A program made the position numbers and the translations under genes. The notes below the pieces were generated by a model. It was not told the origin of the DNA, made no database searches, and saw only the letters and a list, made by a program, of their open reading frames with translations. A stretch of 64,000 bases of DNA from Candidatus Rifleibacteriota bacterium (GTDB lineage: Bacteria > Muiribacteriota > Ozemobacteria > Ozemobacterales > Ozemobacteraceae): NCBI GenBank assembly GCA_018818125.1, contig JAHISQ010000132.1:1-64000 (forward strand), written 5' to 3'. Positions 1-64,000 of the stretch are shown piece after piece; position 1 is the first letter of the stretch, and each line of letters starts with the position of its first letter.

Positions 1-1179
1 AAGAGCTTGTCTCAGCTCTTCGATGCGTTCAAAATCAGGCGGATTGCCTTCGGCGCTGCCAATACCAAGAGCCCGGCTGTACCAGTCGGATTCTTCGTCC
101 TGACTCGGATACTGCTCATAATTGATGATTTTGGCAATCTGATAAGAAACTTTTTCGGGAGTTGACGCTGAAATGCGGCTGATTATGGCATCTGGAACAT
201 GGTCGTTGCCGGCCAGTTTCACATAAACCGGGTCAGAATCGGCTTTTTCGTTTTCGCCTTTGTTGGTCGGAATCTGTTCGGCATCGCCAACCAGAATAAC
301 ATTAGTAAAGCCGACTTCGTCATACTGCTCCTGCAGAAAAGCCTTGATGTTATCTGTGGTTGCACCGCCGATTTCGCTGGTGCTGACAAGCAGGGTTCTG
401 ATCCCGCATTTCTGTTTCCAGTCGGCAAGCGCCTTAGCGGCTGTTCTGAGTTCGTCACCGGCAATAATGATCAGACGGCCATTTTCGTCAACGGACGACA
501 AGCGACGTGGCACTGAAGCGTAATTGAGAAAAGCTTTCTGATAAATTGGCATAAAGGTTTTTGAAAATTCTGAACGGCCGCGATTTATGTTAGTGCCGCC
601 GGTTCCATCGTATTTAATCCTGGCGTGGATATAACTGTAAACCCTCAGTTTGCCGGTTACCGGGTTATATTGCACAGGGGTTACATCAAGCCTGACACCA
701 CGTGCTTCTCTGAAAATAAATGGGCTTGAAATCTTTACCAGCTCATTATCAGCCGGAAACCAGGCGTTTTTTTTATACACCAGGCCGGCTTTAAACGGCA
801 CGGTAGATGGGTCGACGCTTCGACAAATAGCACCGCGAGAGGGCACGACAGGGTTTTCAACGCTGATCTCACTGTATTTGCTGCTGATTACCTCTAGAAA
901 CGGATTTTGATCCTGAGATATCATGACCAGGCCAGTAAGTACCGGCAATGCGGGTTTGCCCTTGTCGAGCAACAGATTTGCATAATCCATATAAAGCCCG
1001 GTAAAATCTTTGCCTGAAGCATTAAAAGCTATTGTATTGAGCTTGGGTGCTGTTACATGAATGTCAGCCAGAAGGCTGCGGTCACTGTCGACCCTGATCT
1101 GAGCATCAGCTGCCCCAACCACCACCACTACAAAAAATCCAAGCATAACCAGTGAAGAGCGTCGCAAAAACTTAAACAT
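1..1179 (-). CDS. Gingipain-like cysteine peptidase (peptidase C25), partial
   Basis: Gene running off the left edge: 393 codons are open from the ATG at 1179 and no stop is reached. Residues 1-26 are a signal peptide ending in a GAADAQ-type site. Residues ~30-185 look like the C25 propeptide region. From ~205 the sequence follows the C25 catalytic-domain pattern: GDELRTAAKALADW, an ILVGDAEQIP strand, an SRISASTPE segment and ALGIGSAEG. The catalytic His and Cys of gingipains lie further downstream and are not in the window, so activity cannot be judged. Probably a secreted or surface endopeptidase. The start has a modest SD (AAAGGTAGAGAG) and a TATAAT-containing promoter upstream. It is transcribed away from the genes to its right. 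Confidence 0.82.
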   Translation of the reverse strand, partial: MFKFLRRSSLVMLGFFVVVVVGAADAQIRVDSDRSLLADIHVTAPKLNTIAFNASGKDFTGLYMDYANLLLDKGKPALPVLTGLVMISQDQNPFLEVISSKYSEISVENPVVPSRGAICRSVDPSTVPFKAGLVYKKNAWFPADNELVKISSPFIFREARGVRLDVTPVQYNPVTGKLRVYSYIHARIKYDGTGGTNINRGRSEFSKTFMPIYQKAFLNYASVPRRLSSVDENGRLIIIAGDELRTAAKALADWKQKCGIRTLLVSTSEIGGATTDNIKAFLQEQYDEVGFTNVILVGDAEQIPTNKGENEKADSDPVYVKLAGNDHVPDAIISRISASTPEKVSYQIAKIINYEQYPSQDEESDWYSRALGIGSAEGNPPDFERIEELRQAL

Positions 1180-1229
1180 GAACTCTCTACCTTTCTATTA
1201 ACGGAGAATCAGGATCCCTGCTCCGAAGT

Positions 1230-1260
1230 TATCACATTATACCACAATTTTGTGGCACTC
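1230..1260 (-). promoter_or_regulatory. Promoter with extended -10 and adjacent inverted repeat
   Basis: On the minus strand TGG-TATAAT (TATAAT at 1241-1236) forms an extended -10 about 57 bases upstream of the C25 peptidase start. Directly upstream, 1242-1255 is a perfect 6-bp inverted repeat (CCACAA-TT-TTGTGG) where the spacer/-35 would lie, a plausible operator position. No good -35 is visible. Assignment is by motif only. Confidence 0.5.
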
Positions 1261-1369
1261 TCTGCTAACGCCTTTTGGCCTGGAACAAGTGCGATAGGAG
1301 CATTTACCGGTTTCACTATCTTGTGGGGATTGCATTTGCAACAGGGAATTCGCTCAGATTGGCTTTTTC

Positions 1370-1419
1370 GAAAAAAACAAAAAGCCCGCCGATACGCATA
1401 ATGGCGGCCGGCGGGCTTT
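1370..1419 (-). terminator. Rho-independent terminator
   Basis: Perfect 11-bp stem (1381-1391 with 1409-1419) followed on the minus strand by a T-rich run (TTGTTTTTTT). It lies just downstream of the exported propeller-like gene ending at 1433. Confidence 0.85.
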
Positions 1420-1432
1420 TGATTGCTTGTGG

Positions 1433-2353
1433 TTAAAGCTGTTTAAACTTTATTGGCTGATCAGGGGCCTTGTTATAGTCTGCATCGACCAGCCAGGCTG
1501 ATTCTTTGCCGGCGGTGAGGTAGCGCTTTACATAGTATGGGTTTTTAAAAACAACTTTTTTGAGAATTTCGCATTTTGCGCTGTAGGTGTAAAGTGCCTG
1601 ACTGCTTGGATCGCCTTCTGGAGGAATAAAGGAAACCAGAAATTCACCCTTTGAGTTCACGTGCCAGATGCGCGGATTCTGCATTTCTGGCAGACCAAGC
1701 TTGACGCGCACCAATTCTTGGCCATCGGCCGCGAGCTTAACATAAAAATGACCGACTTCATCTACGTAATTGATCATGTTCAGATTGTTGTCGCTATCGA
1801 CTACAAAGCCTGAACTTTGCCACGAAATTTCGCGCAGCATTTTTCCATCTGCCGAAAAAACTGCGAGAAGAGATTTGGCATAATCGCCGACGTAAAACTG
1901 ACCAGTGCTGTCAATATCAACTTCGTCGAGTTGAATGAGACTATCGGACTTAACCTTGAACAGCTGTTTGCCATCAAGGGAGAACTTTATGATCAGGCGA
2001 TCCATGGCTTCGATAACTATAATGGCCGACGGCTGATCAGCATCTTTGCCGGTGAATTGCATCGCAAAGTCGTCGAGAATGTATTTCTCTGGCAGACCAG
2101 GGATGGCGATTTCTTTAAGCAGTTTGCTGGCTGCATCGAAACATAACACCCGTCCCTTAGCCGAATCGAGCACCCAGAGATTGTCACCAACTATCCGGTA
2201 AGAAGCAGGACCAACCGGGAAATCTTCAGCACCAACAGGTGCTGTTATGCCTACCGCGGCTACTTCTTTACCAAATGGCAGTTCCCAGTTGGCAAAGGCC
2301 GGTGCCAGAACCATCATTGTCATAACTAAAGCTGCTGCAATTACTCTGCTCAT
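1433..2353 (-). CDS. Exported beta-propeller-like protein
   Basis: Protein of 306 residues with a signal peptide (residues 1-21, ending PAFA). The rest has repeated segments of the NHL/6-bladed-propeller kind, for example GDYAKSLLAVFSADGKMLREI and YVDEVGHFYVKLAADGQELV. Such folds usually act as binding scaffolds; no catalytic residues are recognisable. A longer reading from 2380 is possible, but the ATG at 2353 has a strong SD (AGAGGAG, 5-base spacing) and begins the signal peptide, so I prefer it. It lies 23 bases behind the lipoprotein gene and probably shares its transcript, which ends at the terminator at 1370-1419. The ligand or partner is unknown. Confidence 0.7.
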   Translation of the reverse strand: MSRVIAAALVMTMMVLAPAFANWELPFGKEVAAVGITAPVGAEDFPVGPASYRIVGDNLWVLDSAKGRVLCFDAASKLLKEIAIPGLPEKYILDDFAMQFTGKDADQPSAIIVIEAMDRLIIKFSLDGKQLFKVKSDSLIQLDEVDIDSTGQFYVGDYAKSLLAVFSADGKMLREISWQSSGFVVDSDNNLNMINYVDEVGHFYVKLAADGQELVRVKLGLPEMQNPRIWHVNSKGEFLVSFIPPEGDPSSQALYTYSAKCEILKKVVFKNPYYVKRYLTAGKESAWLVDADYNKAPDQPIKFKQL

Positions 2354-2376
2354 AAAAACTCCTCTGATCAAACTTA

Positions 2377-3093
2377 TCAAACTTTTCTGAGAACCTGGGT
2401 TATTGGCAAATAGTTAACGGCAGTCGCACGCGGAGTGCGTTCGGAAGAACTGTTGGAGATGGCCTGGAAAGAGCTGCCATTTTTGACGATAATCCCGATA
2501 TGACGGCCTGGGCCGCGACTGGTTGTCCAGGTAACTACGTCACCATCCTGATAAGGCGGAACCTGAACAGTTTTCCAGCCAGCTGCGCGTAGATCTGCAA
2601 CAACCTGGTCGCAATTGAGGCTGACACGACTGAGAGCGCCGGCATTTTTGAGAGCAGTAGACACAACCTTGGCGCAGGCCAGATTCCCACCATCGACATC
2701 TGCACCTCTGAAACTTGTACTGCCGACCAGCGCGCGAATGCTGCTCGATACCTGCGCGCCCAACGCAGTGCCTGCTGCGGCAGCCTGATTAGTGCCTGCA
2801 GCCGCTGCGTTAGCGGCGCCGACATTTTCTGCATTTGGATCGATAGTAACGACATTGGCAGTGTTAGCAGCTGCCTGTTCGTTAGCCGCTGGAGCATTGG
2901 CAGCTGGCACTTGAGCGGTGCCGCTGGCTACCCCGCCGAAGGCATCGACAACACCCTTGATTGCCGGCATAGCCTGCTGAACGCCAGTGGCGATTTTGCC
3001 GACAACATCCATGATCTGTGCAACATCGCAGCCGGTCATGAAAAATGAAGATACCAGAAGCATTAGAACTGCAATTCTTCTGAACTGTCGCAT
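2377..3093 (-). CDS. Lipoprotein with NlpC/P60- or CHAP-like domain
   Basis: 238 residues. The N-terminus is a lipoprotein signal with lipobox FMTGC (Cys22). Residues ~25-120 are Ala/Asn/Gly-rich linker. The C-terminal ~105 residues resemble a papain-like amidase fold: a Cys in NLACAKVVSTAL near the start of the domain, GDVVTWT, then a His in GRHIGIIVKNG, the Cys-then-His order of NlpC/P60 and CHAP amidases. A cell-wall peptide or amide hydrolase anchored to a membrane is the likely role; the exact family is uncertain. The SD GAGGAGG is strong. First gene of a two-gene operon with the propeller protein. Confidence 0.7.
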   Translation of the reverse strand: MRQFRRIAVLMLLVSSFFMTGCDVAQIMDVVGKIATGVQQAMPAIKGVVDAFGGVASGTAQVPAANAPAANEQAAANTANVVTIDPNAENVGAANAAAAGTNQAAAAGTALGAQVSSSIRALVGSTSFRGADVDGGNLACAKVVSTALKNAGALSRVSLNCDQVVADLRAAGWKTVQVPPYQDGDVVTWTTSRGPGRHIGIIVKNGSSFQAISNSSSERTPRATAVNYLPITQVLRKV

Positions 3094-3173
3094 AATTTCC
3101 TCCTCAAATAACTACGAGTAAAAACTCTTCATTCATCAATACGCTACTGCGTGAAAAAAGATAACAAAAAAAA

Positions 3174-3533
3174 TTAAGATTCTAGATTAAGTAACAACGC
3201 TGCGGCAGAAGCAGTATCTGATGCTTCCTGCGCAATAGGGATTATTCCAGAAATCGTAAAAAGCGTTTCTTTTAGTGAATCAAGACCGCAGATTACAATG
3301 TGTCCATCAAAATCGCGATCTACAAGCAGGATAGCGTCAAGAAGTTCACCCATCGCTGGACTGTTAATCAATTTGCATGCTGAAAAATCAAAAACAAACT
3401 TGTTTTGCCCGGCTTCTGCCATTTCTCTGAGTTGATCGGCCAGATGGTCTATTCCTTCAGCCTTGCAGTTGCCAACAAAGCTGAAAACTGGAATCCCGTT
3501 CTGATCGCTTATCTTTAGCTGTGTGTTGTCCAA
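3174..3533 (-). CDS. STAS-domain anti-sigma factor antagonist-like protein
   Basis: 119 residues, a single STAS domain of the SpoIIAA/RsbV size. The expected phosphoacceptor Ser is present (Ser58, in INSPAMGELLD), although the usual Asp before it is Asn. The start is a TTG: no ATG or GTG fits, and AGGAGG sits 7 bases upstream of it. Family members bind anti-sigma kinases when unphosphorylated and are dephosphorylated by SpoIIE-type phosphatases. Two close paralogues with the same NSP motif are encoded at 52893-53237 and 62633-62989, the latter beside a SpoIIE-type phosphatase. No kinase is adjacent here. Apparently monocistronic. Confidence 0.85.
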   Translation of the reverse strand: MDNTQLKISDQNGIPVFSFVGNCKAEGIDHLADQLREMAEAGQNKFVFDFSACKLINSPAMGELLDAILLVDRDFDGHIVICGLDSLKETLFTISGIIPIAQEASDTASAAALLLNLES

Positions 3534-3621
3534 TGCTATCCTCCTGAAGTTCTACACAATATTAATACCACAGACCCTGATAAAATTGCCAGCGAGCTTA
3601 CACGCCAAATCAGGACAAGAA

Positions 3622-3654
3622 AAAAACAGCCCACCGAGAGCGTGGGCTGTTTTT
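3622..3654 (-). terminator. Rho-independent terminator
   Basis: Perfect 13-bp stem (3622-3634 with 3642-3654) with A/T-rich arms and a 7-base loop, 20 bases downstream of the clostripain-family gene. Confidence 0.85.
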
Positions 3655-3673
3655 AAAAAATCCTGACGATACA

Positions 3674-6637
3674 CTAGAACAGGCTAAGCTGGTGCCTTTC
3701 GGGGAGTAGTCTGTCGAGAATCTCACTCATCAGCTTGTTCCGGGCGGCGGTGTCGCCTACCGCTTCAAATCGGAAGCCCAGGTAGATTCCGGCATAATTT
3801 TTGCCAGAGGAAGCTGCGTCAGAGATGTAGATGGCAGCGCCACGGCCATCTGGCATTGTTGCGAACAACTTGCCGTTGCCAGCGACCTTCATGACTGTAA
3901 CATCTGAAGCAGTGCGTGCAGACTCGTTGCCATTCAGCTCAAATTTAAATTCATCTTTGCCTTTGCAGATCATTTCGTCAAAGTCTTTCTCTTCTGCGAC
4001 AAATGTGAATTTAAAATAATCCTTAAGCAGGCTGCGGTGAACATTCGACTTGCCAAAAGACTGCGCCGCAACCATCAGTCGCCCACCATGACTCAGGTAA
4101 TCCTGAAGATCGTCTGAACTCGGGATGAGCTGACCCATGCTGCTGGCACTGACGCTGTCGGTAATGACCATGCCCTTGTCGGCGAACTGACGCAGAATCG
4201 GCTTGAATTCATAGGCAAACACCGAAGGATCCCAGAGAACCTGGAATTTAACGTCATTAGCTTTAAGAGCCTGTGCAATCAGGGGCAGAGTCATCGGATC
4301 TTCCACCATCTGTCCACAGAGCAGAACCTCTGCGTCACGCTTGAACACGGGGATTTTTTCGAGAAATTCATCCCAGCTCGTATCTTTGGCAAATTTGAGC
4401 GCTTTGTAATTATTGCTGAATCGGTATGCCTGCGGGAAGTAAAGGCTCAGGCCGTGACTGTCGCCCATTCCCTGGGTGTGCCCTTCAATTACCATGGGTG
4501 ACTTTTCAGGGAACTTGGATACGATCAGGTATTCCTTGCCCTGCTTGATGCGGCGCTTGTCGAGAGCCTTGCCGTCTTTGAGAATTATCTGGTAGTTGAT
4601 TTCATCGACGAATACACGTTTTTCAAGGGCTTCGTCCACAACTGGCTCGAAAGGCCCGATTTTGGTGTAAAAACCACCGCCATCAAGTTCGCGCAGCGGA
4701 GTCATTGCCAGTCTTGAGTTGAAAGTCCTGGTGCCAGCAGGCCACAGTTCTTTGGGCGGCATGCGCCAGCCATTGAAGCCCCAGACTACAACGCCGGGCT
4801 GATCGCTGGTTATAATTACCGGCTGCGCCAGCTTGATGTCTTCAACCGGGTAACCGATGGTTTTGATGATATCGATGCAGATTTCTCTGACGTTCGACGG
4901 TATCTCGGGCATTTGAGCGAGTTTGTGGGCAAAATCGACCAGGTCGACCATGGTGTCATCTGAATAGCGCTTTATTGAGGCAAAGCGGCCACCTTCGCTG
5001 ACCAGCAGATCGGCGTAGAGCTGGTGATTGTCGAGCAGAGCCTCGCCCAGCTTATTGAACTTTTGTACCAGTGCCGGCAGCTTGCTCAGATCGGTGGCTG
5101 ATTTGGTAACTGGTGAGCCCATGTTATACGCACTGGTTGCCGAGCCGCCTTTGGAGTAAGACTGAACATAGGTTCCGACCATGCGTTTAGTCATTTCCCT
5201 CGCTGCCAGAGCCGGGTTTTTAACCAGTGGCCCGAGATAATCAGCATAAGGCATTCCCTGTCCCGGTTCGTTTTCTTCAGAACCGACCAGGAATTCCGCA
5301 CTGTCAGATATTTCGTAAGCTACTTCAATAGTACCCATAAGACAGGCGTCAAAATCAACAATTGCAAACTTTGAAGCTTTGCCATTTACTTTCGACAAAT
5401 CTTTCTGCCCCTCGCGCAACGCCCAGGAAACGTCGGTCATGCTAAGCATATTGCCGCTTTCCTGATCGACGGCAACGCCCGGCCAGCCAGCTCCATGGTT
5501 CCAGATGACAACCATTACGTTATCAGCCGGGTAAGTTTTTACGCCCCATTTAAGGAATTCGGCAAGAGTTTTCTTGTCGCCCATATCCTGTTCGCCAATG
5601 TTTCCGACCATCTTGCTGCCAATCTTACCCATATCGCTGTCTTTGGTGACAAAGTAACGACGGGTTCCGATCCAGTTGCCATCTGTGATGGTCGCACCTT
5701 CCATGCCTTCGCGCATACGATCGACCTGCGCAATTATGTTGACCTGATCGCTGCTGCCAACCTGTTCCATTTCGTTGACATCTTGCAGACCAAAGCGCTC
5801 AAGGTCATTGTCAGAGCAGATGTAGGCGAGCACTGTCCATTTTTTTCGGCTCTGTGGACCTGTTGCATCGGGTTGCGCACCTTCGGTTACGAAGGCAACG
5901 TTATGCTGAGCATCGTCATACCACGAAATCGGAAATTCTTTGAGTGGCACATCTTTGTAAATGCCTGCGACAGCCTCATAGCGTGATTTTTTTGAATTCG
6001 CACGCATAGTGGTGTAAACAGTCTGCCAGTATTCGCTGAGCTTATCGGCTCCGGCTTCTTTGTTGTTCGCCTGAAATTTGCGGCGATCAACAAGTTTTTT
6101 AGCCAGATCCATGTAAGCAAGATCAAGCGGAAAGCCGGATTCCTTGATAACTTTACCGAGCAGGCCGTCAATCGCAGGCTTATCGGTCATAATGGCAAAA
6201 GCCTTGTCAGCTACTTCATCGGCTTTAGCGGCGTAATTAGCCATGAATTCGGCCTTATAGTCGCCTGCGATGTTACTCACAAAATTGTTTTGGATTTTTT
6301 TAGGAAAATCAGCGAGCAATTCGGCAAGAAATTTTTCTGAGCGCTTGTCGCCGAGATATTCCAGAGTGATTTTGCGCATCCAGACTTCTTGCAGCATTGC
6401 CAGTTCGCCGATAACAGCTTTTTGATCAGCGGCACTTACCGTAGATTTGGTTGCGGTGCTTTTGCTGGCCACTTTGACAGCTGGCTTTTTCTTTGCAGTA
6501 GCAGGTTTTTTAACCGGTTTGGTCGTGGTCGCCGGCTTCTTTTTCTTTTTCGCGGCTGTGGTAGTTTCACTCCAGAGCGGGTTAACCGCTACAAGATAGA
6601 ATAATACCATTAAAACAGCCAATAAGCGCTTTCTCAT
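3674..6637 (-). CDS. Clostripain-family (C11) cysteine peptidase, exported
   Basis: 987 residues. Signal peptide (1-23), then a Lys/Ala/Thr/Pro-rich low-complexity stretch (~24-66) and a helical region to ~260. The C11 caspase-like core starts at WTVLAYICSDNDLE (~267). The catalytic dyad is visible: His381 in WNHGAGWPG and Cys432 in DFDACLMG. A further domain at ~770-985 (VLLCGQMVEDPMTLP..., YLSHGGRLMVAAQSFG) resembles Rossmann-like GATase1/ThuA folds often found at the C-terminus of large exported proteins. Likely a secreted Arg- or Lys-specific peptidase; C11 enzymes are usually self-activated. SD AAGGAG. It lies close to another caspase-fold peptidase gene (C25) at 1-1179. Confidence 0.88.
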   Translation of the reverse strand: MRKRLLAVLMVLFYLVAVNPLWSETTTAAKKKKKPATTTKPVKKPATAKKKPAVKVASKSTATKSTVSAADQKAVIGELAMLQEVWMRKITLEYLGDKRSEKFLAELLADFPKKIQNNFVSNIAGDYKAEFMANYAAKADEVADKAFAIMTDKPAIDGLLGKVIKESGFPLDLAYMDLAKKLVDRRKFQANNKEAGADKLSEYWQTVYTTMRANSKKSRYEAVAGIYKDVPLKEFPISWYDDAQHNVAFVTEGAQPDATGPQSRKKWTVLAYICSDNDLERFGLQDVNEMEQVGSSDQVNIIAQVDRMREGMEGATITDGNWIGTRRYFVTKDSDMGKIGSKMVGNIGEQDMGDKKTLAEFLKWGVKTYPADNVMVVIWNHGAGWPGVAVDQESGNMLSMTDVSWALREGQKDLSKVNGKASKFAIVDFDACLMGTIEVAYEISDSAEFLVGSEENEPGQGMPYADYLGPLVKNPALAAREMTKRMVGTYVQSYSKGGSATSAYNMGSPVTKSATDLSKLPALVQKFNKLGEALLDNHQLYADLLVSEGGRFASIKRYSDDTMVDLVDFAHKLAQMPEIPSNVREICIDIIKTIGYPVEDIKLAQPVIITSDQPGVVVWGFNGWRMPPKELWPAGTRTFNSRLAMTPLRELDGGGFYTKIGPFEPVVDEALEKRVFVDEINYQIILKDGKALDKRRIKQGKEYLIVSKFPEKSPMVIEGHTQGMGDSHGLSLYFPQAYRFSNNYKALKFAKDTSWDEFLEKIPVFKRDAEVLLCGQMVEDPMTLPLIAQALKANDVKFQVLWDPSVFAYEFKPILRQFADKGMVITDSVSASSMGQLIPSSDDLQDYLSHGGRLMVAAQSFGKSNVHRSLLKDYFKFTFVAEEKDFDEMICKGKDEFKFELNGNESARTASDVTVMKVAGNGKLFATMPDGRGAAIYISDAASSGKNYAGIYLGFRFEAVGDTAARNKLMSEILDRLLPERHQLSLF

Positions 6638-6686
6638 AGTCCATTCTCCTTACAATAAGTGCTGGCAAGGCGTACATAACTATAAG

Positions 6687-6692
6687 ATTATA
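6687..6692 (-). promoter_or_regulatory. Putative -10 box (TATAAT) for the C11 peptidase gene
   Basis: TATAAT on the minus strand, 50 bases upstream of the start at 6637. The region 17 bases further upstream (TTACGG) is a poor -35 match. Confidence 0.45.
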
Positions 6693-6792
6693 CCTCATTC
6701 ATCTAATTCCCGTAACCCCACAACAAAAAAAACAAAAGTGTTGGTGATTGCAAAAGTAAAGAAAGCTGAAATCTGAGCTAATCTTCTTCCTG

Positions 6793-6821
6793 TTGCCAGA
6801 AAAATCGTGTATAAGTATAAC
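6793..6821 (+). promoter_or_regulatory. Sigma-70-type promoter
   Basis: TTGCCA (6793-6798), 17-base spacer, TATAAC (6816-6821), 28 bases upstream of the ATP-grasp start at 6849. Confidence 0.65.
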
Positions 6822-6848
6822 AATTAAATTCAAGTCGGAGAATTGCTG

Positions 6849-8006
6849 ATGAATCTGGTTTATCTTTCACCTCACTACCCTGCACATTATTCACAGTTTA
6901 TCGAAGGCCTGGCCAAATACGGTGTTAAGGTGTTCGGCATATCAGATCTACCTGATGAAGCCTTGGACCCGTGTATACGCAAAGCCATGAGTGGTCATTA
7001 CAAAGTTGGAAAACTCGAAGATGTTGATCAGGTAATAGAAGGCTGTGGCTTTTTTAACAACCATATTGGCAAGATTGATCGCGTTGAATCGCATCTCGAG
7101 TCATGGATTGACTTGGAAGCGATCCTGCGCGAAACTTTCGATATCACCGGGCCAAAACCTGCTGAACTGCAGTTCATCAAGCGCAAGTCCATGATGAAAG
7201 ACCTCTTTAAGCGGGCGCAGGTGCCGGCAGCACGGGGCGAACTCGTTAGAGATATTGAACAGTGTAAAAAATTTATTGCCAACAAATACCCGGTTTTTAT
7301 CAAACCAGATGTTGGAGTTGGTGCAGCCGATACTTATACAATTAGATCAGAAGCTGATCTGCAGGACTTTTTCGGCGTCAAGCAAAGCTATGACTATTTC
7401 ATGGAAGACTTTATCGACGGTATTATCGAATCTTTTGATGGTCTTACTGACCAGAATGGGAATATCGTTTTTTATACCTCACATGTATTCAGCAACGATA
7501 TCCACAAGGTCGTGGCGAACAACGAAAATGTCTGGTATTACTCGGTCAAAAATGTTCCGGCAGATATCGAAAAATATGGTCGCCAGATTGTAAAGACCGC
7601 TGGTGTTAAAGAAAAGTTCTTTCATATCGAATTTTTCAGACTAGCCGACAAATCACTGCTTGCGCTCGAAATAAATATGCGCCCACCCGGCGGACTTACC
7701 ACCGACATGTTCAATTTTGCCTGTGACATAGATGTGTATGACTGGTGGGCTTCGATCATCGCGGGCAAAAAGCCAACTCGCGATTTTACCCGAAAATACC
7801 ACTGCGCATTTATTGGCCGAAAGCATAACCGCTCTTATCACTATTCGCACGATCAGCTCTATGCAAAGTGGAAAGGCAAAATTACACACAGTCAGCCGAT
7901 GAATCCGATCGAATACTCAGTAATGGGTCACTGGGGCTATCTCGCACGTTCAACAGATCTCACCGAAATGATGGAAATTATCAAAGATTTTACCTGGGAG
8001 GCCTGA
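6849..8006 (+). CDS. ATP-grasp ligase-like protein
   Basis: 385 residues. ATP-grasp fold: a preATP-grasp domain (~1-105), FIKPDVGVGAADT with the ATP-binding Lys152, and the metal-binding strand ALEINMRPPGG (Glu274, Asn276). ATP-grasp enzymes join a carboxylate to an amine or thiol through an acyl-phosphate; the substrate cannot be told from sequence. A TTG two codons upstream is possible, but the ATG at 6849 is correctly spaced from GGAG (6837-6840). The next gene, an esterase-like alpha/beta hydrolase, begins one base after this stop, so the two are translated together and probably act on the same product. Confidence 0.82.
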   Translation: MNLVYLSPHYPAHYSQFIEGLAKYGVKVFGISDLPDEALDPCIRKAMSGHYKVGKLEDVDQVIEGCGFFNNHIGKIDRVESHLESWIDLEAILRETFDITGPKPAELQFIKRKSMMKDLFKRAQVPAARGELVRDIEQCKKFIANKYPVFIKPDVGVGAADTYTIRSEADLQDFFGVKQSYDYFMEDFIDGIIESFDGLTDQNGNIVFYTSHVFSNDIHKVVANNENVWYYSVKNVPADIEKYGRQIVKTAGVKEKFFHIEFFRLADKSLLALEINMRPPGGLTTDMFNFACDIDVYDWWASIIAGKKPTRDFTRKYHCAFIGRKHNRSYHYSHDQLYAKWKGKITHSQPMNPIEYSVMGHWGYLARSTDLTEMMEIIKDFTWEA

Positions 8007-8007
8007 A

Positions 8008-8811
8008 ATGAACCGTGAGTATCGCAAGATCTCGAGTCAGACTCTCGGGCAGCCCATGGAAATGCTGGTTTACGGTAAATCCGGCAAGCCGGTTATTGTT
8101 TTTCCCTCGCAGGAAGGCCGTTTTTTCGATTACGAGAACTTTGGCATGATTGATACTCTCGCGCCATTCATCCTTGATGGAAAAATACAGGTCTACTGCA
8201 TTGACAGCATGGATCATCAAACCTGGTTTTCGAACCAGCCGCCGGCAGAACGCGCCAAACGCGCCAACGATTATGACTGGTCAGTTAAAAACGAGGTGAT
8301 ACCACACATTCTCGAAGATGGCCATTCCGGAGCCGGCATTCTTACCCATGGCTGCAGCTTTGGTGCTTATCATGCCGCCAACTTTGCGTTGCGTCATCCC
8401 GATGCTTTCGATTCTGTCGTGGCCCTGAGCGGCTGTTATAATATCGACTTTACTCTTGGCGGCTATAAAAACGACGATGTTTTTGCCCATAATCCCATGT
8501 ATTACAGTTCTGAAATCAGTGAACACAGCAAAAAGTTGCTGCAGCAGAATCTGCTCATAGTATGCAGTGGTCAGGGCGCCTGGGAAGAATGGAACGGCGA
8601 GGCCATACAGATGTGCAACAACCTGCGCGAATCTGGAGTTCCGGTGCTGCTTGACCTCTGGGGCTACGATATCGAACATGACTGGCCATCGTGGAAAAAA
8701 ATGGTCGTGTATTTTCTTGGCAAGTTTGATCGCGCCGGTTTTTTAAAGAGCAACCACCGCATGACCGAGGCTCAGAGCAAAGATTTTCTGCTCAACTTTC
8801 ATTCTATCTGA
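8008..8811 (+). CDS. Alpha/beta-hydrolase, COG4947-like esterase
   Basis: 267 residues, no signal peptide. The nucleophile elbow is GCSFG (Ser117), and a candidate catalytic His is His224 in YDIEHDWPSWK. The overall pattern (YGKSGKPVIVFPSQEGRFFDYENFGM, then ALSGCYNID) is that of the putative esterase group COG4947, related to the esterase D and antigen 85 folds. It starts one base after the ATP-grasp stop, behind GGGAGG. A paired role is likely: the ligase makes an amide or ester-like conjugate and the hydrolase trims or proofreads it. The substrate is unknown. Confidence 0.78.
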   Translation: MNREYRKISSQTLGQPMEMLVYGKSGKPVIVFPSQEGRFFDYENFGMIDTLAPFILDGKIQVYCIDSMDHQTWFSNQPPAERAKRANDYDWSVKNEVIPHILEDGHSGAGILTHGCSFGAYHAANFALRHPDAFDSVVALSGCYNIDFTLGGYKNDDVFAHNPMYYSSEISEHSKKLLQQNLLIVCSGQGAWEEWNGEAIQMCNNLRESGVPVLLDLWGYDIEHDWPSWKKMVVYFLGKFDRAGFLKSNHRMTEAQSKDFLLNFHSI

Positions 8812-8844
8812 CGTTCGGTTCAGCTCAGATCACTTTTGAATAAA

Positions 8845-8889
8845 AACCCGCTCTGCCCCGACATCAGCCGGAACAGAGCGGTTTTTTTT
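8845..8889. terminator. Bidirectional rho-independent terminator
   Basis: Stem CCGCTCTG/CAGAGCGG with A-rich and T-rich flanks, between the convergent esterase and hflC genes. Confidence 0.8.
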
Positions 8890-8893
8890 ATAA

Positions 8894-9820
8894 TCAGGGT
8901 TTGATATATTGTGAATCTTTGAAATATCTGAACAATTCAGATTCTGTAGAAATTACCATTTTACTGTTGGCTCCGACCGACTTTTCCAAAGTCTCCAGGC
9001 TACGGCAAAATGAGTAAAATTCGGGATCTCGACTATAAGCATTTGCATAAATCTGCGACGCTTGTGCATCAGCTTTTCCTTTGATCTCAAGAGCTGTTTT
9101 AAAGGCCTCTGATGTAATGCGTTTCAGTTCCTTTTCCATTCCGCCGAGAATTTCAGCCTTGTCGCCTTCGCCTTCTGAACGGTATTCGGCAGCCACCTTG
9201 TTGCGCTCAGAGATCATTCGTTCATAAACCTTCTCAAGAACTGATTCAATGTAATTAAGCCGCTTTACCTGCACGTCAATCAGCTCAATACCGTATTCTG
9301 GCGTACTGGCTTTGGCTTTCTGCAGAATGTCATCAAGAATCTGCTCACGACTGCGGCGATTGGTTTCATCGAGAATTTCTTCGGCACTGACACCAGCAGG
9401 AGCCTTGTAGGTTGGCCCGCGAACAAGGTCGACAAGATAATTGCCAGAAATCGCATCTCTGATTACCGAGTCGATTATGTCGTCAAGTCGGCTCTGAGCA
9501 CCCCTTATCGTGGCGACAGTGCGAAAAAACACAAGCGGGTCAACTATTTTCCAGCGGGCAGTGGCATCGACCCAGATGTATTTTTTCTCTCTTGTGGTGA
9601 TCTGATTAGGATCGCCATCCCATTTCAAAATTCGTTTTTCGAAACGATAAACATCTTCGATGAACGGAATTTTAAAATTTAGCCCGGCATAGTGAACTTC
9701 GCCGACCGGCTTGCCAAACCTGGTTACAATCGCCTGCTCGCCCTCATAGACAACAAATATGCTGCCGGCAGCAACAAACAGCACTATTGCCAGAACTACT
9801 GCAAAAATAATCTTTTTCAT
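8894..9820 (-). CDS. hflC: HflC, SPFH-domain regulator of FtsH
   Basis: 308 residues: one N-terminal membrane segment (~5-25), then the SPFH/band-7 domain (YEGEQAIVTRFGKPVGEV..., AGLNFKIPFIEDVYRFEKRIL) and a long charged coiled coil rich in Glu and Ala. With HflK it forms the large membrane cage around FtsH that restrains proteolysis of membrane proteins. The ATG overlaps the hflK stop by four bases (ATGA) and has GAGGGGG before it, so the pair is translationally coupled. Length and order match the family. Confidence 0.92.
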   Translation of the reverse strand: MKKIIFAVVLAIVLFVAAGSIFVVYEGEQAIVTRFGKPVGEVHYAGLNFKIPFIEDVYRFEKRILKWDGDPNQITTREKKYIWVDATARWKIVDPLVFFRTVATIRGAQSRLDDIIDSVIRDAISGNYLVDLVRGPTYKAPAGVSAEEILDETNRRSREQILDDILQKAKASTPEYGIELIDVQVKRLNYIESVLEKVYERMISERNKVAAEYRSEGEGDKAEILGGMEKELKRITSEAFKTALEIKGKADAQASQIYANAYSRDPEFYSFCRSLETLEKSVGANSKMVISTESELFRYFKDSQYIKP

Positions 9821-10848
9821 TTGATTACCCCCTCAAGAGACTGTAGGGGCAGAACCGGCAATACCGGACTTTTGCCATCATGGGTGTCGAGTATCATTGT
9901 GTCCTTCATTCTCGGCATGACCTTTTCGAGAGTTTCGAGATACATTCGTTTGCGGGTGACCTCGGGATATTTTTTGTATTCATCGAGAACAGCCATAAAA
10001 CGGGTGGCTTCACCGCTTGCACGGTTGACTCTCTCAAGAGCGTAGCCTTCGGCTTCCTGGATGCTCTGTTTGGCCTGGCCGCGCGCTTTGGGCACCTCTT
10101 TATTATACTGTTCACGAGCCTGCAGAATCAGACTCTCTTTCTGTTGTTCAGCTTCATTTACTCCGTTAAAAGCGGGCTTAACTTTTTCTGGTGGATTAAC
10201 ATCCTGAAATTTGCAGGTTATTATGCGCACGCCAATTTCATAGCTGTTAAGAATGCTTTGCAGCTCAATTTGAATCTTCTGAGCAAGCATGGCACGATCG
10301 GTAGTCAACACATCAGATACGTTGGCATCACCGACAATCTTTCGGGTAACCGCCTCTGAGATATCTCTGATCGTACCAACCGGATTATTGAGACTGAACA
10401 GATATTTGTAAGGGTCTTCAATCTTGAACTGAACGATCCATTCAAGATCGCTTACATTGAGATCGCCGGTCAAAATCAGTGATTCTTCAGCGAAACCCTT
10501 CTTATTGTAAGTTGTTCGCCCACCGTTAATATCGCTGCGAAAACCAAATTCTTCCTTCATGATACGCTCGGTCTTGACCAGAAAAACTTTGTCGATACCA
10601 AACGGCAGCTTAAGCTGTAAACCCGGGCCTGCAGTTCCGGCATACTTGCCCAGTCTGAGTATCACGGCCATTTCTTCTGTGTCGACCTTGTAAAAAGTGC
10701 TTAAAGCACCGCCAGCCACTAACAGGAACAACACCAGGCCTATTACCGCCTTTACTATGTTTCCCTGGGATGGCAGATTCGCAAAATGTTTGCCAGCATT
10801 GATCACGGCATCTTCAACGCTTCCCTTGCCGTTATTGCCAAATTCCAT
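9817..10848 (-). CDS. hflK: HflK, SPFH-domain partner of HflC
   Basis: 343 residues: short cytoplasmic N-terminus with GNNGKGS, one membrane segment (~33-55), SPFH domain (TEEMAVILRLGKYAGTAGPG) and a C-terminal coiled coil with ARGQAKQSIQEAEGYALERVNRASGEA split across the HflK-typical region. SD AGGAGGAGG. First gene of the hflK-hflC operon. Upstream on the minus strand there is a GTGTG...CACAC imperfect palindrome (about 10877-10895) that could be an operator; no strong -35/-10 pair is evident. Confidence 0.92.
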   Translation of the reverse strand: MEFGNNGKGSVEDAVINAGKHFANLPSQGNIVKAVIGLVLFLLVAGGALSTFYKVDTEEMAVILRLGKYAGTAGPGLQLKLPFGIDKVFLVKTERIMKEEFGFRSDINGGRTTYNKKGFAEESLILTGDLNVSDLEWIVQFKIEDPYKYLFSLNNPVGTIRDISEAVTRKIVGDANVSDVLTTDRAMLAQKIQIELQSILNSYEIGVRIITCKFQDVNPPEKVKPAFNGVNEAEQQKESLILQAREQYNKEVPKARGQAKQSIQEAEGYALERVNRASGEATRFMAVLDEYKKYPEVTRKRMYLETLEKVMPRMKDTMILDTHDGKSPVLPVLPLQSLEGVIK

Positions 10849-10996
10849 ACTTACCTCCTCCTGTCATAATGGACAGGTGTGCATAAGATACACACAATAT
10901 CGCCAACCATGCAAGCCGCTAAAACTTGTTTTCGCCACACAGACTGACACAGCGCGTAACACCGGCTTAAAGAATAATTGCGCAAACAATTTTACG

Positions 10997-11022
10997 AAAA
11001 AACTGTTCTAGAATAGTTTTTT
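10997..11022. promoter_or_regulatory. 26-bp near-perfect palindrome, possible operator
   Basis: AAAAAACT-R-TTCTAGAA-Y-AGTTTTTT, symmetric except for one base pair. It lies between the divergent hflK and small-membrane-protein genes, 30 bases before the ATG at 11053. It could be a regulator site or an intrinsic terminator-like hairpin. Confidence 0.4.
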
Positions 11023-11052
11023 GGAATAGAATCAAAATACAAGGAGAGCAAA

Positions 11053-11208
11053 ATGAAAAAGTGGGAAAACTATTTTTACGCATTCGCTGGTGCTGCTCTT
11101 GGAGCACTTGGCCTGCTTTTCATGATTCTTGGAGCAGGCTGTCTTTTATCTTCATTCGCCGCCTTTGTCGTTGCCATCAAAAAGAAAACGGGATTTCAGC
11201 TTTTCTGA
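11053..11208 (+). CDS. Small hydrophobic membrane protein (51 aa)
   Basis: Short gene with clear signals: AAGGAG at 11041-11046, ATG at 11053, TGA at 11206-11208. The product has a charged start (MKKWENYFYAF), a glycine-rich hydrophobic stretch of ~30 residues (11-42) and a basic tail (IKKKTGFQLF), so it is probably one or two membrane helices. No family recognised. It ends 18 bases before the hybrid histidine kinase and is likely its co-transcribed partner; a modulator of the kinase's membrane sensor is one possibility, unproven. Confidence 0.6.
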   Translation: MKKWENYFYAFAGAALGALGLLFMILGAGCLLSSFAAFVVAIKKKTGFQLF

Positions 11209-11226
11209 TTTTGAGAAGTTGTTAAG

Positions 11227-14070
11227 ATGCTAGATACTTCGTATTCCAATTTCTTTACTTCCGGCTATTACATTTTTGCCAACGGTATTCTTTTGGTTGC
11301 GCTCGCAGTAGTCATGTACGGTTTCGACACTGAGCTGGCAAAACGATCCAAATTCAGGTGGTTGGCTGCAGGTGTTTTGTCTGCCGGTATATCGCGAACT
11401 CTATTTTCATTCTATCTGCTGCAGCATAGTCCGGTTTTTCTACTCTTAGATGGCATCTTCGCTCTTTTGTGCAGACATTTTTACGCAGAATACCTCCGGC
11501 GGAGTTTTCACCAGGAACGGCCACTGAACCCGATATTGTTGCACCTACCGTTGTTTCTGGTGTTGCTATATGGCTTCTGGTTCAGCGGAATAGAGCATGC
11601 TGTGCGCGCACTGGCTCTATTGATAATTGGACTGTTGGTATGTTATGCCGGATTTAAAAACGCAAATCAGCTGCCACAAGAAGTTTCAAAATATATTCTT
11701 GGTTGTTTTGCGCTGGCTGCTGCCGGTTTTGTCATGCAGATTGGTGCACGTTTAAGACTACAGATTAACTGGCAGACTCTTGAGCCACTTAGCGGAGCAC
11801 CGGCAATGAATTGGCAACTTGTATTGCCTTCGCTGGTTATCGTCGCCATTATAGTTCTGGCTATGCTTGCTCGACATGCCCGTGAAAAATTACACTGGCA
11901 CAGTCTTCGCGGCGATCTGGGTCTCTACAGTCATCTGATTTTTCTACTGGTAATTGTTCTGGTTCTTTTTGCAGGAGCCATTGTCGGTGGCCATTTAATT
12001 CATAGCTCTCAGACAAATGCGCTATGGTTGCTGATTACACTTACACTTGTTTCACTGATAGTTATTCAAATTTTAAATTCAGCCGTAATTAACATAAGAT
12101 CCCGCGAAGATTACGCGATAGCCGAGGAACGCTTTAAGACCGTTTTTTACCACGCTCCAGAAAGCATGATCATCATCTCAGCTCGTAACCTTGAAATTCT
12201 TGAGGCAAACCACGGCATGATCCGACAGTTTGGGCTTCACGATAATATTGTCGGTGCCAGCTACTTTTCACTGTTACCAACAGAGCGCAATAATATCACT
12301 AATGTCTGGCATGACAGCAAAGAGAAGCTGTTCAAACACCAGAGAACTTTTGTAAAACGCGGTGGTGAACAATTTAGCGCCGAAGTTACCGGCGCACCAA
12401 TCACTTTCAATCACCAGAAGGCATTGATTTTGTTGCTTCATGACATAACAGCACAAAAACAGATTGAATTGGAATTGCGTCAGGCCAAAAATGTCGCTGA
12501 AAACGCCAACAAACTTAAAACCAGATTTTTTGCCAATGCCAGTCACGAAATTCGCACGCCAATGACGGCTATTATCGGGCTCACCGAAATGGCCTTAACC
12601 ATGTGCCAGTCATCGGAACAGCAAAAAGTGCTGAGTCTGACAAGATCATCAGGGAAATCCCTACTGGAGCTGGTAAACGATATTCTAGATCTGTCAAAAA
12701 TTGAATCAGGAAAATTCAGTATTAAGCCCGAAGCTTTTGATTTGCACCTGTTGTTGAAAGAGCTTGAGCAGTTGTTTGAGTTTGAGGCCGCACAGCGCCC
12801 GATAAAAATTGAATTTGCTCTCGATTCGAGCTTGCCGTACTCCATTGTATCCGATGCAGTTCGCATCCGTCAGATTCTGATAAATCTATTGAACAACGCC
12901 TTGAAATTCACTTCTAAAGGCGAAGTTAAATTGATGGCTCGAGCCATAAACGGTGAGACAAAGAGTGAAATCGAAATTAAGGTATGCGATACCGGCAGCG
13001 GAATTTCACGTGAAATACAGGAACATCTATTTGAGCCTTTTATTGACAGTGATCAGTATACCCGACATCAGGCTAAGGGTGCAGGACTTGGTCTGGCGAT
13101 CTGCAAGCAGATTACCGACCTGCTTGCTGGCAATTTGTTTGTCGAAAAAACCAGCTGCACCGGCACTATTTTTACGCTGATAATTCCCTTTGAGCGAGTC
13201 GAAGCAAAGCCAAAACAGTCAGACAGCCTGATTGTCCAGAACAGATTAATCCACAATGGTCGGCCGTTACACTTTCTGATAGCCGATGACAACGAAATTA
13301 ATCTTTTTCTGGCAGGTTCGATAATAGAGAAACACGGCGGCAGCCACGAATTTGCTCATAATGGTAGAGAGGCACTCGAAAAACTTACTGCAAACACCTA
13401 TGATCTTGCACTAATCGACATTCAGATGCCTGAGTTAGACGGTCTGGAAGTGATAAGGCGCGTTCGTCAGGCTGATAGACAGCTTGCCGGCATTCCAATT
13501 ATCGCTGTCAGTGCCTTTATTTCGGATCAAGAGAAACAGGATGCGCTGCAGGCTGGAGCAAACTCATATCTGGTTAAGCCATATTTCCCAAAAGATCTGC
13601 TGAGAGCTGTAGAGCAGTTGTTGGAAATCGACAGGCCAGAAGGCAGGCACCTTGATTCTGTTGTCGAAAACACACAGGGTGACACCTCGACAATTAGCAT
13701 GGAATCAACTGTTCTCAAGCAGATCGATGCCGGTGAGCTTGAAATCAGGATTCTCAAAAAACCTGAGAACATTCTTAAAATCAGCGATATATTTGCGCGG
13801 CGCTCGATAGAGCTTCTGGCGGAGCTTGCAGAATGCGAACAGAGCAACGATTGCTTTAGGTTGCGAGAGGTAACACATTCGATAAAGGGCCTCGTTGGTA
13901 TGCTGGGAGCAAAAAAAACATTCCAACTGGCGCTCGACCTGGAAACCCTGTGCAAAGACGGTCTAATAGAGTCAGTATTGCCGCAACTCCCAATGCTTAA
14001 AGTTCAAATCGCCGAGATTTCACAGGATCTCAAAGTTTTGCAGCAGCAGGTAAGCAAAAAAACAGTTTGA
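11227..14070 (+). CDS. Hybrid sensor histidine kinase with receiver and HPt domains
   Basis: 947 residues carrying a full phosphorelay. Seven or so membrane helices (~12-290, 7TM-type sensor), a PAS domain (~300-410), HisKA with phospho-acceptor His440 (ANASHEIRTPM), HATPase motifs (N box NLLNNALKFT, G1 DTGSGI, G2 GAGLGLAIC), receiver domain (DD at 687-688, Asp731 in LIDIQMPELDG, Lys784 in YLVKP) and an HPt domain (His884 in THSIKGLVGMLG). All catalytic residues are present. The cognate output regulator is not adjacent; the stand-alone receiver at 17242-17664 is a candidate. The signal sensed is unknown. Confidence 0.9.
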   Translation: MLDTSYSNFFTSGYYIFANGILLVALAVVMYGFDTELAKRSKFRWLAAGVLSAGISRTLFSFYLLQHSPVFLLLDGIFALLCRHFYAEYLRRSFHQERPLNPILLHLPLFLVLLYGFWFSGIEHAVRALALLIIGLLVCYAGFKNANQLPQEVSKYILGCFALAAAGFVMQIGARLRLQINWQTLEPLSGAPAMNWQLVLPSLVIVAIIVLAMLARHAREKLHWHSLRGDLGLYSHLIFLLVIVLVLFAGAIVGGHLIHSSQTNALWLLITLTLVSLIVIQILNSAVINIRSREDYAIAEERFKTVFYHAPESMIIISARNLEILEANHGMIRQFGLHDNIVGASYFSLLPTERNNITNVWHDSKEKLFKHQRTFVKRGGEQFSAEVTGAPITFNHQKALILLLHDITAQKQIELELRQAKNVAENANKLKTRFFANASHEIRTPMTAIIGLTEMALTMCQSSEQQKVLSLTRSSGKSLLELVNDILDLSKIESGKFSIKPEAFDLHLLLKELEQLFEFEAAQRPIKIEFALDSSLPYSIVSDAVRIRQILINLLNNALKFTSKGEVKLMARAINGETKSEIEIKVCDTGSGISREIQEHLFEPFIDSDQYTRHQAKGAGLGLAICKQITDLLAGNLFVEKTSCTGTIFTLIIPFERVEAKPKQSDSLIVQNRLIHNGRPLHFLIADDNEINLFLAGSIIEKHGGSHEFAHNGREALEKLTANTYDLALIDIQMPELDGLEVIRRVRQADRQLAGIPIIAVSAFISDQEKQDALQAGANSYLVKPYFPKDLLRAVEQLLEIDRPEGRHLDSVVENTQGDTSTISMESTVLKQIDAGELEIRILKKPENILKISDIFARRSIELLAELAECEQSNDCFRLREVTHSIKGLVGMLGAKKTFQLALDLETLCKDGLIESVLPQLPMLKVQIAEISQDLKVLQQQVSKKTV

Positions 14071-14073
14071 TTC

Positions 14074-14089
14074 TGGAACACTTTTTGCT
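14074..14089 (+). promoter_or_regulatory. Sigma-54-like promoter
   Basis: TGGAACACTTTTTGCT: GG and GC are separated by exactly 10 bases and TTGC[AT] is intact. Two mismatches to TGGCACG-N4-TTGCW. A TATAAT (14116-14121) lies just downstream with a poor -35, so an alternative sigma-70 start is possible for the gene at 14140. Confidence 0.45.
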
Positions 14090-14139
14090 AGTGTTAGGCC
14101 TGTAAATTGCATGTGTATAATTTTTGAGCGGAGATACTG

Positions 14140-15879
14140 ATGCTCGATAAAACTTTTAAACGAACCCTGAAACTTTACACCAAGAGACTATTGCTGGCTT
14201 TGTTTGCAGCAGCCTTTTTTTATCTGCACTTTGTTTACGGAAAAACTGCGCGCGACACCTTTTCCGTTTTCTTCGGCGGACTTGGTATGTTCATTTATGG
14301 CATGAATCTGATGAGCGACAGCCTGCAGCGGATAGCCGGTGACCGCTTAAAAAGCATAATATCTTCGCTAACGCGCAATCCATTAGCAGGAATGTTAACC
14401 GGGCTGGGGGTGACGGCGCTCATTCAAAGCAGCTCGGCCACGACAGTAATGACAGTCGGTTTTGTTAATGCCGGGTTGATGACGCTTCAGCAGGCAATCG
14501 GTATTATTCTAGGCGCCAATATCGGCACAACAGTAACCGCACAGCTGATAGCCTTCAAGCTTACCGACCTGGCCTGGCCAATTCTCGCCGTTGGCAGTGC
14601 GATGATTCTTTTTAGCAAAAACCGTACCAACAGATCATGGGGAGAGGCGTTGCTTGGCTTTGCTCTTCTGTTTCTTGGCATGAAATTCATGGGTGATGCA
14701 ATAACAGCATACCGTGACCACGAAGCTTTTAAAACCTTCTTTGTTTCACTCTCTCAACATCGCATTCTTGGTGTTATCGCCGGATTGCTGGTCACTCTGA
14801 TCGTTCAAAGCAGTTCAGCCACCGTGGGTCTCACCATGAGCCTGATGAGCAGCGGAGCTTTTGGCGATGAGCCCTTAACCGCTCTCATGGCCGCCGTACC
14901 GATTATTCTCGGCGACAACATAGGCACCTGCATAACTGCTGTTCTTGCCTCCATAGGCGCATCCAGAAATGCCAGGAGAGCGGCGCTTGCTCACACGCTG
15001 TTTAACGTGTTCGGCACTCTGCTTGTCTTGCCAATACTTCAGTTCTATTGTGAGTTAATGATGAAGACCTCGGTAGATCCGGTGCGACAGGTAGCCAATG
15101 CCCACACGATCTTCAATGTGGCCAATGGTCTCCTTTTTCTGCCACTTACCGGTTTTCTCAAAGCAATTGTAATGCACCTGCTTCCTGCTCACGAAGACGA
15201 AAATGTGACCATTACCAATCTTGATAAACGCTTTTTGGCAACCCCTGCAATTGCCATCGGACAGTCTGAGGAACATCTTAAACAGGCCTTTGCCGTTGTC
15301 GGCAAAAAATTCGATAAGATAGATCACATGCTGAACGATCCTGAAAACGATATAGATGATATTTCGGCGGCTTCTGTCAGCATAAATTCTCTACATCGAC
15401 AACGCGACCAGATCACCCGCGAACTCAATCATTTCTTGATTGCTCTTGCGCAAAAAGATCTTTCTGCTACTTTGAGCCGGCAAACCACCCGTGTTTTGTA
15501 TCTGAGCAAAGATCTCGAAATCATTTCATCTCAACTTAACAAAATGATGGCTTTGATGCTTGAAAATGCAGAAAACGGCAATAAGCTTTCTCAAGAATCA
15601 CGAGAGGAAATGCACCTCTGCATTAATCGAACCGCTGAAATATTTAAACTGGTTTGCTCTGATCTCAAACCCGGTAAAGAGGCAACTAAGGAAATACAGC
15701 ATCAGATTTACAGTCAGGCAATGCTGCAGCGGGCGGCCCGCAACAATCTTATTGACCGAATTAAGAAGGGTGACCACGCACCACTGGAAAGCATCCTGTT
15801 GCTCGACGTTTTGCGTAGCGTCGAAAGTCTCTTAAATTCAATGGACTACTTCAGCGATCACCTTGCGTTCAAATTTTGA
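14140..15879 (+). CDS. Na/Pi cotransporter-family protein with PhoU-like tail
   Basis: 579 residues. Two internally repeated transport segments, each with the QSSSA motif (96-100 and 223-227), and GANIGTT/GDNIGTC loops typical of NptA/YjbB-type Na/Pi cotransporters (~8 membrane helices to ~350). Residues ~380-579 are a helical PhoU-like domain. Bacterial members move phosphate across the inner membrane, YjbB in the export direction. It has an N-terminal extension with an extra helix (14-33). The radical SAM gene overlaps its stop. Confidence 0.87.
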   Translation: MLDKTFKRTLKLYTKRLLLALFAAAFFYLHFVYGKTARDTFSVFFGGLGMFIYGMNLMSDSLQRIAGDRLKSIISSLTRNPLAGMLTGLGVTALIQSSSATTVMTVGFVNAGLMTLQQAIGIILGANIGTTVTAQLIAFKLTDLAWPILAVGSAMILFSKNRTNRSWGEALLGFALLFLGMKFMGDAITAYRDHEAFKTFFVSLSQHRILGVIAGLLVTLIVQSSSATVGLTMSLMSSGAFGDEPLTALMAAVPIILGDNIGTCITAVLASIGASRNARRAALAHTLFNVFGTLLVLPILQFYCELMMKTSVDPVRQVANAHTIFNVANGLLFLPLTGFLKAIVMHLLPAHEDENVTITNLDKRFLATPAIAIGQSEEHLKQAFAVVGKKFDKIDHMLNDPENDIDDISAASVSINSLHRQRDQITRELNHFLIALAQKDLSATLSRQTTRVLYLSKDLEIISSQLNKMMALMLENAENGNKLSQESREEMHLCINRTAEIFKLVCSDLKPGKEATKEIQHQIYSQAMLQRAARNNLIDRIKKGDHAPLESILLLDVLRSVESLLNSMDYFSDHLAFKF

Positions 15880-16811
15880 GCAAACTGCTGTTTAACCGTG
15901 CCAGCGCCTGGATAAAATCGAGATTTGGCGGGCGCATACAAAAAATACCTGTTAATGCAGGGTTTTCGTGCCCGAATCTTGATGGCACCCTGTCTGATCA
16001 GGGATGCCTGTATTGTAACAACAAAAGCTTTGCGCCCTTCTACAGTGACGCGCAACTCAGTATAACTGAGCAACTCCAGAAGGGTGGCGCTTATTTTGCA
16101 GCAAGATACAACTGTCAGCGCTTCTTCGCCTATTTTCAATCACATTCGTGCACCTATGCACCGCTTGCGATACTGAAGCAAAAATATCTTGAAGCGGCCG
16201 GATTTGAAGGCGTCGAAGGTCTAATAATAGCAACTCGACCTGACTGCATAAGTGCCGAGGTCACCAGTCTCCTGCGTGACCTTGCCCACACCATTTTTAT
16301 CAGAATCGAACTGGGTATAGAATCTTTCGACGACAGAGTACTGAGCAGTATTAATCGTTGCCACAACGTTGAAGTCGCACTTGATGCCGTGAAAATGCTA
16401 AAATCAGTAGATATTCCGGTCTCAATTCATCTGATCAGCGGCCTGCCGGGCGAACAACCAGACCACATGGCAAAAGCCGCCAGGATTACTTCCAGTTCTG
16501 GTGCTGACATGGTCAAACTGCATCATCTGCAAATAGTGGCCGGATCTCGTCTGGCAGAACTATACCTCGATCATCCTGAACATTATCGACTTTACACCCT
16601 CGACGAATACATAGATAAGGTTTGCGAATTCATCGCCAACCTTTCTCCCGATATTCATCTTGATCGCTTTATCAGCAGGGTACCGATAAACCAGCTTATC
16701 GCTCCTATATTCAAAGGAATAGACGAAGCGGCATTTCAGCGCCAGCTCGAAAGCCGATTGCGAGAGCTGAATCTGTATCAGGGTGCCAAATTTGTTGCCC
16801 TCAACTGCTGA
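15876..16811 (+). CDS. Radical SAM protein, YhcC/TIGR01212 family
   Basis: 311 residues. The iron-sulfur cysteines are Cys32, Cys44 and Cys47 (AGFSCPNLDGTLSDQGCLYC), with the spacing of the YhcC group rather than plain CxxxCxxC. The following text (IKSRFGGRIQKIPVNAGF; GIESFDDRVLSSINRCH; HLISGLPGEQPDHM) matches that family. The biochemical function of the family is not established. The start is a TTG overlapping the upstream TGA by four bases with no visible SD, so translation probably depends on coupling; the family's usual N-terminus supports this start. Confidence 0.85.
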   Translation: MSKLLFNRASAWIKSRFGGRIQKIPVNAGFSCPNLDGTLSDQGCLYCNNKSFAPFYSDAQLSITEQLQKGGAYFAARYNCQRFFAYFQSHSCTYAPLAILKQKYLEAAGFEGVEGLIIATRPDCISAEVTSLLRDLAHTIFIRIELGIESFDDRVLSSINRCHNVEVALDAVKMLKSVDIPVSIHLISGLPGEQPDHMAKAARITSSSGADMVKLHHLQIVAGSRLAELYLDHPEHYRLYTLDEYIDKVCEFIANLSPDIHLDRFISRVPINQLIAPIFKGIDEAAFQRQLESRLRELNLYQGAKFVALNC

Positions 16812-16920
16812 TTTTCTGTCAATTTATGGCGAACGCCGCTTGCTCCGGGCCTGTTGTGAGTGTGTTGCGAGCCTCTGCTGTGCTGCTAACGCCATTGTCT
16901 GTGAAGAGTTGTCGTTGGCT

Positions 16921-16936
16921 TGGTACACTTTTTGCG
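16921..16936 (+). promoter_or_regulatory. Sigma-54-like promoter
   Basis: TGGTACACTTTTTGCG: GG-N10-GC spacing exact, TTGC intact. It is nearly identical to the site at 14074 and lies ~55 bases before the small exported protein at 16993. Confidence 0.45.
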
Positions 16937-16992
16937 AGTTTAACTTACAGGACTATATTTAAAACAGCAGCGGTTAAAGGTGAATCATTTAT

Positions 16993-17229
16993 ATGCAGAA
17001 AAAAATCTTGATCGTACTGGTTCTAGTTTGTTGCTTTTTCTCAGGACTGGCAAATTCTCAAAATCTGGTTAGTGCCGAATCGGTGCTTAAATATTTTGCC
17101 TCATTTTATATACCGGCTGAGCAGAAAACTTTAACCAGAGCCATGCTGTTTGGCCAGGAATTGAGACCTGAATATAAACTTCCTGTTCAGAGCAGTAACG
17201 ACCTCCCGGACAGAACCTTTTTTAAGTAG
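16993..17229 (+). CDS. Small exported protein, unknown
   Basis: 78 residues. Clear signal peptide (MQKKILIVLVLVCCFFSGLANS) and a mature part of ~55 residues without recognised domain (VLKYFASFYIPAEQKTLTRAML...). The SD is modest (AAAGGTGA, ~11-base spacing). A sigma-54-like promoter lies upstream. Convergent with the response-regulator gene. Function unknown. Confidence 0.55.
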   Translation: MQKKILIVLVLVCCFFSGLANSQNLVSAESVLKYFASFYIPAEQKTLTRAMLFGQELRPEYKLPVQSSNDLPDRTFFK

Positions 17230-17241
17230 CTGAAGCCTGGC

Positions 17242-17664
17242 TTAGTTACTCGACAGGCTTTGTCTCAAAGTTTTTTTAAGCAGTGCCAGCTCAAGGTGGG
17301 TTTTTACTTTCACCAGCATTTCAGCCGAATTAAACGGTTTTACCAGATAATCAGCCCCCCCAAGCTGATAACTTTTTGTTACATCACCATTTCCGGCCCG
17401 GCCAGTTAGAAAAATCACCGGTATAGCTGCAGTATTGGAAGATGACTTCAGCTTTTCGCAGATGGCAAAGCCATCAATCTCAGGCATGATGATATCGAGA
17501 AGAATGAGGTCCGGTCGATTTTCATCGATAAAACGAAGAGCTGACGCGCCGCCATCGGCAAGTGCAAGCCGATAACCCTTGTTCCCGAGGATCTCTGCGG
17601 CCATTTTAAGGCTGAGAGGGGCATCATCAACAATCAGAATTAATGGCTTCATTTTCTGAGGCAT
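17242..17664 (-). CDS. Stand-alone response regulator receiver domain
   Basis: 140 residues, one CheY-like receiver domain with acidic pair Asp13-Asp14, phospho-acceptor Asp57 (LILLDIIMPEIDG), Thr87 and Lys109 (YLVKP), followed by a short helical tail (~120-140). No output domain, so it probably acts by protein contact or as a phosphorelay intermediate. The hybrid kinase at 11227 is the nearest candidate partner. The ATG at 17664 is weakly supported; an ATG four codons later is an alternative. Confidence 0.88.
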   Translation of the reverse strand: MPQKMKPLILIVDDAPLSLKMAAEILGNKGYRLALADGGASALRFIDENRPDLILLDIIMPEIDGFAICEKLKSSSNTAAIPVIFLTGRAGNGDVTKSYQLGGADYLVKPFNSAEMLVKVKTHLELALLKKTLRQSLSSN

Positions 17665-17756
17665 GCATTCACCAGCTTAAATCAATATTGAGGTGATAAT
17701 GTATATAACTCTGCAAACATTGCAAGTGATTTGTGTTAATTTAGGAGGCGTTAAAC

Positions 17757-17778
17757 AATAACCATGGAAATGGTTATT
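17757..17778. promoter_or_regulatory. Hairpin with GGAA tetraloop in intergenic leader
   Basis: Perfect 9-bp stem AATAACCAT/ATGGTTATT with a GNRA-type GGAA loop. It lies in the 223-base gap between the divergent response-regulator and hydrolase genes, ~110 bases before the start at 17888. Role unknown. Confidence 0.35.
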
Positions 17779-17887
17779 GCTTTTGCGGCTTCTAATGGGC
17801 CTAAGCCATAAGAGCCACCTAAGAATGTAACAGTTGTTCTTTAACGAGGCCTTAGTGGCAGTTCTAAAAGCAAAGTGAGCACAGAAT

Positions 17888-18679
17888 ATGAGAAAAATTT
17901 TCCTGGTCGCAATTCTTATACTGGTTTTGGTTGTTACTAACGCTTCAGCCGAGAATAAGCCACCTCTCATCGGCATTACCCCGTCTTTCAGCAATAATAC
18001 GATCCAGATTAATAATGAGTATGCAGATGCAGTGCAGCGTAATGGCGGCTTCGCAGTTATTCTTGTACCAACCGATGATGAAAATGCCATAAACGCATAC
18101 GTTAAGATGCTGGATGGTGCCGTGTTATCTGGCGGTCCTGATATTCCTCCGGAATTCTACGGTCAGGAGCCACACGCTACAACAAAAGTCATGGAAAATA
18201 TTCGGTTTGAATTTGAAAGACGTTTTATCAAGGCCTTTCTTGATTCTGGTAAGCCGGTTCTGGGAACATGTCTTGGCATGCAGTTCAGTAATGTCTGTCG
18301 GGGTGGCACTCTGATTCAGGATATTCCGCAGCTGGTCGGCAAAAAAGTCATCCATCGCGACGGCAAGATGTATACAAATTTTCATCCAGTCGCGATTGCG
18401 GCTGGTAGTTTGCTAGAACAAATCCTGAAAACTCGTAGCACCAGAGTTATCTCAAGGCATCACCAGGCTATCGAAAAGCTTGGTACTGGCTTTGTACCGG
18501 TAGCGAGAAGCAGTGACGGCATTGTTGAAGCTATCGAGCGCACAGACGGCACTTTTGGGCTATTTGTTCAATGGCACCCGGAAAGCATGAAAGATGCAGA
18601 TCCAGAGCATTCCAATAACCTGTTCGGAGCTTTGGTAAGAGCGGCCCGTGAACAGAAAGCACCTGAAACAGAGTGGTGA
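17888..18679 (+). CDS. Exported PuuD-like class I glutamine-amidotransferase hydrolase
   Basis: 263 residues. A signal peptide (1-21, TNASA) precedes a peptidase C26/gamma-glutamyl-GABA hydrolase domain: GITPSF start, nucleophile Cys128 (GTCLGMQ), His230 and Glu232 (QWHPES), plus HHQAIEKLG typical of PuuD. Cytoplasmic PuuD cleaves gamma-glutamyl amides. Here the signal peptide places the enzyme in the periplasm, so a gamma-glutamyl peptide or wall-derived substrate is more likely. All catalytic residues are intact. Monocistronic, convergent with the M48 operon. Confidence 0.82.
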   Translation: MRKIFLVAILILVLVVTNASAENKPPLIGITPSFSNNTIQINNEYADAVQRNGGFAVILVPTDDENAINAYVKMLDGAVLSGGPDIPPEFYGQEPHATTKVMENIRFEFERRFIKAFLDSGKPVLGTCLGMQFSNVCRGGTLIQDIPQLVGKKVIHRDGKMYTNFHPVAIAAGSLLEQILKTRSTRVISRHHQAIEKLGTGFVPVARSSDGIVEAIERTDGTFGLFVQWHPESMKDADPEHSNNLFGALVRAAREQKAPETEW

Positions 18680-18691
18680 GAATGTTTCCAG

Positions 18692-19525
18692 TTACTTCTC
18701 TTTTTCGGCTTTAACCCAGAACACCGGCGTTGTCGCTTTAATTTCGTAGCTATTGTCGCTGATCAGCTGATTTAAGACCTTTACCCGTCGCTCCGAGGCT
18801 GGATGTGTCGAGAGGTAATGAGCGAGCTGCGGCAAGGTTTCCTTTTCCGCCAGTCGCTTGAAAAAGTCGGTGGTGCCGCCGGCATGGCCATATTTTTTGA
18901 TTACCAGTTCAAGAGCGAATTTGTCGGCAGCGAACTCCTGTTGACGTGAATAGTTGTTCTGCAGAATTCCGGATGAATTCATTAACTGGCGAACGCTGTC
19001 GCTTTGCCCGCCGAACACAAAGTTGGCAACAATGTAAAACAAAAAGCTGCGGCCCAGGCCGCGCAAATGATCGCGGGCCGAAAAATGTCCGAGTTCATGC
19101 GCCAGAATCATCGCCAGTTCATTTTCTGAGTCAACCTTCTCAAGCAGCTGAGAATAAATGACAATGTAACCGCCCGGCAAAGCCAGTGCATTGGTTTCGT
19201 CTTTTTCCATTACATTAATGTAAAACTTGCGATGGGGAACGTCCATGAGCCCGGCCAGAGAATCGACGAGTTGCTGAATCTGATCGACCTCGAATTTTTG
19301 CGATGACGGAGTGTTTGCACGTAACTCATTTATTATCGGCCCGGCCAGGTTGTCTTCCCAGGCTGGCGGGATATATGGCACTGCAAAATCAACAATTATG
19401 CCAAGTGCCAGATAAATCGCAATTACGACGAGAACGACCCTGAATATTACCCGGATTGCATAGGAAAACTCTGCGGGCTCTGAGGTGTTTTCGTTTTCCT
19501 CGACGTATTTGGCTACATACTTCAT
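18692..19525 (-). CDS. Membrane-anchored M48 metallopeptidase
   Basis: 277 residues. One N-terminal membrane segment (~27-50), then an M48 domain with HELGH at 143-147 and the third zinc ligand Glu197 (RQQEFAADKFAL). Length and layout are like BepA/HtpX-type quality-control peptidases but without TPRs. Last gene of a three-gene operon after two YbjQ-family genes, six bases behind the second. YbjQ/M48 adjacency suggests a membrane-stress role; that is inference. Confidence 0.88.
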   Translation of the reverse strand: MKYVAKYVEENENTSEPAEFSYAIRVIFRVVLVVIAIYLALGIIVDFAVPYIPPAWEDNLAGPIINELRANTPSSQKFEVDQIQQLVDSLAGLMDVPHRKFYINVMEKDETNALALPGGYIVIYSQLLEKVDSENELAMILAHELGHFSARDHLRGLGRSFLFYIVANFVFGGQSDSVRQLMNSSGILQNNYSRQQEFAADKFALELVIKKYGHAGGTTDFFKRLAEKETLPQLAHYLSTHPASERRVKVLNQLISDNSYEIKATTPVFWVKAEKEK

Positions 19526-19531
19526 TGATTC

Positions 19532-20032
19532 TCAGCTTTTGGCATACCTTATTGCAGTTCCATAGGCGATAACCTCGACGATTCCAAGCGGCTCAGCACT
19601 CTTGCCACCGCAAATACTCATGGTTTCCATGCGAAAATTGACTACTTCGTCTGCCTTGAGGTTCAGTGCATGTTCTTTCATGCGCAAAATAGCTTCACGG
19701 CGTGCACGGTCGAGCGGCGCTTCAAATACCGAAATGCGACCACCGACAAGATTAACCAGACTCGCAATTTTACGTTTAAATGGATCAGACCCGATAACCA
19801 CCTGGCCAGTCACCATACCTATAGCCTCTACCTGGCGCTCGGGATCAACAGTGTCCGACGGCGTAAAGGCGATATTAATCATTTTCTTTTCGCGTTCGAT
19901 GATGTCGGCGAAATGCTTGTTTTCGAAATGTTTGCCGACTTTATACCAGAAATACAGTGGCCCAACGGTTACGAGTAGTACCGCACCAATAGAAAAAACA
20001 ATGCCAATTATCAAGCCAAGCGTGTCTTCCAT
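19532..20032 (-). CDS. YbjQ-family protein with N-terminal membrane anchor
   Basis: 166 residues. A hydrophobic segment (~7-30) precedes a YbjQ/UPF0145 domain (MVTGQVVIGSDPFKRK..., REAILRMKEHALNLKADEVVNFRMET..., VIAYGTAI). The family forms pentamers; a heavy-metal-binding role has been proposed but is not settled. Starts four bases after the stop of the soluble paralogue and has little SD of its own, so it is probably translationally coupled. Confidence 0.8.
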   Translation of the reverse strand: MEDTLGLIIGIVFSIGAVLLVTVGPLYFWYKVGKHFENKHFADIIEREKKMINIAFTPSDTVDPERQVEAIGMVTGQVVIGSDPFKRKIASLVNLVGGRISVFEAPLDRARREAILRMKEHALNLKADEVVNFRMETMSICGGKSAEPLGIVEVIAYGTAIRYAKS

Positions 20033-20036
20033 AAGA

Positions 20037-20378
20037 CTACTCGACTTTTACAGCTGTGCCGTAAACGTAAATTTCTGCTGCACCCTGGGCAATTGACGAC
20101 GTTGAGAATCTAATGTTAATGACCGCATTGGCGCCGCGTTTTTTTGCTTGAACAATCATGCGCTCGGTAGCTTCAACTCGAGACTCGTTAAGTAATTCGG
20201 TATAGCCGGTCAATTCGCCACCAAAAAAGTTCTTGATGCTGGCCATGATATCTTTGCCTACGTGTTTGGCGCGGATGGTCGAGCCAGCAACCAGTCCATA
20301 GTGCTCAACTATTTCTTTGCCCGGTACGCGGTCGATGTTGGTAAGTATGAGTTTTCCTGTGATTTGTGAAGTTTCCAT
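20037..20378 (-). CDS. YbjQ-family (UPF0145) protein
   Basis: 113 residues, the canonical soluble size: KLILTNIDRVPGKEIVEHYGLVAGSTI, ARVEATERMIVQAKKRGANAVINIRF-like core, VYGTAVKV end. First gene of the YbjQ-YbjQ-M48 operon. A sigma-70-like promoter lies ~36-64 bases upstream. Confidence 0.87.
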   Translation of the reverse strand: METSQITGKLILTNIDRVPGKEIVEHYGLVAGSTIRAKHVGKDIMASIKNFFGGELTGYTELLNESRVEATERMIVQAKKRGANAVINIRFSTSSIAQGAAEIYVYGTAVKVE

Positions 20379-20413
20379 TAAAAGTCCCCTGTTTGTTGAT
20401 TTAGTGACAAAGT

Positions 20414-20442
20414 ATTTTACCAGAGCCCTGTAAAAAAGTCAG
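20414..20442 (-). promoter_or_regulatory. Sigma-70-type promoter of the YbjQ-M48 operon
   Basis: CTGACT (20442-20437), 17-base spacer, TAAAAT (20419-20414) on the minus strand. Confidence 0.5.
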
Positions 20443-20549
20443 CTCAAGTTGCAAGACAATTCAGAGACGCGTTTTGAATTTCTCTTGGGGCGTGCTGCAG
20501 ATTTTGCGAGCTATACTCTGTTGCAGTTAAAATCGACTCCGTAGCTGCT

Positions 20550-21515
20550 CTAGTAATAAACACACCGGGTTACATGCGTCGGCGACTGCAGGTATTTTAA
20601 ATCCTGTCCGCGATTCCAGAGCAGATAGTCTAGCCCTTGTGAGCTTACCTTGGTGCCGGTAGCAAGATAGGTCTGCCTGAGTAATTCTACGGCGTGAACG
20701 CTGGAGGCCCTAATCTCCAGTTCAGCCTGAGAACCAGATGCAAGTAGTTCGTTCGCTGCTATGGCTGCCTGAAGATCGGGGGCGTATGACAGCAGTCCAT
20801 CGGTCAAAAGAACGTGTGGCACCAGATTGTCGGCAAATATGGTTAGCTCGCTGATATCATCGAATCGGCCAAACCCCTGGCCGGAAAATGCTATATGCAG
20901 ATCAGAAGCAGTTATCTGCGCACGTTTAAGCAAAAATATTTCGCGATCCTGTTGCTTGAAAATATCGCGATAAAAAGACATCTGGCAAAGTATCTCAGTT
21001 AAAGCAGCAGCCGAATAACTTGCTGATTCGATAAGCTTGATAAAGCTGTCGCCAAATTCTTTTTCAAGCAGAGCGGCAAGATCGCTCAGAGCTTTTGCAA
21101 AGAGACACATCAGTTCATAAGCAACTGCGTTTGCAGGGCTTTGATCAAATATGCGACAACACTCGTCGGAATTAATCGTTTTTAACCATGCTGCAGAAAA
21201 GCCGCCAACCCGCAAAGCCTCGGCCTTAAGGCGTGAGGCGACGGTAAAATAACCAGTTTTGCCCTGATCTTTACGTAATGCAGCAAAATACCCAGAGCCA
21301 AAATTTATGCAGTCGAGCGTAATAAAATAGGCCAAAGTTGCCTCAGCATCCCCGCAGAAATGGTTTTCGCTTTCCATTATCGGGTTTTGCGCAATCTCGA
21401 TCGGCAAAATTAGTGCATACTCTTCCAGAAAATTCTGATTTATATGTACCAGCTCTGCTTTTTCGGCAGCAAAAGCGCATGATGAACGAATCTTGTCAAA
21501 TACAGATGGTTTCAT
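20550..21515 (-). CDS. Queuosine salvage N-glycosylase, DUF2419/Qng1 family
   Basis: 321 residues, close to the family length. Diagnostic segments are LTIFADNLVPHVLLTDGLLSY split around Asp229, LLASGSQAELEIRAS, and the C-terminal LDYLLWNRG...HVTRCVYY. Qng1 enzymes release queuine from queuosine-5'-phosphate so that it can be reinserted into tRNA. Best known in eukaryotes, with fewer bacterial members. No Q transporter or tgt is adjacent, so this is an isolated salvage gene. The ATG at 21515 has only a weak SD. Confidence 0.85.
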   Translation of the reverse strand: MKPSVFDKIRSSCAFAAEKAELVHINQNFLEEYALILPIEIAQNPIMESENHFCGDAEATLAYFITLDCINFGSGYFAALRKDQGKTGYFTVASRLKAEALRVGGFSAAWLKTINSDECCRIFDQSPANAVAYELMCLFAKALSDLAALLEKEFGDSFIKLIESASYSAAALTEILCQMSFYRDIFKQQDREIFLLKRAQITASDLHIAFSGQGFGRFDDISELTIFADNLVPHVLLTDGLLSYAPDLQAAIAANELLASGSQAELEIRASSVHAVELLRQTYLATGTKVSSQGLDYLLWNRGQDLKYLQSPTHVTRCVYY

Positions 21516-21909
21516 AGTTTCCTATCGCCAGATGAAGCTCAAATCAAGGCATCACTTTAGCAGATATTCTAAATATATTCCACCACCAGATGGTTGCAGG
21601 GACTGATTTCATTCATCATGGCAGGCGGGTTTCCGAAGGAAAAAGCTGGTTCTGTTTTTTCATAGAACAATGAAGCCGCATTTGAATAAAGCATACAAGA
21701 TGCCATCCGAAAACTTTCCCGATAAAAAAGAAAACACGTTGTTCTTTGGCTCGTAATAATCACCAATTCTGTTTTTCTTAGACTTACCAGGGATCGTTGA
21801 AGAGTGTGCAGGCAATAAATTCATCTGAGCAAAAACCTGTATTTAATGTTATCTTATTTGATCAGAGCAGAGCGCTCAGTAGTATCTAAGTTATTGTGCG
21901 AGGGGTTTT
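21516..21909. other. Intergenic region between divergent genes
   Basis: 394 bases without a supported gene. A 65-codon minus-strand frame at 21569-21766 has no SD or recognisable protein. No convincing promoter pair was found for the HEAT/TPR gene, although GAGGGG precedes its ATG. Confidence 0.5.
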
Positions 21910-24807
21910 ATGGTCGCGAAGAGTCAGATTAAAATCGACATGGCAATTCAGAATGAGCTTGAGGATCTGGTTACCGAACTGCACTCAACACTAATAACCA
22001 AAAGACTGAAGGCAGTTAAGTCACTTGGCAGACTCAAGACTCCTATAGCGGTGGAGCCTCTCAGCAGAGTTTTGTCTGACCGCTCTCGCGAAGTCAGGTG
22101 TGCCGGAGTAGAGGCTCTCAGCCTGATCAATCCATCAAATCTTGCAGAAATTTTGCAGCCGTTAGTTCGCGATAAATCAGCCGATGTCAGACTTCGCGTT
22201 GCCCATTCGCTTGGTGTGTGCGACTCAGCCGAGGCTATCGACAGCCTTATGACGCTGATGCGTGATCAACGCGACGAGGTGGCTGGTATGGCTGCTCGCA
22301 GCCTGGCCAAACATCCTCGCTCCAGTCTTGCTCCATTGATCAGACAGTTCGGCGACAAATCCTGGAAGATTCGATCAAGAGCGGCATCAGCCATTACAAG
22401 AATGGGCAAAGGTGCTTCTGAAGCTCTAAGACTTGCTATCGATGACAACGATTCCAATATAAGATTCTGGTCGGCCCTTTGCATTGGACATCTGCGCGAC
22501 CGCTCGCACAGTAAAATTCTTCTCGAAAAGTTGCAGGATCGTGACGTCGGTGTAAGAATTGCAGCCCTGCGTGCTTTGCGCGAAATTGGCGATCCAAATG
22601 TTGCAGCAAAACTTTTTGAAGCTCTTTCACAGCCGTCTGAGCAGATTCGCGATCTTATCTACGAAATTCTTAAAGATTTTGGCACTCACTCGATTCCTTA
22701 CCTCATGGATTCTCTGTCAAGCGAATACTGGATGGGCCGGTCTCTGGCGGCGCAGGCACTCACCGATATGGGTAGTGAAGCGGTGTTTCCGCTGGTCTCT
22801 GCTCTTGAAAGCCAGGATAAAGAACGTCGTTACTGGGCAATCAGGATTCTGGGTAAGATGCACGAACAGGCTGCTTATACCGAAATTAAAAAATTCTTAT
22901 CGGATCCTGATTCTGAGATTCGCATGGCAGCCCTCGAATCAATGGGTTATTATCTCAATCCCGATGCGGTCCCCGCCATGATTGAACGCTTTCTTGACCC
23001 GGCCTGGGTTGTGCGCAAGCACGCCTGCCGCGCTATTGTTAAGTTCGGCATCAAGGCTGTTCCATATTTGCTCAAGGCGCTCAGTTCGGTTGAAGAGGAT
23101 GTTCGCTACTGGGCACTGCGCGCAATCGGTGAAATCAAGCCACGCGGCATATATCCTCACCTGATAAAGCTTTTCAAAGACCGCTCCTGGACAATCCGCA
23201 AAACCACCTCTGACGTTCTCGGTGGTTATGGCGAAGATGCCCTGATGGAACTGACTGCGCTGGCTACCGATTCATCTGATTCAGAAGCACGCTACTGGGT
23301 GTTGCGATCTCTGGGCCGAATTCGCGCGGGCATGTCGCTGCCATTGCTGTTCAGGGCCTTGGAAGATCCTTCAGAATCAATCCGTGATGCCGCGCAAAAA
23401 GCGCTGGGTAATTATGGCAGCGAGATTATTGATGATCTTTTTGCTTTGCTGAAAAGCGAAAAAAGAATGCTTCTAGAAAGTGTCTGTGCCACTTTTAAAC
23501 GGATTGGTCCGGCACTCATGATACCTAAGCTCTGTCGCAATCTGGGCAAATTTGACGAGCATGTTAATTACTGGATCCGGAGATCATTGCTCGGTTTTGC
23601 CAACGAAGCCAGGCCTTATGTGGTGACGTTATTACAGAGCAAATCAGAAGAAATAAGACGGCAGGCAATATTAAGTCTCGGCCAGATTGGCCGTCACAGC
23701 GACAGTGACGCCATTCAGCCGCATCTTAAAGATGAATTCTGGCCAGCGCGCATTGCCGCAGCAGAAACGCTGGGCACGCTTGGCGACACATCTTCGGTTA
23801 ATGCACTTATCGAAGCACTTGAAGATGAAGACGAAGATCTGGCAATGGCTGCAATTGTTTCGCTCGGCAAAATCGGTGACGAACGTGCGGTACCTGGTTT
23901 GATCTCGACATTGCAGCGCGAATCATGGACACTAAAGTTTCAGGCAATCAAGATACTAGGCGAAATGCGAGTTAGCCGGGCGTTTGTCGATTTGCTCAAA
24001 CTGCTCGACGAAGACACACTTGATCTTAAAATTCACATTATCAGAGCTTTCGCTAAAATCAGTCACCCGCGTTGCTACGAAGAACTCAATAAACGTTTCG
24101 AAAAAGAAAAAGATATCGAGGCACGCCTTGCTTATATAGAAGCTTTGTCAGAACTCGGCAATCCTGCGATCATAACCGAATTTGTCAAAATTTCGCAAAA
24201 TATCGAGAACTGGGAGGAGCGACGGGCTGCGATCAGGGCACTTGGTGTTATGCGGGTAGTCAATGCAAAAAGTGTCCTTATTCAGGCACTTAAAGACAAA
24301 GACCCGGTTATCAGCCGCGAAGCACTGGCTGCCCTCGGGTCTATTCTGCCACCAGAAGAATTCAATAAGACCGAAAAAGCCATCGCTGCCGCACGAAAGC
24401 AGCAGGAATTGTTTCAGAAGGCATTTAACGAAGGCATGAAACAAATGCGGCTTGGTGCCATGCGCGAAGCTGAAAAGTATCTAAAAGAAGCCATCAGGAT
24501 CAATCCACGTGCTGCCTATGTTTATTCTGCGCTTGGCAATCTTTATTACAAGACCGGCAAGCTCATTGATGCCACCAAAGCCTATGTAATGGCAACAAAC
24601 ACCAGTCCCGAAGATATTACACTTAAGCTCAATCTGGGGATGGTTTATTACCGGCGCCGCGCCTATCGCGAGGCAGCACAGGTTTTTGGCAAGGTCGCCA
24701 AAGCAGCCGGGCCACAAAGTCAGCAGGGTCAGTATGCCAGTAAAATGCTGGCGCGCATCAACTTAGAAATACGCCAAAACCCGACGTCACCGGCCAAATC
24801 TGAATAG
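21910..24807 (+). CDS. Large HEAT-repeat protein with C-terminal TPRs
   Basis: 965 residues. About 24 HEAT/PBS-lyase-type repeats fill ~25-815, most with the W-x-R-x-x-A-x-x-x-LG signature (WMGRSLAAQALTDMG, YWAIRILGKM, YWALRAIGEI, WTIRKTTSDVLGGYG). Residues ~835-950 are TPR-like (MKQMRLGAMREAEKYLKEAI; AAYVYSALGNLYYKTGKL). No signal peptide. Such solenoids serve as protein-binding scaffolds; no catalytic site is visible. The exported zinc-ribbon gene follows after 22 bases. Unrelated in layout to the membrane-anchored HEAT paralogues at 50528 and 57196. Confidence 0.85.
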   Translation: MVAKSQIKIDMAIQNELEDLVTELHSTLITKRLKAVKSLGRLKTPIAVEPLSRVLSDRSREVRCAGVEALSLINPSNLAEILQPLVRDKSADVRLRVAHSLGVCDSAEAIDSLMTLMRDQRDEVAGMAARSLAKHPRSSLAPLIRQFGDKSWKIRSRAASAITRMGKGASEALRLAIDDNDSNIRFWSALCIGHLRDRSHSKILLEKLQDRDVGVRIAALRALREIGDPNVAAKLFEALSQPSEQIRDLIYEILKDFGTHSIPYLMDSLSSEYWMGRSLAAQALTDMGSEAVFPLVSALESQDKERRYWAIRILGKMHEQAAYTEIKKFLSDPDSEIRMAALESMGYYLNPDAVPAMIERFLDPAWVVRKHACRAIVKFGIKAVPYLLKALSSVEEDVRYWALRAIGEIKPRGIYPHLIKLFKDRSWTIRKTTSDVLGGYGEDALMELTALATDSSDSEARYWVLRSLGRIRAGMSLPLLFRALEDPSESIRDAAQKALGNYGSEIIDDLFALLKSEKRMLLESVCATFKRIGPALMIPKLCRNLGKFDEHVNYWIRRSLLGFANEARPYVVTLLQSKSEEIRRQAILSLGQIGRHSDSDAIQPHLKDEFWPARIAAAETLGTLGDTSSVNALIEALEDEDEDLAMAAIVSLGKIGDERAVPGLISTLQRESWTLKFQAIKILGEMRVSRAFVDLLKLLDEDTLDLKIHIIRAFAKISHPRCYEELNKRFEKEKDIEARLAYIEALSELGNPAIITEFVKISQNIENWEERRAAIRALGVMRVVNAKSVLIQALKDKDPVISREALAALGSILPPEEFNKTEKAIAAARKQQELFQKAFNEGMKQMRLGAMREAEKYLKEAIRINPRAAYVYSALGNLYYKTGKLIDATKAYVMATNTSPEDITLKLNLGMVYYRRRAYREAAQVFGKVAKAAGPQSQQGQYASKMLARINLEIRQNPTSPAKSE

Positions 24808-24829
24808 ATGCAGGGCGATATTTATACGA

Positions 24830-25687
24830 ATGCAAAATAAGCTGTGGATTCGTAACAGACAGATCGGCAGAATTGCTATCGCTTTGATTGTTTTTTTTGC
24901 GGTAATGTTGCTGCCGCCTGTGGCGCAGGCGCTTGTCAGATGCAGCTATTGTGAATACGTTGTCGCCGATGACGCCATGTTCTGTCCAAAATGCCTGCGC
25001 AAACTGCAATGGCCAATAGTGCCGGCACGAAGCCGAAGCGCCAGAGTAGTAGTGCGCACCGGCACTGATGCCTTTATCAGGCATCCACATGCCAGCGTTC
25101 GACTTTATCGGGCCGACCGTAACAGCGGTGGTGACGTTACCGGCCATATCGGCTCGTGGGGCGGTCCAACCACTTTGCGCTATCTCATCAGATTCGATAT
25201 TCCAAAAGCCTTTGCAATGGCAGGGGTAGATATTAATACTTTTAAAGTCACGCGTGTGCTGTTAAAACTCTGCATTGACGATGCAGGCAAGCACAATGGC
25301 CTGCCAATTCGCATCTATCCACTTACCAGGCCATTTCAGCCGGGCAGCGGCATTGTCGGAGTGCGCGAAAAAAGTATTGATGGCTGTGACTGGTATTATT
25401 CGGCTCCGCTGCTGACATGGCACCGCGAAGGCGGAGATTATGCAGACAAACCAGATGCAGTTGCAATTCTTGGTGAGGCTGGCGCCAGCGAAACAATTAT
25501 TGACATAACAGAACTGATTAAGTTCAGATTCGACGAATTCGCCGCGACAGGTATCTGGAACGATCCTGGTATGATTATCATGCGTGACCCGGCCAGATAT
25601 CGTTATTTTGGCTATGTGACTATTCACAGCCTCAAAGCTGGTTGTCTCAACCAGTCAGTGCGGTCTCCAGAGCTTTTTATTCACTGA
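24830..25687 (+). CDS. Exported protein with zinc ribbon and DNRLRE-like domain
   Basis: 285 residues. A hydrophobic signal or anchor (~14-35) is followed at once by a double-CxxC zinc ribbon (CSYCEYVVADDAMFCPKC), then a beta-sandwich region of DNRLRE type (~75-285: TTLRYLIRFDIPKAF, KVTRVLLKLCID, WHREGGDY, IDITELIKF). DNRLRE domains are usually extracellular binding modules. A zinc ribbon on the outer side of the membrane is uncommon. Probably co-transcribed with the HEAT/TPR gene 22 bases upstream. The stop codon lies inside the long hairpin at 25682-25724. Confidence 0.7.
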   Translation: MQNKLWIRNRQIGRIAIALIVFFAVMLLPPVAQALVRCSYCEYVVADDAMFCPKCLRKLQWPIVPARSRSARVVVRTGTDAFIRHPHASVRLYRADRNSGGDVTGHIGSWGGPTTLRYLIRFDIPKAFAMAGVDINTFKVTRVLLKLCIDDAGKHNGLPIRIYPLTRPFQPGSGIVGVREKSIDGCDWYYSAPLLTWHREGGDYADKPDAVAILGEAGASETIIDITELIKFRFDEFAATGIWNDPGMIIMRDPARYRYFGYVTIHSLKAGCLNQSVRSPELFIH

Positions 25688-25724
25688 AACATTTCGAGCT
25701 CAGTGAGCTCGAAATGTTTCAGTG
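25682..25724. repeat. Perfect 20-bp inverted repeat, hairpin across a stop codon
   Basis: Two perfectly complementary 20-base arms with a 3-base loop. The TGA of the upstream gene (25685-25687) is inside the left arm, and the convergent peroxidase stop begins four bases beyond the right arm. Neither side has a T-run, so it is not a standard intrinsic terminator. Confidence 0.8.
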
Positions 25725-25727
25725 CAA

Positions 25728-27104
25728 TTAGAGTTGCCTTAGGAAGGCAACAAGCTGCTTCTTTTCTTTCGGTGAAAGCTTCAGCTCCTGAATCAGATTG
25801 AAAAATTCCACTGTATCTTCAAGAGTTAAACATCTTCCATCATGCAGATACGGTGGTGAGTCTTTCACACCGCGGAGAGGGAAGGTTTTTATTGCGCCTT
25901 CAGGGCGAATGTATTGCTTATGAACCATTTCTGATTTATAGAAACGTTCAACCTGCAGATCATGCATTGTATTATCTGAATATGCTGGCCCAGAATGGCA
26001 TTCCATGCAATTTGCCTTGCCAAAGAATAGATTTTGCCCGGCTAATTCGTCTTTGGTTGCCTTCTTGGGGTCCAGCTTTCCATAGATGTTCAATTTGGGT
26101 GCGGGGGGGAAATCAAGCAAAGCTTGAAATTCAGCCATATGATGGACTTCACTTCCGCGCTCAAGTATATTCACACCCTTTTTAAATGCAGTAGCCGGAT
26201 CGCCATCAAAGTAGGCTGCTCGCTGCTCAAATTCTGTGAAATCTTCAATACTCTTGAGCGCACGCTGGGATCCAAACAGACGCTGGTAGTTCACACCTCT
26301 AAGCGTTGGAGTATTAATGCGATTGCGGTGAGATTGAGGCCGAATGTCTCCAACCAGATGAGTTGCGCGATTGGTATGTCCATTGGCATGACAATCAAAG
26401 CAGGTGACTCCAAGGCTGGGGTTAACACTTTTTCTATCATCTGTGGCGTTGAATTGCTGTTGTGGAAACTGAGTTACCAGCAAACGCAGGCCATCTAGTT
26501 GTTTAGGGTTTAAAAGGCCATTGAAAAGCTCAAAATAATTGTCAATTGTGACAAGTTTTCCTTGCGACACATCGCCAGCTTCCTTATGGGTGGTCAGATA
26601 CATTGGCGGCGGGAATTCAGGAAGAAAATGTTCAGGAAGATCGAAATCAAGGTCGAAGCGCTCAAGTCGGGGAAGTTCTTTCAGGACATGCTTTGGGAAA
26701 ACCATGCCACCAACTGAATGCTCTATGAAAGCAAGAGGTTTGTAGGGAAAGATTCCAAGCTTTTTAATCTCATCCGGTGACATTTTAGCCAGTGTCTCGA
26801 AATTCATGTCTTTGGGAAGCCTTGCGGTTGGCCCTACTGGCAGAGACTTCCCGCGCGACATGGTTACTTCATTTGTTACACGCTTTGACAAGTCATAGCG
26901 GGCATTGAGATAATCCATGTGTTCCTGCATCACTTGTGGTTTTTTTGCAATATCTTTTTCCATTGTCATGGAAAAAGGCTCGGAAACGCTGGTTGGTGCA
27001 TAACTGGATTCGCGGGGCCGACTCAAAACCGTATCTTCTTCGCCCCAGGAAACACCGAAACCCAAAAAGCAAAGAACAAGGGAAAACAAAAATCTTTTAG
27101 TCAT
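25728..27104 (-). CDS. Di-haem cytochrome c peroxidase-family protein
   Basis: 458 residues, exported (signal peptide ~1-21). Two CxxCH haem c sites: Cys235-Cys238-His239 (CFDCHANG) and Cys366-Cys369-His370 (CMECHSGPAY). Typical CcpA/MauG motifs follow (NTPTLRGVNYQRLFG; FPLRGVKDSPPYLHDGRCLTLEDTVEFF). Periplasmic enzymes of this family reduce H2O2 with electrons from c-type cytochromes. The ~200-residue N-terminal extension before the first haem is longer than in classic peroxidases. The ATG at 27104 has GAGGAG nine bases upstream. Monocistronic. Confidence 0.86.
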   Translation of the reverse strand: MTKRFLFSLVLCFLGFGVSWGEEDTVLSRPRESSYAPTSVSEPFSMTMEKDIAKKPQVMQEHMDYLNARYDLSKRVTNEVTMSRGKSLPVGPTARLPKDMNFETLAKMSPDEIKKLGIFPYKPLAFIEHSVGGMVFPKHVLKELPRLERFDLDFDLPEHFLPEFPPPMYLTTHKEAGDVSQGKLVTIDNYFELFNGLLNPKQLDGLRLLVTQFPQQQFNATDDRKSVNPSLGVTCFDCHANGHTNRATHLVGDIRPQSHRNRINTPTLRGVNYQRLFGSQRALKSIEDFTEFEQRAAYFDGDPATAFKKGVNILERGSEVHHMAEFQALLDFPPAPKLNIYGKLDPKKATKDELAGQNLFFGKANCMECHSGPAYSDNTMHDLQVERFYKSEMVHKQYIRPEGAIKTFPLRGVKDSPPYLHDGRCLTLEDTVEFFNLIQELKLSPKEKKQLVAFLRQL

Positions 27105-27540
27105 CTCTGATACTCCTCTTTAATAGATCTATCTGTAAGCCAGTCGCTGTATAGTATGGCTAACTTATTTTAAGATGATAACATTAATTCAAGATTGATT
27201 GGGCAAATATTATGAGAAATTTGCGCGCCTTCCAGTCAGAGTTTTGTTTTCCTATGACAAAGGTATAAAGCCACTGCCATAGCTATTGTCGAGGTTGATA
27301 TGGGAGAAATTGTTTGAAGATCTGCAACCTGCAGAGTGTTTTGAAGAATTGCAAAATCGTTGAACTCTATAGCTTTCGGCAACTTGCAGCAATAGCAGGT
27401 TTGATAACGCTCCGTGACTGACGTTTTTCACTCTGAGTCATATTTGAATCGTTGCCGCGACGCTGCGGCGACGTTGCATGCAACGTCTACTCGCACCCAT
27501 TGAAACTAGCTAAACTCTTTCTGTAAGCGAATTGTGCAAG
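27105..27540. other. Intergenic region upstream of hsp20 genes with palindromes
   Basis: No gene supported. It holds an 18-bp perfect palindrome at 27470-27487 (GACGTTGCATGCAACGTC) and, overlapping it, a GC-rich hairpin (27451-27458 with 27465-27472, one G-U pair). Both lie ~55-90 bases upstream of the sigma-54 promoter, the distance range of enhancer-binding-protein sites. Confidence 0.5.
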
Positions 27541-27557
27541 TTGGCACAGCCCTTGCA
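27541..27557 (+). promoter_or_regulatory. Sigma-54 (RpoN) promoter
   Basis: TTGGCACAGCCCTTGCA: TGGCAC and TTGCA intact with exact GG-N10-GC spacing; one mismatch (A for G) to TGGCACG-N4-TTGCW. Transcription would start near 27567, ~45 bases before the first hsp20 ATG. Confidence 0.75.
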
Positions 27558-27611
27558 ATGGTTAATGGCGTAAATCAATTCACGAAAATTACAAACAGGA
27601 GGAATAAAATT

Positions 27612-28058
27612 ATGACAATCTTGAATTTTTTGAAGGAAATGGATCAGTTGCAGTCTCAGTTGGGTGAACTGGCAAAGCTGAACCTCGTTAACGGCTGGCC
27701 CCGCATGTCTTTTTTGCCAGGCGTATCCGCCCGCCACTTTCCGATGATGAACATTTCGGCTGATGATCAGAACATATACGTTGAAGCGCTGGCGCCTGGT
27801 CTCGACAGTCAAAGCCTCAAGGTTACCGCCGTACGCGATAAGCTGACCATCAGCGGCGAAAAAGCTACTGTGAAGGTTCCCAGTGAAAAGTATCATCGCA
27901 ATGAGCGCTCAGCCGGCAAGTTTACTCGCACCATTGAGTTGCCCTCATCAATTGATCCAGACAAGGTTCAGGCTGAATACAGCAACGGCATTCTCAAGAT
28001 TACTCTGCCGAAATCCGAAGAAGCCAAACCTCGCCAGATCGAAATCAAAGTTAACTAA
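27612..28058 (+). CDS. Hsp20/alpha-crystallin small heat-shock protein
   Basis: 148 residues. Alpha-crystallin domain ~45-140 (MMNISADDQNIYVEALAPGL, DKLTISGEK, YHRNERSAGKFTRTIELPSSI, YSNGILKITLPK). Small ATP-independent holdase that keeps unfolding proteins soluble. I chose the ATG at 27612 because AGGAGG lies nine bases upstream and the predicted sigma-54 transcript begins after the longer in-frame start at 27534. First of two tandem hsp20 genes ending at a strong terminator. Confidence 0.93.
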   Translation: MTILNFLKEMDQLQSQLGELAKLNLVNGWPRMSFLPGVSARHFPMMNISADDQNIYVEALAPGLDSQSLKVTAVRDKLTISGEKATVKVPSEKYHRNERSAGKFTRTIELPSSIDPDKVQAEYSNGILKITLPKSEEAKPRQIEIKVN

Positions 28059-28088
28059 CCCGAACATAGAATGAAAGGAGATATTATT

Positions 28089-28490
28089 ATGGCCGAGAAA
28101 ACTGTTCCTGCAACCCAGAACGCCGAGAATCAGGTGGTAAAACGTGAAATAACAAGACATCCAGAGGCTTATGTAACGCCACTGACTGACATTTACGAGG
28201 AGGAAGACGGCCTTTACGTGCTATGCGACCTGCCCGGAGTAATGAAAGACGGTCTCAAGATCAAGGTCGAAGAGAACATTCTGACTATCGAGGGTCACGT
28301 AAACTCGAATGACGACACCAACTACCTGTTGCGCGAATTTGAGCAAGCCAACTACTTCAGACAGTTCGAACTCAGCGATATTGTCGATCAGGAAAAGATC
28401 AATGCCGAAATAAAAAATGGCGTATTGTCTATCTTTCTGCCCCGTGCCGAAGCTCTCAAACCAAGAACCATTGACGTTAGAATTAACTGA
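28089..28490 (+). CDS. Hsp20/alpha-crystallin small heat-shock protein, second copy
   Basis: 133 residues with a complete alpha-crystallin domain (PLTDIYEEEDGLYVLCDLPG, ENILTIEGH, REFEQANYFRQFELSDIV, IKNGVLSIFLPR). It is divergent from the first copy, so the two may form mixed oligomers. The ATG at 28089 follows AAAGGAG, which overlaps an upstream in-frame ATG at 28071 that I reject for that reason. Only 30 bases separate it from the first hsp20 gene. Confidence 0.92.
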   Translation: MAEKTVPATQNAENQVVKREITRHPEAYVTPLTDIYEEEDGLYVLCDLPGVMKDGLKIKVEENILTIEGHVNSNDDTNYLLREFEQANYFRQFELSDIVDQEKINAEIKNGVLSIFLPRAEALKPRTIDVRIN

Positions 28491-28518
28491 TTCGCGTTAA
28501 CCAAGCCTCTTATTACAT

Positions 28519-28558
28519 ATTGCCCCGACTTTGCTCAGCAAAGCCGGGGCAATTTTTT
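28519..28558 (+). terminator. Rho-independent terminator of the hsp20 operon
   Basis: Long stem (TTGCCCCG...CGGGGCAA plus CTTTGC/GCAAAG, one mismatch) followed by TTTTTT. Confidence 0.9.
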
Positions 28559-28738
28559 CTTTTGGTGCGCCCGGCATGAGCGATAACTTGCTGATGAATG
28601 TTCACTCAGAGCTTGACAGCAGGAAAGAAAGCCGTGAACTGCCAAAGCTTGCGCAGTTTTTTTTGTCCTTGACAAAGGATAGTGCTTTAAACAGATTCTC
28701 ACTCTTGTGATCAAGTTTCTGTTTATTTGGAGGGTATC

Positions 28739-29425
28739 ATGCCTTTAACCGTTAAAAATCTTGTTAAGGGAATCGCGCTGGCTGGATTGTTCAGCATCAC
28801 AGCCTGGCTGCCGGCTCATGCTGTGCTTGAAGGCTCTAACCGTGACAGGTTTGAGTGTCTAGACTTCTCGGAAAATATGATTAGAGCTGGTCTTTATGCC
28901 ACAAAAGGCCGGGCCACATTCAACCGTGACCAGAATCGATTTGTGCGTGGGATTAAAGAGAGTAACGCTCCACGTATCTATCAGCCTGACGTATACACCT
29001 GGGAGCTGGCGATGGCCGAACATCGCAAGAAGTTGGCTCAGCTGGCGCCACCTCAGGAGCCACCGATACCAATGGTTACGCCAGTGCCAATGTCTGGTCC
29101 CGGCATGTTGCCGACCAGTCCAATGCCGCTTCAACTCACCCCGATTGGCCCGCAGGCAGCATATGAGAGCACAGGAATGCTACCTGCCGATTCGCAGGCT
29201 CGCATGAACGATATGGTTTATCGTGCCAGAGCGCGTGGTTTACATCCAGGCAGCGAATTACGTGCTAATGAGATTAAGCAACAACTTGTAGATCACATGA
29301 ATTCATTGGGTGCCGGTGCCGGTTCTTCGGCTCAGTATGGCTCGCCCGGAATTCCGGCGTTGCTGCCAGCGCTGCCCGATCTGCCCAAGGGTCGCCAGGG
29401 CGACTCTTACGATTCCGGGTTCTAA
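28739..29425 (+). CDS. Exported proline-rich protein, unknown
   Basis: 228 residues. Signal peptide (~1-28, ending PAHA). The mature N-terminal part (~30-110) has mixed charge; the middle (~110-150) is rich in Pro and Met (PPQEPPIPMVTPVPMSGPGM). No recognised domain. The ATG at 28739 has GGAGGG directly upstream; a TTG four codons earlier is less likely. It stands alone between terminators. A TTGACA lies near 28671, but no -10 fits at normal spacing. Confidence 0.6.
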   Translation: MPLTVKNLVKGIALAGLFSITAWLPAHAVLEGSNRDRFECLDFSENMIRAGLYATKGRATFNRDQNRFVRGIKESNAPRIYQPDVYTWELAMAEHRKKLAQLAPPQEPPIPMVTPVPMSGPGMLPTSPMPLQLTPIGPQAAYESTGMLPADSQARMNDMVYRARARGLHPGSELRANEIKQQLVDHMNSLGAGAGSSAQYGSPGIPALLPALPDLPKGRQGDSYDSGF

Positions 29426-29448
29426 ACTTCGCCTTGTTCGAAAAGACG

Positions 29449-29485
29449 AGAACCTGTTCTGTGTAAACAGAACAGGTTCTTTTTT
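29449..29485 (+). terminator. Rho-independent terminator
   Basis: Perfect 14-bp stem (29449-29462 with 29467-29480), GTAA loop, followed by TTTTT. Confidence 0.92.
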
Positions 29486-29514
29486 ATCTTTCTAATCGGG
29501 TTTATGAACGTTTC

Positions 29515-30525
29515 TTAGAGAAATTCACTGAGCAAGTTGTGAACGCTGTCACCAAGAACTTCGATATTGTAACCACCCTCCTGGCAGATAAGCGTTGGAA
29601 TTTTTAATGAAGCTAATTTTTTACCGATCAGTTTGTAATCTTCTGTTTTGATTTTAAAGCCACCGATCGGGTCGCTTTCGTGAGTATCGAATCCGGCTGA
29701 AATAATCAAATAATCCGGTTTAAACATTTTAAAAGCCGAAATAATCTGATCTACTGCCTGTCCATATTGTTCAATTTCAGTTCCCTTTTTTAAAGGAATA
29801 TTAAGGTTTCTGCCCTTGGCCTGCCCCTTACCAGTTTCGTCTGCGTAGCCCCAGAAATATGGGTATTCATCGGTTGTATCCACATGGATAGAAGCCGTAA
29901 ACACAAATTTTCTTTCTTCAAAGAATTCCTGAGTTCCATTGCCATGATGATAATCAATATCAATTATAGCGACAAGACCGTGGGCTGACAGATATTCTGC
30001 TGCTACCGCTGCGTTATTAAAATAACAGTAGCCTCCAAAAACCCTTGGGCCTGCATGATGCCCGGAAGGTCGGCACAAAGCGTAGACAGCTTTTTCAGAC
30101 TTGTTTACAAGCATCTCAGCCCCGGTAAGAGCGCACTCTGCTGATGCTTTTGCCACCAGATAAGTTCGTTGCATTATCGGTGTAACCGCATCGGTACACC
30201 AGATGCCGCCCCATTGCGGGTTATCCGATTTTTTAGCTAAATTTGCACGATCACCCGGAAACAAATCAGGGTAGTATTCTTCGTCTGACTTTTTAATGCT
30301 TGCAGATGTATTTTTTATATAGTCATGGTAAGGGTGGAGTTTTGAAATAAATCTTTCAGGAAACTCTTTTGAGGCTACAAATTCAAAATTCGTGTCGCCA
30401 GTGAGCCGCTCTTTAATTTTCTCAACCCGCTGCTGCAGGTCTTTTGTTTGATATGTTTCCCCGCCGAGCTGAAATTTCCAGTGCGGATTATGTTCATCCC
30501 GTATATTTCTATCTATGACTTTCAT
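29515..30525 (-). CDS. Acetylpolyamine amidohydrolase / HDAC-family deacetylase
   Basis: 336 residues, one HDAC-fold domain. Catalytic His pair His156-His157 (RPSGHHAG); zinc ligands Asp191 and His193 (DIDYHHGNGTQ) and Asp280 (SAGFDTHESDP). The N-terminus (HNPHWKFQLGG) resembles the acetylpolyamine-amidohydrolase branch, which removes acetyl groups from polyamines or other small acylated amines. All zinc residues are intact. Its ATG overlaps the end of the ATP-grasp-peptidase fusion gene by 17 bases, so the two are co-translated and likely act in one pathway. Confidence 0.87.
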   Translation of the reverse strand: MKVIDRNIRDEHNPHWKFQLGGETYQTKDLQQRVEKIKERLTGDTNFEFVASKEFPERFISKLHPYHDYIKNTSASIKKSDEEYYPDLFPGDRANLAKKSDNPQWGGIWCTDAVTPIMQRTYLVAKASAECALTGAEMLVNKSEKAVYALCRPSGHHAGPRVFGGYCYFNNAAVAAEYLSAHGLVAIIDIDYHHGNGTQEFFEERKFVFTASIHVDTTDEYPYFWGYADETGKGQAKGRNLNIPLKKGTEIEQYGQAVDQIISAFKMFKPDYLIISAGFDTHESDPIGGFKIKTEDYKLIGKKLASLKIPTLICQEGGYNIEVLGDSVHNLLSEFL

Positions 30526-32665
30526 TTATTGTAACTCCCTTTCTAAGGCTTTCAAGAACCAGATCAACAGGCAGGGCCGGGCAAAATCGATCAGATCTGC
30601 CGGTCATGCCATTTGAGCAGAAAATTGCGTTTAACACGGCTTCTTCAGTGGCTTCGATAGTCGCCTCATAAATCGGGTTTATATGCGCATCAGATATGCA
30701 TTTGAGATTAAGAAATTTGTCCTTCTGCATTGATGGGCGAAGAGTTCTATTGGCAGTGCTGAAGGCAATTACTATTTCACCGCTGGTTGAAGCTGCTATT
30801 GAACCTGTTCTGCCAAGGCCGAGCGCTGCTCTTTTCGCTATCCGGTTAAGCTGACTGCTCAGCAGAGGAACATCAGTTGCAACTACTACAATTATTGAAC
30901 CCTCCGATTTCGTTCGTTTTTCGAAGCTTCTGAACTCAGGCTCAAGATACTTGCCAACAACTTTTCCGGCTATTGTCAGGTTATCTATATGCCCCATATT
31001 TGACATAACGAGAACGCCTATCGTAAAAATTCCTTCTTCAATTTCCAGAACCCTGGACGAAGTTCCGATTCCGCCAGCAAAATCAAAAGACATCATACCC
31101 GTGCCGCCGCCAACGGAACCTTGTTCTACCGGGCCAGACTTAGCCGCTTCAATTGCGGCTAAGGCGCTTTTTACGCCGTTAATCCCAACCCTGACATCAT
31201 TCAAATAAGAATCATCAGCTTCACCAACCAGCGGCAAAACGACATCAGTGCTCAACCCAAGGCCTGGTACGGTTTTGGTCATATGTTGAATTATGCCGGT
31301 GTGAACTGGCCCTACACTGTGTGAGTTTGTAAGTAAAATGGGTGTTTCCAGCCAGCCCAACTCCAGAACCTGAGTTAATCCAGACATTTCTCCAACGCCG
31401 TTTAATATGAAACCACCGGCCATAACTCGCTTGTTAAAGGTCTGACCGCCAGGTAGAACGGCAGTAATTCCAGTGCAAACCGCGCCTTTTTCAGTAGTTC
31501 CAGAAATTGGAACATTGTTGGCGAAAGTGCTTGAATGACCGACTTTAACTCCCTTTACATCGGTGATCGCGTTATGAACGCCAGGTCTGAACCTGCCGAT
31601 ACGAATTCCAACTTCTCTGGCACTCGGTCTGGGCAATTGTGAAACTGCAAATTTTGCAGCACCTTTTCTGGTTGGCCGGATCTGTAGATTATATCTACGT
31701 GCGGCCGACCTGATAATGAGCTTGTACAAGTCTTTGGGCTCAAGATTTTTGGTCCTTGCTGCTGCCATTAGCGACGCTGCCGGGTGCAGGCTGGGCAGGG
31801 GATTGAGCTCAATAAAATACGGGTCGCCGTTCTCGTGCAGTCGAATATCAACTCGGCCCATATCCGGGCATGGCATGACTTCAAAAACCTGACGTGCCAT
31901 CTGATAAACAATCTCAGTCTGCTCACTCGAAAGGTCTGCAGGACAGACGATTCCCACGGCCTTTGCCGATTCGCCACCCTGCTTCATATCATAATCATAA
32001 ATATTGTATTTTGCGCCCAATTTCTCAAGGTCAAAAGTATGCTCGACGATACTTAGAAGCTTGCCTGGAAAACTCTCAAGAAATGGTACGCTCAGTTCTT
32101 TTCCAGGAATAAATTCTTCAACAACCAGGCCCTGAGGGTATTTTTTCAGCAAGGAAACGATAATTTTCTTTGCCTGATCAACGTTTTCAACCACCGAGTT
32201 TTGTGAAATTCCTTTGCTTGAGCCTTCTGAGTTAGGCTTGATCATCCAGGGGAAACGCAACTCTACTGGCAGCTCATAATGTTCCTGAGAGATATGTATA
32301 CCCCTTGGCACTCTTATCCCTCTTGACGCAAGAACTGTTTTGGCAAGATGCTTATCGAGGTTCATGTGTAGCAGTGAGGCATTACCGCCCGTAAACGGAA
32401 TATTCAGCTGCTCGTATATTCCGGGATAAAAGGCTTCTCTTGAGCTTCCAATAGTGCCTTCAGCCAGATTAAAAATTAAATCCGGCTCGCTGGCCAATAG
32501 TCGATCTATAACTTCATTGGGTTTGCCGCTCACTTCTACTGGCGTTACGGTGTGTTTCAGAGAACTGATGGTGGCAGTAATTCTATCTATATCATCCTTG
32601 GTAAGTAATTCTGCCGTTTCTTCAGAGTTATCGAGTCGCAGATTGTATGCAATTGTGATTCGCAA
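30509..32665 (-). CDS. Fusion: ATP-grasp ligase + P1/DmpA-type aminopeptidase
   Basis: 718 residues. Residues ~1-335 are an ATP-grasp domain like D-Ala-D-Ala ligase (FNLAEG, PFTGGNASLLHMNLDKH, PWMIKPNSEGSSKGI, MGRVDIRL, FIELNPLPSLHP). Residues ~348-718 are a P1-family (S58, DmpA/BapA) Ntn-hydrolase with GGGTGM, GGIGTSSR and the autocleavage region EGSIIVVVATDVPL. The nucleophile would be Ser590, freed by Gly-Ser cleavage. The start is TTG at 32665 behind AGGAG; the longer reading from 32785 would lie upstream of the predicted promoter. Ligase and N-terminal amidase on one chain suggest synthesis and trimming of a peptide-like compound. The HDAC-family gene overlaps its 3' end. Confidence 0.85.
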   Translation of the reverse strand: MRITIAYNLRLDNSEETAELLTKDDIDRITATISSLKHTVTPVEVSGKPNEVIDRLLASEPDLIFNLAEGTIGSSREAFYPGIYEQLNIPFTGGNASLLHMNLDKHLAKTVLASRGIRVPRGIHISQEHYELPVELRFPWMIKPNSEGSSKGISQNSVVENVDQAKKIIVSLLKKYPQGLVVEEFIPGKELSVPFLESFPGKLLSIVEHTFDLEKLGAKYNIYDYDMKQGGESAKAVGIVCPADLSSEQTEIVYQMARQVFEVMPCPDMGRVDIRLHENGDPYFIELNPLPSLHPAASLMAAARTKNLEPKDLYKLIIRSAARRYNLQIRPTRKGAAKFAVSQLPRPSAREVGIRIGRFRPGVHNAITDVKGVKVGHSSTFANNVPISGTTEKGAVCTGITAVLPGGQTFNKRVMAGGFILNGVGEMSGLTQVLELGWLETPILLTNSHSVGPVHTGIIQHMTKTVPGLGLSTDVVLPLVGEADDSYLNDVRVGINGVKSALAAIEAAKSGPVEQGSVGGGTGMMSFDFAGGIGTSSRVLEIEEGIFTIGVLVMSNMGHIDNLTIAGKVVGKYLEPEFRSFEKRTKSEGSIIVVVATDVPLLSSQLNRIAKRAALGLGRTGSIAASTSGEIVIAFSTANRTLRPSMQKDKFLNLKCISDAHINPIYEATIEATEEAVLNAIFCSNGMTGRSDRFCPALPVDLVLESLRKGVTINESHR

Positions 32666-32681
32666 AATTTTCTCCTGAAAT

Positions 32682-32746
32682 ATCAGGCATTTGACGCCTG
32701 ATTTAGATTCCCATTCCAGTGTAAGGTATTTCTTCTGGCATTGCAA
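32682..32746 (-). promoter_or_regulatory. Promoter and leader hairpin of the fusion gene
   Basis: TTGCAA (32746-32741), 17-base spacer, TACACT (32723-32718) on the minus strand. In the short leader a perfect 7-bp inverted repeat (ATCAGGC at 32682-32688 with GCCTGAT at 32696-32702) sits just upstream of the SD and could act on translation or as an operator. The rest of the gap to 32932 shows no gene. Confidence 0.5.
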
Positions 32747-32932
32747 AATTGCGACACATGGGGGGCGCACACATTCAAGAATCACTATTCAAGGTGCATG
32801 GGATACGGTATTTCTAGCAGAAACCCATCTTTTCAGAGGTCTTTTATTGCAGATTTTTGTTTGAGTAAAAGTCGTTCTGCAGCGAAACGGCAGACCCGAT
32901 TTAAGGCGATTCGCGGGCAGCATTCTCAGGAT

Positions 32933-32976
32933 AAAAAAAACCGCTCTCAGATGCAAACTGAAAGCGGAGATTTTTT
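32933..32976 (-). terminator. Rho-independent terminator
   Basis: Stem CCGCTCTCAG/CTGAAAGCGG with one mismatch, followed on the minus strand by eight T. Downstream of the FabH-like gene. Confidence 0.8.
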
Positions 32977-32984
32977 GGATTCAA

Positions 32985-33971
32985 TCAGAGTCTCATCGCA
33001 ACAGCGCACTGGTTATAGCCGACGCCAGAGCCTACAAATACCACTAGATTACCTGCTTTAACCAGGCCTCGCCGACGTGCCACGTCAAAAGCTACTGGCA
33101 GGCAGGCGGAGCCCATGTAACCGTATTCATGCATGATCTTGATCGCCTTTTCTTCGGGCAAGCCGAGATCTTCCATGACCTGTGTGATAGTCTTGCTGCG
33201 CACCTGGGTAAAAACAATGTGGTCGATATCTTCAACCTTGAATCCACCGTTGGCAGCTACTTCGCGAACTCGTTTCGGCCAGCCCTCGCGGTTAACGCTT
33301 GAGGGAAAGGGCGATACAAAGCGAACTTTAGTGTGCCCGTCCTTGAGCGATTCTTCGCTCGGCGGCTTTTTGGTTCCACTTGAGTAAATGCCCCAACATT
33401 CATAGTATGAGCCGTCAGCAGCCAGAGCTGAGGAGATAAAACCTGGTTTCTCGCTTACTTCGAGCACAACTGCGCCTGCTCCATCACCATAATAGAAACT
33501 CATCGGGTCATTATCGAGATCGGCAAGACGTTGCATCATATAAACACCGATTACCAGAGCACGACGAATGTTTGGCTGGTTTGACATCATGCCCGATGCT
33601 ATCGCCAGACCAGTCGGAAATGACGCACACGCACAACCAACGTCAAAAGTTCCGGCATTTTTGGCGCCTAGTTTATGCTGCACCACGACAGATGTAGCAG
33701 GTGTGATGTAATCGGGCGTGTCGGTGCCAAGGACGATCAGATCAATATCTTCAGGCTGCAGCCGGGCATCTGCCAGGGCTGCCCGGCAGGCTTCCACCGC
33801 CAGGTCTGAAGCTGCCCAATCTGCTGGGGCATAAAATCTGGTAAGGATACCGGTTGCCTCTTCGTTTTTGTTAATAATTTCATCACCAAATTTTCTCCTG
33901 AGTTCCTCGTTTGGATGCTCTTCTTTTGGTATGTATACGCCACTGCCGGCGATTTTTGCATATCTTGTCAT
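32985..33971 (-). CDS. Ketoacyl-ACP synthase III (FabH)-like thiolase-fold enzyme
   Basis: 328 residues of typical FabH length and layout: Cys115 nucleophile (DVGCACASFPTGL), DPMSFYYGDGAGAVVLE, and the glycine-rich end FVGSGVGYNQCAVAM. The other two residues of the FabH triad are replaced: the HQAN His position reads FTQVRS, and the GN Asn position reads HEYGYMGSA. Without His/Asn, decarboxylative condensation is doubtful. An acyltransfer role, or a divergent OleA/DpsC-like reaction, is more likely. AGGAG precedes the ATG. Divergent from enolase; the leader is shared. Confidence 0.8.
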   Translation of the reverse strand: MTRYAKIAGSGVYIPKEEHPNEELRRKFGDEIINKNEEATGILTRFYAPADWAASDLAVEACRAALADARLQPEDIDLIVLGTDTPDYITPATSVVVQHKLGAKNAGTFDVGCACASFPTGLAIASGMMSNQPNIRRALVIGVYMMQRLADLDNDPMSFYYGDGAGAVVLEVSEKPGFISSALAADGSYYECWGIYSSGTKKPPSEESLKDGHTKVRFVSPFPSSVNREGWPKRVREVAANGGFKVEDIDHIVFTQVRSKTITQVMEDLGLPEEKAIKIMHEYGYMGSACLPVAFDVARRRGLVKAGNLVVFVGSGVGYNQCAVAMRL

Positions 33972-34054
33972 CTATCTGCTCCTGAACTGTAAGTCTATTG
34001 TGCGATGCAGAAAATTTATGTCACACTGCAGCAAAATTGTCAAGCGTTACTTGA

Positions 34055-35425
<1,371 letters not shown>

Positions 35426-35490
35426 TTGCAGCGATGGCGCTAAGCTGCCTGATTAAATGCAGGCAAGATTAGTCGTTCTCATTATGAATT

Positions 35491-35530
35491 AAACGGGCTG
35501 TCAAACTCATGTTTGACAGCCCGTTTTCAT
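35491..35530 (+). terminator. Rho-independent terminator of enolase
   Basis: Perfect 16-bp stem (35491-35506 with 35511-35526) with a TCAT loop; the T content downstream is modest. Confidence 0.88.
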
Positions 35531-35566
35531 CTATTATATCAGGCAAAATTTAGTGGGGATCTGTCA

Positions 35567-35644
35567 ATGGTGGAGGGCAACATTAAGCTCAGTCCCGAAG
35601 AGGCTGTCGAAATAGAACTCTCTGATCCAAAATGGCAACAATAA
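35567..35644 (+). CDS. Possible 25-residue small protein
   Basis: ATG at 35567 with GGGGA seven to eight bases upstream; TAA at 35642-35644 lies inside the next terminator stem. The product is acidic (NIKLSPEEAVEIELSDPKWQQ in part). The tight fit between two terminators favours a real gene, but coding evidence is thin. Confidence 0.3.
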   Translation: MVEGNIKLSPEEAVEIELSDPKWQQ

Positions 35645-35670
35645 AAGCGGCCAGAACGGCCGCTTTTATT
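35640..35670. terminator. Bidirectional rho-independent terminator
   Basis: Perfect 13-bp stem AATAAAAGCGGCC/GGCCGCTTTTATT. It serves the minus-strand exported protein ending at 35696 and the possible small gene on the plus strand. Confidence 0.85.
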
Positions 35671-35695
35671 GTTGTAGAAAACTGTTTATTACTTT

Positions 35696-36628
35696 TTAAT
35701 CCTGCCAGATGGGGTCTTTTGTCGGCGACAGATCACTGATATCAATAATCAGACCGGTAGCTCGGCCGCGCTGGTCAAATCTGAAATTTTTGCCAAGCAC
35801 TTTCATGCTTTTGTAGTTTCCCTGCTCTTTATACATCTGGAAAGCTTTCTTGTGGGTATTCTGCAGCCATTCAAACATCATCTGCGGATCCCACATTTCG
35901 AGCAGAATCGCATCTTCACCGGGCTTTGCCCAATGTGCTCGGAACAGGGTTTTGGCCAATGAAACATGATTGCCGGTGATCGGACCGCCAACCAGACTCT
36001 TTGGTAGATTCACGCGGCGTATCCATGCCTGGGTAAACTGCGGGTCAATATAGCCACACACATCGAGAAAGCTCATGGCAAATGCAGAGCAACCGGCACC
36101 CTTGCCTTTACGCGGTTCGTTGGTGCCGTTATAGGTTGTATCATAGCCCTTTGCACGGTATTCATCTATATACTGCTTCATGCGGTTATAAGCCTGTTCG
36201 TTTATAATAAAACGGATAAACATTACTTTCCCGGTTTTATAACGTTCAATCAGCTCTCCATCAAGCTTGTCGCTCTTGTCGAGAGCGCCCTTCATCGGCG
36301 CAAACAGCACGCCCAGGCCGTAGCCACGCTTGGTTATAAAGTCTGCGTCAGAAGGAGCATCTGGGGCGGTGGTCGAGCCAGTCAACTCGACTCTCTTTCC
36401 ATCTTTGCGTAATTCCATGAATGCATGGCCAATAGTATGCTTGTTTTTGCCGTGTTCAAATACAAGGCGGCCCTTTAGGCCGGCGCCATAAGCTAGTTTA
36501 AGCGGCGAAGACCAATTCAACGGCGTTGCCGGCGGGAAAGCATAAAGAATAAATTCGTGGCTCTGCGCCAGCAGTTGTCCGGCTAAGCCGACAAATAAGA
36601 TCATCAACAAAAGACTCTTTTTAAACAT
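35696..36628 (-). CDS. Exported protein, possible permuted papain-like (NlpC/P60/YiiX) fold
   Basis: 310 residues with signal peptide (1-21, GQLLAQ). A His in GHAFMEL (~residue 68) is followed ~110 residues later by a Cys in GAGCSAFAMSFLDVCGY. This His-then-Cys order and the CSxFA context resemble circularly permuted NlpC/P60 proteins (YiiX/LRAT type), but similarity is weak. The ATG at 36628 has GGAGG nine bases upstream; the longer start at 36703 would sit at the transcription start of the strong promoter and is rejected. Monocistronic. Confidence 0.6.
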   Translation of the reverse strand: MFKKSLLLMILFVGLAGQLLAQSHEFILYAFPPATPLNWSSPLKLAYGAGLKGRLVFEHGKNKHTIGHAFMELRKDGKRVELTGSTTAPDAPSDADFITKRGYGLGVLFAPMKGALDKSDKLDGELIERYKTGKVMFIRFIINEQAYNRMKQYIDEYRAKGYDTTYNGTNEPRKGKGAGCSAFAMSFLDVCGYIDPQFTQAWIRRVNLPKSLVGGPITGNHVSLAKTLFRAHWAKPGEDAILLEMWDPQMMFEWLQNTHKKAFQMYKEQGNYKSMKVLGKNFRFDQRGRATGLIIDISDLSPTKDPIWQD

Positions 36629-36711
36629 TATAAATTCCTCCAGCATAGGGGGTAATTTGCCAACGACAGACAATTTCCCAAAAACATGAAAAACTCTCAG
36701 CATATCTATTC

Positions 36712-36739
36712 ATTATATTGACTATACACATTCCGTCAA
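36712..36739 (-). promoter_or_regulatory. Sigma-70-type promoter
   Basis: TTGACG (36739-36734), 16-base spacer, TATAAT (36717-36712) on the minus strand. Predicted start near 36705, leader ~77 bases. Confidence 0.75.
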
Positions 36740-36774
36740 CCCTGCACGGACAACTGCTGATATGCGGTTTGCGC

Positions 36775-36808
36775 AAAAAAAAGCTGCCGTAGAGGCAGCT
36801 TTTTTTAC
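36775..36808 (-). terminator. Rho-independent terminator of secG
   Basis: AAAAAAGCTGCC/GGCAGCTTTTTT stem with a 5-base loop. Confidence 0.9.
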
Positions 36809-36831
36809 AAGTTCTGAAAATTTACAAAGTA

Positions 36832-37266
36832 TCAATTTCCGCTGGGAATTTCTCCGACGGGGGCTACCGGTGCAATTGGAGCTACTGGAGCTGGAGTAAC
36901 CGGTTCCACTGGAATCGCGGCGGCTGGAAGCGCTGGAACTGCTGGCACTTCTACTGCTGGCATGCCGGGCATTGCCATTGGCATAGTGGGGGCAGCGTTC
37001 TGTGAATAATTGATGGTCGGCGTTTTATCTACCCAACGTGGCACGAAAACAGAAATAACCAGAGATGTTATCATAAAAACCACAGCCATGGTTGTAGTCA
37101 GCTTTGACATGATACCACCATCGCCGCGTTCACCAAAAACGGTTGAAGAGGCACCGCCGCCAAAAGCTCCAGATAAGCCTCCGCCTTTGTCAGCCTGCAA
37201 AAGAACAATAATGATCAAACCAACGCATACGAGAATATGAATCAATTGAATAAAACCGGCGAGCAT
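36832..37266 (-). CDS. secG: Preprotein translocase subunit SecG with Pro/Ala-rich tail
   Basis: 144 residues. Two membrane helices with the SecG signature between them (VLLQADKGGGLSGAFGGG; FGERGDGGIMSKLTT). SecG assists SecYEG translocation. Unlike standard SecG (~75-110 residues), it carries a ~60-residue C-terminal tail of Ala, Pro, Val and Met. The ATG at 37266 is ten bases from AGGAG; a GTG at 37275 is too close to that SD. Confidence 0.88.
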   Translation of the reverse strand: MLAGFIQLIHILVCVGLIIIVLLQADKGGGLSGAFGGGASSTVFGERGDGGIMSKLTTTMAVVFMITSLVISVFVPRWVDKTPTINYSQNAAPTMPMAMPGMPAVEVPAVPALPAAAIPVEPVTPAPVAPIAPVAPVGEIPSGN

Positions 37267-37376
37267 AGCCTGCACACTCCTTTATGTTCGGTACATAATC
37301 TTCGGGTTTTTGAGTCTATCAACTGCGGGCAAAATTGTCAAACTATATTAACTGCGGTGCAATCTCTCTAAATATC

Positions 37377-38183
37377 TCAATAATCTGAATAAAGCCATTG
37401 TCGATAGGCATCGAGAATGCTAAGCAGTGGGTCAACGCCAAAATAAAAGACAAATAGAAACCCAATGCACAGATATGGTCCGAACGGAATTATGTGTGTC
37501 AGCGGCTTGTATTGCTTACGGTAACGGATTTTCTGATAGATAATTCCGATTATACCGCCGGTCGAGCCCAGGAAACTGGCGATGATAATAGTGCCAAGTA
37601 CCGCTTGCCAGCCGGCCCAGGCCCCAAATGCGGCCAGCAACTTAACGTCGCCACCGCCCATGCCCTCTTTCTTGAACAACAGCAACGCAAACTGCCCTAG
37701 AAGCCACAAAAAGCCACCACCAACGGCAAAACCAATAAGCGAATCGGTAAATTCAACGTAGTATGTTGGCGGCGCATAACCTGCCTTGATCCATGCCCAG
37801 GTTCCGGCAGAATAAAGCAGACCGGCCCAACAGCCCTTTATAGACAGAGTGTCAGGAATGATCAGGTAGCGAATGTCAACAATCGTAACAATCAGGCAAC
37901 TCACCGCAAAGATCCAGGACACCAGTGCTCGGGTCGAAGCTCCCCACCAGGCAACAGAGGCAGCTGCCACCAACAGTGAAAATATTATATAAAGACGATC
38001 TTGAGTGCTGCCAGCGTTATAGCAGCCTCGACGCGCGCCACCTTCGCAGGCGGCACAATAAAGATAATCGCAATGAAATTCTTCATGTCCGGGCCAGGCT
38101 CGAATAGCCCAGCCGATCCGGCGACCTGCCAAGGCACCAAGCACAGCAGCAATTAAAACCAGATGTATCTGAAAATCAGGCAT
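37377..38183 (-). CDS. Type IV prepilin peptidase (A24 family)
   Basis: 268 residues, polytopic. Active-site regions: Asp103/Asp111 (TIVDIRYLIIPDTLS) and Asp179 in GMGGGDVKLLAAFGAWAGW. Cuts the short leader of type IV pilins and pseudopilins. The N-terminal domain is reduced, with CDYLYCAACEGG...GC in place of the usual double CxxC and methylase-like region. The ATG shares a base with the speB stop (TGATG). The only prepilin peptidase in the window; it may serve the pseudopilin operons at 45-57 kb. Confidence 0.88.
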   Translation of the reverse strand: MPDFQIHLVLIAAVLGALAGRRIGWAIRAWPGHEEFHCDYLYCAACEGGARRGCYNAGSTQDRLYIIFSLLVAAASVAWWGASTRALVSWIFAVSCLIVTIVDIRYLIIPDTLSIKGCWAGLLYSAGTWAWIKAGYAPPTYYVEFTDSLIGFAVGGGFLWLLGQFALLLFKKEGMGGGDVKLLAAFGAWAGWQAVLGTIIIASFLGSTGGIIGIIYQKIRYRKQYKPLTHIIPFGPYLCIGFLFVFYFGVDPLLSILDAYRQWLYSDY

Positions 38184-39100
38184 CAGCTTTCCTCACCAAT
38201 CCAGTCGTTTTTCTTAAAAATACGGCCAAGCAGCTTAAAGACAAGCTTAGCTGCCATAAAATCAGACGCGATATTGCCCGGTATCGGGCAGAGCTCGACA
38301 ACATCGAAGCCTACCACATTTTTCTCGTCGATCACCCGGTTAAGCAGCTGCAGAGTCGGGTACCAAAGCATGCCACCTGGCTCGGGAGTGCCGGTAGCCG
38401 GCATGATTGAGGGGTCAAAAGCATCAAGATCAATAGTGATGTAAACATTGTCGGTCAGCCGCTTCATTACTCGGTCGATCCAGGCGTTGTCGGCTCCGGT
38501 CATTTCGCTTGCCCATATAATACCGTCATGCCCGCTCTCTTTTATGAACTCGATCTCGTCACGGCAGGTATTGCGAATGCCAACCTGCGTGATTTTTGCC
38601 AGATCGTAGACGCGCCGCATCACCGATGCGTGGTTATATGGGGTGTTTTCATAAGAGTCGCGCAGGTCAGAATGGGCGTCCAGCTGCAGCACCGAGAGAC
38701 TGTCGCCGTATTTTTCCTTCACAGCCTTAACCGGAGCCGAGGTAATACTATGTTCTCCGCCCAGCATGACGGGAAATTTGCCATCGGCAAGAACTGCCCT
38801 TACCGCGTTTTCGATATTCTGCAATGTCGCTGCCGGTCCCTGCATGTCGGGTTCGAGCTCCGGCAGAGTGTGAACTCCGCTGTTTAACGGTTCGCACTGC
38901 AGATCAAGATCATAAAGCTCTACCTGGCGTGAAGCGGTAAGAATCGCAAACGGGCCTTCGCGTGTGCCAGCCCGATAAGAAGTCGTGCTGTCGTATGGAA
39001 CCGGTATGATAACGGCATGCGCATCTTCGTAAGTGCTGTCTTCTTCTGCCAGCCCCAGGAAATTGTATCCAGCCTTGAAATGAATGTTGTCGAGACTCAT
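38183..39100 (-). CDS. speB: Agmatinase/arginase-family ureohydrolase
   Basis: 305 residues. Mn-binding motifs of the family are intact: GGEHSIT, LDAHSDLRD and TIDLDAFDPSIMP, with EPGGMLWYPT downstream as in agmatinases. Likely hydrolyses agmatine to putrescine and urea. GGGAG precedes the ATG and an extended -10 promoter lies ~32 bases upstream. Co-transcribed with the prepilin peptidase although the functions look unrelated. Confidence 0.9.
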   Translation of the reverse strand: MSLDNIHFKAGYNFLGLAEEDSTYEDAHAVIIPVPYDSTTSYRAGTREGPFAILTASRQVELYDLDLQCEPLNSGVHTLPELEPDMQGPAATLQNIENAVRAVLADGKFPVMLGGEHSITSAPVKAVKEKYGDSLSVLQLDAHSDLRDSYENTPYNHASVMRRVYDLAKITQVGIRNTCRDEIEFIKESGHDGIIWASEMTGADNAWIDRVMKRLTDNVYITIDLDAFDPSIMPATGTPEPGGMLWYPTLQLLNRVIDEKNVVGFDVVELCPIPGNIASDFMAAKLVFKLLGRIFKKNDWIGEES

Positions 39101-39131
39101 GCTTCAGCTCCCGCCTTCAAATATTTTTTGC

Positions 39132-39140
39132 ATAATAGCA
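39132..39140 (-). promoter_or_regulatory. Extended -10 promoter of speB operon
   Basis: TGC-TATTAT on the minus strand; -35 poor. Confidence 0.45.
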
Positions 39141-39189
39141 CAAATCAACACGGGCAGAAACTTTCAGAAAAGCTATAATGCAACGCTAG

Positions 39190-40140
39190 TCATATCTTTG
39201 CCAGCAGCCGATCAAGCTGCGAAGCGAAAGCCTGACAAGCTTTCTTGTCGTAGGGTGGCGGCCCGCCGGTTGTGGCGCCTGATTTGCGTAATGTATCCAT
39301 GAAATCTCTTACAAAAAGCCGCTCTTTGATGTTTTCTTCGCTGTAGAGGTGACCACGCGGGTCAATTGCCAAGGCACCTTTGGCGACCACTGCAGCCGCC
39401 AGTGGAATATCCGCAGTTACGACAATATCACCTGCCTCGACCAGTTCAACAATTATTGCATCAGCCTCATCAAAGCCCTGCTCGGCCAGTTTAAAGCTGA
39501 TAAACTCAGAATCCGGCATGCGTAAAAGCTTATTGGCAATAAAAGTTGTTTTTAGCCTGACGCGTTGAGCAGCACGAAAGAGAATGTCACGGGCTGCACC
39601 TGGCAAAGCATCGGCATCCACAAGGATTTTTGCACGATCTTTCCAGATATCAACCATAACTACGCGATCTTCACCAAGATGACTGTCCGGGCAGGCAAAA
39701 ATAATTATCAAAGGCTCACTGCCTGTGCTGACCAGTTGGTGAGCATAACCTTCCGGAACTATGAACAGGTCGCCGGCAACAACAGGCAACGAATGTCGAT
39801 TCATCAGCTTCGCCTCAGAACCAGACATGGTTGTTGGCCCAGAATACAGAGTTCCACAGCCAGATATTATTTCGTAAACTTCGAGTCCGACCCCATGCAC
39901 ATGACAGGCAACTTTGTCAGAAATTTCGGCAACATGCAGCCGCCAGGATCCATCGCCAGCCAGCTGCGCGTGCCTGATTTTTGCTGTCAGATCAGGCTCA
40001 GCTCCGGCAAGAGCTTGCCGCCACGTTGTTTCTGTGACGCCAAAATCGCTGCCAGGAGGCATTTTAGCAATTGGGGCGTCTTTTGCAATTTGCGCCAACG
40101 CCTGAGAGTATAAGTTCTTTGCCTGTGAGGCCGTTTTCAT
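39190..40140 (-). CDS. Fusion: cupin domain + UPF0178/YaiI (DUF188) domain
   Basis: 316 residues. Residues ~50-155 are a cupin (HVHGVGLEVYEIISGCGTLY; AGDLFIVPEGYAHQLVSTG), with His residues at metal-ligand positions. Residues ~165-316 are a complete UPF0178 domain (ILVDADALPGAARD; ADAIIVELVEAGDIVVTADIPLA in part; GATTGGPPPY). UPF0178 proteins are normally stand-alone and of unknown function, sometimes grouped with PIN/NYN-like nuclease folds. The fusion suggests the cupin senses a ligand for the second domain. ATG at 40140 with GGAG; the GTG one codon earlier is less likely. Confidence 0.85.
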   Translation of the reverse strand: MKTASQAKNLYSQALAQIAKDAPIAKMPPGSDFGVTETTWRQALAGAEPDLTAKIRHAQLAGDGSWRLHVAEISDKVACHVHGVGLEVYEIISGCGTLYSGPTTMSGSEAKLMNRHSLPVVAGDLFIVPEGYAHQLVSTGSEPLIIIFACPDSHLGEDRVVMVDIWKDRAKILVDADALPGAARDILFRAAQRVRLKTTFIANKLLRMPDSEFISFKLAEQGFDEADAIIVELVEAGDIVVTADIPLAAAVVAKGALAIDPRGHLYSEENIKERLFVRDFMDTLRKSGATTGGPPPYDKKACQAFASQLDRLLAKI

Positions 40141-40172
40141 CACGAATCTCCGATCTATATGAGGTCACCAGC

Positions 40173-40181
40173 AATATAGCA
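40173..40181 (-). promoter_or_regulatory. Extended -10 promoter of the cupin fusion gene
   Basis: TGC-TATATT on the minus strand, 33 bases upstream of the ATG. Confidence 0.45.
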
Positions 40182-40313
40182 GAACCACTTTTCCTGATTT
40201 TATTTTCCATGAGTTAAGCTATTGGCGATAGTTTTCAATTCACTTTACGTGAAGATTTAATGACCTGCAAACTACTTCCACTTTAATTCTCTTAAGCAAA
40301 GACTGGAAATGCC

Positions 40314-41543
40314 TTAGCGTCGAGTGGGTGTGCGAATGCTTATCTTCAGAAGCTTCTCAAGTGTCTGCCGGCATTCATTGCAGAGATATTCCGGTTTTTC
40401 GTCGTGTTCAGCCAATGTTTTTGGAAAAACCCGGGCACATTCTGGAAAAGAGCAACGCACCATGCCATTTAACAGGCCAAACACCGAGAGAAACTGCTTG
40501 AAAAGGCGGGATACCAGTCTTTTTCGGTTTTGCGGTTCATTGTTAAAATCACCTGTGAAGCGTTTGTATGAAATTATTGCCTGGGCATGAGGATTCGTAC
40601 CGGCAAAAACAAAGTTGGTGTTTTCGATATACAGATCATATTCTGTTATGCCTACCAGCAGCCAATTTTTGTTTCTAAAAGGCTTGGCCATCTCGATAAG
40701 GTAATCGCGGAGAGTGTCGTATTTCCATTGCTGAGCGCGCGTCTTTGCGAGAGCCATGTTTTTTTTGAAATCTTCGGCAGCAGTAGAGTTGTTTTGCTCA
40801 AGAAACTGCGTCAGAGTTTGAACGAACAGCTCATTATCTACCTTTAACTGTGAAACATTAATCTTTTTTGTGCGCAGATAGGCGCCGACATCTGGTAAAG
40901 CCAGAATACTGCTACGCATTTTGTTTATTTCAGAAGTAAAAAGACTGCGGTCAGCCTCTGGTGGGTTGCTCAATTCGCTGAATACCACAACTTCAAGACC
41001 AAGATAATCGGTAATTTTTTGTTGCAGCTCTTTTAACAAAATCCTGTCTACTTTTCCGATTGCTACCAGCACTACGGTTGGCGAAGCAAAATCGATTTTT
41101 TCGATGGGTTTAAATGGTGCAACATCCTTTTTGCCAAGTATGTTTAAAACCAGTTTAACCGGTTCAGGATCTTCAGACTTTTCATAGACAATTCGCGCTC
41201 GATCAATCGCTGCAGCATTTGAATCCTGCTTTGCTAAAATCAGTGCCAGTTTTGCCTGATAGAGGTAATTGAAGGGAGCCAGGGCTAATCCTGACTCAAT
41301 ATACTTCTTTGCCTCAAGCTGCCGATCGTTGGTCCAGAGGTAGTCAACATATTTCCAGATCAGGCTAACATCGCTGCCGGCAATTACGTTGTTGGGATTA
41401 GTCATAACCGATTCAGCAGCGGCTTTTAGCGGCGTTTCGACGGCATTAACCGCGTCGCCCGTGTTAAAAGCGGCAGCCACAAATGGCAGCGCACAGCAAG
41501 CCAGAAGAACCATACAAAAAACCTGCAATTTTGGCATCTTCAT
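40314..41543 (-). CDS. Exported archaemetzincin-like protein with degenerate active site
   Basis: 409 residues, signal peptide ~1-25. A short TPR-like part (~60-130) precedes an archaemetzincin-like domain (~155-395): LLVGITEYDLYIENTNFVFAG fits the family in parts, as does the second zinc site, CSFPEC and CNEC separated by 18 residues. The catalytic HExxHxxGxxH is lost: the aligned stretch reads KQFLSVFGLLN, keeping only FGLL. It should therefore not be an active metallopeptidase of this type. It may be a binding protein derived from one. The ATG at 41543 follows AGGGTGG. Function unknown. Confidence 0.65.
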   Translation of the reverse strand: MKMPKLQVFCMVLLACCALPFVAAAFNTGDAVNAVETPLKAAAESVMTNPNNVIAGSDVSLIWKYVDYLWTNDRQLEAKKYIESGLALAPFNYLYQAKLALILAKQDSNAAAIDRARIVYEKSEDPEPVKLVLNILGKKDVAPFKPIEKIDFASPTVVLVAIGKVDRILLKELQQKITDYLGLEVVVFSELSNPPEADRSLFTSEINKMRSSILALPDVGAYLRTKKINVSQLKVDNELFVQTLTQFLEQNNSTAAEDFKKNMALAKTRAQQWKYDTLRDYLIEMAKPFRNKNWLLVGITEYDLYIENTNFVFAGTNPHAQAIISYKRFTGDFNNEPQNRKRLVSRLFKQFLSVFGLLNGMVRCSFPECARVFPKTLAEHDEKPEYLCNECRQTLEKLLKISIRTPTRR

Positions 41544-41680
41544 CAACCACCCTCACTTATTCTACAATTAAAACCAACCTCAAGCAGAAGGGTAACAAAT
41601 CGGCCAGGTTTATGCGACCAAAAGCTATGTGGCATTAAAAGCATATTGACACTCCTAAAATGATCGTTTACGCTTGAGCC

Positions 41681-42505
41681 GTGAAAAAGCAATCTTCTAG
41701 CCGCCTGCTCCTTTTTTTGCTCAGTTGCCTGACCGCCATATTTGCCTATATGGCGCTTTCTTCACCGCCATATATTTTTGTGGCAATGGGTCTGACATTC
41801 GGCGTCAGCATTCTCAGGGCTTATCAACGGGGAATAGTAAAAGAATCCTTGGCGGTCTTGCGCATAGTAGGTATGCTAGCTCTAGCATGGTTTTTGGCAG
41901 AGTCGGTCGGTAAAGTTCTGAGGTTGCCAGGCTTTTTGGCGACACTTGCCGGCTTTTATTTAACATTTTTTATCGGTTTTCTGGTGTCAGGCAAGTTAAT
42001 CAGCTGGTTCAGCTCAGACGAGGAACCCTCAATACCAGAAAAGTTGCTGGGCGGACTCATTGGTGGATTTGAGGGAATTATTGTTGCGTGGATTCTGCTG
42101 TTGGCACTTTGTGCGATGCCAAATTCAAAAATGGCCAACTACTACCCCGAGTTTTTTTCGCAGTTTACCGGTCCGATCGATAAAATGCTGGCGCCAGTGT
42201 TACCTGAACAGGCTAATAATGCGGTTTATATGATGAAATCTGCACAAAAAATCGCCAAAAACTTTGACCCCGAAAAAGTTGATCGTGTCGCGTTGCAGGA
42301 GATTTTTACGCCGCTGGTTGAAATGCCGGAAATTATGGCTATTCAACAAGACGAGAGCCTCAGAGAACTGGTAGAAAAAAAAGATTTCAGGGCGTTGCTA
42401 AATCACCCGACCTTGCGCAATCTTCTTGAAAGCAAAGAGGTGCAGGAAAAGCTGAAAAATATGGACTGGAAAAGACTTGAGCGCGCTCTTTCCCCTGAAC
42501 ACTGA
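41681..42505 (+). CDS. CvpA-like membrane protein with C-terminal soluble region
   Basis: 274 residues. Four to five membrane helices over ~8-145 in the CvpA pattern (RGIVKESLAVLRIVGMLALA; GGLIGGFEGIIVAW). Residues ~150-274 are soluble and mostly helical with EALLNHPTLRNLLES-type repeats. CvpA proteins have been linked to colicin V export and envelope stress. The start is a GTG with poor SD; no better start exists downstream before the first helix. Confidence 0.72.
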   Translation: MKKQSSSRLLLFLLSCLTAIFAYMALSSPPYIFVAMGLTFGVSILRAYQRGIVKESLAVLRIVGMLALAWFLAESVGKVLRLPGFLATLAGFYLTFFIGFLVSGKLISWFSSDEEPSIPEKLLGGLIGGFEGIIVAWILLLALCAMPNSKMANYYPEFFSQFTGPIDKMLAPVLPEQANNAVYMMKSAQKIAKNFDPEKVDRVALQEIFTPLVEMPEIMAIQQDESLRELVEKKDFRALLNHPTLRNLLESKEVQEKLKNMDWKRLERALSPEH

Positions 42506-42520
42506 TTTAATCTGCCTTGA

Positions 42521-43786
42521 TTACGGGCCGGCGATGTGCTTGGAAACTACTTCTCCGTTAGACCGCTTTAAGCGGACAAACCCGGTTACCCCGAGAGCTT
42601 TGCTGTTTGATTGAATGTCCCAGAATTCACCGTTTTCACGAACACTTATGTCGTTTGTCGGCCAATTTTCCTGAGTGAATATCTTTTCAGCGATACTTTC
42701 GGCTTCAGCTTTTGAGACTCCGGTCGCCGTAGTCTTTGCTTCCTTAATCTCAATTTTCACCCATTCTGAGCGCAGATCGACCTGTTCGACATCTGCCAGA
42801 TTCAGGCGATTAGCCTGAATAAGAGGCTCATTTTTTTGCCAGAATTCATTCTCCAGACGAGAATTCCAGTAGTCGAGATCGTATGCTCCATACCACCTGC
42901 ACTCATGATTGGCAACAGTGGAGTATCGAATCATGAGGTAATAGATTCCAGGTTTCTGAATAGTGAAACAATTAGTCAGAGCGATTGCATCTGGAAACAA
43001 TTCAACCGCTTTTCCCGGCTCAACTTCAAAAAATGCGCTTGCCTCCAGTGGGTTAACCGTTTTACATGCAATAGTTTTGTTAAAGCCAGTCTTAAGTCCC
43101 TGTTCATTTTTAAGTTCAATGACACACATGGGATATCTGATTCCATGGGTGGAACCGTCCTGAGCTTTTACCAGAGTCAACTTCTTGTTGGAGTTATTTT
43201 TAATCGTTGCCTGAATTGTGATCAGCTCCTCAGGCGAGTATTCAACTTTATTCGTGGATAAGGAAAGTGAAAGAATGTCTCCTTGCACGGGTTTACCCAT
43301 TGCTTCAGTTTCGTAATAAGCTGTGGGTTTAAAGTTTATGAAGTTCCAGGAAAAATCTGTAAAGAGGTTATTCGCGCGGCATTTTTTCTCAAGATCATTC
43401 AAATAGCCAATAATAACAGGTTTGGGGCCAGATATTCTCGCGCTCGCCCAGTTGGCATTTCCGCCGTCAAAATCTATATCTACTAATACGTCTTTCAAAG
43501 AATATAGGCGATTTCCGATTGTACCCACAGTGTTGTCGAGCCTGAAGAAATCCGTCAAGGATTGCGGGGCCAAAAATTTTATCTGGAAGGCAAGGCCGGC
43601 GTTTCCTTCTGGTCCATCAAAATACAGCCGATCTGAAACAACCAGCGGATGGGGCAGATCGCGAGTTTCTGCGCCAGAAAGGATTGAAGTTGAGTAGAAA
43701 AAAAAGAACATCATAAAAATCAGACACAGCCTGTATTGGTATATTCCTTTACTGCTAATGAGTTCCTGGATTATTGCAGAATTCAT
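42521..43786 (-). CDS. Exported protein with beta-sandwich domain, unknown
   Basis: 421 residues. The N-terminus has a hydrophobic segment (~16-37) that may be a signal or anchor. The middle (~175-290) looks like an Ig-like or BsuPI-type sandwich (LSLSTNKVEYSPEELITIQA; IKNNSNKKLTLVK; PGIYYLMIRYSTV). The end (~360-421) resembles a PepSY-like unit (EAESIAEKIFTQENW; GEFWDIQSNSKALG). No catalytic site seen. The ATG at 43786 follows AGGGAGAG. Convergent with the CvpA-like gene. Confidence 0.6.
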   Translation of the reverse strand: MNSAIIQELISSKGIYQYRLCLIFMMFFFFYSTSILSGAETRDLPHPLVVSDRLYFDGPEGNAGLAFQIKFLAPQSLTDFFRLDNTVGTIGNRLYSLKDVLVDIDFDGGNANWASARISGPKPVIIGYLNDLEKKCRANNLFTDFSWNFINFKPTAYYETEAMGKPVQGDILSLSLSTNKVEYSPEELITIQATIKNNSNKKLTLVKAQDGSTHGIRYPMCVIELKNEQGLKTGFNKTIACKTVNPLEASAFFEVEPGKAVELFPDAIALTNCFTIQKPGIYYLMIRYSTVANHECRWYGAYDLDYWNSRLENEFWQKNEPLIQANRLNLADVEQVDLRSEWVKIEIKEAKTTATGVSKAEAESIAEKIFTQENWPTNDISVRENGEFWDIQSNSKALGVTGFVRLKRSNGEVVSKHIAGP

Positions 43787-43927
43787 GATTCTCTCCCTGC
43801 TTTTAAGATTACTCTTTTTAATATAACGAAGATGCGAACCCTCGGATTTTAACATTTGAGCCATTCGTTAACAATAATAAGGCGATGCATGCTTTGGTGC
43901 GTAGACTGGACTATTCGGCCAAAAGCA

Positions 43928-43962
43928 AAACTCCGCCAGTGACATTCCGGGCGGAGTTTCAA
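43928..43962 (-). terminator. Rho-independent terminator
   Basis: AAACTCCGCC/GGCGGAGTTT stem, 33 bases beyond the stop of the small Lys-rich gene on the minus strand. Confidence 0.75.
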
Positions 43963-43991
43963 TTATTGGTTAGCTACTGAGGCTAAAAGAA

Positions 43992-44096
43992 CTACTTGGA
44001 CTCTTTCTTTACCTTTTTGGCTTCTTTTTTTTCTTTTGGCGTCTTGGTCGGTTGCTTCTTTACTTCTTTCTTTACCTTTTGCTCTTTGTTACCCAT
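43992..44096 (-). CDS. Lysine-rich 34-residue protein
   Basis: ATG at 44096 with CAGGAGAG eight bases upstream, TAG at 43992, and its own terminator. The product is almost half lysine with spaced Glu/Pro/Ala (KEQKVKKEVKKQPTKTPKEK as core), like H1-type tails. A nucleic-acid-associated or disordered basic protein is the obvious guess. No family known to me. Confidence 0.6.
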   Translation of the reverse strand: MGNKEQKVKKEVKKQPTKTPKEKKEAKKVKKESK

Positions 44097-44307
44097 ATTG
44101 TCTCTCCTGATGATTAGTCGATGTTAACCCGGGAACCGGGTCACGTATTACGGCTGAAAGAACCAGCCATTTTCAATATACATTATACCAATGAATTTGC
44201 GCAATAGACAGAGCTTTTCGACAGTTATAATCCATTTATGATCCGGTACAGGGTTTTACAAAGAATCAAGCCGGTAATTTAGCCTTAACCGCCATTGAAG
44301 CCAGAAT

Positions 44308-44601
44308 CTAAAGCCTTAGAGAAGTATGCGCCACGATTAAACAAGCATTATTCTGGCAGTTCCTTGAGATATTGATATGAGGTTTGCCATTGCTGTTTCT
44401 GCCGTGCTTCATATGATTAATCAGTATAGAATAGCATGAGGTGCTTGTGGTGTCATATCCGTGTGTTTTTTTCTGTTCGCCAGGGAGAGAGGTTTCAGGA
44501 AGTGGAGTTTCACAGAGATTGAAGCTAGAATCCAGAAGACAGGCTTGGATAAATGATTCAAAGACCGAATCTAGACGCCAAATTACAGTATGTTCTGGCA
44601 A
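44308..44601 (-). pseudogene. Remnant of an IS1634/IS4-type transposase
   Basis: A 97-codon frame contains YDTTSTSCYS and, 5-6 residues on, HMKHGRNSNGKPHINI. This matches the DDE-region pattern of IS1634-like transposases, where YDgTSlSSYS is followed by GRNKDG and QINLAL. The remaining protein is missing and the ends have decayed. No terminal inverted repeats were found. The rest of the 44097-44686 gap shows no other gene. Confidence 0.5.
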
Positions 44602-44625
44602 AACTTAATTGTGAAAATAAAAAAG

Positions 44626-44652
44626 TGTCACAAATATCAAATTATGCGAGTC
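44626..44652 (+). promoter_or_regulatory. ECF-type promoter, TGTCACA-N16-AGTC
   Basis: TGTCACA at 44626-44632 and AGTC at 44649-44652, 34 bases before the ATG at 44687. It resembles the published ECF41 target (TGTCACA-N16-CGTC). Three related sites occur in this region. Confidence 0.5.
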
Positions 44653-44686
44653 TTGTAATTAGAGCTAATTTATTCGGGAGGTATTT

Positions 44687-45154
44687 ATGAAAAAGATTCT
44701 TATATTACTATCCGTATTCGCTCTTCTTATCGTTACCACGGGTCATGCTCAGGACTATCAAGGCGTATACAACCATCTAAATCGGTTGTGCCATATGTAT
44801 CTTGGCCGTGGCGATCTGCCAGAACTGCAGACATGGGTTTATCAAATCGTAAAGGGCCAGGTTAGAATGGAAGAAGTTGTCAGCGGTATAATAAATAGTA
44901 AAGAGGCTAATGACAGGCGTGCATCATTGATTGCAAGCGATACTGCTACAACTACCGACGAAACATCCACGACCGAAGATACGACTGCAACAGACACTGC
45001 CGCAGTGGCATGGCCTCCGAGACCGCCACTTCCTCCCGGCCTCGGATTCTTCCCCGGACCAGGTTTTGCCCCAGCGGTTGTGCTCCTTCCCCCCCCAGGT
45101 CCCCATCCCGGCACAGGATTGCCCATTAGTCCAGTTGAAGGCCTTGGGCAATAA
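44687..45154 (+). CDS. Exported DUF4214-like protein with GLG C-terminal motif
   Basis: 155 residues. Signal peptide (1-21, ending GHAQ). Residues ~25-75 resemble a DUF4214 unit (YLGRGDLPELQTWVYQIVKG; VVSGIINSKEAND). A Thr/Ala/Asp linker (~85-110) and a Pro/Gly-rich region (~110-145) follow. The last residues are SPVEGLGQ, matching the ends of the proteins at 49493 and 63046. DUF4214 is often found in surface or S-layer-associated proteins. GGGAGG precedes the ATG. Confidence 0.65.
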   Translation: MKKILILLSVFALLIVTTGHAQDYQGVYNHLNRLCHMYLGRGDLPELQTWVYQIVKGQVRMEEVVSGIINSKEANDRRASLIASDTATTTDETSTTEDTTATDTAAVAWPPRPPLPPGLGFFPGPGFAPAVVLLPPPGPHPGTGLPISPVEGLGQ

Positions 45155-45173
45155 AAACAAGTAAATTGATAGT

Positions 45174-45231
45174 AAAAAAGTCTGGTTGCCTCGCTAGTTT
45201 GAAGAAGCTTCGAGCGGCCAGGCTTTTTTAT
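45174..45231. terminator. Bidirectional terminator between convergent genes
   Basis: AAAAAAGTCTGG/CCAGGCTTTTTT outer stem with one G-U pair, plus inner pairing. Overlaps the 3' end of the pseudopilin gene at 45194. Confidence 0.7.
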
Positions 45232-45799
45232 TATAAACAGATTTTAATTTCATATTTGCAAATACCGGAAAGAAATAGGTGGAGAAACTTTGTGCCGGCC
45301 CATATCTTTGATCAGAATTTAATCGCCCAGCTTCAAGAGAGATTTTAAATCCGATGTTTCCTGGCATACTGGCAGTATCGCCAGATTCGCCTTGAAGCAG
45401 ATCCAGAGAAAACAATTTACATCTATCTTTTAAGAGGAATATACTACGGGTCTCGTCTTCGCGCTTAAGACTCCCGGCTGCAGAATCAAAGTGATAGACA
45501 ATTTTCTGCAGCTTATCATTATGTCTGCGATAAAAAGAGAACTCTGTTTTTTCTTCATTGACTTTCAAATATTCGGACCAGTTTTTGCAGTCACCGTCGA
45601 GAAAGTCTGAATTACAAATATCCTCATTCAGGTAGCGAAAAACCTGCCATACTTCAGCAACATTTTCAGCTTTTTCAATAATGCGCAGATAACTTCTTGA
45701 ATACTGAAAAAGAAAACGATAGAATCCAAGCATAAATAAGGATGCAATTGAGAGGGCTACAAGGATTTCGACCAGTGAAAAGCCTTTTGCTTTTTTCAT
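45194..45799 (-). CDS. Pseudopilin, PilW/GspJ-like
   Basis: 201 residues. Type III (prepilin) signal KAKG/FSLVEILVALS: Gly at -1, Phe at +1 and Glu at +5, then a ~20-residue hydrophobic helix. The size, beta-rich remainder and position after a GspI-like gene suggest a minor pilin of PilW/GspJ kind. Its start overlaps the upstream gene by four bases (ATGA). Last gene of the four-gene minus-strand operon that begins at 49234. Confidence 0.78.
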   Translation of the reverse strand: MKKAKGFSLVEILVALSIASLFMLGFYRFLFQYSRSYLRIIEKAENVAEVWQVFRYLNEDICNSDFLDGDCKNWSEYLKVNEEKTEFSFYRRHNDKLQKIVYHFDSAAGSLKREDETRSIFLLKDRCKLFSLDLLQGESGDTASMPGNIGFKISLEAGRLNSDQRYGPAQSFSTYFFPVFANMKLKSVYNKKAWPLEASSN

Positions 45800-46239
45800 C
45801 TCCCACCTCGTTTGTTACTGCGTTCTTTTCTCCAGTGAAATGAAAAAGGTGAATTGGCTTCAACTACTGTAATTATATCGTAGACAGTTTCTGCCTTTTC
45901 GTTTTCAGAAATTTCAATTACTCTGACAAAATTATCAGGAGCTGAGGAATAGCAGATTGATCTGGAGTGATTATCATCAGAAAGAAAATCGGATTTTCCA
46001 CTTTCTGATGGGAAATTAAGAAATTTTCCGCCCTCCTGACCTTCGATATCAAGCGTCTGTAACTGATCTATAAGTTCGCAATTGCATGAGTAAACAAGTG
46101 ATCTGGTCTCAATGTTTTTTACATTGTCGATACTCATTGAATATATACCTATTACAGGCAAACTAGCTATTGCAAAGCATGCGACTACCATAATGATTTC
46201 GATCAGGGTAACGCCTTTTCTGGCAAACCAGTTACTCAT
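45796..46239 (-). CDS. Pseudopilin, PilV/GspI-like
   Basis: 147 residues. Prepilin signal ARKG/VTLIEIIMV with Glu at +5 and hydrophobic helix; the rest is short (CELIDQLQTLDIEGQEGG...). The ATG at 46239 is eight bases from AGGAG and overlaps the upstream stop (ATGA), so the ATG seven codons earlier is rejected. Processing would need a prepilin peptidase such as that at 37377. Confidence 0.78.
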   Translation of the reverse strand: MSNWFARKGVTLIEIIMVVACFAIASLPVIGIYSMSIDNVKNIETRSLVYSCNCELIDQLQTLDIEGQEGGKFLNFPSESGKSDFLSDDNHSRSICYSSAPDNFVRVIEISENEKAETVYDIITVVEANSPFSFHWRKERSNKRGGR

Positions 46240-48317
46240 CTGATTGTCTCCTGGCTCCATTCAGAATAACTATCTGAAAAAATGACGGAATAGAGACTAG
46301 TTCTCTTACTTTGATTTTCCTGATTGGTTGGATCAAAATAGTCTGCAAATGTTATGCAGCCGCCCTTGCGCCAGTCAGAGGGCTTCAGGGTGTTGACGGC
46401 AACAGTTCCAAAAATTCTTACGCTACTGCTTTTGGGGGCTATGACGGTACCTCCCAGTGCTATAAGGCTGGAGTATATGGGCTCATTGTCAGCCTCTAGG
46501 ACTATGTCACCGGTCAGCGAAATTAAAGATACCGGCCCGTCGATCTCGGGTTTTGGAATTCCACCTTTAACTTTGATGTTTTTGCGACAGCACAGAACTC
46601 CTGGAGAACGTAATTTTAATGAGGCTGGCAATTCAAGATCATCACTGTTTACAAAAATTGTTTGCCCGCGTAGATTTAGAGTGTTATCAGTCAGATTGTG
46701 TTTGAAAAACTCTTCAGAATTATCGTATGTTTCGGTAAAGCGTCCAGAAAAAAGCTTTTCAGCAGTAAGCTCATGCAAATTTATACTTTCCGGGGCTTCT
46801 GCATCAGGAAAATTGAATTTAAACTGTTTGCCGCTAACAAGGTAGTCAGAATTTCCGGCAGCTTCAGAAATGCCACCCTGTTCTTCAAAACGCTGCTTAG
46901 GTGGAATAGTCATTTCCTGATTTGATAAGTAGTCGAATATTTGATTATATGGCTCACCGATTAACTGGCAGGCATAAGAAGAGTAGTTTGCTCTGCTGCC
47001 AAACAGTTTCTCAAGCGTAATTCCAGAGTCAATCTGCAGACTTTCTCCGCCAGTGTTTGGTGAAAAAATTCCTGGGAGTGGTATCAAATCCCAAAAGCTG
47101 ACATTTGCTCCAGAGACTGCGTAATCAACTGGTGACATTAACAGTACCAACAAGCCATCAATGGTGTCGTCATTATCAAAATCAACTACAATGGCAGAGT
47201 AATATGGAAAAACACTGAGAATTTGCCCAATAAGAATTCCCGGAGAAGGGTTGTTCATTGTTCCGCTGAGATGAAGAAAACTTGAATTCATAGTTCTGGG
47301 CGAGTTTCCTGCAAAAAACGAATCCAATGTACCATAGGGATTCATGTTTGTGCCTTTTGAATCTTGATCATAAAATCCACCAAAAGTTGCCTGAATTTTT
47401 AGCGAAGCCTTTTTCGAGCCATTATTAAAGGAAATCCCTGCTGAAAATCCACTTGGCAAATTCCTAATAAGAAATTTTGGAAATGATTTTTCAGAAAGAT
47501 TCTCCGGATAGAAGTGAAATACTTCGCCGGTATTAACATCACTTCCGGATGTAAGATGCAGCTCAATCGTCTTATCACCACCAAGAAAAATCATACCGTT
47601 CTTTTTTAAATCAAGAGAGCTTGCTTTGCTTGAATTGTTGACAATTAACGGAGCCTCAACCCCAATAAGGGTGTCGTCTGGTGGTAAAAGACTGCCGTCT
47701 GACCTGTTCCTAAGACAGTTATAGCCTTTTGATGTTTCGTTAGTCGCCTCAGGTTGTTTGATGAAAAGAGAAAATCTCGACAAGACTGGCAGGGCCATGC
47801 AGTTACATGTTGCTTCACGTAAAAAACGGTAACTCTTACGCATCTTGCTCCAGAGTCCACGGCCAGTAGTAAGCTCAAAGCTAAGATGTATCTGAAATGC
47901 TTTTTCCTTTGAGTCACGCCAGAAAGAGGGAGTTAGCTGCCGAGGTGACTGCAAAATCAGAGAAAAATTGCTTAAAGTGATAGATGGACCATTATCAGGA
48001 CTCAAGAATTCAAGTTTCAGAGAAATATCATTTTCAATATTAATAGGGAAATTGCTGGCGGCGGTTTCTACTACTTTTATAAAAAGGGCACTTTCCGGAT
48101 TAGCCAGTTCTGCTCCAAGTTTATTGAAAACCCGATCGGCAATCTCTCTGCTGCTAAGATCCATAAGCATCGAATGCGAGTGTGAAAAAACCTGGTTGTT
48201 CTTTTCTGCCATGGTTGAATGCAAAGAAAAAGACAGAATGCCAAGAACGAGAAAAACGGCAATCATTATGAGAAATATAATGCTGCCTTTTTTGTCGGTA
48301 GACTTGATTTTACGCAT
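46236..48317 (-). CDS. Large PilX/GspK-like membrane-anchored protein
   Basis: 693 residues. The N-terminus KKGSIIFLIMIAVFLVLGIL has the hydrophobic helix of PilX/GspK proteins and lacks Glu at +5, as many of these do. The large exported part (~45-693) has beta-rich segments; the end (SLIALGGTVIAPKSSSVRIF, GTVAVNTLKPSDW) looks like the repetitive shell-type beta domains often found in such proteins. The start ATG shares a base with the upstream stop (TGATG); the longer frame to 48371 overlaps that gene and lacks an SD. Same position and size as the 697-residue protein at 53796. Confidence 0.7.
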   Translation of the reverse strand: MRKIKSTDKKGSIIFLIMIAVFLVLGILSFSLHSTMAEKNNQVFSHSHSMLMDLSSREIADRVFNKLGAELANPESALFIKVVETAASNFPINIENDISLKLEFLSPDNGPSITLSNFSLILQSPRQLTPSFWRDSKEKAFQIHLSFELTTGRGLWSKMRKSYRFLREATCNCMALPVLSRFSLFIKQPEATNETSKGYNCLRNRSDGSLLPPDDTLIGVEAPLIVNNSSKASSLDLKKNGMIFLGGDKTIELHLTSGSDVNTGEVFHFYPENLSEKSFPKFLIRNLPSGFSAGISFNNGSKKASLKIQATFGGFYDQDSKGTNMNPYGTLDSFFAGNSPRTMNSSFLHLSGTMNNPSPGILIGQILSVFPYYSAIVVDFDNDDTIDGLLVLLMSPVDYAVSGANVSFWDLIPLPGIFSPNTGGESLQIDSGITLEKLFGSRANYSSYACQLIGEPYNQIFDYLSNQEMTIPPKQRFEEQGGISEAAGNSDYLVSGKQFKFNFPDAEAPESINLHELTAEKLFSGRFTETYDNSEEFFKHNLTDNTLNLRGQTIFVNSDDLELPASLKLRSPGVLCCRKNIKVKGGIPKPEIDGPVSLISLTGDIVLEADNEPIYSSLIALGGTVIAPKSSSVRIFGTVAVNTLKPSDWRKGGCITFADYFDPTNQENQSKRTSLYSVIFSDSYSEWSQETIR

Positions 48318-49234
48318 CAGTTTCCATTTTCCGAGTCTTTCAGATAAGGCGGTCGCAGATGACCGGGCCAATACAATGGCGGAATCGATTTTCCTTCCGG
48401 TCCTAATATTATAGGCAACTTACCCGGTCCAGCGATAATTTTACCACCGATATCGTTAGCATACTTTTCAAGAAGTCCAACGGCTTCAATTAATCTGAGC
48501 GGAATAAGAGTTCTGGGTGGTTCGATATGATTGCCTTCACTGTCAAGTATTTCCAATTTTCCATTCTCGCCTGGTTTGGTGCTGCCGCCAATTGATGCAG
48601 CAAACTTTTTAATTCTTGCGTCGATTTCGTCAGATGTAAGAAATAATCTTCGCTTTGTATCTGGTATTGAGGCTCCAAGGGCTTCTACAGAATTAGCTGA
48701 AGGTTTTTCACCATTTGGATAATCCTCACCTTTTATGAAAGCCGTTGTAATTTTGCGATAGTCTGTGAGTGAAATAAGCTCATGTCTGGATGGAATATAT
48801 TCAGAAATTGCCAGTTGGCCGTTATTATCTTTGTCGTGATTCGAAAAATATTGATCAGCAGAGATGGAAATCGGAAATTTTCCGGCTTCGCAAAGACTTG
48901 TAAATTGTGCCTGGCTCATCATGCCTTCAGGCCTACCCACAGTTTTTATGAAGATTTTGGCCAGAGAATCTGTAAAATCTATGAGAGCAAAATTTGTATA
49001 CTTCGGATAGTCGCTTAATTCAATTGTTTCTTTCGTAGTCTGTGGGTTTTCAAGAACAAGATCACCAGAATTTTCAAATTTGTCGGTTGTCTCAGATTGC
49101 TGTTGCAGGCGTATTACCGGGGAACTGTCTTCGGCGTGGAGTTTACCTCCACCTGCTGAAAAAAACTGCGGAGTAAAGCACAAAGCAAGAAGCATACATA
49201 ATACTGGCCTTTGCATCTTTTTTGTTGCAAACAT
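48317..49234 (-). CDS. Exported EF-hand protein
   Basis: 305 residues. Signal peptide (~1-28). One canonical EF-hand loop DKDNNGQLAISE at 134-145 implies Ca2+ binding. The remainder has Pro/Gly-containing repeats (LLEKYANDIGGKIIAGPGKL) without known domain. First gene of the pseudopilin operon; calcium-binding minor subunits are known to stabilise some type IV pili and type II pseudopili, so a similar role is possible. ATG at 49234 behind AAAGGTG; the GTG three codons earlier falls within that SD. Confidence 0.72.
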   Translation of the reverse strand: MFATKKMQRPVLCMLLALCFTPQFFSAGGGKLHAEDSSPVIRLQQQSETTDKFENSGDLVLENPQTTKETIELSDYPKYTNFALIDFTDSLAKIFIKTVGRPEGMMSQAQFTSLCEAGKFPISISADQYFSNHDKDNNGQLAISEYIPSRHELISLTDYRKITTAFIKGEDYPNGEKPSANSVEALGASIPDTKRRLFLTSDEIDARIKKFAASIGGSTKPGENGKLEILDSEGNHIEPPRTLIPLRLIEAVGLLEKYANDIGGKIIAGPGKLPIILGPEGKSIPPLYWPGHLRPPYLKDSENGN

Positions 49235-49384
49235 TTTATACACCTTTCTGGTAAGCTCATCTGCTTCATCAGATTATTTAGATTGCAGATTAATGGCTAT
49301 GCCTAAGACAAAAGACCGGTATAAGCAAAAGTATGCGACATAGAATTATCTATGACAATCTTTCCACTCAATTTGCCTGAAACT

Positions 49385-49411
49385 GTTACCGCAAAATACT
49401 GTTATGTGACA
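49385..49411 (-). promoter_or_regulatory. TGTCACA box, weaker ECF-type promoter
   Basis: TGTCACA (49411-49405) then N16 and TAAC on the minus strand, 150 bases before the EF-hand start. The -10 match is poor and the leader long. Confidence 0.3.
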
Positions 49412-49492
49412 AATCATTGAACTCAAGAATAAGTTTCACACTGCATCTCTGCTGCTTTATCATTAATCACCATATTTTTCGCTGAAGGAATT

Positions 49493-50026
49493 CTATTCCC
49501 CTAGTCCTGCCGCGGGATTTTCGTGCATCTGGATGGTTTTCTGAATTCCGGTTTGCCAGATGAAATTTCGTTGTTGTGGGTTGACCGGACCAACATTGGT
49601 GTTTCCCTGTTTGGTTACGATATTCGAATATCCTTCGATGGTGCCTCCAGACATGATATGCTGGGTGGCGTTGCGATAATCAGCTTCAGTTGCAGCCGCT
49701 CCGGTGGTGTTTTGAATCGTTTCAGACATTTTTGTCTGTGCTTCTTCACTGGTGACGCAAATCCCCCGGAGACTTTGCAAGCTTCCGCCATTGGCCAAAT
49801 GGTTCAAGCCGTCACGCATTTCGGTTTCAGTCGGAGCGCGCCCGAGGGTTTGTCCGATGGTTGTAGCTACTGCCGCCGGGGCCATTGCTTTGCGTTGCGC
49901 TTCCGCGGTCTGAACCTGATTTATCATGATAGCGTTTATGATTGCGGCATTGTCTGCCAGGACTATCCCAGAAAGGCTTCCAAGAACGAACCCAAGAACC
50001 AGAATACTGATTGTCTGCTTTTTCAT
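49493..50026 (-). CDS. Exported DUF4214-like protein with GLG C-terminal motif
   Basis: 177 residues. Signal peptide (~1-24). Two DUF4214-like repeats: LGRAPTETEMRDGLNHLANG and TGAAATEADYRNATQHIMSG, each followed by a short helix. The C-terminus HENPAAGLGE ends with the P-x-x-G-L-G motif also seen at 44687 and 63046. Monocistronic between divergent operons, with an ECF-type promoter 48 bases upstream and SD AAGGAGAG. Probably a secreted or surface protein of the local system. Confidence 0.65.
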   Translation of the reverse strand: MKKQTISILVLGFVLGSLSGIVLADNAAIINAIMINQVQTAEAQRKAMAPAAVATTIGQTLGRAPTETEMRDGLNHLANGGSLQSLRGICVTSEEAQTKMSETIQNTTGAAATEADYRNATQHIMSGGTIEGYSNIVTKQGNTNVGPVNPQQRNFIWQTGIQKTIQMHENPAAGLGE

Positions 50027-50073
50027 GTTGAACTCTCCTTGTAAATTTTTTGAATTTCGGATTCAGTTATTAT

Positions 50074-50100
50074 GACAGGCAAATCAAAAATTATGTGACA
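50074..50100 (-). promoter_or_regulatory. ECF-type promoter, TGTCACA-N16-TGTC
   Basis: TGTCACA (50100-50094), N16, TGTC (50077-50074) on the minus strand; 48 bases before the start at 50026. Confidence 0.5.
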
Positions 50101-50431
50101 AGAAATTTTAAAAAAATGAAAATACTTTGAGTGCTCTGAGACTTTTGCAAGAATCGCATTTAAATGAGAAAACCTTCAAAATGCTTTGTCTATTGTTCTG
50201 TTGCATCTTTTTGTGTCTCAAAATTCTTTGCTTGGGTTGCAAAATATCAGGCGGAACGAAGAATTGCCAGATCTCTTTCAGCAGTCTACTTTGAAGGCAA
50301 AGACTTTTCAACCCCGCGACCTGAATTCCCGGATAAAAAATCAAGTTATGACTTCATGCATGGAGCGGAATTCAATTTCATTCCGAACCGAAAGGGAAAT
50401 CCTTCTCTACTCAGCGCCCCTCGTCAGATAA

Positions 50432-50461
50432 TTGACACCCTTTGTTTCAGTATGCTATATT
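50432..50461 (+). promoter_or_regulatory. Sigma-70 promoter of the HEAT-TM gene
   Basis: TTGACA (50432-50437), 18-base spacer ending TGC, TATATT (50456-50461). Confidence 0.72.
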
Positions 50462-50527
50462 AGCCGCAAAGAATGTATCTGTGGCTAAGGAAGCGGGTTT
50501 TTGAGCCTTTAAGGCAAGGATGAGCTG

Positions 50528-52876
50528 ATGCTTGACAAAGAAATTATCGAAAATCTCCAGCTTCCTTTTGCTTCGTTTCGACTTTTTGCACTTGAACAGG
50601 CGATAAAGACAGGAAATACCAAAGAACTCCTTGCTTTGCTTGGCCAGTTGTCTAACTCAGAAGACAGTTCTGAATGCCAGGTTCTTTTGCCTTATGCTAT
50701 AACAGCAGTCAAAAACCGATTAGCCGGAGCCAAAGACACCAGTTTTAATGCAAACGACAGTTCAAATCTTTCTCAGGCTTTTGCTGACGCATCTGGTGAA
50801 GATCAGATTGCGATATTAATCGGGCCAGCCCTTTCAGATATTGCAGATCATGTAAAACATGTTGCAGAATGGCTTAAGGCGGCAAGAAATGATGCTGTGG
50901 CAGCTTTGGTTCTCTCAACTTTTTCACGCGTATGGCCTGATAGCGAATTAGGTGCACTTAAACCTTTACTGTTTTCTGAGAGTCTCAGTATCAGAATGAA
51001 CGCTTTGCAGATTCTAATTCAAAAATCTCCAACATTAATTACCAGCAATCTACCTGAATTATTAATCAGTAACGATCCTCGATTTCGAGCACTGGCAATC
51101 AGAGGGCTTGCTTCTATCGATATGGATGAAGCTTTAGCTCACTTCGATTTTTTATTGAATTCAGCTTCTTCAGAAAAAAAACTTTCGGCATTGCAGATCA
51201 GTATTCATCTTCCCTTCGCCAGGGTATGCCCATGTCTGGTTAAATTTATGGCAATCGAACAGGACAAATCGCTGTTAGCGAAAGCAGGCGTTCTGTTGGC
51301 GAGCAACCCCGATCCGGATGTACCATTCAGATTATGGGAAATAGCCATGCACTCTTCTTTTAACAAACAGGAAATTATTAAGAAGATTATCCAGTCTGTT
51401 TGTGACGAAATAAAGATCACCAGAATGCTGAACGGAAAAGAAGATGCTTATATGCTTCGCCTGCAGCGCTGGATATACCGCTATGGCGCCGCGACTCTGC
51501 TCCGAGAATACATAGACCTTTTGCCTGGAGCTTCTAATCGTCAGGCTCTAGAAATGGAAATCCGCTTAAAAAAATTACTGAAGAATGATGGAGTTCGCGA
51601 GGTTTTTGTTGAAGCCCAAAACTGGTCGGTTTCAGAGAAAGCCCTGAGTTTTATCAAAAACCTGGTTCAGACAGAATCAGAAACTGTTACTGAAGATAAA
51701 TCTGCTAAGAATTTTTGCGAACTGTCTGTTGACGAACAGATTCGCTATGTGACATTGATAGATGATCCTGAAAAAACAGATGCCGCAGAAGTTTTGCTGA
51801 AAATCATGCAGAACATAATGACTGAACCAGATTTGTCGGCAACAGCATTTAGATCGGCGTTAAGAATGGGACGTAGTGATTTTGTTGAGGTTGCCAGAAC
51901 AGCATTGAGTTCAGATAATCCAAATCTTCAATCGGCTGCTCTGGAATACATGGCAGAGTTTGCTACTGATGAGCTTTTTATAAAGCTTGGGCAATATCTG
52001 AAATCTTTAGACCTGCGCGTAAAAAGAACTGCACTACGTGTCTTGAAAAAGCAAGATCAGGATCAGGCAGTATCCTCGTTAAAAGCTATGCTGTCGCAAA
52101 ATGATATGCAGCAATATCACTCAGCCATTGCCTGTATGATTCATTTTCCGTTTTCTTCGGTCAGGCCATTATTGCTGGAATTTTTGCAGAATTTTCAGAG
52201 TCCGGATTTGTTAAGTGCTGGCTTATGTCTTTTTCAGGCAAATCCTGATCCAGAAAGTCTTTACTTGCTGTTTAGACTCCAGCAGCAGATAGAATATGAT
52301 GGTAAAACCCTTGTCGGTGAGGTATTAGATTCTGTTGCCGAATCTCTGAGAATAGATAGACGGCTTGGTGAAAATTTTTCCATGGACACCGCGAAACTGG
52401 AATGGCAGAAACGATATCGGCAAGAACTGGAAAAACAAAGAACTCCAGCGCCTTATTCTCTCCAAATGACTTTTCCAGAGACATTGAGCGCATTTAAAAA
52501 ATCCTCCATGGATTTTGTCAATGAGCTTTATGATAGATATAAAGGCGCGTTTAATATTTATTTTGTCGTTGTCGCAATTCTTTTTATTGTCGCCGGGATT
52601 AGACTTTACTGGCCTGTTTCGTCTGATCAAAACAAGATTAGAGCCGGAGCAATAGCACAAAACAGCTTGATAATAGATGGAACGGTTACTATGATTGACA
52701 GCAAAGGCGAAAAGATTTTTCTTGATGACACAGCAGGAAAGCAGCATGTGGTCCTTGCGGCACGAGGAACATGGAAGAAGAACCTGAAAAATACCAGATT
52801 AAAGCTTAAAGTGACTCCGTTTCGAATTAATCAGACTGGACTGATAATCTCTCAGTTTCAGGCATTTGAAGAATAA
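50528..52876 (+). CDS. HEAT-repeat protein with C-terminal membrane anchor (paralogue A)
   Basis: 782 residues. Cytoplasmic HEAT-like helical repeats over ~10-650, e.g. SIRMNALQILIQKSPTLI and LDLRVKRTALRVLKKQDQDQ. One membrane helix (~675-695, YFVVVAILFIVAGIRLYW) and a ~85-residue C-terminal part resembling an OB-type barrel (LIIDGTVTMIDSKGEKIFLD). No signal peptide, so the solenoid is inside and the barrel outside. Clear paralogue of 57196-59538; QAVSSLKAML and ACMIHFPFSSVRPLL recur there. Followed 16 bases later by a STAS gene. Likely a scaffold linking cytoplasmic switch proteins to the envelope; inferred. Confidence 0.78.
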   Translation: MLDKEIIENLQLPFASFRLFALEQAIKTGNTKELLALLGQLSNSEDSSECQVLLPYAITAVKNRLAGAKDTSFNANDSSNLSQAFADASGEDQIAILIGPALSDIADHVKHVAEWLKAARNDAVAALVLSTFSRVWPDSELGALKPLLFSESLSIRMNALQILIQKSPTLITSNLPELLISNDPRFRALAIRGLASIDMDEALAHFDFLLNSASSEKKLSALQISIHLPFARVCPCLVKFMAIEQDKSLLAKAGVLLASNPDPDVPFRLWEIAMHSSFNKQEIIKKIIQSVCDEIKITRMLNGKEDAYMLRLQRWIYRYGAATLLREYIDLLPGASNRQALEMEIRLKKLLKNDGVREVFVEAQNWSVSEKALSFIKNLVQTESETVTEDKSAKNFCELSVDEQIRYVTLIDDPEKTDAAEVLLKIMQNIMTEPDLSATAFRSALRMGRSDFVEVARTALSSDNPNLQSAALEYMAEFATDELFIKLGQYLKSLDLRVKRTALRVLKKQDQDQAVSSLKAMLSQNDMQQYHSAIACMIHFPFSSVRPLLLEFLQNFQSPDLLSAGLCLFQANPDPESLYLLFRLQQQIEYDGKTLVGEVLDSVAESLRIDRRLGENFSMDTAKLEWQKRYRQELEKQRTPAPYSLQMTFPETLSAFKKSSMDFVNELYDRYKGAFNIYFVVVAILFIVAGIRLYWPVSSDQNKIRAGAIAQNSLIIDGTVTMIDSKGEKIFLDDTAGKQHVVLAARGTWKKNLKNTRLKLKVTPFRINQTGLIISQFQAFEE

Positions 52877-52892
52877 TAAGGCAGGGAATATT

Positions 52893-53237
52893 ATGAATTT
52901 CAGTATTGTTCATGAGCAGAATGAAGATGTAGGCATAATGGTAATAAGCGGATATTTTTCGTCTGAAGCCGGCGAAATGCTTTCGCAACAGATCGAAGAA
53001 TTACTGCGCAACGGGACCATCAAATTTATTTTTGATTTTGCCGCCTGCACTTCGGTTAATAGTCCTGGAGCAGCCTCGATTCTTGACATTACTCTTCGCA
53101 TCCATGATGACTTTCGAGGAAAAGTTTTCATTACAAGTCTCAGAGCACTGATGAAAAATTTGTTTGAGATGGTTGGAATTTTTCCTCTTGCAGGTTCTGC
53201 CGAAAAGATTGAAGCGGCATTGATAGAACTTGCATAA
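52893..53237 (+). CDS. STAS-domain anti-sigma factor antagonist-like protein
   Basis: 114 residues, single STAS domain: VISGYFSSEAGEMLSQQIEE, FDFAACTSVNSPGAASILD with putative phospho-acceptor Ser57, and MVGIFPLAGS near the end. The ATG at 52893 follows AGGGAA; the longer frame from 52866 overlaps the upstream gene and is rejected. Close paralogue of 62633-62989 and more distant from 3174-3533. Operon with the HEAT-TM gene. Confidence 0.86.
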   Translation: MNFSIVHEQNEDVGIMVISGYFSSEAGEMLSQQIEELLRNGTIKFIFDFAACTSVNSPGAASILDITLRIHDDFRGKVFITSLRALMKNLFEMVGIFPLAGSAEKIEAALIELA

Positions 53238-53243
53238 AAAAGA

Positions 53244-53270
53244 TGTCACAAACAAGCGGATTTGTCAGAC
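53244..53270 (+). promoter_or_regulatory. ECF-type promoter, TGTCACA-N16-AGAC
   Basis: TGTCACA at 53244-53250, AGAC at 53267-53270, 35 bases before the lipoprotein ATG at 53306. Confidence 0.42.
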
Positions 53271-53305
53271 TAAGTAATTAATCCATTTTTATACAGGAGG
53301 CTACC

Positions 53306-53710
53306 ATGAACATGAAATCTTTGGGGAAAGCTCGTCCAGTGCTGTTTTTAGCCATAATGCTGATTGTGTCTATTTCTTTGACTGGTTGCAGCGAAGTCAT
53401 TGAAGGCATTATGAAGATCTTTGAAGGTGTTAAACAGATTGGTACTGCGATTTTTGGTGGTGGCAGTAAAGACAAAGCAACAACAGACAAAGCAACAACA
53501 GACAAAGCAACAACAGACACAAAGAAAACTGATGATGCAAAAGCAGAAGCTGACGCTAAAAAAGTGAAAGAAGATGCTGCTGCTAAGAAGGCAAAGGAAG
53601 ATGCTGCTGCTAAAAAGGCGGAAGAAGATGCTGCTGCTAAAAAGGCAGAAGAAGATAATAATCGGGACCTTAAGGTGCCTCAAAACCCCGATGGTTCATA
53701 TGACATCTAA
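53306..53710 (+). CDS. Lipoprotein with tandem Ala/Lys/Glu repeats
   Basis: 134 residues. Lipobox SLTGC (Cys28). After a short conserved-looking part (SEVIEGIMKIFEGVKQIG) the chain is repetitive: three DKATT units, then three EDAAAKKA[KE] units forming a charged helix, ending VPQNPDGSYDI. Similar rods are seen in TolA-like and wall-tethering lipoproteins. AGGAGG precedes the ATG. Just upstream of the second pseudopilin operon. Confidence 0.75.
   Translation: MNMKSLGKARPVLFLAIMLIVSISLTGCSEVIEGIMKIFEGVKQIGTAIFGGGSKDKATTDKATTDKATTDTKKTDDAKAEADAKKVKEDAAAKKAKEDAAAKKAEEDAAAKKAEEDNNRDLKVPQNPDGSYDI
53471..53515 (+). repeat. Three exact 15-bp tandem repeats
   Basis: Unit GACAAAGCAACAACA three times, encoding DKATT, within the lipoprotein gene. 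Confidence 0.95.
53570..53650 (+). repeat. Three near-identical 27-bp tandem repeats
   Basis: Unit begins GAAGATGCTGCTGCTAA and encodes EDAAAKKA[KE]; copies differ at a few third positions and one Lys/Glu codon. Confidence 0.95.
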
Positions 53711-53795
53711 TCATAAGATGAGCATTTTGGTGTTGGAGAACTAAGAAGCGCAAATGTAGATTTTACGACAACGTTTTATGATATCAGTGCAATAA

Positions 53796-55889
53796 ATGAA
53801 ATTAATCAAACAGCCAATTAATTCTTCACAGAATAGGCAGGGAATGATACTGCTTATATTTCTCTGCGCTATTCTGGCATTGGCTGTTTTAACCACTTAT
53901 TTCATGTTTGTTACCTCAAACGCCCAGCTACAGACAAACGTATTGAGGATGAAAAGCAGTTGTCAATTTCTGGTTGAAAATGCCGTTGAAGAGGCATACA
54001 GCAGACTCGCCAAGGCGACCAGACGGCCAGATTCACCTGAATTCAAATGGTTTGTGCAGAATCCATCTTCAGACTTACCCATCAACACGCCGTTAACCAC
54101 AAAAGTTGCCTCTCAAGTTGCTCCGGGAGCGGACTGCTCGATAACGGTTAATGCCAGAATCATTGAAAAACGTAATATTTCCAGCCGTGGCAAAGAATAT
54201 TCAGATGACTTAGAGGGATTGGGAAGCGTTGAATTAAATGCTGTTGTCACCCTGGAATCAAGAATGGCTGGCAAAACTGTGCGCCATGCGATCAGTCACC
54301 ATGATTTTAGAGTGGCCAGTATTATTAACAAGAGAGACAATCACAAAAACCGCGAGCGCTATGCAAACAATTTCATCTGCGATTACATATTGTTTATCAG
54401 AGATGGGGTTCAGGAATTTGTTGACAGTGATGGAAAGCTATTAAACCGTGCTGAGCCAATATTCAATCTGCATGTTGATTTAGACCCATGGAAAAACACC
54501 AGATTGCCCATCGAGCAGCTTGGAAAAGTCTTTTTTGGCGACAGTTCAAATGATGGCAAGCTAAAATATGTTTTTCTGAACACCAACGATGCTACATTCA
54601 AAACTATAGTGCCAAACCTTGGGGTTAACAGGGTCGCAGACAAAGCCCATTGTTTAAAGCTTTTTCCGACGCTGGAAGAACAGGCAGACAAACTCGATGG
54701 CCTCGTAGGATATTATATGGGCAACTCTCTTCCAGCCAAGGGCAAACATCTTCTTCAAGCTGCCGGATTTACACCTGCTCAAGTTGAAAAACTGCAGAAT
54801 CGTTCGCGAAAGCTTGCAGAAGCTCAATTTGCCAGCGAGCTTGAGAAGAATCTCGAACCGGGTATGGATATCTTTCCTCCCGGCGCTGGTCGAGGATTTC
54901 CGCTGGAATATGCAGCGAGTCTTCTTGAGGGAGATATCCGGCAGAGATTTTTTTATGCAGTTCATTTTTTCCTTGATTTTATGAACATTTCTGACCAGGA
55001 ATATGTCGTAGAATTGAATAATAAAACCAAGCATGACCTTGATGGTCATTTTCCAGTAGTTGAAGTGAGTGACCCATCTGCAATGGGTGATTTTACTGCA
55101 TTTTATGAAGAATTTCCCAGGCTGGATGACGAATGGATTCAGGCAGGTAATTATTCGATACGCGGTAAATACGAAGACTGGTTCAGTTTATATCACTATG
55201 AAAATGCTATGGCACCAGAAAAGATTAATCAAAAATACCGTAGTGAAAAACCTGATATTCTGGGAGAAGTTGTTTCGCCGGCATTTTATACTCTGAACCA
55301 CGAAAAATGTGAGTCGATCAAAAACACGCTTCCGTTGCAACATTTTGAATTATATTTCTATACATTTAATAACCCAAAATCCTTTTATTCCTCTCACCTT
55401 CTTAGAAAAGAAGGCAGTGAACTGGTTCTGTCTCTCAATGGTAATGTTCTTATTCTCGGCAACCAGCTCATAGCGCTTGGTGGACCTGATTATAGTGCAA
55501 TAAGAATTGAAGGCCGCGGAAGCATTGTTGCAGCAGGTGGATTTAAAATACTTTCGCCAATTCTGAAACGCGCGGATTTCGATACTCTGGTTCTTTTTGC
55601 TGCCGGAGAAGGAAGTTCCATTTCATTAGATGCCAGTCCTATAGAGGCGGGTCTGGTGGCCATGAATAAAGCGCTAGACGGTCGAATCTTAAATACGCAA
55701 CCAGTAACGATAAAAGGCTTTTATGCCTGTGATAGAGTATTAAATATCTGGAGTGGCAGTGACTGGCCAACAAATCAGCAAATCGAACTTTTTTACGACC
55801 CAGCTTTCAAATCTCCTGTTGAAACACTTTATACTGTCGGAATCGCTAGAACGCCGGTGTTATACAGGATAACAGGAGGCGATGGATGA
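53796..55889 (+). CDS. Large PilX/GspK-like membrane-anchored protein
   Basis: 697 residues. Short basic N-terminus then RQGMILLIFLCAILALAVL, the PilX/GspK-type leader and helix without Glu at +5. The exported part is large; the C-terminal region (SIVAAGGFKILSPILKRADF; GLVAMNKALDGRILN) is beta-rich as in its counterpart at 46236-48317. SD is poor (GTGCAATAA before the ATG). The next pseudopilin gene overlaps its stop by four bases. Confidence 0.7.
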   Translation: MKLIKQPINSSQNRQGMILLIFLCAILALAVLTTYFMFVTSNAQLQTNVLRMKSSCQFLVENAVEEAYSRLAKATRRPDSPEFKWFVQNPSSDLPINTPLTTKVASQVAPGADCSITVNARIIEKRNISSRGKEYSDDLEGLGSVELNAVVTLESRMAGKTVRHAISHHDFRVASIINKRDNHKNRERYANNFICDYILFIRDGVQEFVDSDGKLLNRAEPIFNLHVDLDPWKNTRLPIEQLGKVFFGDSSNDGKLKYVFLNTNDATFKTIVPNLGVNRVADKAHCLKLFPTLEEQADKLDGLVGYYMGNSLPAKGKHLLQAAGFTPAQVEKLQNRSRKLAEAQFASELEKNLEPGMDIFPPGAGRGFPLEYAASLLEGDIRQRFFYAVHFFLDFMNISDQEYVVELNNKTKHDLDGHFPVVEVSDPSAMGDFTAFYEEFPRLDDEWIQAGNYSIRGKYEDWFSLYHYENAMAPEKINQKYRSEKPDILGEVVSPAFYTLNHEKCESIKNTLPLQHFELYFYTFNNPKSFYSSHLLRKEGSELVLSLNGNVLILGNQLIALGGPDYSAIRIEGRGSIVAAGGFKILSPILKRADFDTLVLFAAGEGSSISLDASPIEAGLVAMNKALDGRILNTQPVTIKGFYACDRVLNIWSGSDWPTNQQIELFYDPAFKSPVETLYTVGIARTPVLYRITGGDG

Positions 55890-56338
55890 AAAGAGGATTT
55901 ACGCTTATAGAAATATGCATCGGAATGCTTCTGCTGTCTCTAACTCTGCTCGGATTTTTACGAATAAACAGTTTTGCCAGTCATTCTGCCATGGATGCTT
56001 ATTATAAATTCATGGCACAACAGCTTGCCAATGAGCCGATAGAAGTATTCAGAGCAATGGGCTATGAGAGAATTAAAAATTTAGACAAAAAACCATTGCC
56101 TGGATATCCGATTGGAACAACAGAATCGATCCAGGAAGAAGTATCTGGCGAACGCTACCCAGTAGAGACCTCTCTTTTCTCAAGAACAATAGAACTCGAG
56201 AAGGTTGAAGAAGATGGCGTAAAGGGTTTTCTCGTCAAAGTAAGTGTCTTTCCTTCCGGGAGCAATAAAATATCGGCGTGGTTGGTTCGACAGATGGTGA
56301 ATGCTACTGGCCTGGTAATTGAAGAGGTAACCCAGTGA
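55886..56338 (+). CDS. Pseudopilin, PilV/GspI-like
   Basis: 150 residues. Minimal leader MKRG/FTLIEICIGMLLLS with Glu at +5; PilV/GspI-like size. ATGA overlap with the upstream stop, with AGGAGG in the upstream gene's end. Middle gene of the three-gene pseudopilin operon. Confidence 0.82.
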   Translation: MKRGFTLIEICIGMLLLSLTLLGFLRINSFASHSAMDAYYKFMAQQLANEPIEVFRAMGYERIKNLDKKPLPGYPIGTTESIQEEVSGERYPVETSLFSRTIELEKVEEDGVKGFLVKVSVFPSGSNKISAWLVRQMVNATGLVIEEVTQ

Positions 56339-57108
56339 AGTCAGCCAATTTAAACCGTCGAGCTTTTACTCTGATAGAAATAATGATTGTAACAATTTGT
56401 GCAGCCATTTTGATTATTCCTGCCTTGGTTATTTTTTCTTCTGGAACTAAAACCTCTTTGCGCGGCATGGCCAGAGTTGATACCGTTCTGGAGGCCAGAA
56501 TTATAATTGAGCAGGTACAGAGCGATTTAAAAGCTGCTTATCTTGAGTTTGGCGAAAAGAATAGTTTTCGCTTGGATTTTAACAATTATGTAAAAGACTC
56601 AGGGTCCTATCCATACATTGAATATCAGTTCTTTCGCTACCCTCAACAGGGTAATGCCGAAGATTTATTAAGGATTACCGACAAGGTTTCGCGGCGCCGG
56701 CTTAGTACGATCAATTATCGAGTTGAAGCTGGAGATAACAAAGATTTTCCTCAGCAGAAAACTTTGCGGCGAATTGAAGTTTTTCACCCGGGGCATCCAC
56801 TGGCTGCGCAATATCCAAATGGCTTCGAGAAAGTTTTAAGTAAAAAAGTCAGTTTTTTCAGCATCAAGCCATATCAGGTAGAAGATGAGTATCAGACTTT
56901 GTATTCAATAACATTGCAACTGATAGACCTTGCTCCTGGCAAATCTGTTGAAATGGCTGAAACTACCGGAAAGCTTTCGGAAGGGAACTCGCAGATCAGT
57001 CTTGTCGATTTCTCGTCAGTTGTTTATCCTGAATTTTTAAAGAACCAGAATCATTATTACTATCATAATATGAACTGGTTTGATTCTCTGGAATCTTCGG
57101 AAGACTGA
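56335..57108 (+). CDS. Pseudopilin, PilW/GspJ-like
   Basis: 257 residues. Leader NRRA/FTLIEIMIV has Ala instead of Gly at -1, with Glu at +5. Prepilin peptidases tolerate Ala at -1 less well than Gly but often cut it. Beta-rich remainder, PilW/GspJ size. GTG start overlapping the upstream TGA (GTGA). Confidence 0.8.
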   Translation: MKSANLNRRAFTLIEIMIVTICAAILIIPALVIFSSGTKTSLRGMARVDTVLEARIIIEQVQSDLKAAYLEFGEKNSFRLDFNNYVKDSGSYPYIEYQFFRYPQQGNAEDLLRITDKVSRRRLSTINYRVEAGDNKDFPQQKTLRRIEVFHPGHPLAAQYPNGFEKVLSKKVSFFSIKPYQVEDEYQTLYSITLQLIDLAPGKSVEMAETTGKLSEGNSQISLVDFSSVVYPEFLKNQNHYYYHNMNWFDSLESSED

Positions 57109-57181
57109 TCTGTTATTGTTTTTGATTCGTTCACTTGCCAGAAAATATGCTCAGATAGAAGCTTTTCAGCAAGGGTTCTGG

Positions 57182-57187
57182 TAAAAT
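57182..57187 (+). promoter_or_regulatory. Putative -10 for a leaderless transcript
   Basis: TAAAAT ends 8 bases before the ATG at 57196, which has no SD. A start at the ATG itself is possible. The -35 is poor. Confidence 0.3.
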
Positions 57188-57195
57188 GTTAAGAC

Positions 57196-59538
57196 ATGAT
57201 TACCGAAAGTGAAATAATTGAAGATCTTGGCTCAAATACAACTGCCTTACGTATTTCAGCTATTGAAAGCGCAATTCGATTCGGCAGATCAGCGCGACTT
57301 TTGGATGTCTTAAAGGCGCACGAAAAGTCAGAACCTGATCCGAGTTGTCAGGAATTACTATTTCTGGCTGTTAAGAAGCTAACCGCTCTTCGAGACGACT
57401 CCAAAACAGAGGATACCTCTGATTGGCTGGAAATCTTTTGTTCACAGGAATTTCCAGGACTTTCTCCAGATAGAAAACTGGAAATTGTTGCCATGTTAAG
57501 TGAAAAGCAACGACAGGTTGCAGCGGATAAAGCATTCACAATGATCTTCGCAAACGAACCAGAAACTATTGTTGCACAGATCATTACCTTTTTTTCACCA
57601 TACTGGGGAAAAGATAGACTTGGCAAATTGGTTCCATTGCTGAAGTCAAAAGATCTTTCGGTTCGATGCGCATGCGTTGAGGCCCTGTGCGATCATGCAT
57701 CAGAGTTGATTCTGCCGAGACTGCCAAATCTGTTGTTGCACAATGATTCCAGAATTCAACTTCTGGCTGTAAAATTTTTGACCAGACTTGATCAGTTTGA
57801 AGCTATATCTTATCTGGAGCTTATTCTACTGGGCCCGGATTTAGAAAAAAAGGTCAGAGCATTAAGGTTGTGCATTTTCATCCCGTTTGACCAGGTCAAA
57901 AATCTATTAGTCGAATTTATTGCCAAAGAATCAAATGAAGAACTTATCAAGAGAGCCGGGCTGATTTTAATTAACAACCCAGATTGCGAAGTGCCTTTCA
58001 GGCTTACTGAAATTGCTGATGCGGCAACAGCAGAAAAATCTGTTTTAGTCAAAAAGTTGATTAAGGCAGCCTGTCAAAATCTTAGAGATTCTGGCGTTCT
58101 GGGCGACAATTTTAACAGTTATCTGGAAAAATTAAAAAATTGGCTCAAATGTAGAGAATTGAAGAAATGGGTTCAGCAGTGGATTTTTCTATTTGAAAAT
58201 TCACCAGAAGAGAAGCAACCTGAATTATTGCTTCAGCTCAAAGATTTTGCTTCTGGAAAAGACAGTCAGGAAAGTTTGCGTGAAGCAATGGGCTGGTCAT
58301 TAAAAGAGTCTACTTCAAAGGTTATTCTCAAAGCACTTGAAACAGAACCGGAATCCCCGAAAAATAATGACCAGCAAAGCTTGGAGTATTTTTCCACACT
58401 TGATGAAAGTGCTAAAATTCGATTTGTGCAGCTTTGGCCACAATCTGATTCGCATGAATTCGTCGAGTTTTCCAGGGCTTTCTGGTTGCATTCATGGTAT
58501 ACGCCGGATGTAGGAGCTGCATTTCTTAAAATGGCATTAAGCCTTAACCTGGACAATTATATTGAATTTGCGCGCACTTCTTTAAACTTGGCAAACGAAA
58601 ATATTCAGGTCTCTTCCATAGCGTATCTGCTTAAGTTCGACTCTGATTACTTGGCCACTCAGCTTGGCAAATTTCTTTCGCGTTCTTCCTTAAAGATCAA
58701 GATGTCAGCCTTAGGTGCATTGCAAAAGATAGATAAAGAACAAGCCTTATCAACCCTTAAAGCCATGCTGTTTCAGAAAGATCTGACCGCACAAAAAGCA
58801 GCTTTAGCCTGTATGATTTATTTTGATTTTGCTGTAGTCAGGCCTGTTCTATCTGAATTTCTCGAAGCCAATAGAAATTCAGAAATATGGCATTCGGCAT
58901 TGATTTTGTTGCAGGCAAATGTAGAGATAGAGAATTTGTATTGTCTCTTTAAATTGCGCAACAAAGCCAGTGCAGAGAACCTTTCCCTGGTTCTAGCAGC
59001 TGAAAAAGAGCTGTGCGAAAGACTCTTACAGGAAAAACTCATTGCCGCAGGCAATGTTGAAGCATTATACAACCAGTTCAAGTTGCGAGCTGAAAAGGAA
59101 AATATTTCAGACAAGAATCCTCCCGCTTATGCGTTAAAACGTGTAAAGTCTGGCTCTGAATCAATCGGTGCTGAAAACAACGGCAGAAAATTTTTAATAG
59201 TCTCAGGATTAGTAATATTTCTGGTAGTTTTGGGAATTGGTTTTTCAGGAAATCCTGAAGTAGAATATGGTTCGACAATTGTTGCCAAAGCATATTCCTC
59301 GCCGGTTCTTGAACGTAAAATATTCAGAGCTACGCTGGTGTCTCCTGGCTACAAAGATGGTTATCTGCATGTAACCAGCAATAATGTTCCGATTAAGATT
59401 TGTGCACCCTACGGAAAATTTGACTGGCTAAAACCAGGTGATGATGTTGAATTAACTGTTGCGATAACGAAACCAGATCTATCTACTTCGAGTCATACCT
59501 TGCTGTCTCTGTCTCGTATTGGCAGGCCATTACGCTGA
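57196..59538 (+). CDS. HEAT-repeat protein with C-terminal membrane anchor (paralogue B)
   Basis: 780 residues, same layout as 50528-52876: N-terminal ALRISAIESAIRFGRSARLL, HEAT repeats to ~640 (SVRCACVEALCDHASELILP; EQALSTLKAML; ACMIYFDFAVVRPVL), one membrane helix (~665-685, FLIVSGLVIFLVVLGIGF) and a ~90-residue external end (LHVTSNNVPIKICAPYGKFD). No SD; translation may be leaderless. It follows the second pseudopilin operon after 87 bases. Convergent with the SpoIIE gene. Confidence 0.78.
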   Translation: MITESEIIEDLGSNTTALRISAIESAIRFGRSARLLDVLKAHEKSEPDPSCQELLFLAVKKLTALRDDSKTEDTSDWLEIFCSQEFPGLSPDRKLEIVAMLSEKQRQVAADKAFTMIFANEPETIVAQIITFFSPYWGKDRLGKLVPLLKSKDLSVRCACVEALCDHASELILPRLPNLLLHNDSRIQLLAVKFLTRLDQFEAISYLELILLGPDLEKKVRALRLCIFIPFDQVKNLLVEFIAKESNEELIKRAGLILINNPDCEVPFRLTEIADAATAEKSVLVKKLIKAACQNLRDSGVLGDNFNSYLEKLKNWLKCRELKKWVQQWIFLFENSPEEKQPELLLQLKDFASGKDSQESLREAMGWSLKESTSKVILKALETEPESPKNNDQQSLEYFSTLDESAKIRFVQLWPQSDSHEFVEFSRAFWLHSWYTPDVGAAFLKMALSLNLDNYIEFARTSLNLANENIQVSSIAYLLKFDSDYLATQLGKFLSRSSLKIKMSALGALQKIDKEQALSTLKAMLFQKDLTAQKAALACMIYFDFAVVRPVLSEFLEANRNSEIWHSALILLQANVEIENLYCLFKLRNKASAENLSLVLAAEKELCERLLQEKLIAAGNVEALYNQFKLRAEKENISDKNPPAYALKRVKSGSESIGAENNGRKFLIVSGLVIFLVVLGIGFSGNPEVEYGSTIVAKAYSSPVLERKIFRATLVSPGYKDGYLHVTSNNVPIKICAPYGKFDWLKPGDDVELTVAITKPDLSTSSHTLLSLSRIGRPLR

Positions 59539-59546
59539 TTATACGA

Positions 59547-62432
59547 CTATGCTGAGGTTCTTTCCAGAACGACTGCAGTAAAATCATCGGGCTGTGGTTC
59601 ATTTGTCTTAAAGAATGGGTGCTCAAATATAATTTTGTTGCAGAATTTATCTATCTTTTCATTATTGAGTCGGATCAGATAATCGCTAAACTGAATAAAG
59701 GAATCAATTTCGCTGCTTTCTGGCATGGATTCAATTAAGCCGTCGGTATAAAATATCATTTTTTCATTTGGCTGCATCTGAAATTCATTCAGAGTAAATC
59801 TTAACTTTTCTCTCATACCGAGAGGTAATGATGGCTGAGTCTTGACCATTGTAAACTTTGCATCGTTGGTTAGAAGAATTGGATAAGTCTGCCCAAAATT
59901 TATTATACGAATTATATTAGTCTGAATATTTATTTCGGCAACACAACAGGTCATGAAAAGCTTCTTTCTCATCGTTTTAAAAATAGTCGTATTTAGAAGA
60001 ATAAAAATTTCTTCTAGCTCAAGATTCTTTTGCATACCTACCAGAATAACTGATTTGGCCATTGCCATAACCAGGGCGGCAGGAATTCCATGACCGGTCA
60101 CATCGCCTAAGATCACTATGAAACGGTTTTCATCAACAAGCATATAATCGAAATAATCTCCACCAAGATCAGAAGCCGGCTTAGACTGACCAAACACGCG
60201 ATAGTTACCAGCTTCCAGTGTCGTTGTCGGAAACAATCTTTCCTGAACTACTTTGCCCATGCTACTTTCTTCAAGGCTTCCCATCATCTGATTGAAGACA
60301 TTAGTAAGGTCACCCAGTTCATCTTTGGCCTGTGGCAACAACCGCAGATCAAGCTGTCTGGATTCAAGAGCCTGCATGCCTCTTTTAAGCTCTGAAACAG
60401 GAATAAGAAAAGTATCTGAAAGAGCAATTCCGATAAACACTGTAGTAAAGAAAATGAAAATCACTACTGAAAAGACCCATTCTTTTATGGAGGTTAAGTG
60501 CCGTTCGATTTCATTGACTGGGAACAACGCCATAAATGAAACTCCAGAAACATTTTTACCAGGGTGAACTGCTGCCAGATAAGATTGTCCTGAAATTTTC
60601 ACCTGGGCAAAAAAGTCTACCTGTTGAATTTTTGCCCGATTGGCCAGGCCAGCCAGCTGGCTTGAAACCTCTTCTGAACCAGGATACCAGATAGCGGAAT
60701 CATCTATTTTAGCAAAAATGCGAAATTTGCCATGCTGAAATGATTTTCGGCTCCTGATGATGGCTCGAGATAGATATTTTTTAACTAATAGCTCATATTT
60801 CTTGTTGAAGAAAATAAAGGCTGCAGGGTGATTGGGTTCTTTGAATACATCCCAATACCAGATATTCTTATGACTGGTTAATTGCACTGTGTGTAAAACA
60901 TCAGGCTGTTCAACCAGTTTTTGCAAACCGACTTCTGGTGTGTCAAAAATCATTTCTGCTTGAAAATCTGGCCTTCTTATCTTTCCTTCGTTTTCCGTTG
61001 CCAGTCGCTCAGAAAGATACTTCTCGATGCAGACTCCTGAAAACGCACGTATCAGAGCAGACGAAACATTGTCTGCTCCAGAGGATGATAATATTTCTGA
61101 GCCATTCAGATTAATCAGCTTAAAATCAATTTTATCCATGTTCCAATTATCACTAACCAGTTCTTCTAAGACTTTTTTGGGATCTTGTCGCAATTTTGGT
61201 TCAGCGCAAATATTCCGCACATATTGTAAAAGTCGATTTTTTTCATCGTTGAAAGAACTGTCAAGATCTAACAGAGCTTCTCTGGCATTTTTTTGACAAT
61301 CAGAAATCATGGCGGCACGACCATCTCTTATCGAAAGGTATGCAAGAAACAAGATGCTGATAGTCGGCAAAAATACTGCATACAGAAACAACGCCACCAG
61401 CTTGGCTGGAATAGGCATATAAAAAGATTTGCGTTGAATTATCCATCTGAAAATCAGCGTTAAAAGCAGAGTAAAGCCAAAAATCCAGATTGCTACAGCA
61501 GTGAGCACAAATTCTCTGGAAAAAACAGACTTGAGTTGTTTGCCGGCAATTATTTTGGCAGTAGAGGACTTAAGCATTACCCAGATAAAATCATTGTCAA
61601 TTACGTAATCCTGTTGCTGATCCTCAAGCAAACGCCAGAGTCGACTGGCACGGTCAGGAGTCAGCCGCTTGTCGGTATAAATGTTATTGTCAGATGAATC
61701 CCTGATTGCGGTTTGAATTGGGTAATTCAGTGATTTTGAAAAAAGCTGGCTTATAAGTTTCTCTGGCGAAGGTATGTCCCAGACAATACATATCGTTCCG
61801 CCATTCATAGCTGGCATATTGATGTTCCAGAATATCAGGCCTGAGCGCCCGGAACAGTAAAATCGATATGATTCTCCAAGTCGATTTGCAATCAGCGAAC
61901 CGATAAATTCCTTGCCAAAAAGCCCTTTAATAGCATTAAGAGATTTTCTGTAAGCCTGATAAACTTGTCCTCTTTTTTGAAGATCTCCAGGATAAATCCA
62001 ATTGGTTGCAATAGCATCCCAGAGCCTGCTTATAAGAAATCTTGATCTTAGTTTGACATTTTCTGGAGTTAGAAGTTTCCCGTTTTGATCAAAACAGTAA
62101 AGGTCAAAATCAAAACCCCATTGTTGTTTTGCACTTTTGCTAAATGAAGTAAGTCGCTCAGGAGTTACTGGTCGCGAAAAAATCTGTCGATGTAAGCTGT
62201 TAAAGCGGGTGTTAATGTAATATTCAGGGTCAATCTGGCAAACAAGATCATTTAAAGAGTTTTTGATGCTTTCCAGAGCTTTATTCTGATTAACTTCATT
62301 CTCATTCTCCAGGTAATACCAGCCGAGAAAGCCAGATACAAGGAACGGAACTATACAGAATATGAATGAAAAAATTACAAATCTAAAATACGGACTGGTT
62401 GATCTGTCTTTCTTTTGACTTTTCTGTTTCAT
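59547..62432 (-). CDS. SpoIIE-type PP2C phosphatase with two-part membrane sensor and HAMP
   Basis: 961 residues. Membrane helices at ~18-40, ~305-330, ~345-370 and ~655-680 bracket two large extracytoplasmic regions (~45-300 and ~375-650). HAMP at ~680-735. PP2C/SpoIIE phosphatase domain ~735-958 with metal motifs GGDYFD (~757), GDVTGHG (776-782), YTDG (895-898) and PDDF (948). It should dephosphorylate a STAS protein, the neighbour at 62633 being the obvious substrate, in response to an external signal. The double sensor is larger than in RsbU/RsbP types. Weak SD (ACAGG). Confidence 0.88.
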   Translation of the reverse strand: MKQKSQKKDRSTSPYFRFVIFSFIFCIVPFLVSGFLGWYYLENENEVNQNKALESIKNSLNDLVCQIDPEYYINTRFNSLHRQIFSRPVTPERLTSFSKSAKQQWGFDFDLYCFDQNGKLLTPENVKLRSRFLISRLWDAIATNWIYPGDLQKRGQVYQAYRKSLNAIKGLFGKEFIGSLIANRLGESYRFYCSGRSGLIFWNINMPAMNGGTICIVWDIPSPEKLISQLFSKSLNYPIQTAIRDSSDNNIYTDKRLTPDRASRLWRLLEDQQQDYVIDNDFIWVMLKSSTAKIIAGKQLKSVFSREFVLTAVAIWIFGFTLLLTLIFRWIIQRKSFYMPIPAKLVALFLYAVFLPTISILFLAYLSIRDGRAAMISDCQKNAREALLDLDSSFNDEKNRLLQYVRNICAEPKLRQDPKKVLEELVSDNWNMDKIDFKLINLNGSEILSSSGADNVSSALIRAFSGVCIEKYLSERLATENEGKIRRPDFQAEMIFDTPEVGLQKLVEQPDVLHTVQLTSHKNIWYWDVFKEPNHPAAFIFFNKKYELLVKKYLSRAIIRSRKSFQHGKFRIFAKIDDSAIWYPGSEEVSSQLAGLANRAKIQQVDFFAQVKISGQSYLAAVHPGKNVSGVSFMALFPVNEIERHLTSIKEWVFSVVIFIFFTTVFIGIALSDTFLIPVSELKRGMQALESRQLDLRLLPQAKDELGDLTNVFNQMMGSLEESSMGKVVQERLFPTTTLEAGNYRVFGQSKPASDLGGDYFDYMLVDENRFIVILGDVTGHGIPAALVMAMAKSVILVGMQKNLELEEIFILLNTTIFKTMRKKLFMTCCVAEINIQTNIIRIINFGQTYPILLTNDAKFTMVKTQPSLPLGMREKLRFTLNEFQMQPNEKMIFYTDGLIESMPESSEIDSFIQFSDYLIRLNNEKIDKFCNKIIFEHPFFKTNEPQPDDFTAVVLERTSA

Positions 62433-62632
62433 GAACCTGTTCCAAAACTTAATAAATACAAGGACTGCTCAAAACATTAAGCCGCAGAAGTAACACTGCA
62501 TTCACCCTCATCTTACCATTAATCGCCAAAGTTTTCTTCGAGATCTAGCAAAAATCCTTTGTCTACAGCAGTGCTTATCCTATTGTAATCATCATTGGCT
62601 AGTCTCAACAGACTATGCTTCGCAATTGTGAG

Positions 62633-62989
62633 TCAGGCAAGTTGGTTAATAATCAGAACCGCTTCTTCAAAAGAATTGGTAGATGACGCCAACGGGAATA
62701 TGCCTGCCATTTCGAAAAACGACTTTTTAAGATTGTTTAGACCAAATATAACTATTGCTCCATGGTGATCTTCTACAATCTGAAGGCATAAATCAAGAAT
62801 ATGGGCGACAGCAGGGCTATTAACCGAACTGCAGTTTTCAAGATTGACAATAAAATTGCACTTCCCAGATTCCAGAGCTCCAGAAATTATGCTGGAAAAT
62901 TCTACGGCAGCCTCAGCATTGAAGTAACCAGACTGTCTGATTAGAAGATAGTCGCTGGTTGTTTCAGTAGTAATCTCGAAGTTTTGCAA
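62633..62989 (-). CDS. STAS-domain anti-sigma factor antagonist-like protein
   Basis: 118 residues, STAS domain with Ser58 in SSVNSPAVAHILD; similar to 52893-53237. TTG start with GGAGAG six bases upstream. It sits between the anti-sigma-like FecR gene (56 bases upstream) and the SpoIIE phosphatase (200 bases downstream), the usual company of partner-switching proteins. A separate HPK-type anti-sigma kinase is not present in the window. Confidence 0.87.
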   Translation of the reverse strand: MQNFEITTETTSDYLLIRQSGYFNAEAAVEFSSIISGALESGKCNFIVNLENCSSVNSPAVAHILDLCLQIVEDHHGAIVIFGLNNLKKSFFEMAGIFPLASSTNSFEEAVLIINQLA

Positions 62990-63045
62990 TCAGTTCTCTC
63001 CATAGGCAATTTGTTGATTGATCAGACATGACTGGCAAAAGTTTT

Positions 63046-64000
63046 TTAGTTGCCGAGTCCCTCAACGGGATTGATAAGCTCTTGACTGTTCTCAAGTGTA
63101 GATTCTGGTTCTTTGTCTTTGTTAAGCGTTTCGCTTGCTGGAGCAAATGTTTTTGGCGGTTTTTCAAGACTGCTATTTGTCTGCGAATCGGGAGATTTGT
63201 CGGTTTGCTGGTTCTGAACCGGAACCTGGTGTCCAGCAGCAGGATGCAATGCCTTGAGTGCCTTTGCTGGAGACTTGATAACTCTATCCCATGTGGCTTG
63301 CAGGCTTTCGTTCATATCTACAAAAGTGCCACTTGCCAGTTCATAGATGTAATTTTCTCCAGATTTGATTTCAGTAATTTTCTTTGAGTCAATCAGTTCA
63401 ACTTTTCCCTCGAAAATGCGGATCAGAGAAGAATCTCCATGAGTGACGACAAGAAACTCGGTCCCAATAATACTGATTTTTGCCCCTGGAATGGCTATTT
63501 TCACAGGAATATCCCGATGTATGATCCAGAGCATTCCGTCTTCCAGGGCTATTTCGTTTTGCTTGATGCTAAACAAAGAATCTTGAGAAACTCTACTCTG
63601 AAAATATGATGAGCTATCAGACAGACTGCAGCAGATCTGTGATTCTACCTCTGCCAGAAATGAGCGGGAAGAAAGCTTTCCATCATGGGCTTGTGACTGT
63701 GCGGCAATGTCTACCAGCCTGCCGGTTTTCAGATAAAAATCGCAAACCGGTGTATTGTGTGAACCAAAATAGAACAAAAACAGAATTATACAGGCAAAAG
63801 CCGCCGTCGTTAGGGGTTTCCACGACATTGTGATAAATCGAGAGATAACATCTACGATGGATTCTTTTTTGTTCTGTTGGACGGGGAATTTAAAGTTAAA
63901 CTGCTGGTCTGGCCACGGAGTAAAATCACTGAACCCTTTTTTCAAGGCTTTCACCAATTTTATATGGCTCTCAAAATCAGAGCGACATTGCGCGCATTCA
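63046..64000 (-). CDS. zf-HC2/FecR anti-sigma-like membrane protein, 5' partial
   Basis: The frame is open to the right edge, so the true start is outside. The first visible residues, ECAQCRSDFESHIKLVKALK, match the C-terminal half of a zf-HC2 anti-sigma zinc finger. Counting from 63957, a membrane helix lies at ~47-66 and a FecR domain at ~75-220 (GMLWIIHRDIPVKI; AKISIIGTEFLVVTHGDSSL; IRIFEGKVELI). A Pro/Gln/Ser/Thr-rich tail ends with INPVEGLGN, the C-terminal motif of the proteins at 44687 and 49493. It probably binds an ECF sigma factor encoded just upstream. Confidence 0.8.
   Translation of the reverse strand, partial: ECAQCRSDFESHIKLVKALKKGFSDFTPWPDQQFNFKFPVQQNKKESIVDVISRFITMSWKPLTTAAFACIILFLFYFGSHNTPVCDFYLKTGRLVDIAAQSQAHDGKLSSRSFLAEVESQICCSLSDSSSYFQSRVSQDSLFSIKQNEIALEDGMLWIIHRDIPVKIAIPGAKISIIGTEFLVVTHGDSSLIRIFEGKVELIDSKKITEIKSGENYIYELASGTFVDMNESLQATWDRVIKSPAKALKALHPAAGHQVPVQNQQTDKSPDSQTNSSLEKPPKTFAPASETLNKDKEPESTLENSQELINPVEGLGN

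Follow-up and report, generated by a model that had tools for sequence, protein, structure and literature searches.

The window studied here, a stretch of 64,000 nucleotides from a Candidatus Rifleibacteriota bacterium, raises the question of why three proteins with different bodies, all encoded in one 20-kb region, should end in nearly the same short peptide. A first-pass annotation had described this peptide, P-x-x-G-L-G-x, as an apparent C-terminal recognition tag, for sorting, protease recognition or docking, on three proteins that are exported or have an external C-terminal part and lie close to pseudopilin genes.

A common tail on two exported proteins and an anti-sigma factor

The three C-termini are in frame with genuine stops (CCAGTTGAAGGCCTTGGGCAATAA, CCCGCGGCAGGACTAGGGGAATAG and CCCGTTGAGGGACTCGGCAACTAA), and their last eight residues read SPVEGLGQ, NPAAGLGE and NPVEGLGN in proteins 1, 2 and 3, respectively (Table 1). 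Proteins 1 and 2 have clear signal peptides, and the similarity between them is confined to these eight residues (BLASTP: SPVEGLGQ/NPAAGLGE only, E 1.9), which bears out the observation of matching tails on different bodies. Of the three, proteins 1 and 2 are exported, whereas protein 3 is a membrane-anchored anti-sigma factor and is not secreted. A weak, sub-threshold DUF4214-like match was also obtained for tail protein 1, and two DUF4214-like stretches were recognized by eye in tail protein 2.

Because the codons of the three tails differ at synonymous positions, a recent DNA repeat was excluded as their source. A Shine-Dalgarno sequence or translational coupling to the next gene was ruled out by position: the gene beyond tail 1 is convergent and the gene beyond tail 2 begins 250 bp off. 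The proteome-wide scan proposed in the first-pass annotation places the tag in this one locus, since the DNA pattern P-x-x-G-L-G-x-stop had 6 matches in the 6.06-Mb genome against 11 for a reversed control and was therefore not enriched. Three of the six are the tail genes themselves, no gene was found ending at the other three (two of them checked in one orientation only), and no further gene of the genome was found ending in the literal motif, which together rule out a genome-wide sorting tag. About 0.09 true C-termini with the motif are expected per 5,000 genes, and the chance of three among about 20 genes in 20 kb is about 7e-12 for the named motif, rising to about 1e-5 when, after the fact, every shared 4-of-7 pattern is admitted.

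Table 1. Features of the tail locus; positions refer to the window unless prefixed C40.
Feature	Position	Strand	Remarks
Predicted ECF promoter, tail protein 1	44626..44653	+	TGTCACA-N17-GTCT; begins 61 nt before start codon
Exported tail protein 1	44687..45154	+	155 aa; signal peptide MKKILILLSVFALLIVTTGHA; Pro-rich linker; tail SPVEGLGQ
Tail codons and stop, protein 1	45131..45154	+	
GspJ/PilW-like minor pseudopilin	45194..45799	-	Kept in other clusters
GspI/PilV-like minor pseudopilin	45796..46260	-	Adjoins ComZ-like gene in other clusters too
ComZ-like (GspK-like tip) minor pilin, beta-solenoid	46236..48371	-	711 aa; anchor gene of the cluster family
Exported protein without tail	48317..49243	-	EF-hand-like loop (by eye); ~40-aa repeat
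Exported tail protein 2	49493..50026	-	177 aa; signal peptide; tail NPAAGLGE
Predicted ECF promoter, tail protein 2	50073..50100	-	TGTCACA-N17-GTCA; begins 74 nt before start codon
FecR-type anti-sigma factor (protein 3)	63046..64000 in window; full gene C40:63046-64092	-	348 aa; tail NPVEGLGN
ECF sigma gene	C40:64089-64646		Outside window; overlaps anti-sigma gene; Sigma70_r2 6e-16, r4_2 4e-9
Predicted promoter, sigma/anti-sigma operon	C40:64738-64711		Outside window

The anti-sigma factor is laid out as zinc finger, transmembrane (TM) helix, FecR domain, disordered linker and tail. Its N-terminal zinc finger has C3, H29, C33 and C36 invariant, a single TM helix is predicted at about residues 93-110, and the FecR domain (PF04773) scores 24.9 bits against a cut-off of 24. 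Both this combination of zinc finger, one TM helix and periplasmic FecR domain and the placement of the gene directly after an ECF sigma gene are those of a FecR-type anti-sigma factor; in the sigma factor, of 185 aa, only regions 2 and 4 were detected. The structural model of the anti-sigma factor is disordered from residue 278 to 348, with a short low-confidence helix (342-347) within the tail, and the tail is predicted to sit on the periplasmic end of the disordered linker.

Among the neighbouring genes, the 711-aa pilin is modelled as a helix (residues 29-90) followed by a strand-rich C-terminal part, as in a helix plus beta-solenoid protein. Its sole significant PDB match in a fold search was ComZ (6qvi, E 7e-6, prob 0.98), with a poor global TM-score of 0.17/0.22, and a profile search against PDB sequences gave no match. 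For Thermus, it has been argued that ComZ sits at the tip of the pilus (PMC6561018). Besides, the ~40-aa repeat of the exported protein without a tail recurs in tail proteins of other clusters.

Predicted promoters of the ECF sigma factor

The ECF-type motif TGTCACA-N16/17-GTCW, spotted by eye before it was tested, has six occurrences in the genome. Three of them stand upstream of the genes for tail proteins 1 and 2 and of the sigma/anti-sigma operon, and the remaining ones lie inside genes or antisense to them. A bipartite exact-word search of four upstream regions gave no motif. In six relatives, 7 of the 13 matches to a stricter form fall in tail clusters, and the motif stands before tail genes in clusters L113, L115, L117 and L122. 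The TGTCACA sites are predicted to be promoters of the ECF sigma factor. Since one tail carrier is the partner anti-sigma factor of this sigma factor, which has predicted promoters before the other two carriers, the tag appears to be tied to regulation and not only to sorting.

Matched tails in related clusters

No close orthologues of proteins 1 and 2 were found in 36 relatives, and for this reason clusters were located by homologues of the ComZ-like 711-aa pilin. The evidence is wholly sequence-based, from uncultured genomes read with a simple home-made gene caller, and several motifs were defined post hoc, after the data were seen. Searches for the tail pattern itself stayed below control in most genomes. 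In related Candidatus Riflebacteria, the clusters located in this way hold both an anti-sigma factor and exported proteins with tails (Table 2), in keeping with the supposed link between tails and pseudopilin clusters, and the tails vary from cluster to cluster and agree inside each. Absence of the motif from orthologues, named beforehand as grounds for giving up the tag, thus applies to the literal motif, which the relatives lack, but not to its equivalent, as the counterparts in homologous clusters bear cluster-matched tails.

Table 2. Paired C-terminal tails in the own cluster and in related clusters.
Cluster	Anti-sigma tail	Exported tails
Own cluster	NPVEGLGN	SPVEGLGQ, NPAAGLGE
L112	NPTEVLGQ	TPNSVLGQ, NPPQTLGQ
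L113	NPEEAIGE	NPEDAISNQ
L115	DPEDALDHLD	TPEDAVDSQE
L117	NPEEVFGQ	NPEGAFSE
L122	SPEEAIESEH	NPDSAVESNP
L168, second type	RLDDGF	SLDDGL
L171, second type	KDIDDAF	KDIEDKF
L172, second type	RVDDGF	TTDGF
L173, second type	FTEGY	FGEEY

When the anti-sigma tails were permuted among clusters, the observed value was 271 against 145 +/- 21 (0/20,000). The permutation over 32 clusters of all types also gave 0/20,000, and 11/20,000 when tails were shuffled within type. For type A alone, a 7-residue unfiltered test gave 3/20,000 and a 6-residue, signal-peptide-filtered test 459/20,000, the latter being weaker because two L112 partners lack a recognisable signal peptide and L116 and L120 match loosely. The pattern [NSDTA]P-x3-[LIVF]-x(1-5)-stop describes every one of the 10 type-A anti-sigma tails and of the 11 exported tails listed, compared with 2-3% of other proteins; P-x-x-G-L-G-x, earlier taken as the general motif, is the own cluster's version of this pattern, and other clusters have different versions. 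Outside the own cluster, the bodies of tail proteins are unrelated (40-aa repeats, TPR). This leaves the tail as what they share, and its conserved position on unrelated proteins supports its description as a C-terminal recognition tag.

In a third cluster type the tails read PDxE, again in agreement inside the cluster. The pairing is not uniform: L114, L116 and L120 pair more weakly, matching at motif level only; L119 has an exported candidate without a proline tail; and L169 and L174 have no tail match. The anti-sigma end of L118 is masked, and L112 appears decayed, with no ECF gene and with pilin fragments. In L121, three exported proteins, one of them with a FecR domain, have similar ends (NDFLND, EEFMKE, PVFLKEK), with no ECF or anti-sigma gene detected in the vicinity; tails of this kind therefore do not have a regulatory role in every case.

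Proposed mechanism and alternative explanations

We give roughly even odds to the reading that the tail is a cluster-specific docking peptide common to the exported products of one ECF regulon and to its anti-sigma factor. Both kinds of tail would bind one periplasmic receptor, most plausibly the neighbouring ComZ-like/GspI-like/GspJ-like pilin-tip complex. Sharing this site, exported product and anti-sigma factor would be competitors, and a receptor occupied by product would alter the state of the anti-sigma factor, so that sigma activity would be set to export demand, as FlgM couples FliA to flagellar export. It is possible, although doubtful, that each pilin-tip cluster reads its own C-terminal peptide code, in which the tail would direct a protein to one ComZ/GspIJK-like tip and the tailed anti-sigma factor would measure tip occupancy. 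A tag common to a regulator and exported proteins, and matched per cluster, suggests a means for the cell to gauge its own export. If this is true, a regulator carrying its cargo's tag would be a simple design for measuring export, and pilus- or type II-like export would have a linear, cluster-specific signal coupled to transcription. Moreover, a short linear C-terminal signal in one locus, matched to one pilin-tip cluster, is open to peptide binding and tail swaps.

Rather unlikely in our judgement is that the tails bind to a PDZ domain, either in a periplasmic protease or of the GspC-like kind, following the DegS/AlgW logic, with free exported protein activating or titrating the protease, the anti-sigma factor being cleaved, and its own tail copy occupying the same PDZ site. 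AlgW does bind the C-terminus of periplasmic MucE, or that of a mislocalised OMP, before cutting the anti-sigma factor MucA (PMC8545111), and the EpsC PDZ domain is reported to be needed for secretion of a T2SS substrate (PMC12369372). The tail ends themselves divide on this point: F, Y or L, as PDZ ligands often have, are found in the second cluster type only (DDGF, DEAF, FTEGY, DDGL), while the polar ends of type A (Q, N, E, D or H, next to P) and of type B (mostly E) differ from those of the hydrophobic DegS/AlgW ligands (YxF, WVF). Furthermore, none of the gene families recurring in the clusters was seen to be a protease family, and Muc/Rse anti-sigma factors are generally known to lack the activator's C-terminus.

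That the tail is a sorting or assembly tag only, bringing all carriers including the anti-sigma factor to the same pilin machine with neither competition nor signalling, is unlikely; the exported proteins of L121, with similar ends and no ECF gene nearby, would suit it, but tail carriage in the own cluster coincides with a predicted promoter, and a membrane-anchored anti-sigma factor is not expected to need export. We consider it improbable that tail proteins and anti-sigma linkers stem from one exchanged C-terminal segment, their tails being functionless leftovers that recombination or gene conversion inside a cluster keeps drifting in step. Exchange could produce within-cluster similarity, and homology is sometimes seen between the tail proteins of a single cluster type; against this stand the synonymous differences among the three own tails, the unrelated bodies between clusters, and the persistence of the P-x3-hydrophobic pattern although the linker residues before it in the anti-sigma factors lack evident conservation. 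Chance likeness of short Gly-rich C-termini is hardly credible even for a motif picked after being seen and not enriched as a literal DNA pattern, given three tails in 20 kb where about 0.09 are expected per genome, their coincidence with predicted promoters, and the fact that matched tails appear independently in other clusters more than permutation would predict.

Comparison with known systems

A search of the open-access literature gave no precedent for a C-terminal motif common to an anti-sigma factor and exported proteins. As a C-terminal tag on otherwise unrelated exported proteins, the tail resembles PEP-CTERM, GlyGly-CTERM/rhombosortase, the T9SS CTD and LPXTG; unlike these, it forms the very last residues, with no TM segment or basic end after it, is specific to one gene cluster and is carried by a regulator too. 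The earlier failure to match it to LPXTG, PEP-CTERM or the type IX CTD is therefore upheld, and GlyGly-CTERM likewise gave no match.

FecI/FecR/FecA also joins an ECF sigma factor to a membrane regulator that has a FecR domain and takes up the signal with its periplasmic part. In known FecR proteins the signal comes from the STN domain of a TonB transporter, whereas here the periplasmic linker is predicted to be disordered and ends in a tail common to exported proteins. Among the genes of the clusters, none for a TonB transporter was noted. In DegS/RseA and AlgW/MucE/MucA, an ECF anti-sigma factor is likewise controlled through the C-termini of exported proteins (PMC8545111), but there the terminal peptides are hydrophobic (YYF, WVF), bind the PDZ domain of a protease and are missing from the anti-sigma factor, while in our locus the anti-sigma factor is itself tailed. 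In Pseudomonas aeruginosa, minor pilins and PilY1 at the tip feed back through the membrane sensor FimS-AlgR on transcription of their own operon (PMC5979040); FimS-AlgR is a two-component sensor as opposed to the ECF/anti-sigma pair here, and the abstract describing it speaks of no shared C-terminal tail. The own promoter sites agree with the ECF41 signature TGTCACA-n16-CGTC (PMC3426412), having GTC without a fixed C ahead. ECF41 factors have a fused C-terminal regulatory domain, in contrast to the own sigma factor with its two regions and a separate anti-sigma gene.

Finally, FlgM/FliA shares with the proposed docking mechanism an anti-sigma factor that bears the export signal of its sigma factor's products, so that the activity of the sigma factor follows the state of export. 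FlgM is a small protein of the cytoplasm that leaves through a type III machine and is not homologous to the membrane-anchored, FecR-domain anti-sigma factor described here, in which the shared element is a periplasmic C-terminal tail encoded in a pilin cluster.

Results

The three shared C-termini claimed by the first-pass annotation proved to be genuine and all in frame (see table). Signal peptides are present on proteins 1 and 2, whose last 8 residues are their only common sequence. Protein 3, the anti-sigma factor, carries an N-terminal C-H-C-C zinc finger, one transmembrane segment and a FecR domain, with disorder predicted from residue 278 through the C-terminus; a zinc finger on the inside places the tail outside. 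A short helix was modelled with low confidence at residues 342-347, and N, S, D or T ahead of P and acidic residues makes a classical helix N-cap.

Features of the tail region on contig JAHISQ010000132.1
Feature	Positions	Remarks
Protein 1	44687-45154	ends SPVEGLGQ
711-residue pilin	46236-48371 (-)	ComZ-like minor pilin
Exported pilin neighbour	48317-49243	tail-less; carries the ~40-residue repeat
Protein 2	49493-50026	ends NPAAGLGE
Second pilin cluster	50528-62989	between tail genes and sigma/anti-sigma operon
Lipoprotein	53306-53710	ends NPDGSYDI
Protein 3	63046-64092	ends NPVEGLGN; extends past window end
ECF sigma factor	64089-64646	overlaps protein 3 gene

Genome-wide, the literal motif P-x-x-G-L-G-x-stop is not enriched (6 matches against 11 in the control); three of the matches belong to the tail genes, and none of the remaining three, two of which were checked in one orientation only, could be matched to the end of a gene. 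Three such ends within 20 kb would arise by chance with a probability of about 7e-12 under the named motif, or about 1e-5 if any comparable pattern is counted.

No orthologues of proteins 1 and 2 were found among 36 relatives, 5 of them from the same genus; the 711-residue pilin, unlike these proteins, has homologues there. Around these homologues in Candidatus Riflebacteria recurs a set of ECF, zinc-finger/FecR anti-sigma factor, GspI-/GspJ-like pilins and exported proteins, in which anti-sigma and exported ends are alike inside one cluster and unlike from cluster to cluster: NPTEVLGQ with NPPQTLGQ, NPEEAIGE with NPEDAISNQ, DPEDALDHLD with TPEDAVDSQE, NPEEVFGQ with NPEGAFSE, and SPEEAIESEH with NPDSAVESNP. 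A second, more distant type (pilin about 24% identical) pairs RLDDGF with SLDDGL, KDIDDAF with KDIEDKF and FTEGY with FGEEY, and a third, in which the large pilin is a different one, shows PDxE at the ends of exported proteins and of some anti-sigma factors. The exported candidate of cluster L119 and clusters L169 and L174 do not fit the pairing; the comparison rests on uncultured genomes and a simple gene caller, with motifs drawn post hoc.

When anti-sigma tails were permuted across clusters, none of 20,000 permutations matched as well (observed 271, against 145 +/- 21), and 3/20,000 did within type A, the window's own kind. Repeating the test on all three types, with shorter tails and a filter for signal peptides, gave 0/20,000 overall, 11/20,000 when shuffled inside types and a weaker 459/20,000 for type A alone. 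The pattern [NSDTA]-P-x3-[LIVF]-x(1-5)-stop, drawn up only after the tails were seen, fits 10/10 type-A anti-sigma factors and all 11 listed exported tails, compared with about 25 of ~1,070 other proteins.

TGTCACA-N17-GTC[TA] lies upstream of tail genes 1 and 2 and the ECF operon. Genome-wide, TGTCACA-N16/17-GTCW has 6 matches, those three plus three inside or antisense to genes, and the reversed control has 14, so that the total does not exceed chance; what gives the motif weight is its coincidence with the three tail-carrying transcription units. In six relatives, 7 of 13 matches to the stricter CGTC form fall in tail clusters, preceding tail genes (L113, L115, L117, L122), the exported candidate (L119), an ECF gene (L120) and an exported protein without tail (L115). 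By eye, T[GT]ACA-N16-CGTC was seen before second-type ECF genes (L167, L168, L171-L173), and a promoter-like pair of another kind, TGTAACA-N16-CGTAAC, before type-B lipoprotein genes (L126, L130).

Further observations on neighbouring proteins

Cluster L112 (G017:C150) seems decayed: it has lost its ECF gene, its FecR protein has no zinc finger, its pilin is in fragments, and a frame-shifted remnant resembles protein 2; the three tails (..LGQ) nevertheless persist. In L121 (G017:C116), running on into L207, three exported proteins beside a ComZ-like pilin end NDFLND, EEFMKE and PVFLKEK, one having a FecR domain with a signal peptide in place of the zinc finger; no ECF gene was noted within the 34 kb read.

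In type-B clusters (second large pilin; L126, L127, L183, L196), P(x)DxE forms the end of exported proteins, among them several lipoproteins (NPDSE, DPDSE, PADKE, HPNDKE, SPSDRE). Some of the anti-sigma factors there have PSPDQE or KPDSE at the C-terminus or include SPDQE (L180, L185). An exported family of second-type clusters (L167, L168, L172, L173, L174) always ends in -LW; the L172 member, the one tested with Pfam, has an EF-hand. Tail proteins of L113, L115, L117 and L122 share an unnamed ~40-residue repeat (..FAxxxGYTTxxDxxGRLxVKDxxGxxVxLPP..), with one to four copies per protein and no well-fitting Pfam family. The second pilin cluster in the window, which comprises HEAT and STAS proteins, a large pilin and a HAMP-containing SpoIIE-type phosphatase, is a partner-switch-like module recurring in relatives.

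Discussion

Our computations show that the anti-sigma factor and exported proteins carry a common tail, matched per cluster, and predict a common promoter for the tail-carrying units. Both kinds of tail would compete for one common receptor, and the sigma factor may thereby track export. As the constant neighbour, the pilin tip is the likeliest candidate for that receptor. The model of the 711-residue pilin has a long N-terminal helix followed by a strand-rich C-terminal part, and its single significant structural match, ComZ of Thermus, supports the fold class only, because the global TM-score is low. ComZ is a GspK-like pilin argued to occupy the pilus tip (PMC6561018). The genome holds nine secretin matches, and an outer-membrane channel is therefore available to such a system.

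The main rival is that the tails may be ligands of a periplasmic PDZ protease that cleaves the anti-sigma factor, as in AlgW/MucE/MucA (PMC8545111), a route that would be especially apt for tails with F or Y at the end. The sigma factor of this operon differs from ECF41 in being without the ECF41 C-terminal domain, whereas the TGTCACA promoter signature is the same as that of ECF41 (PMC3426412).
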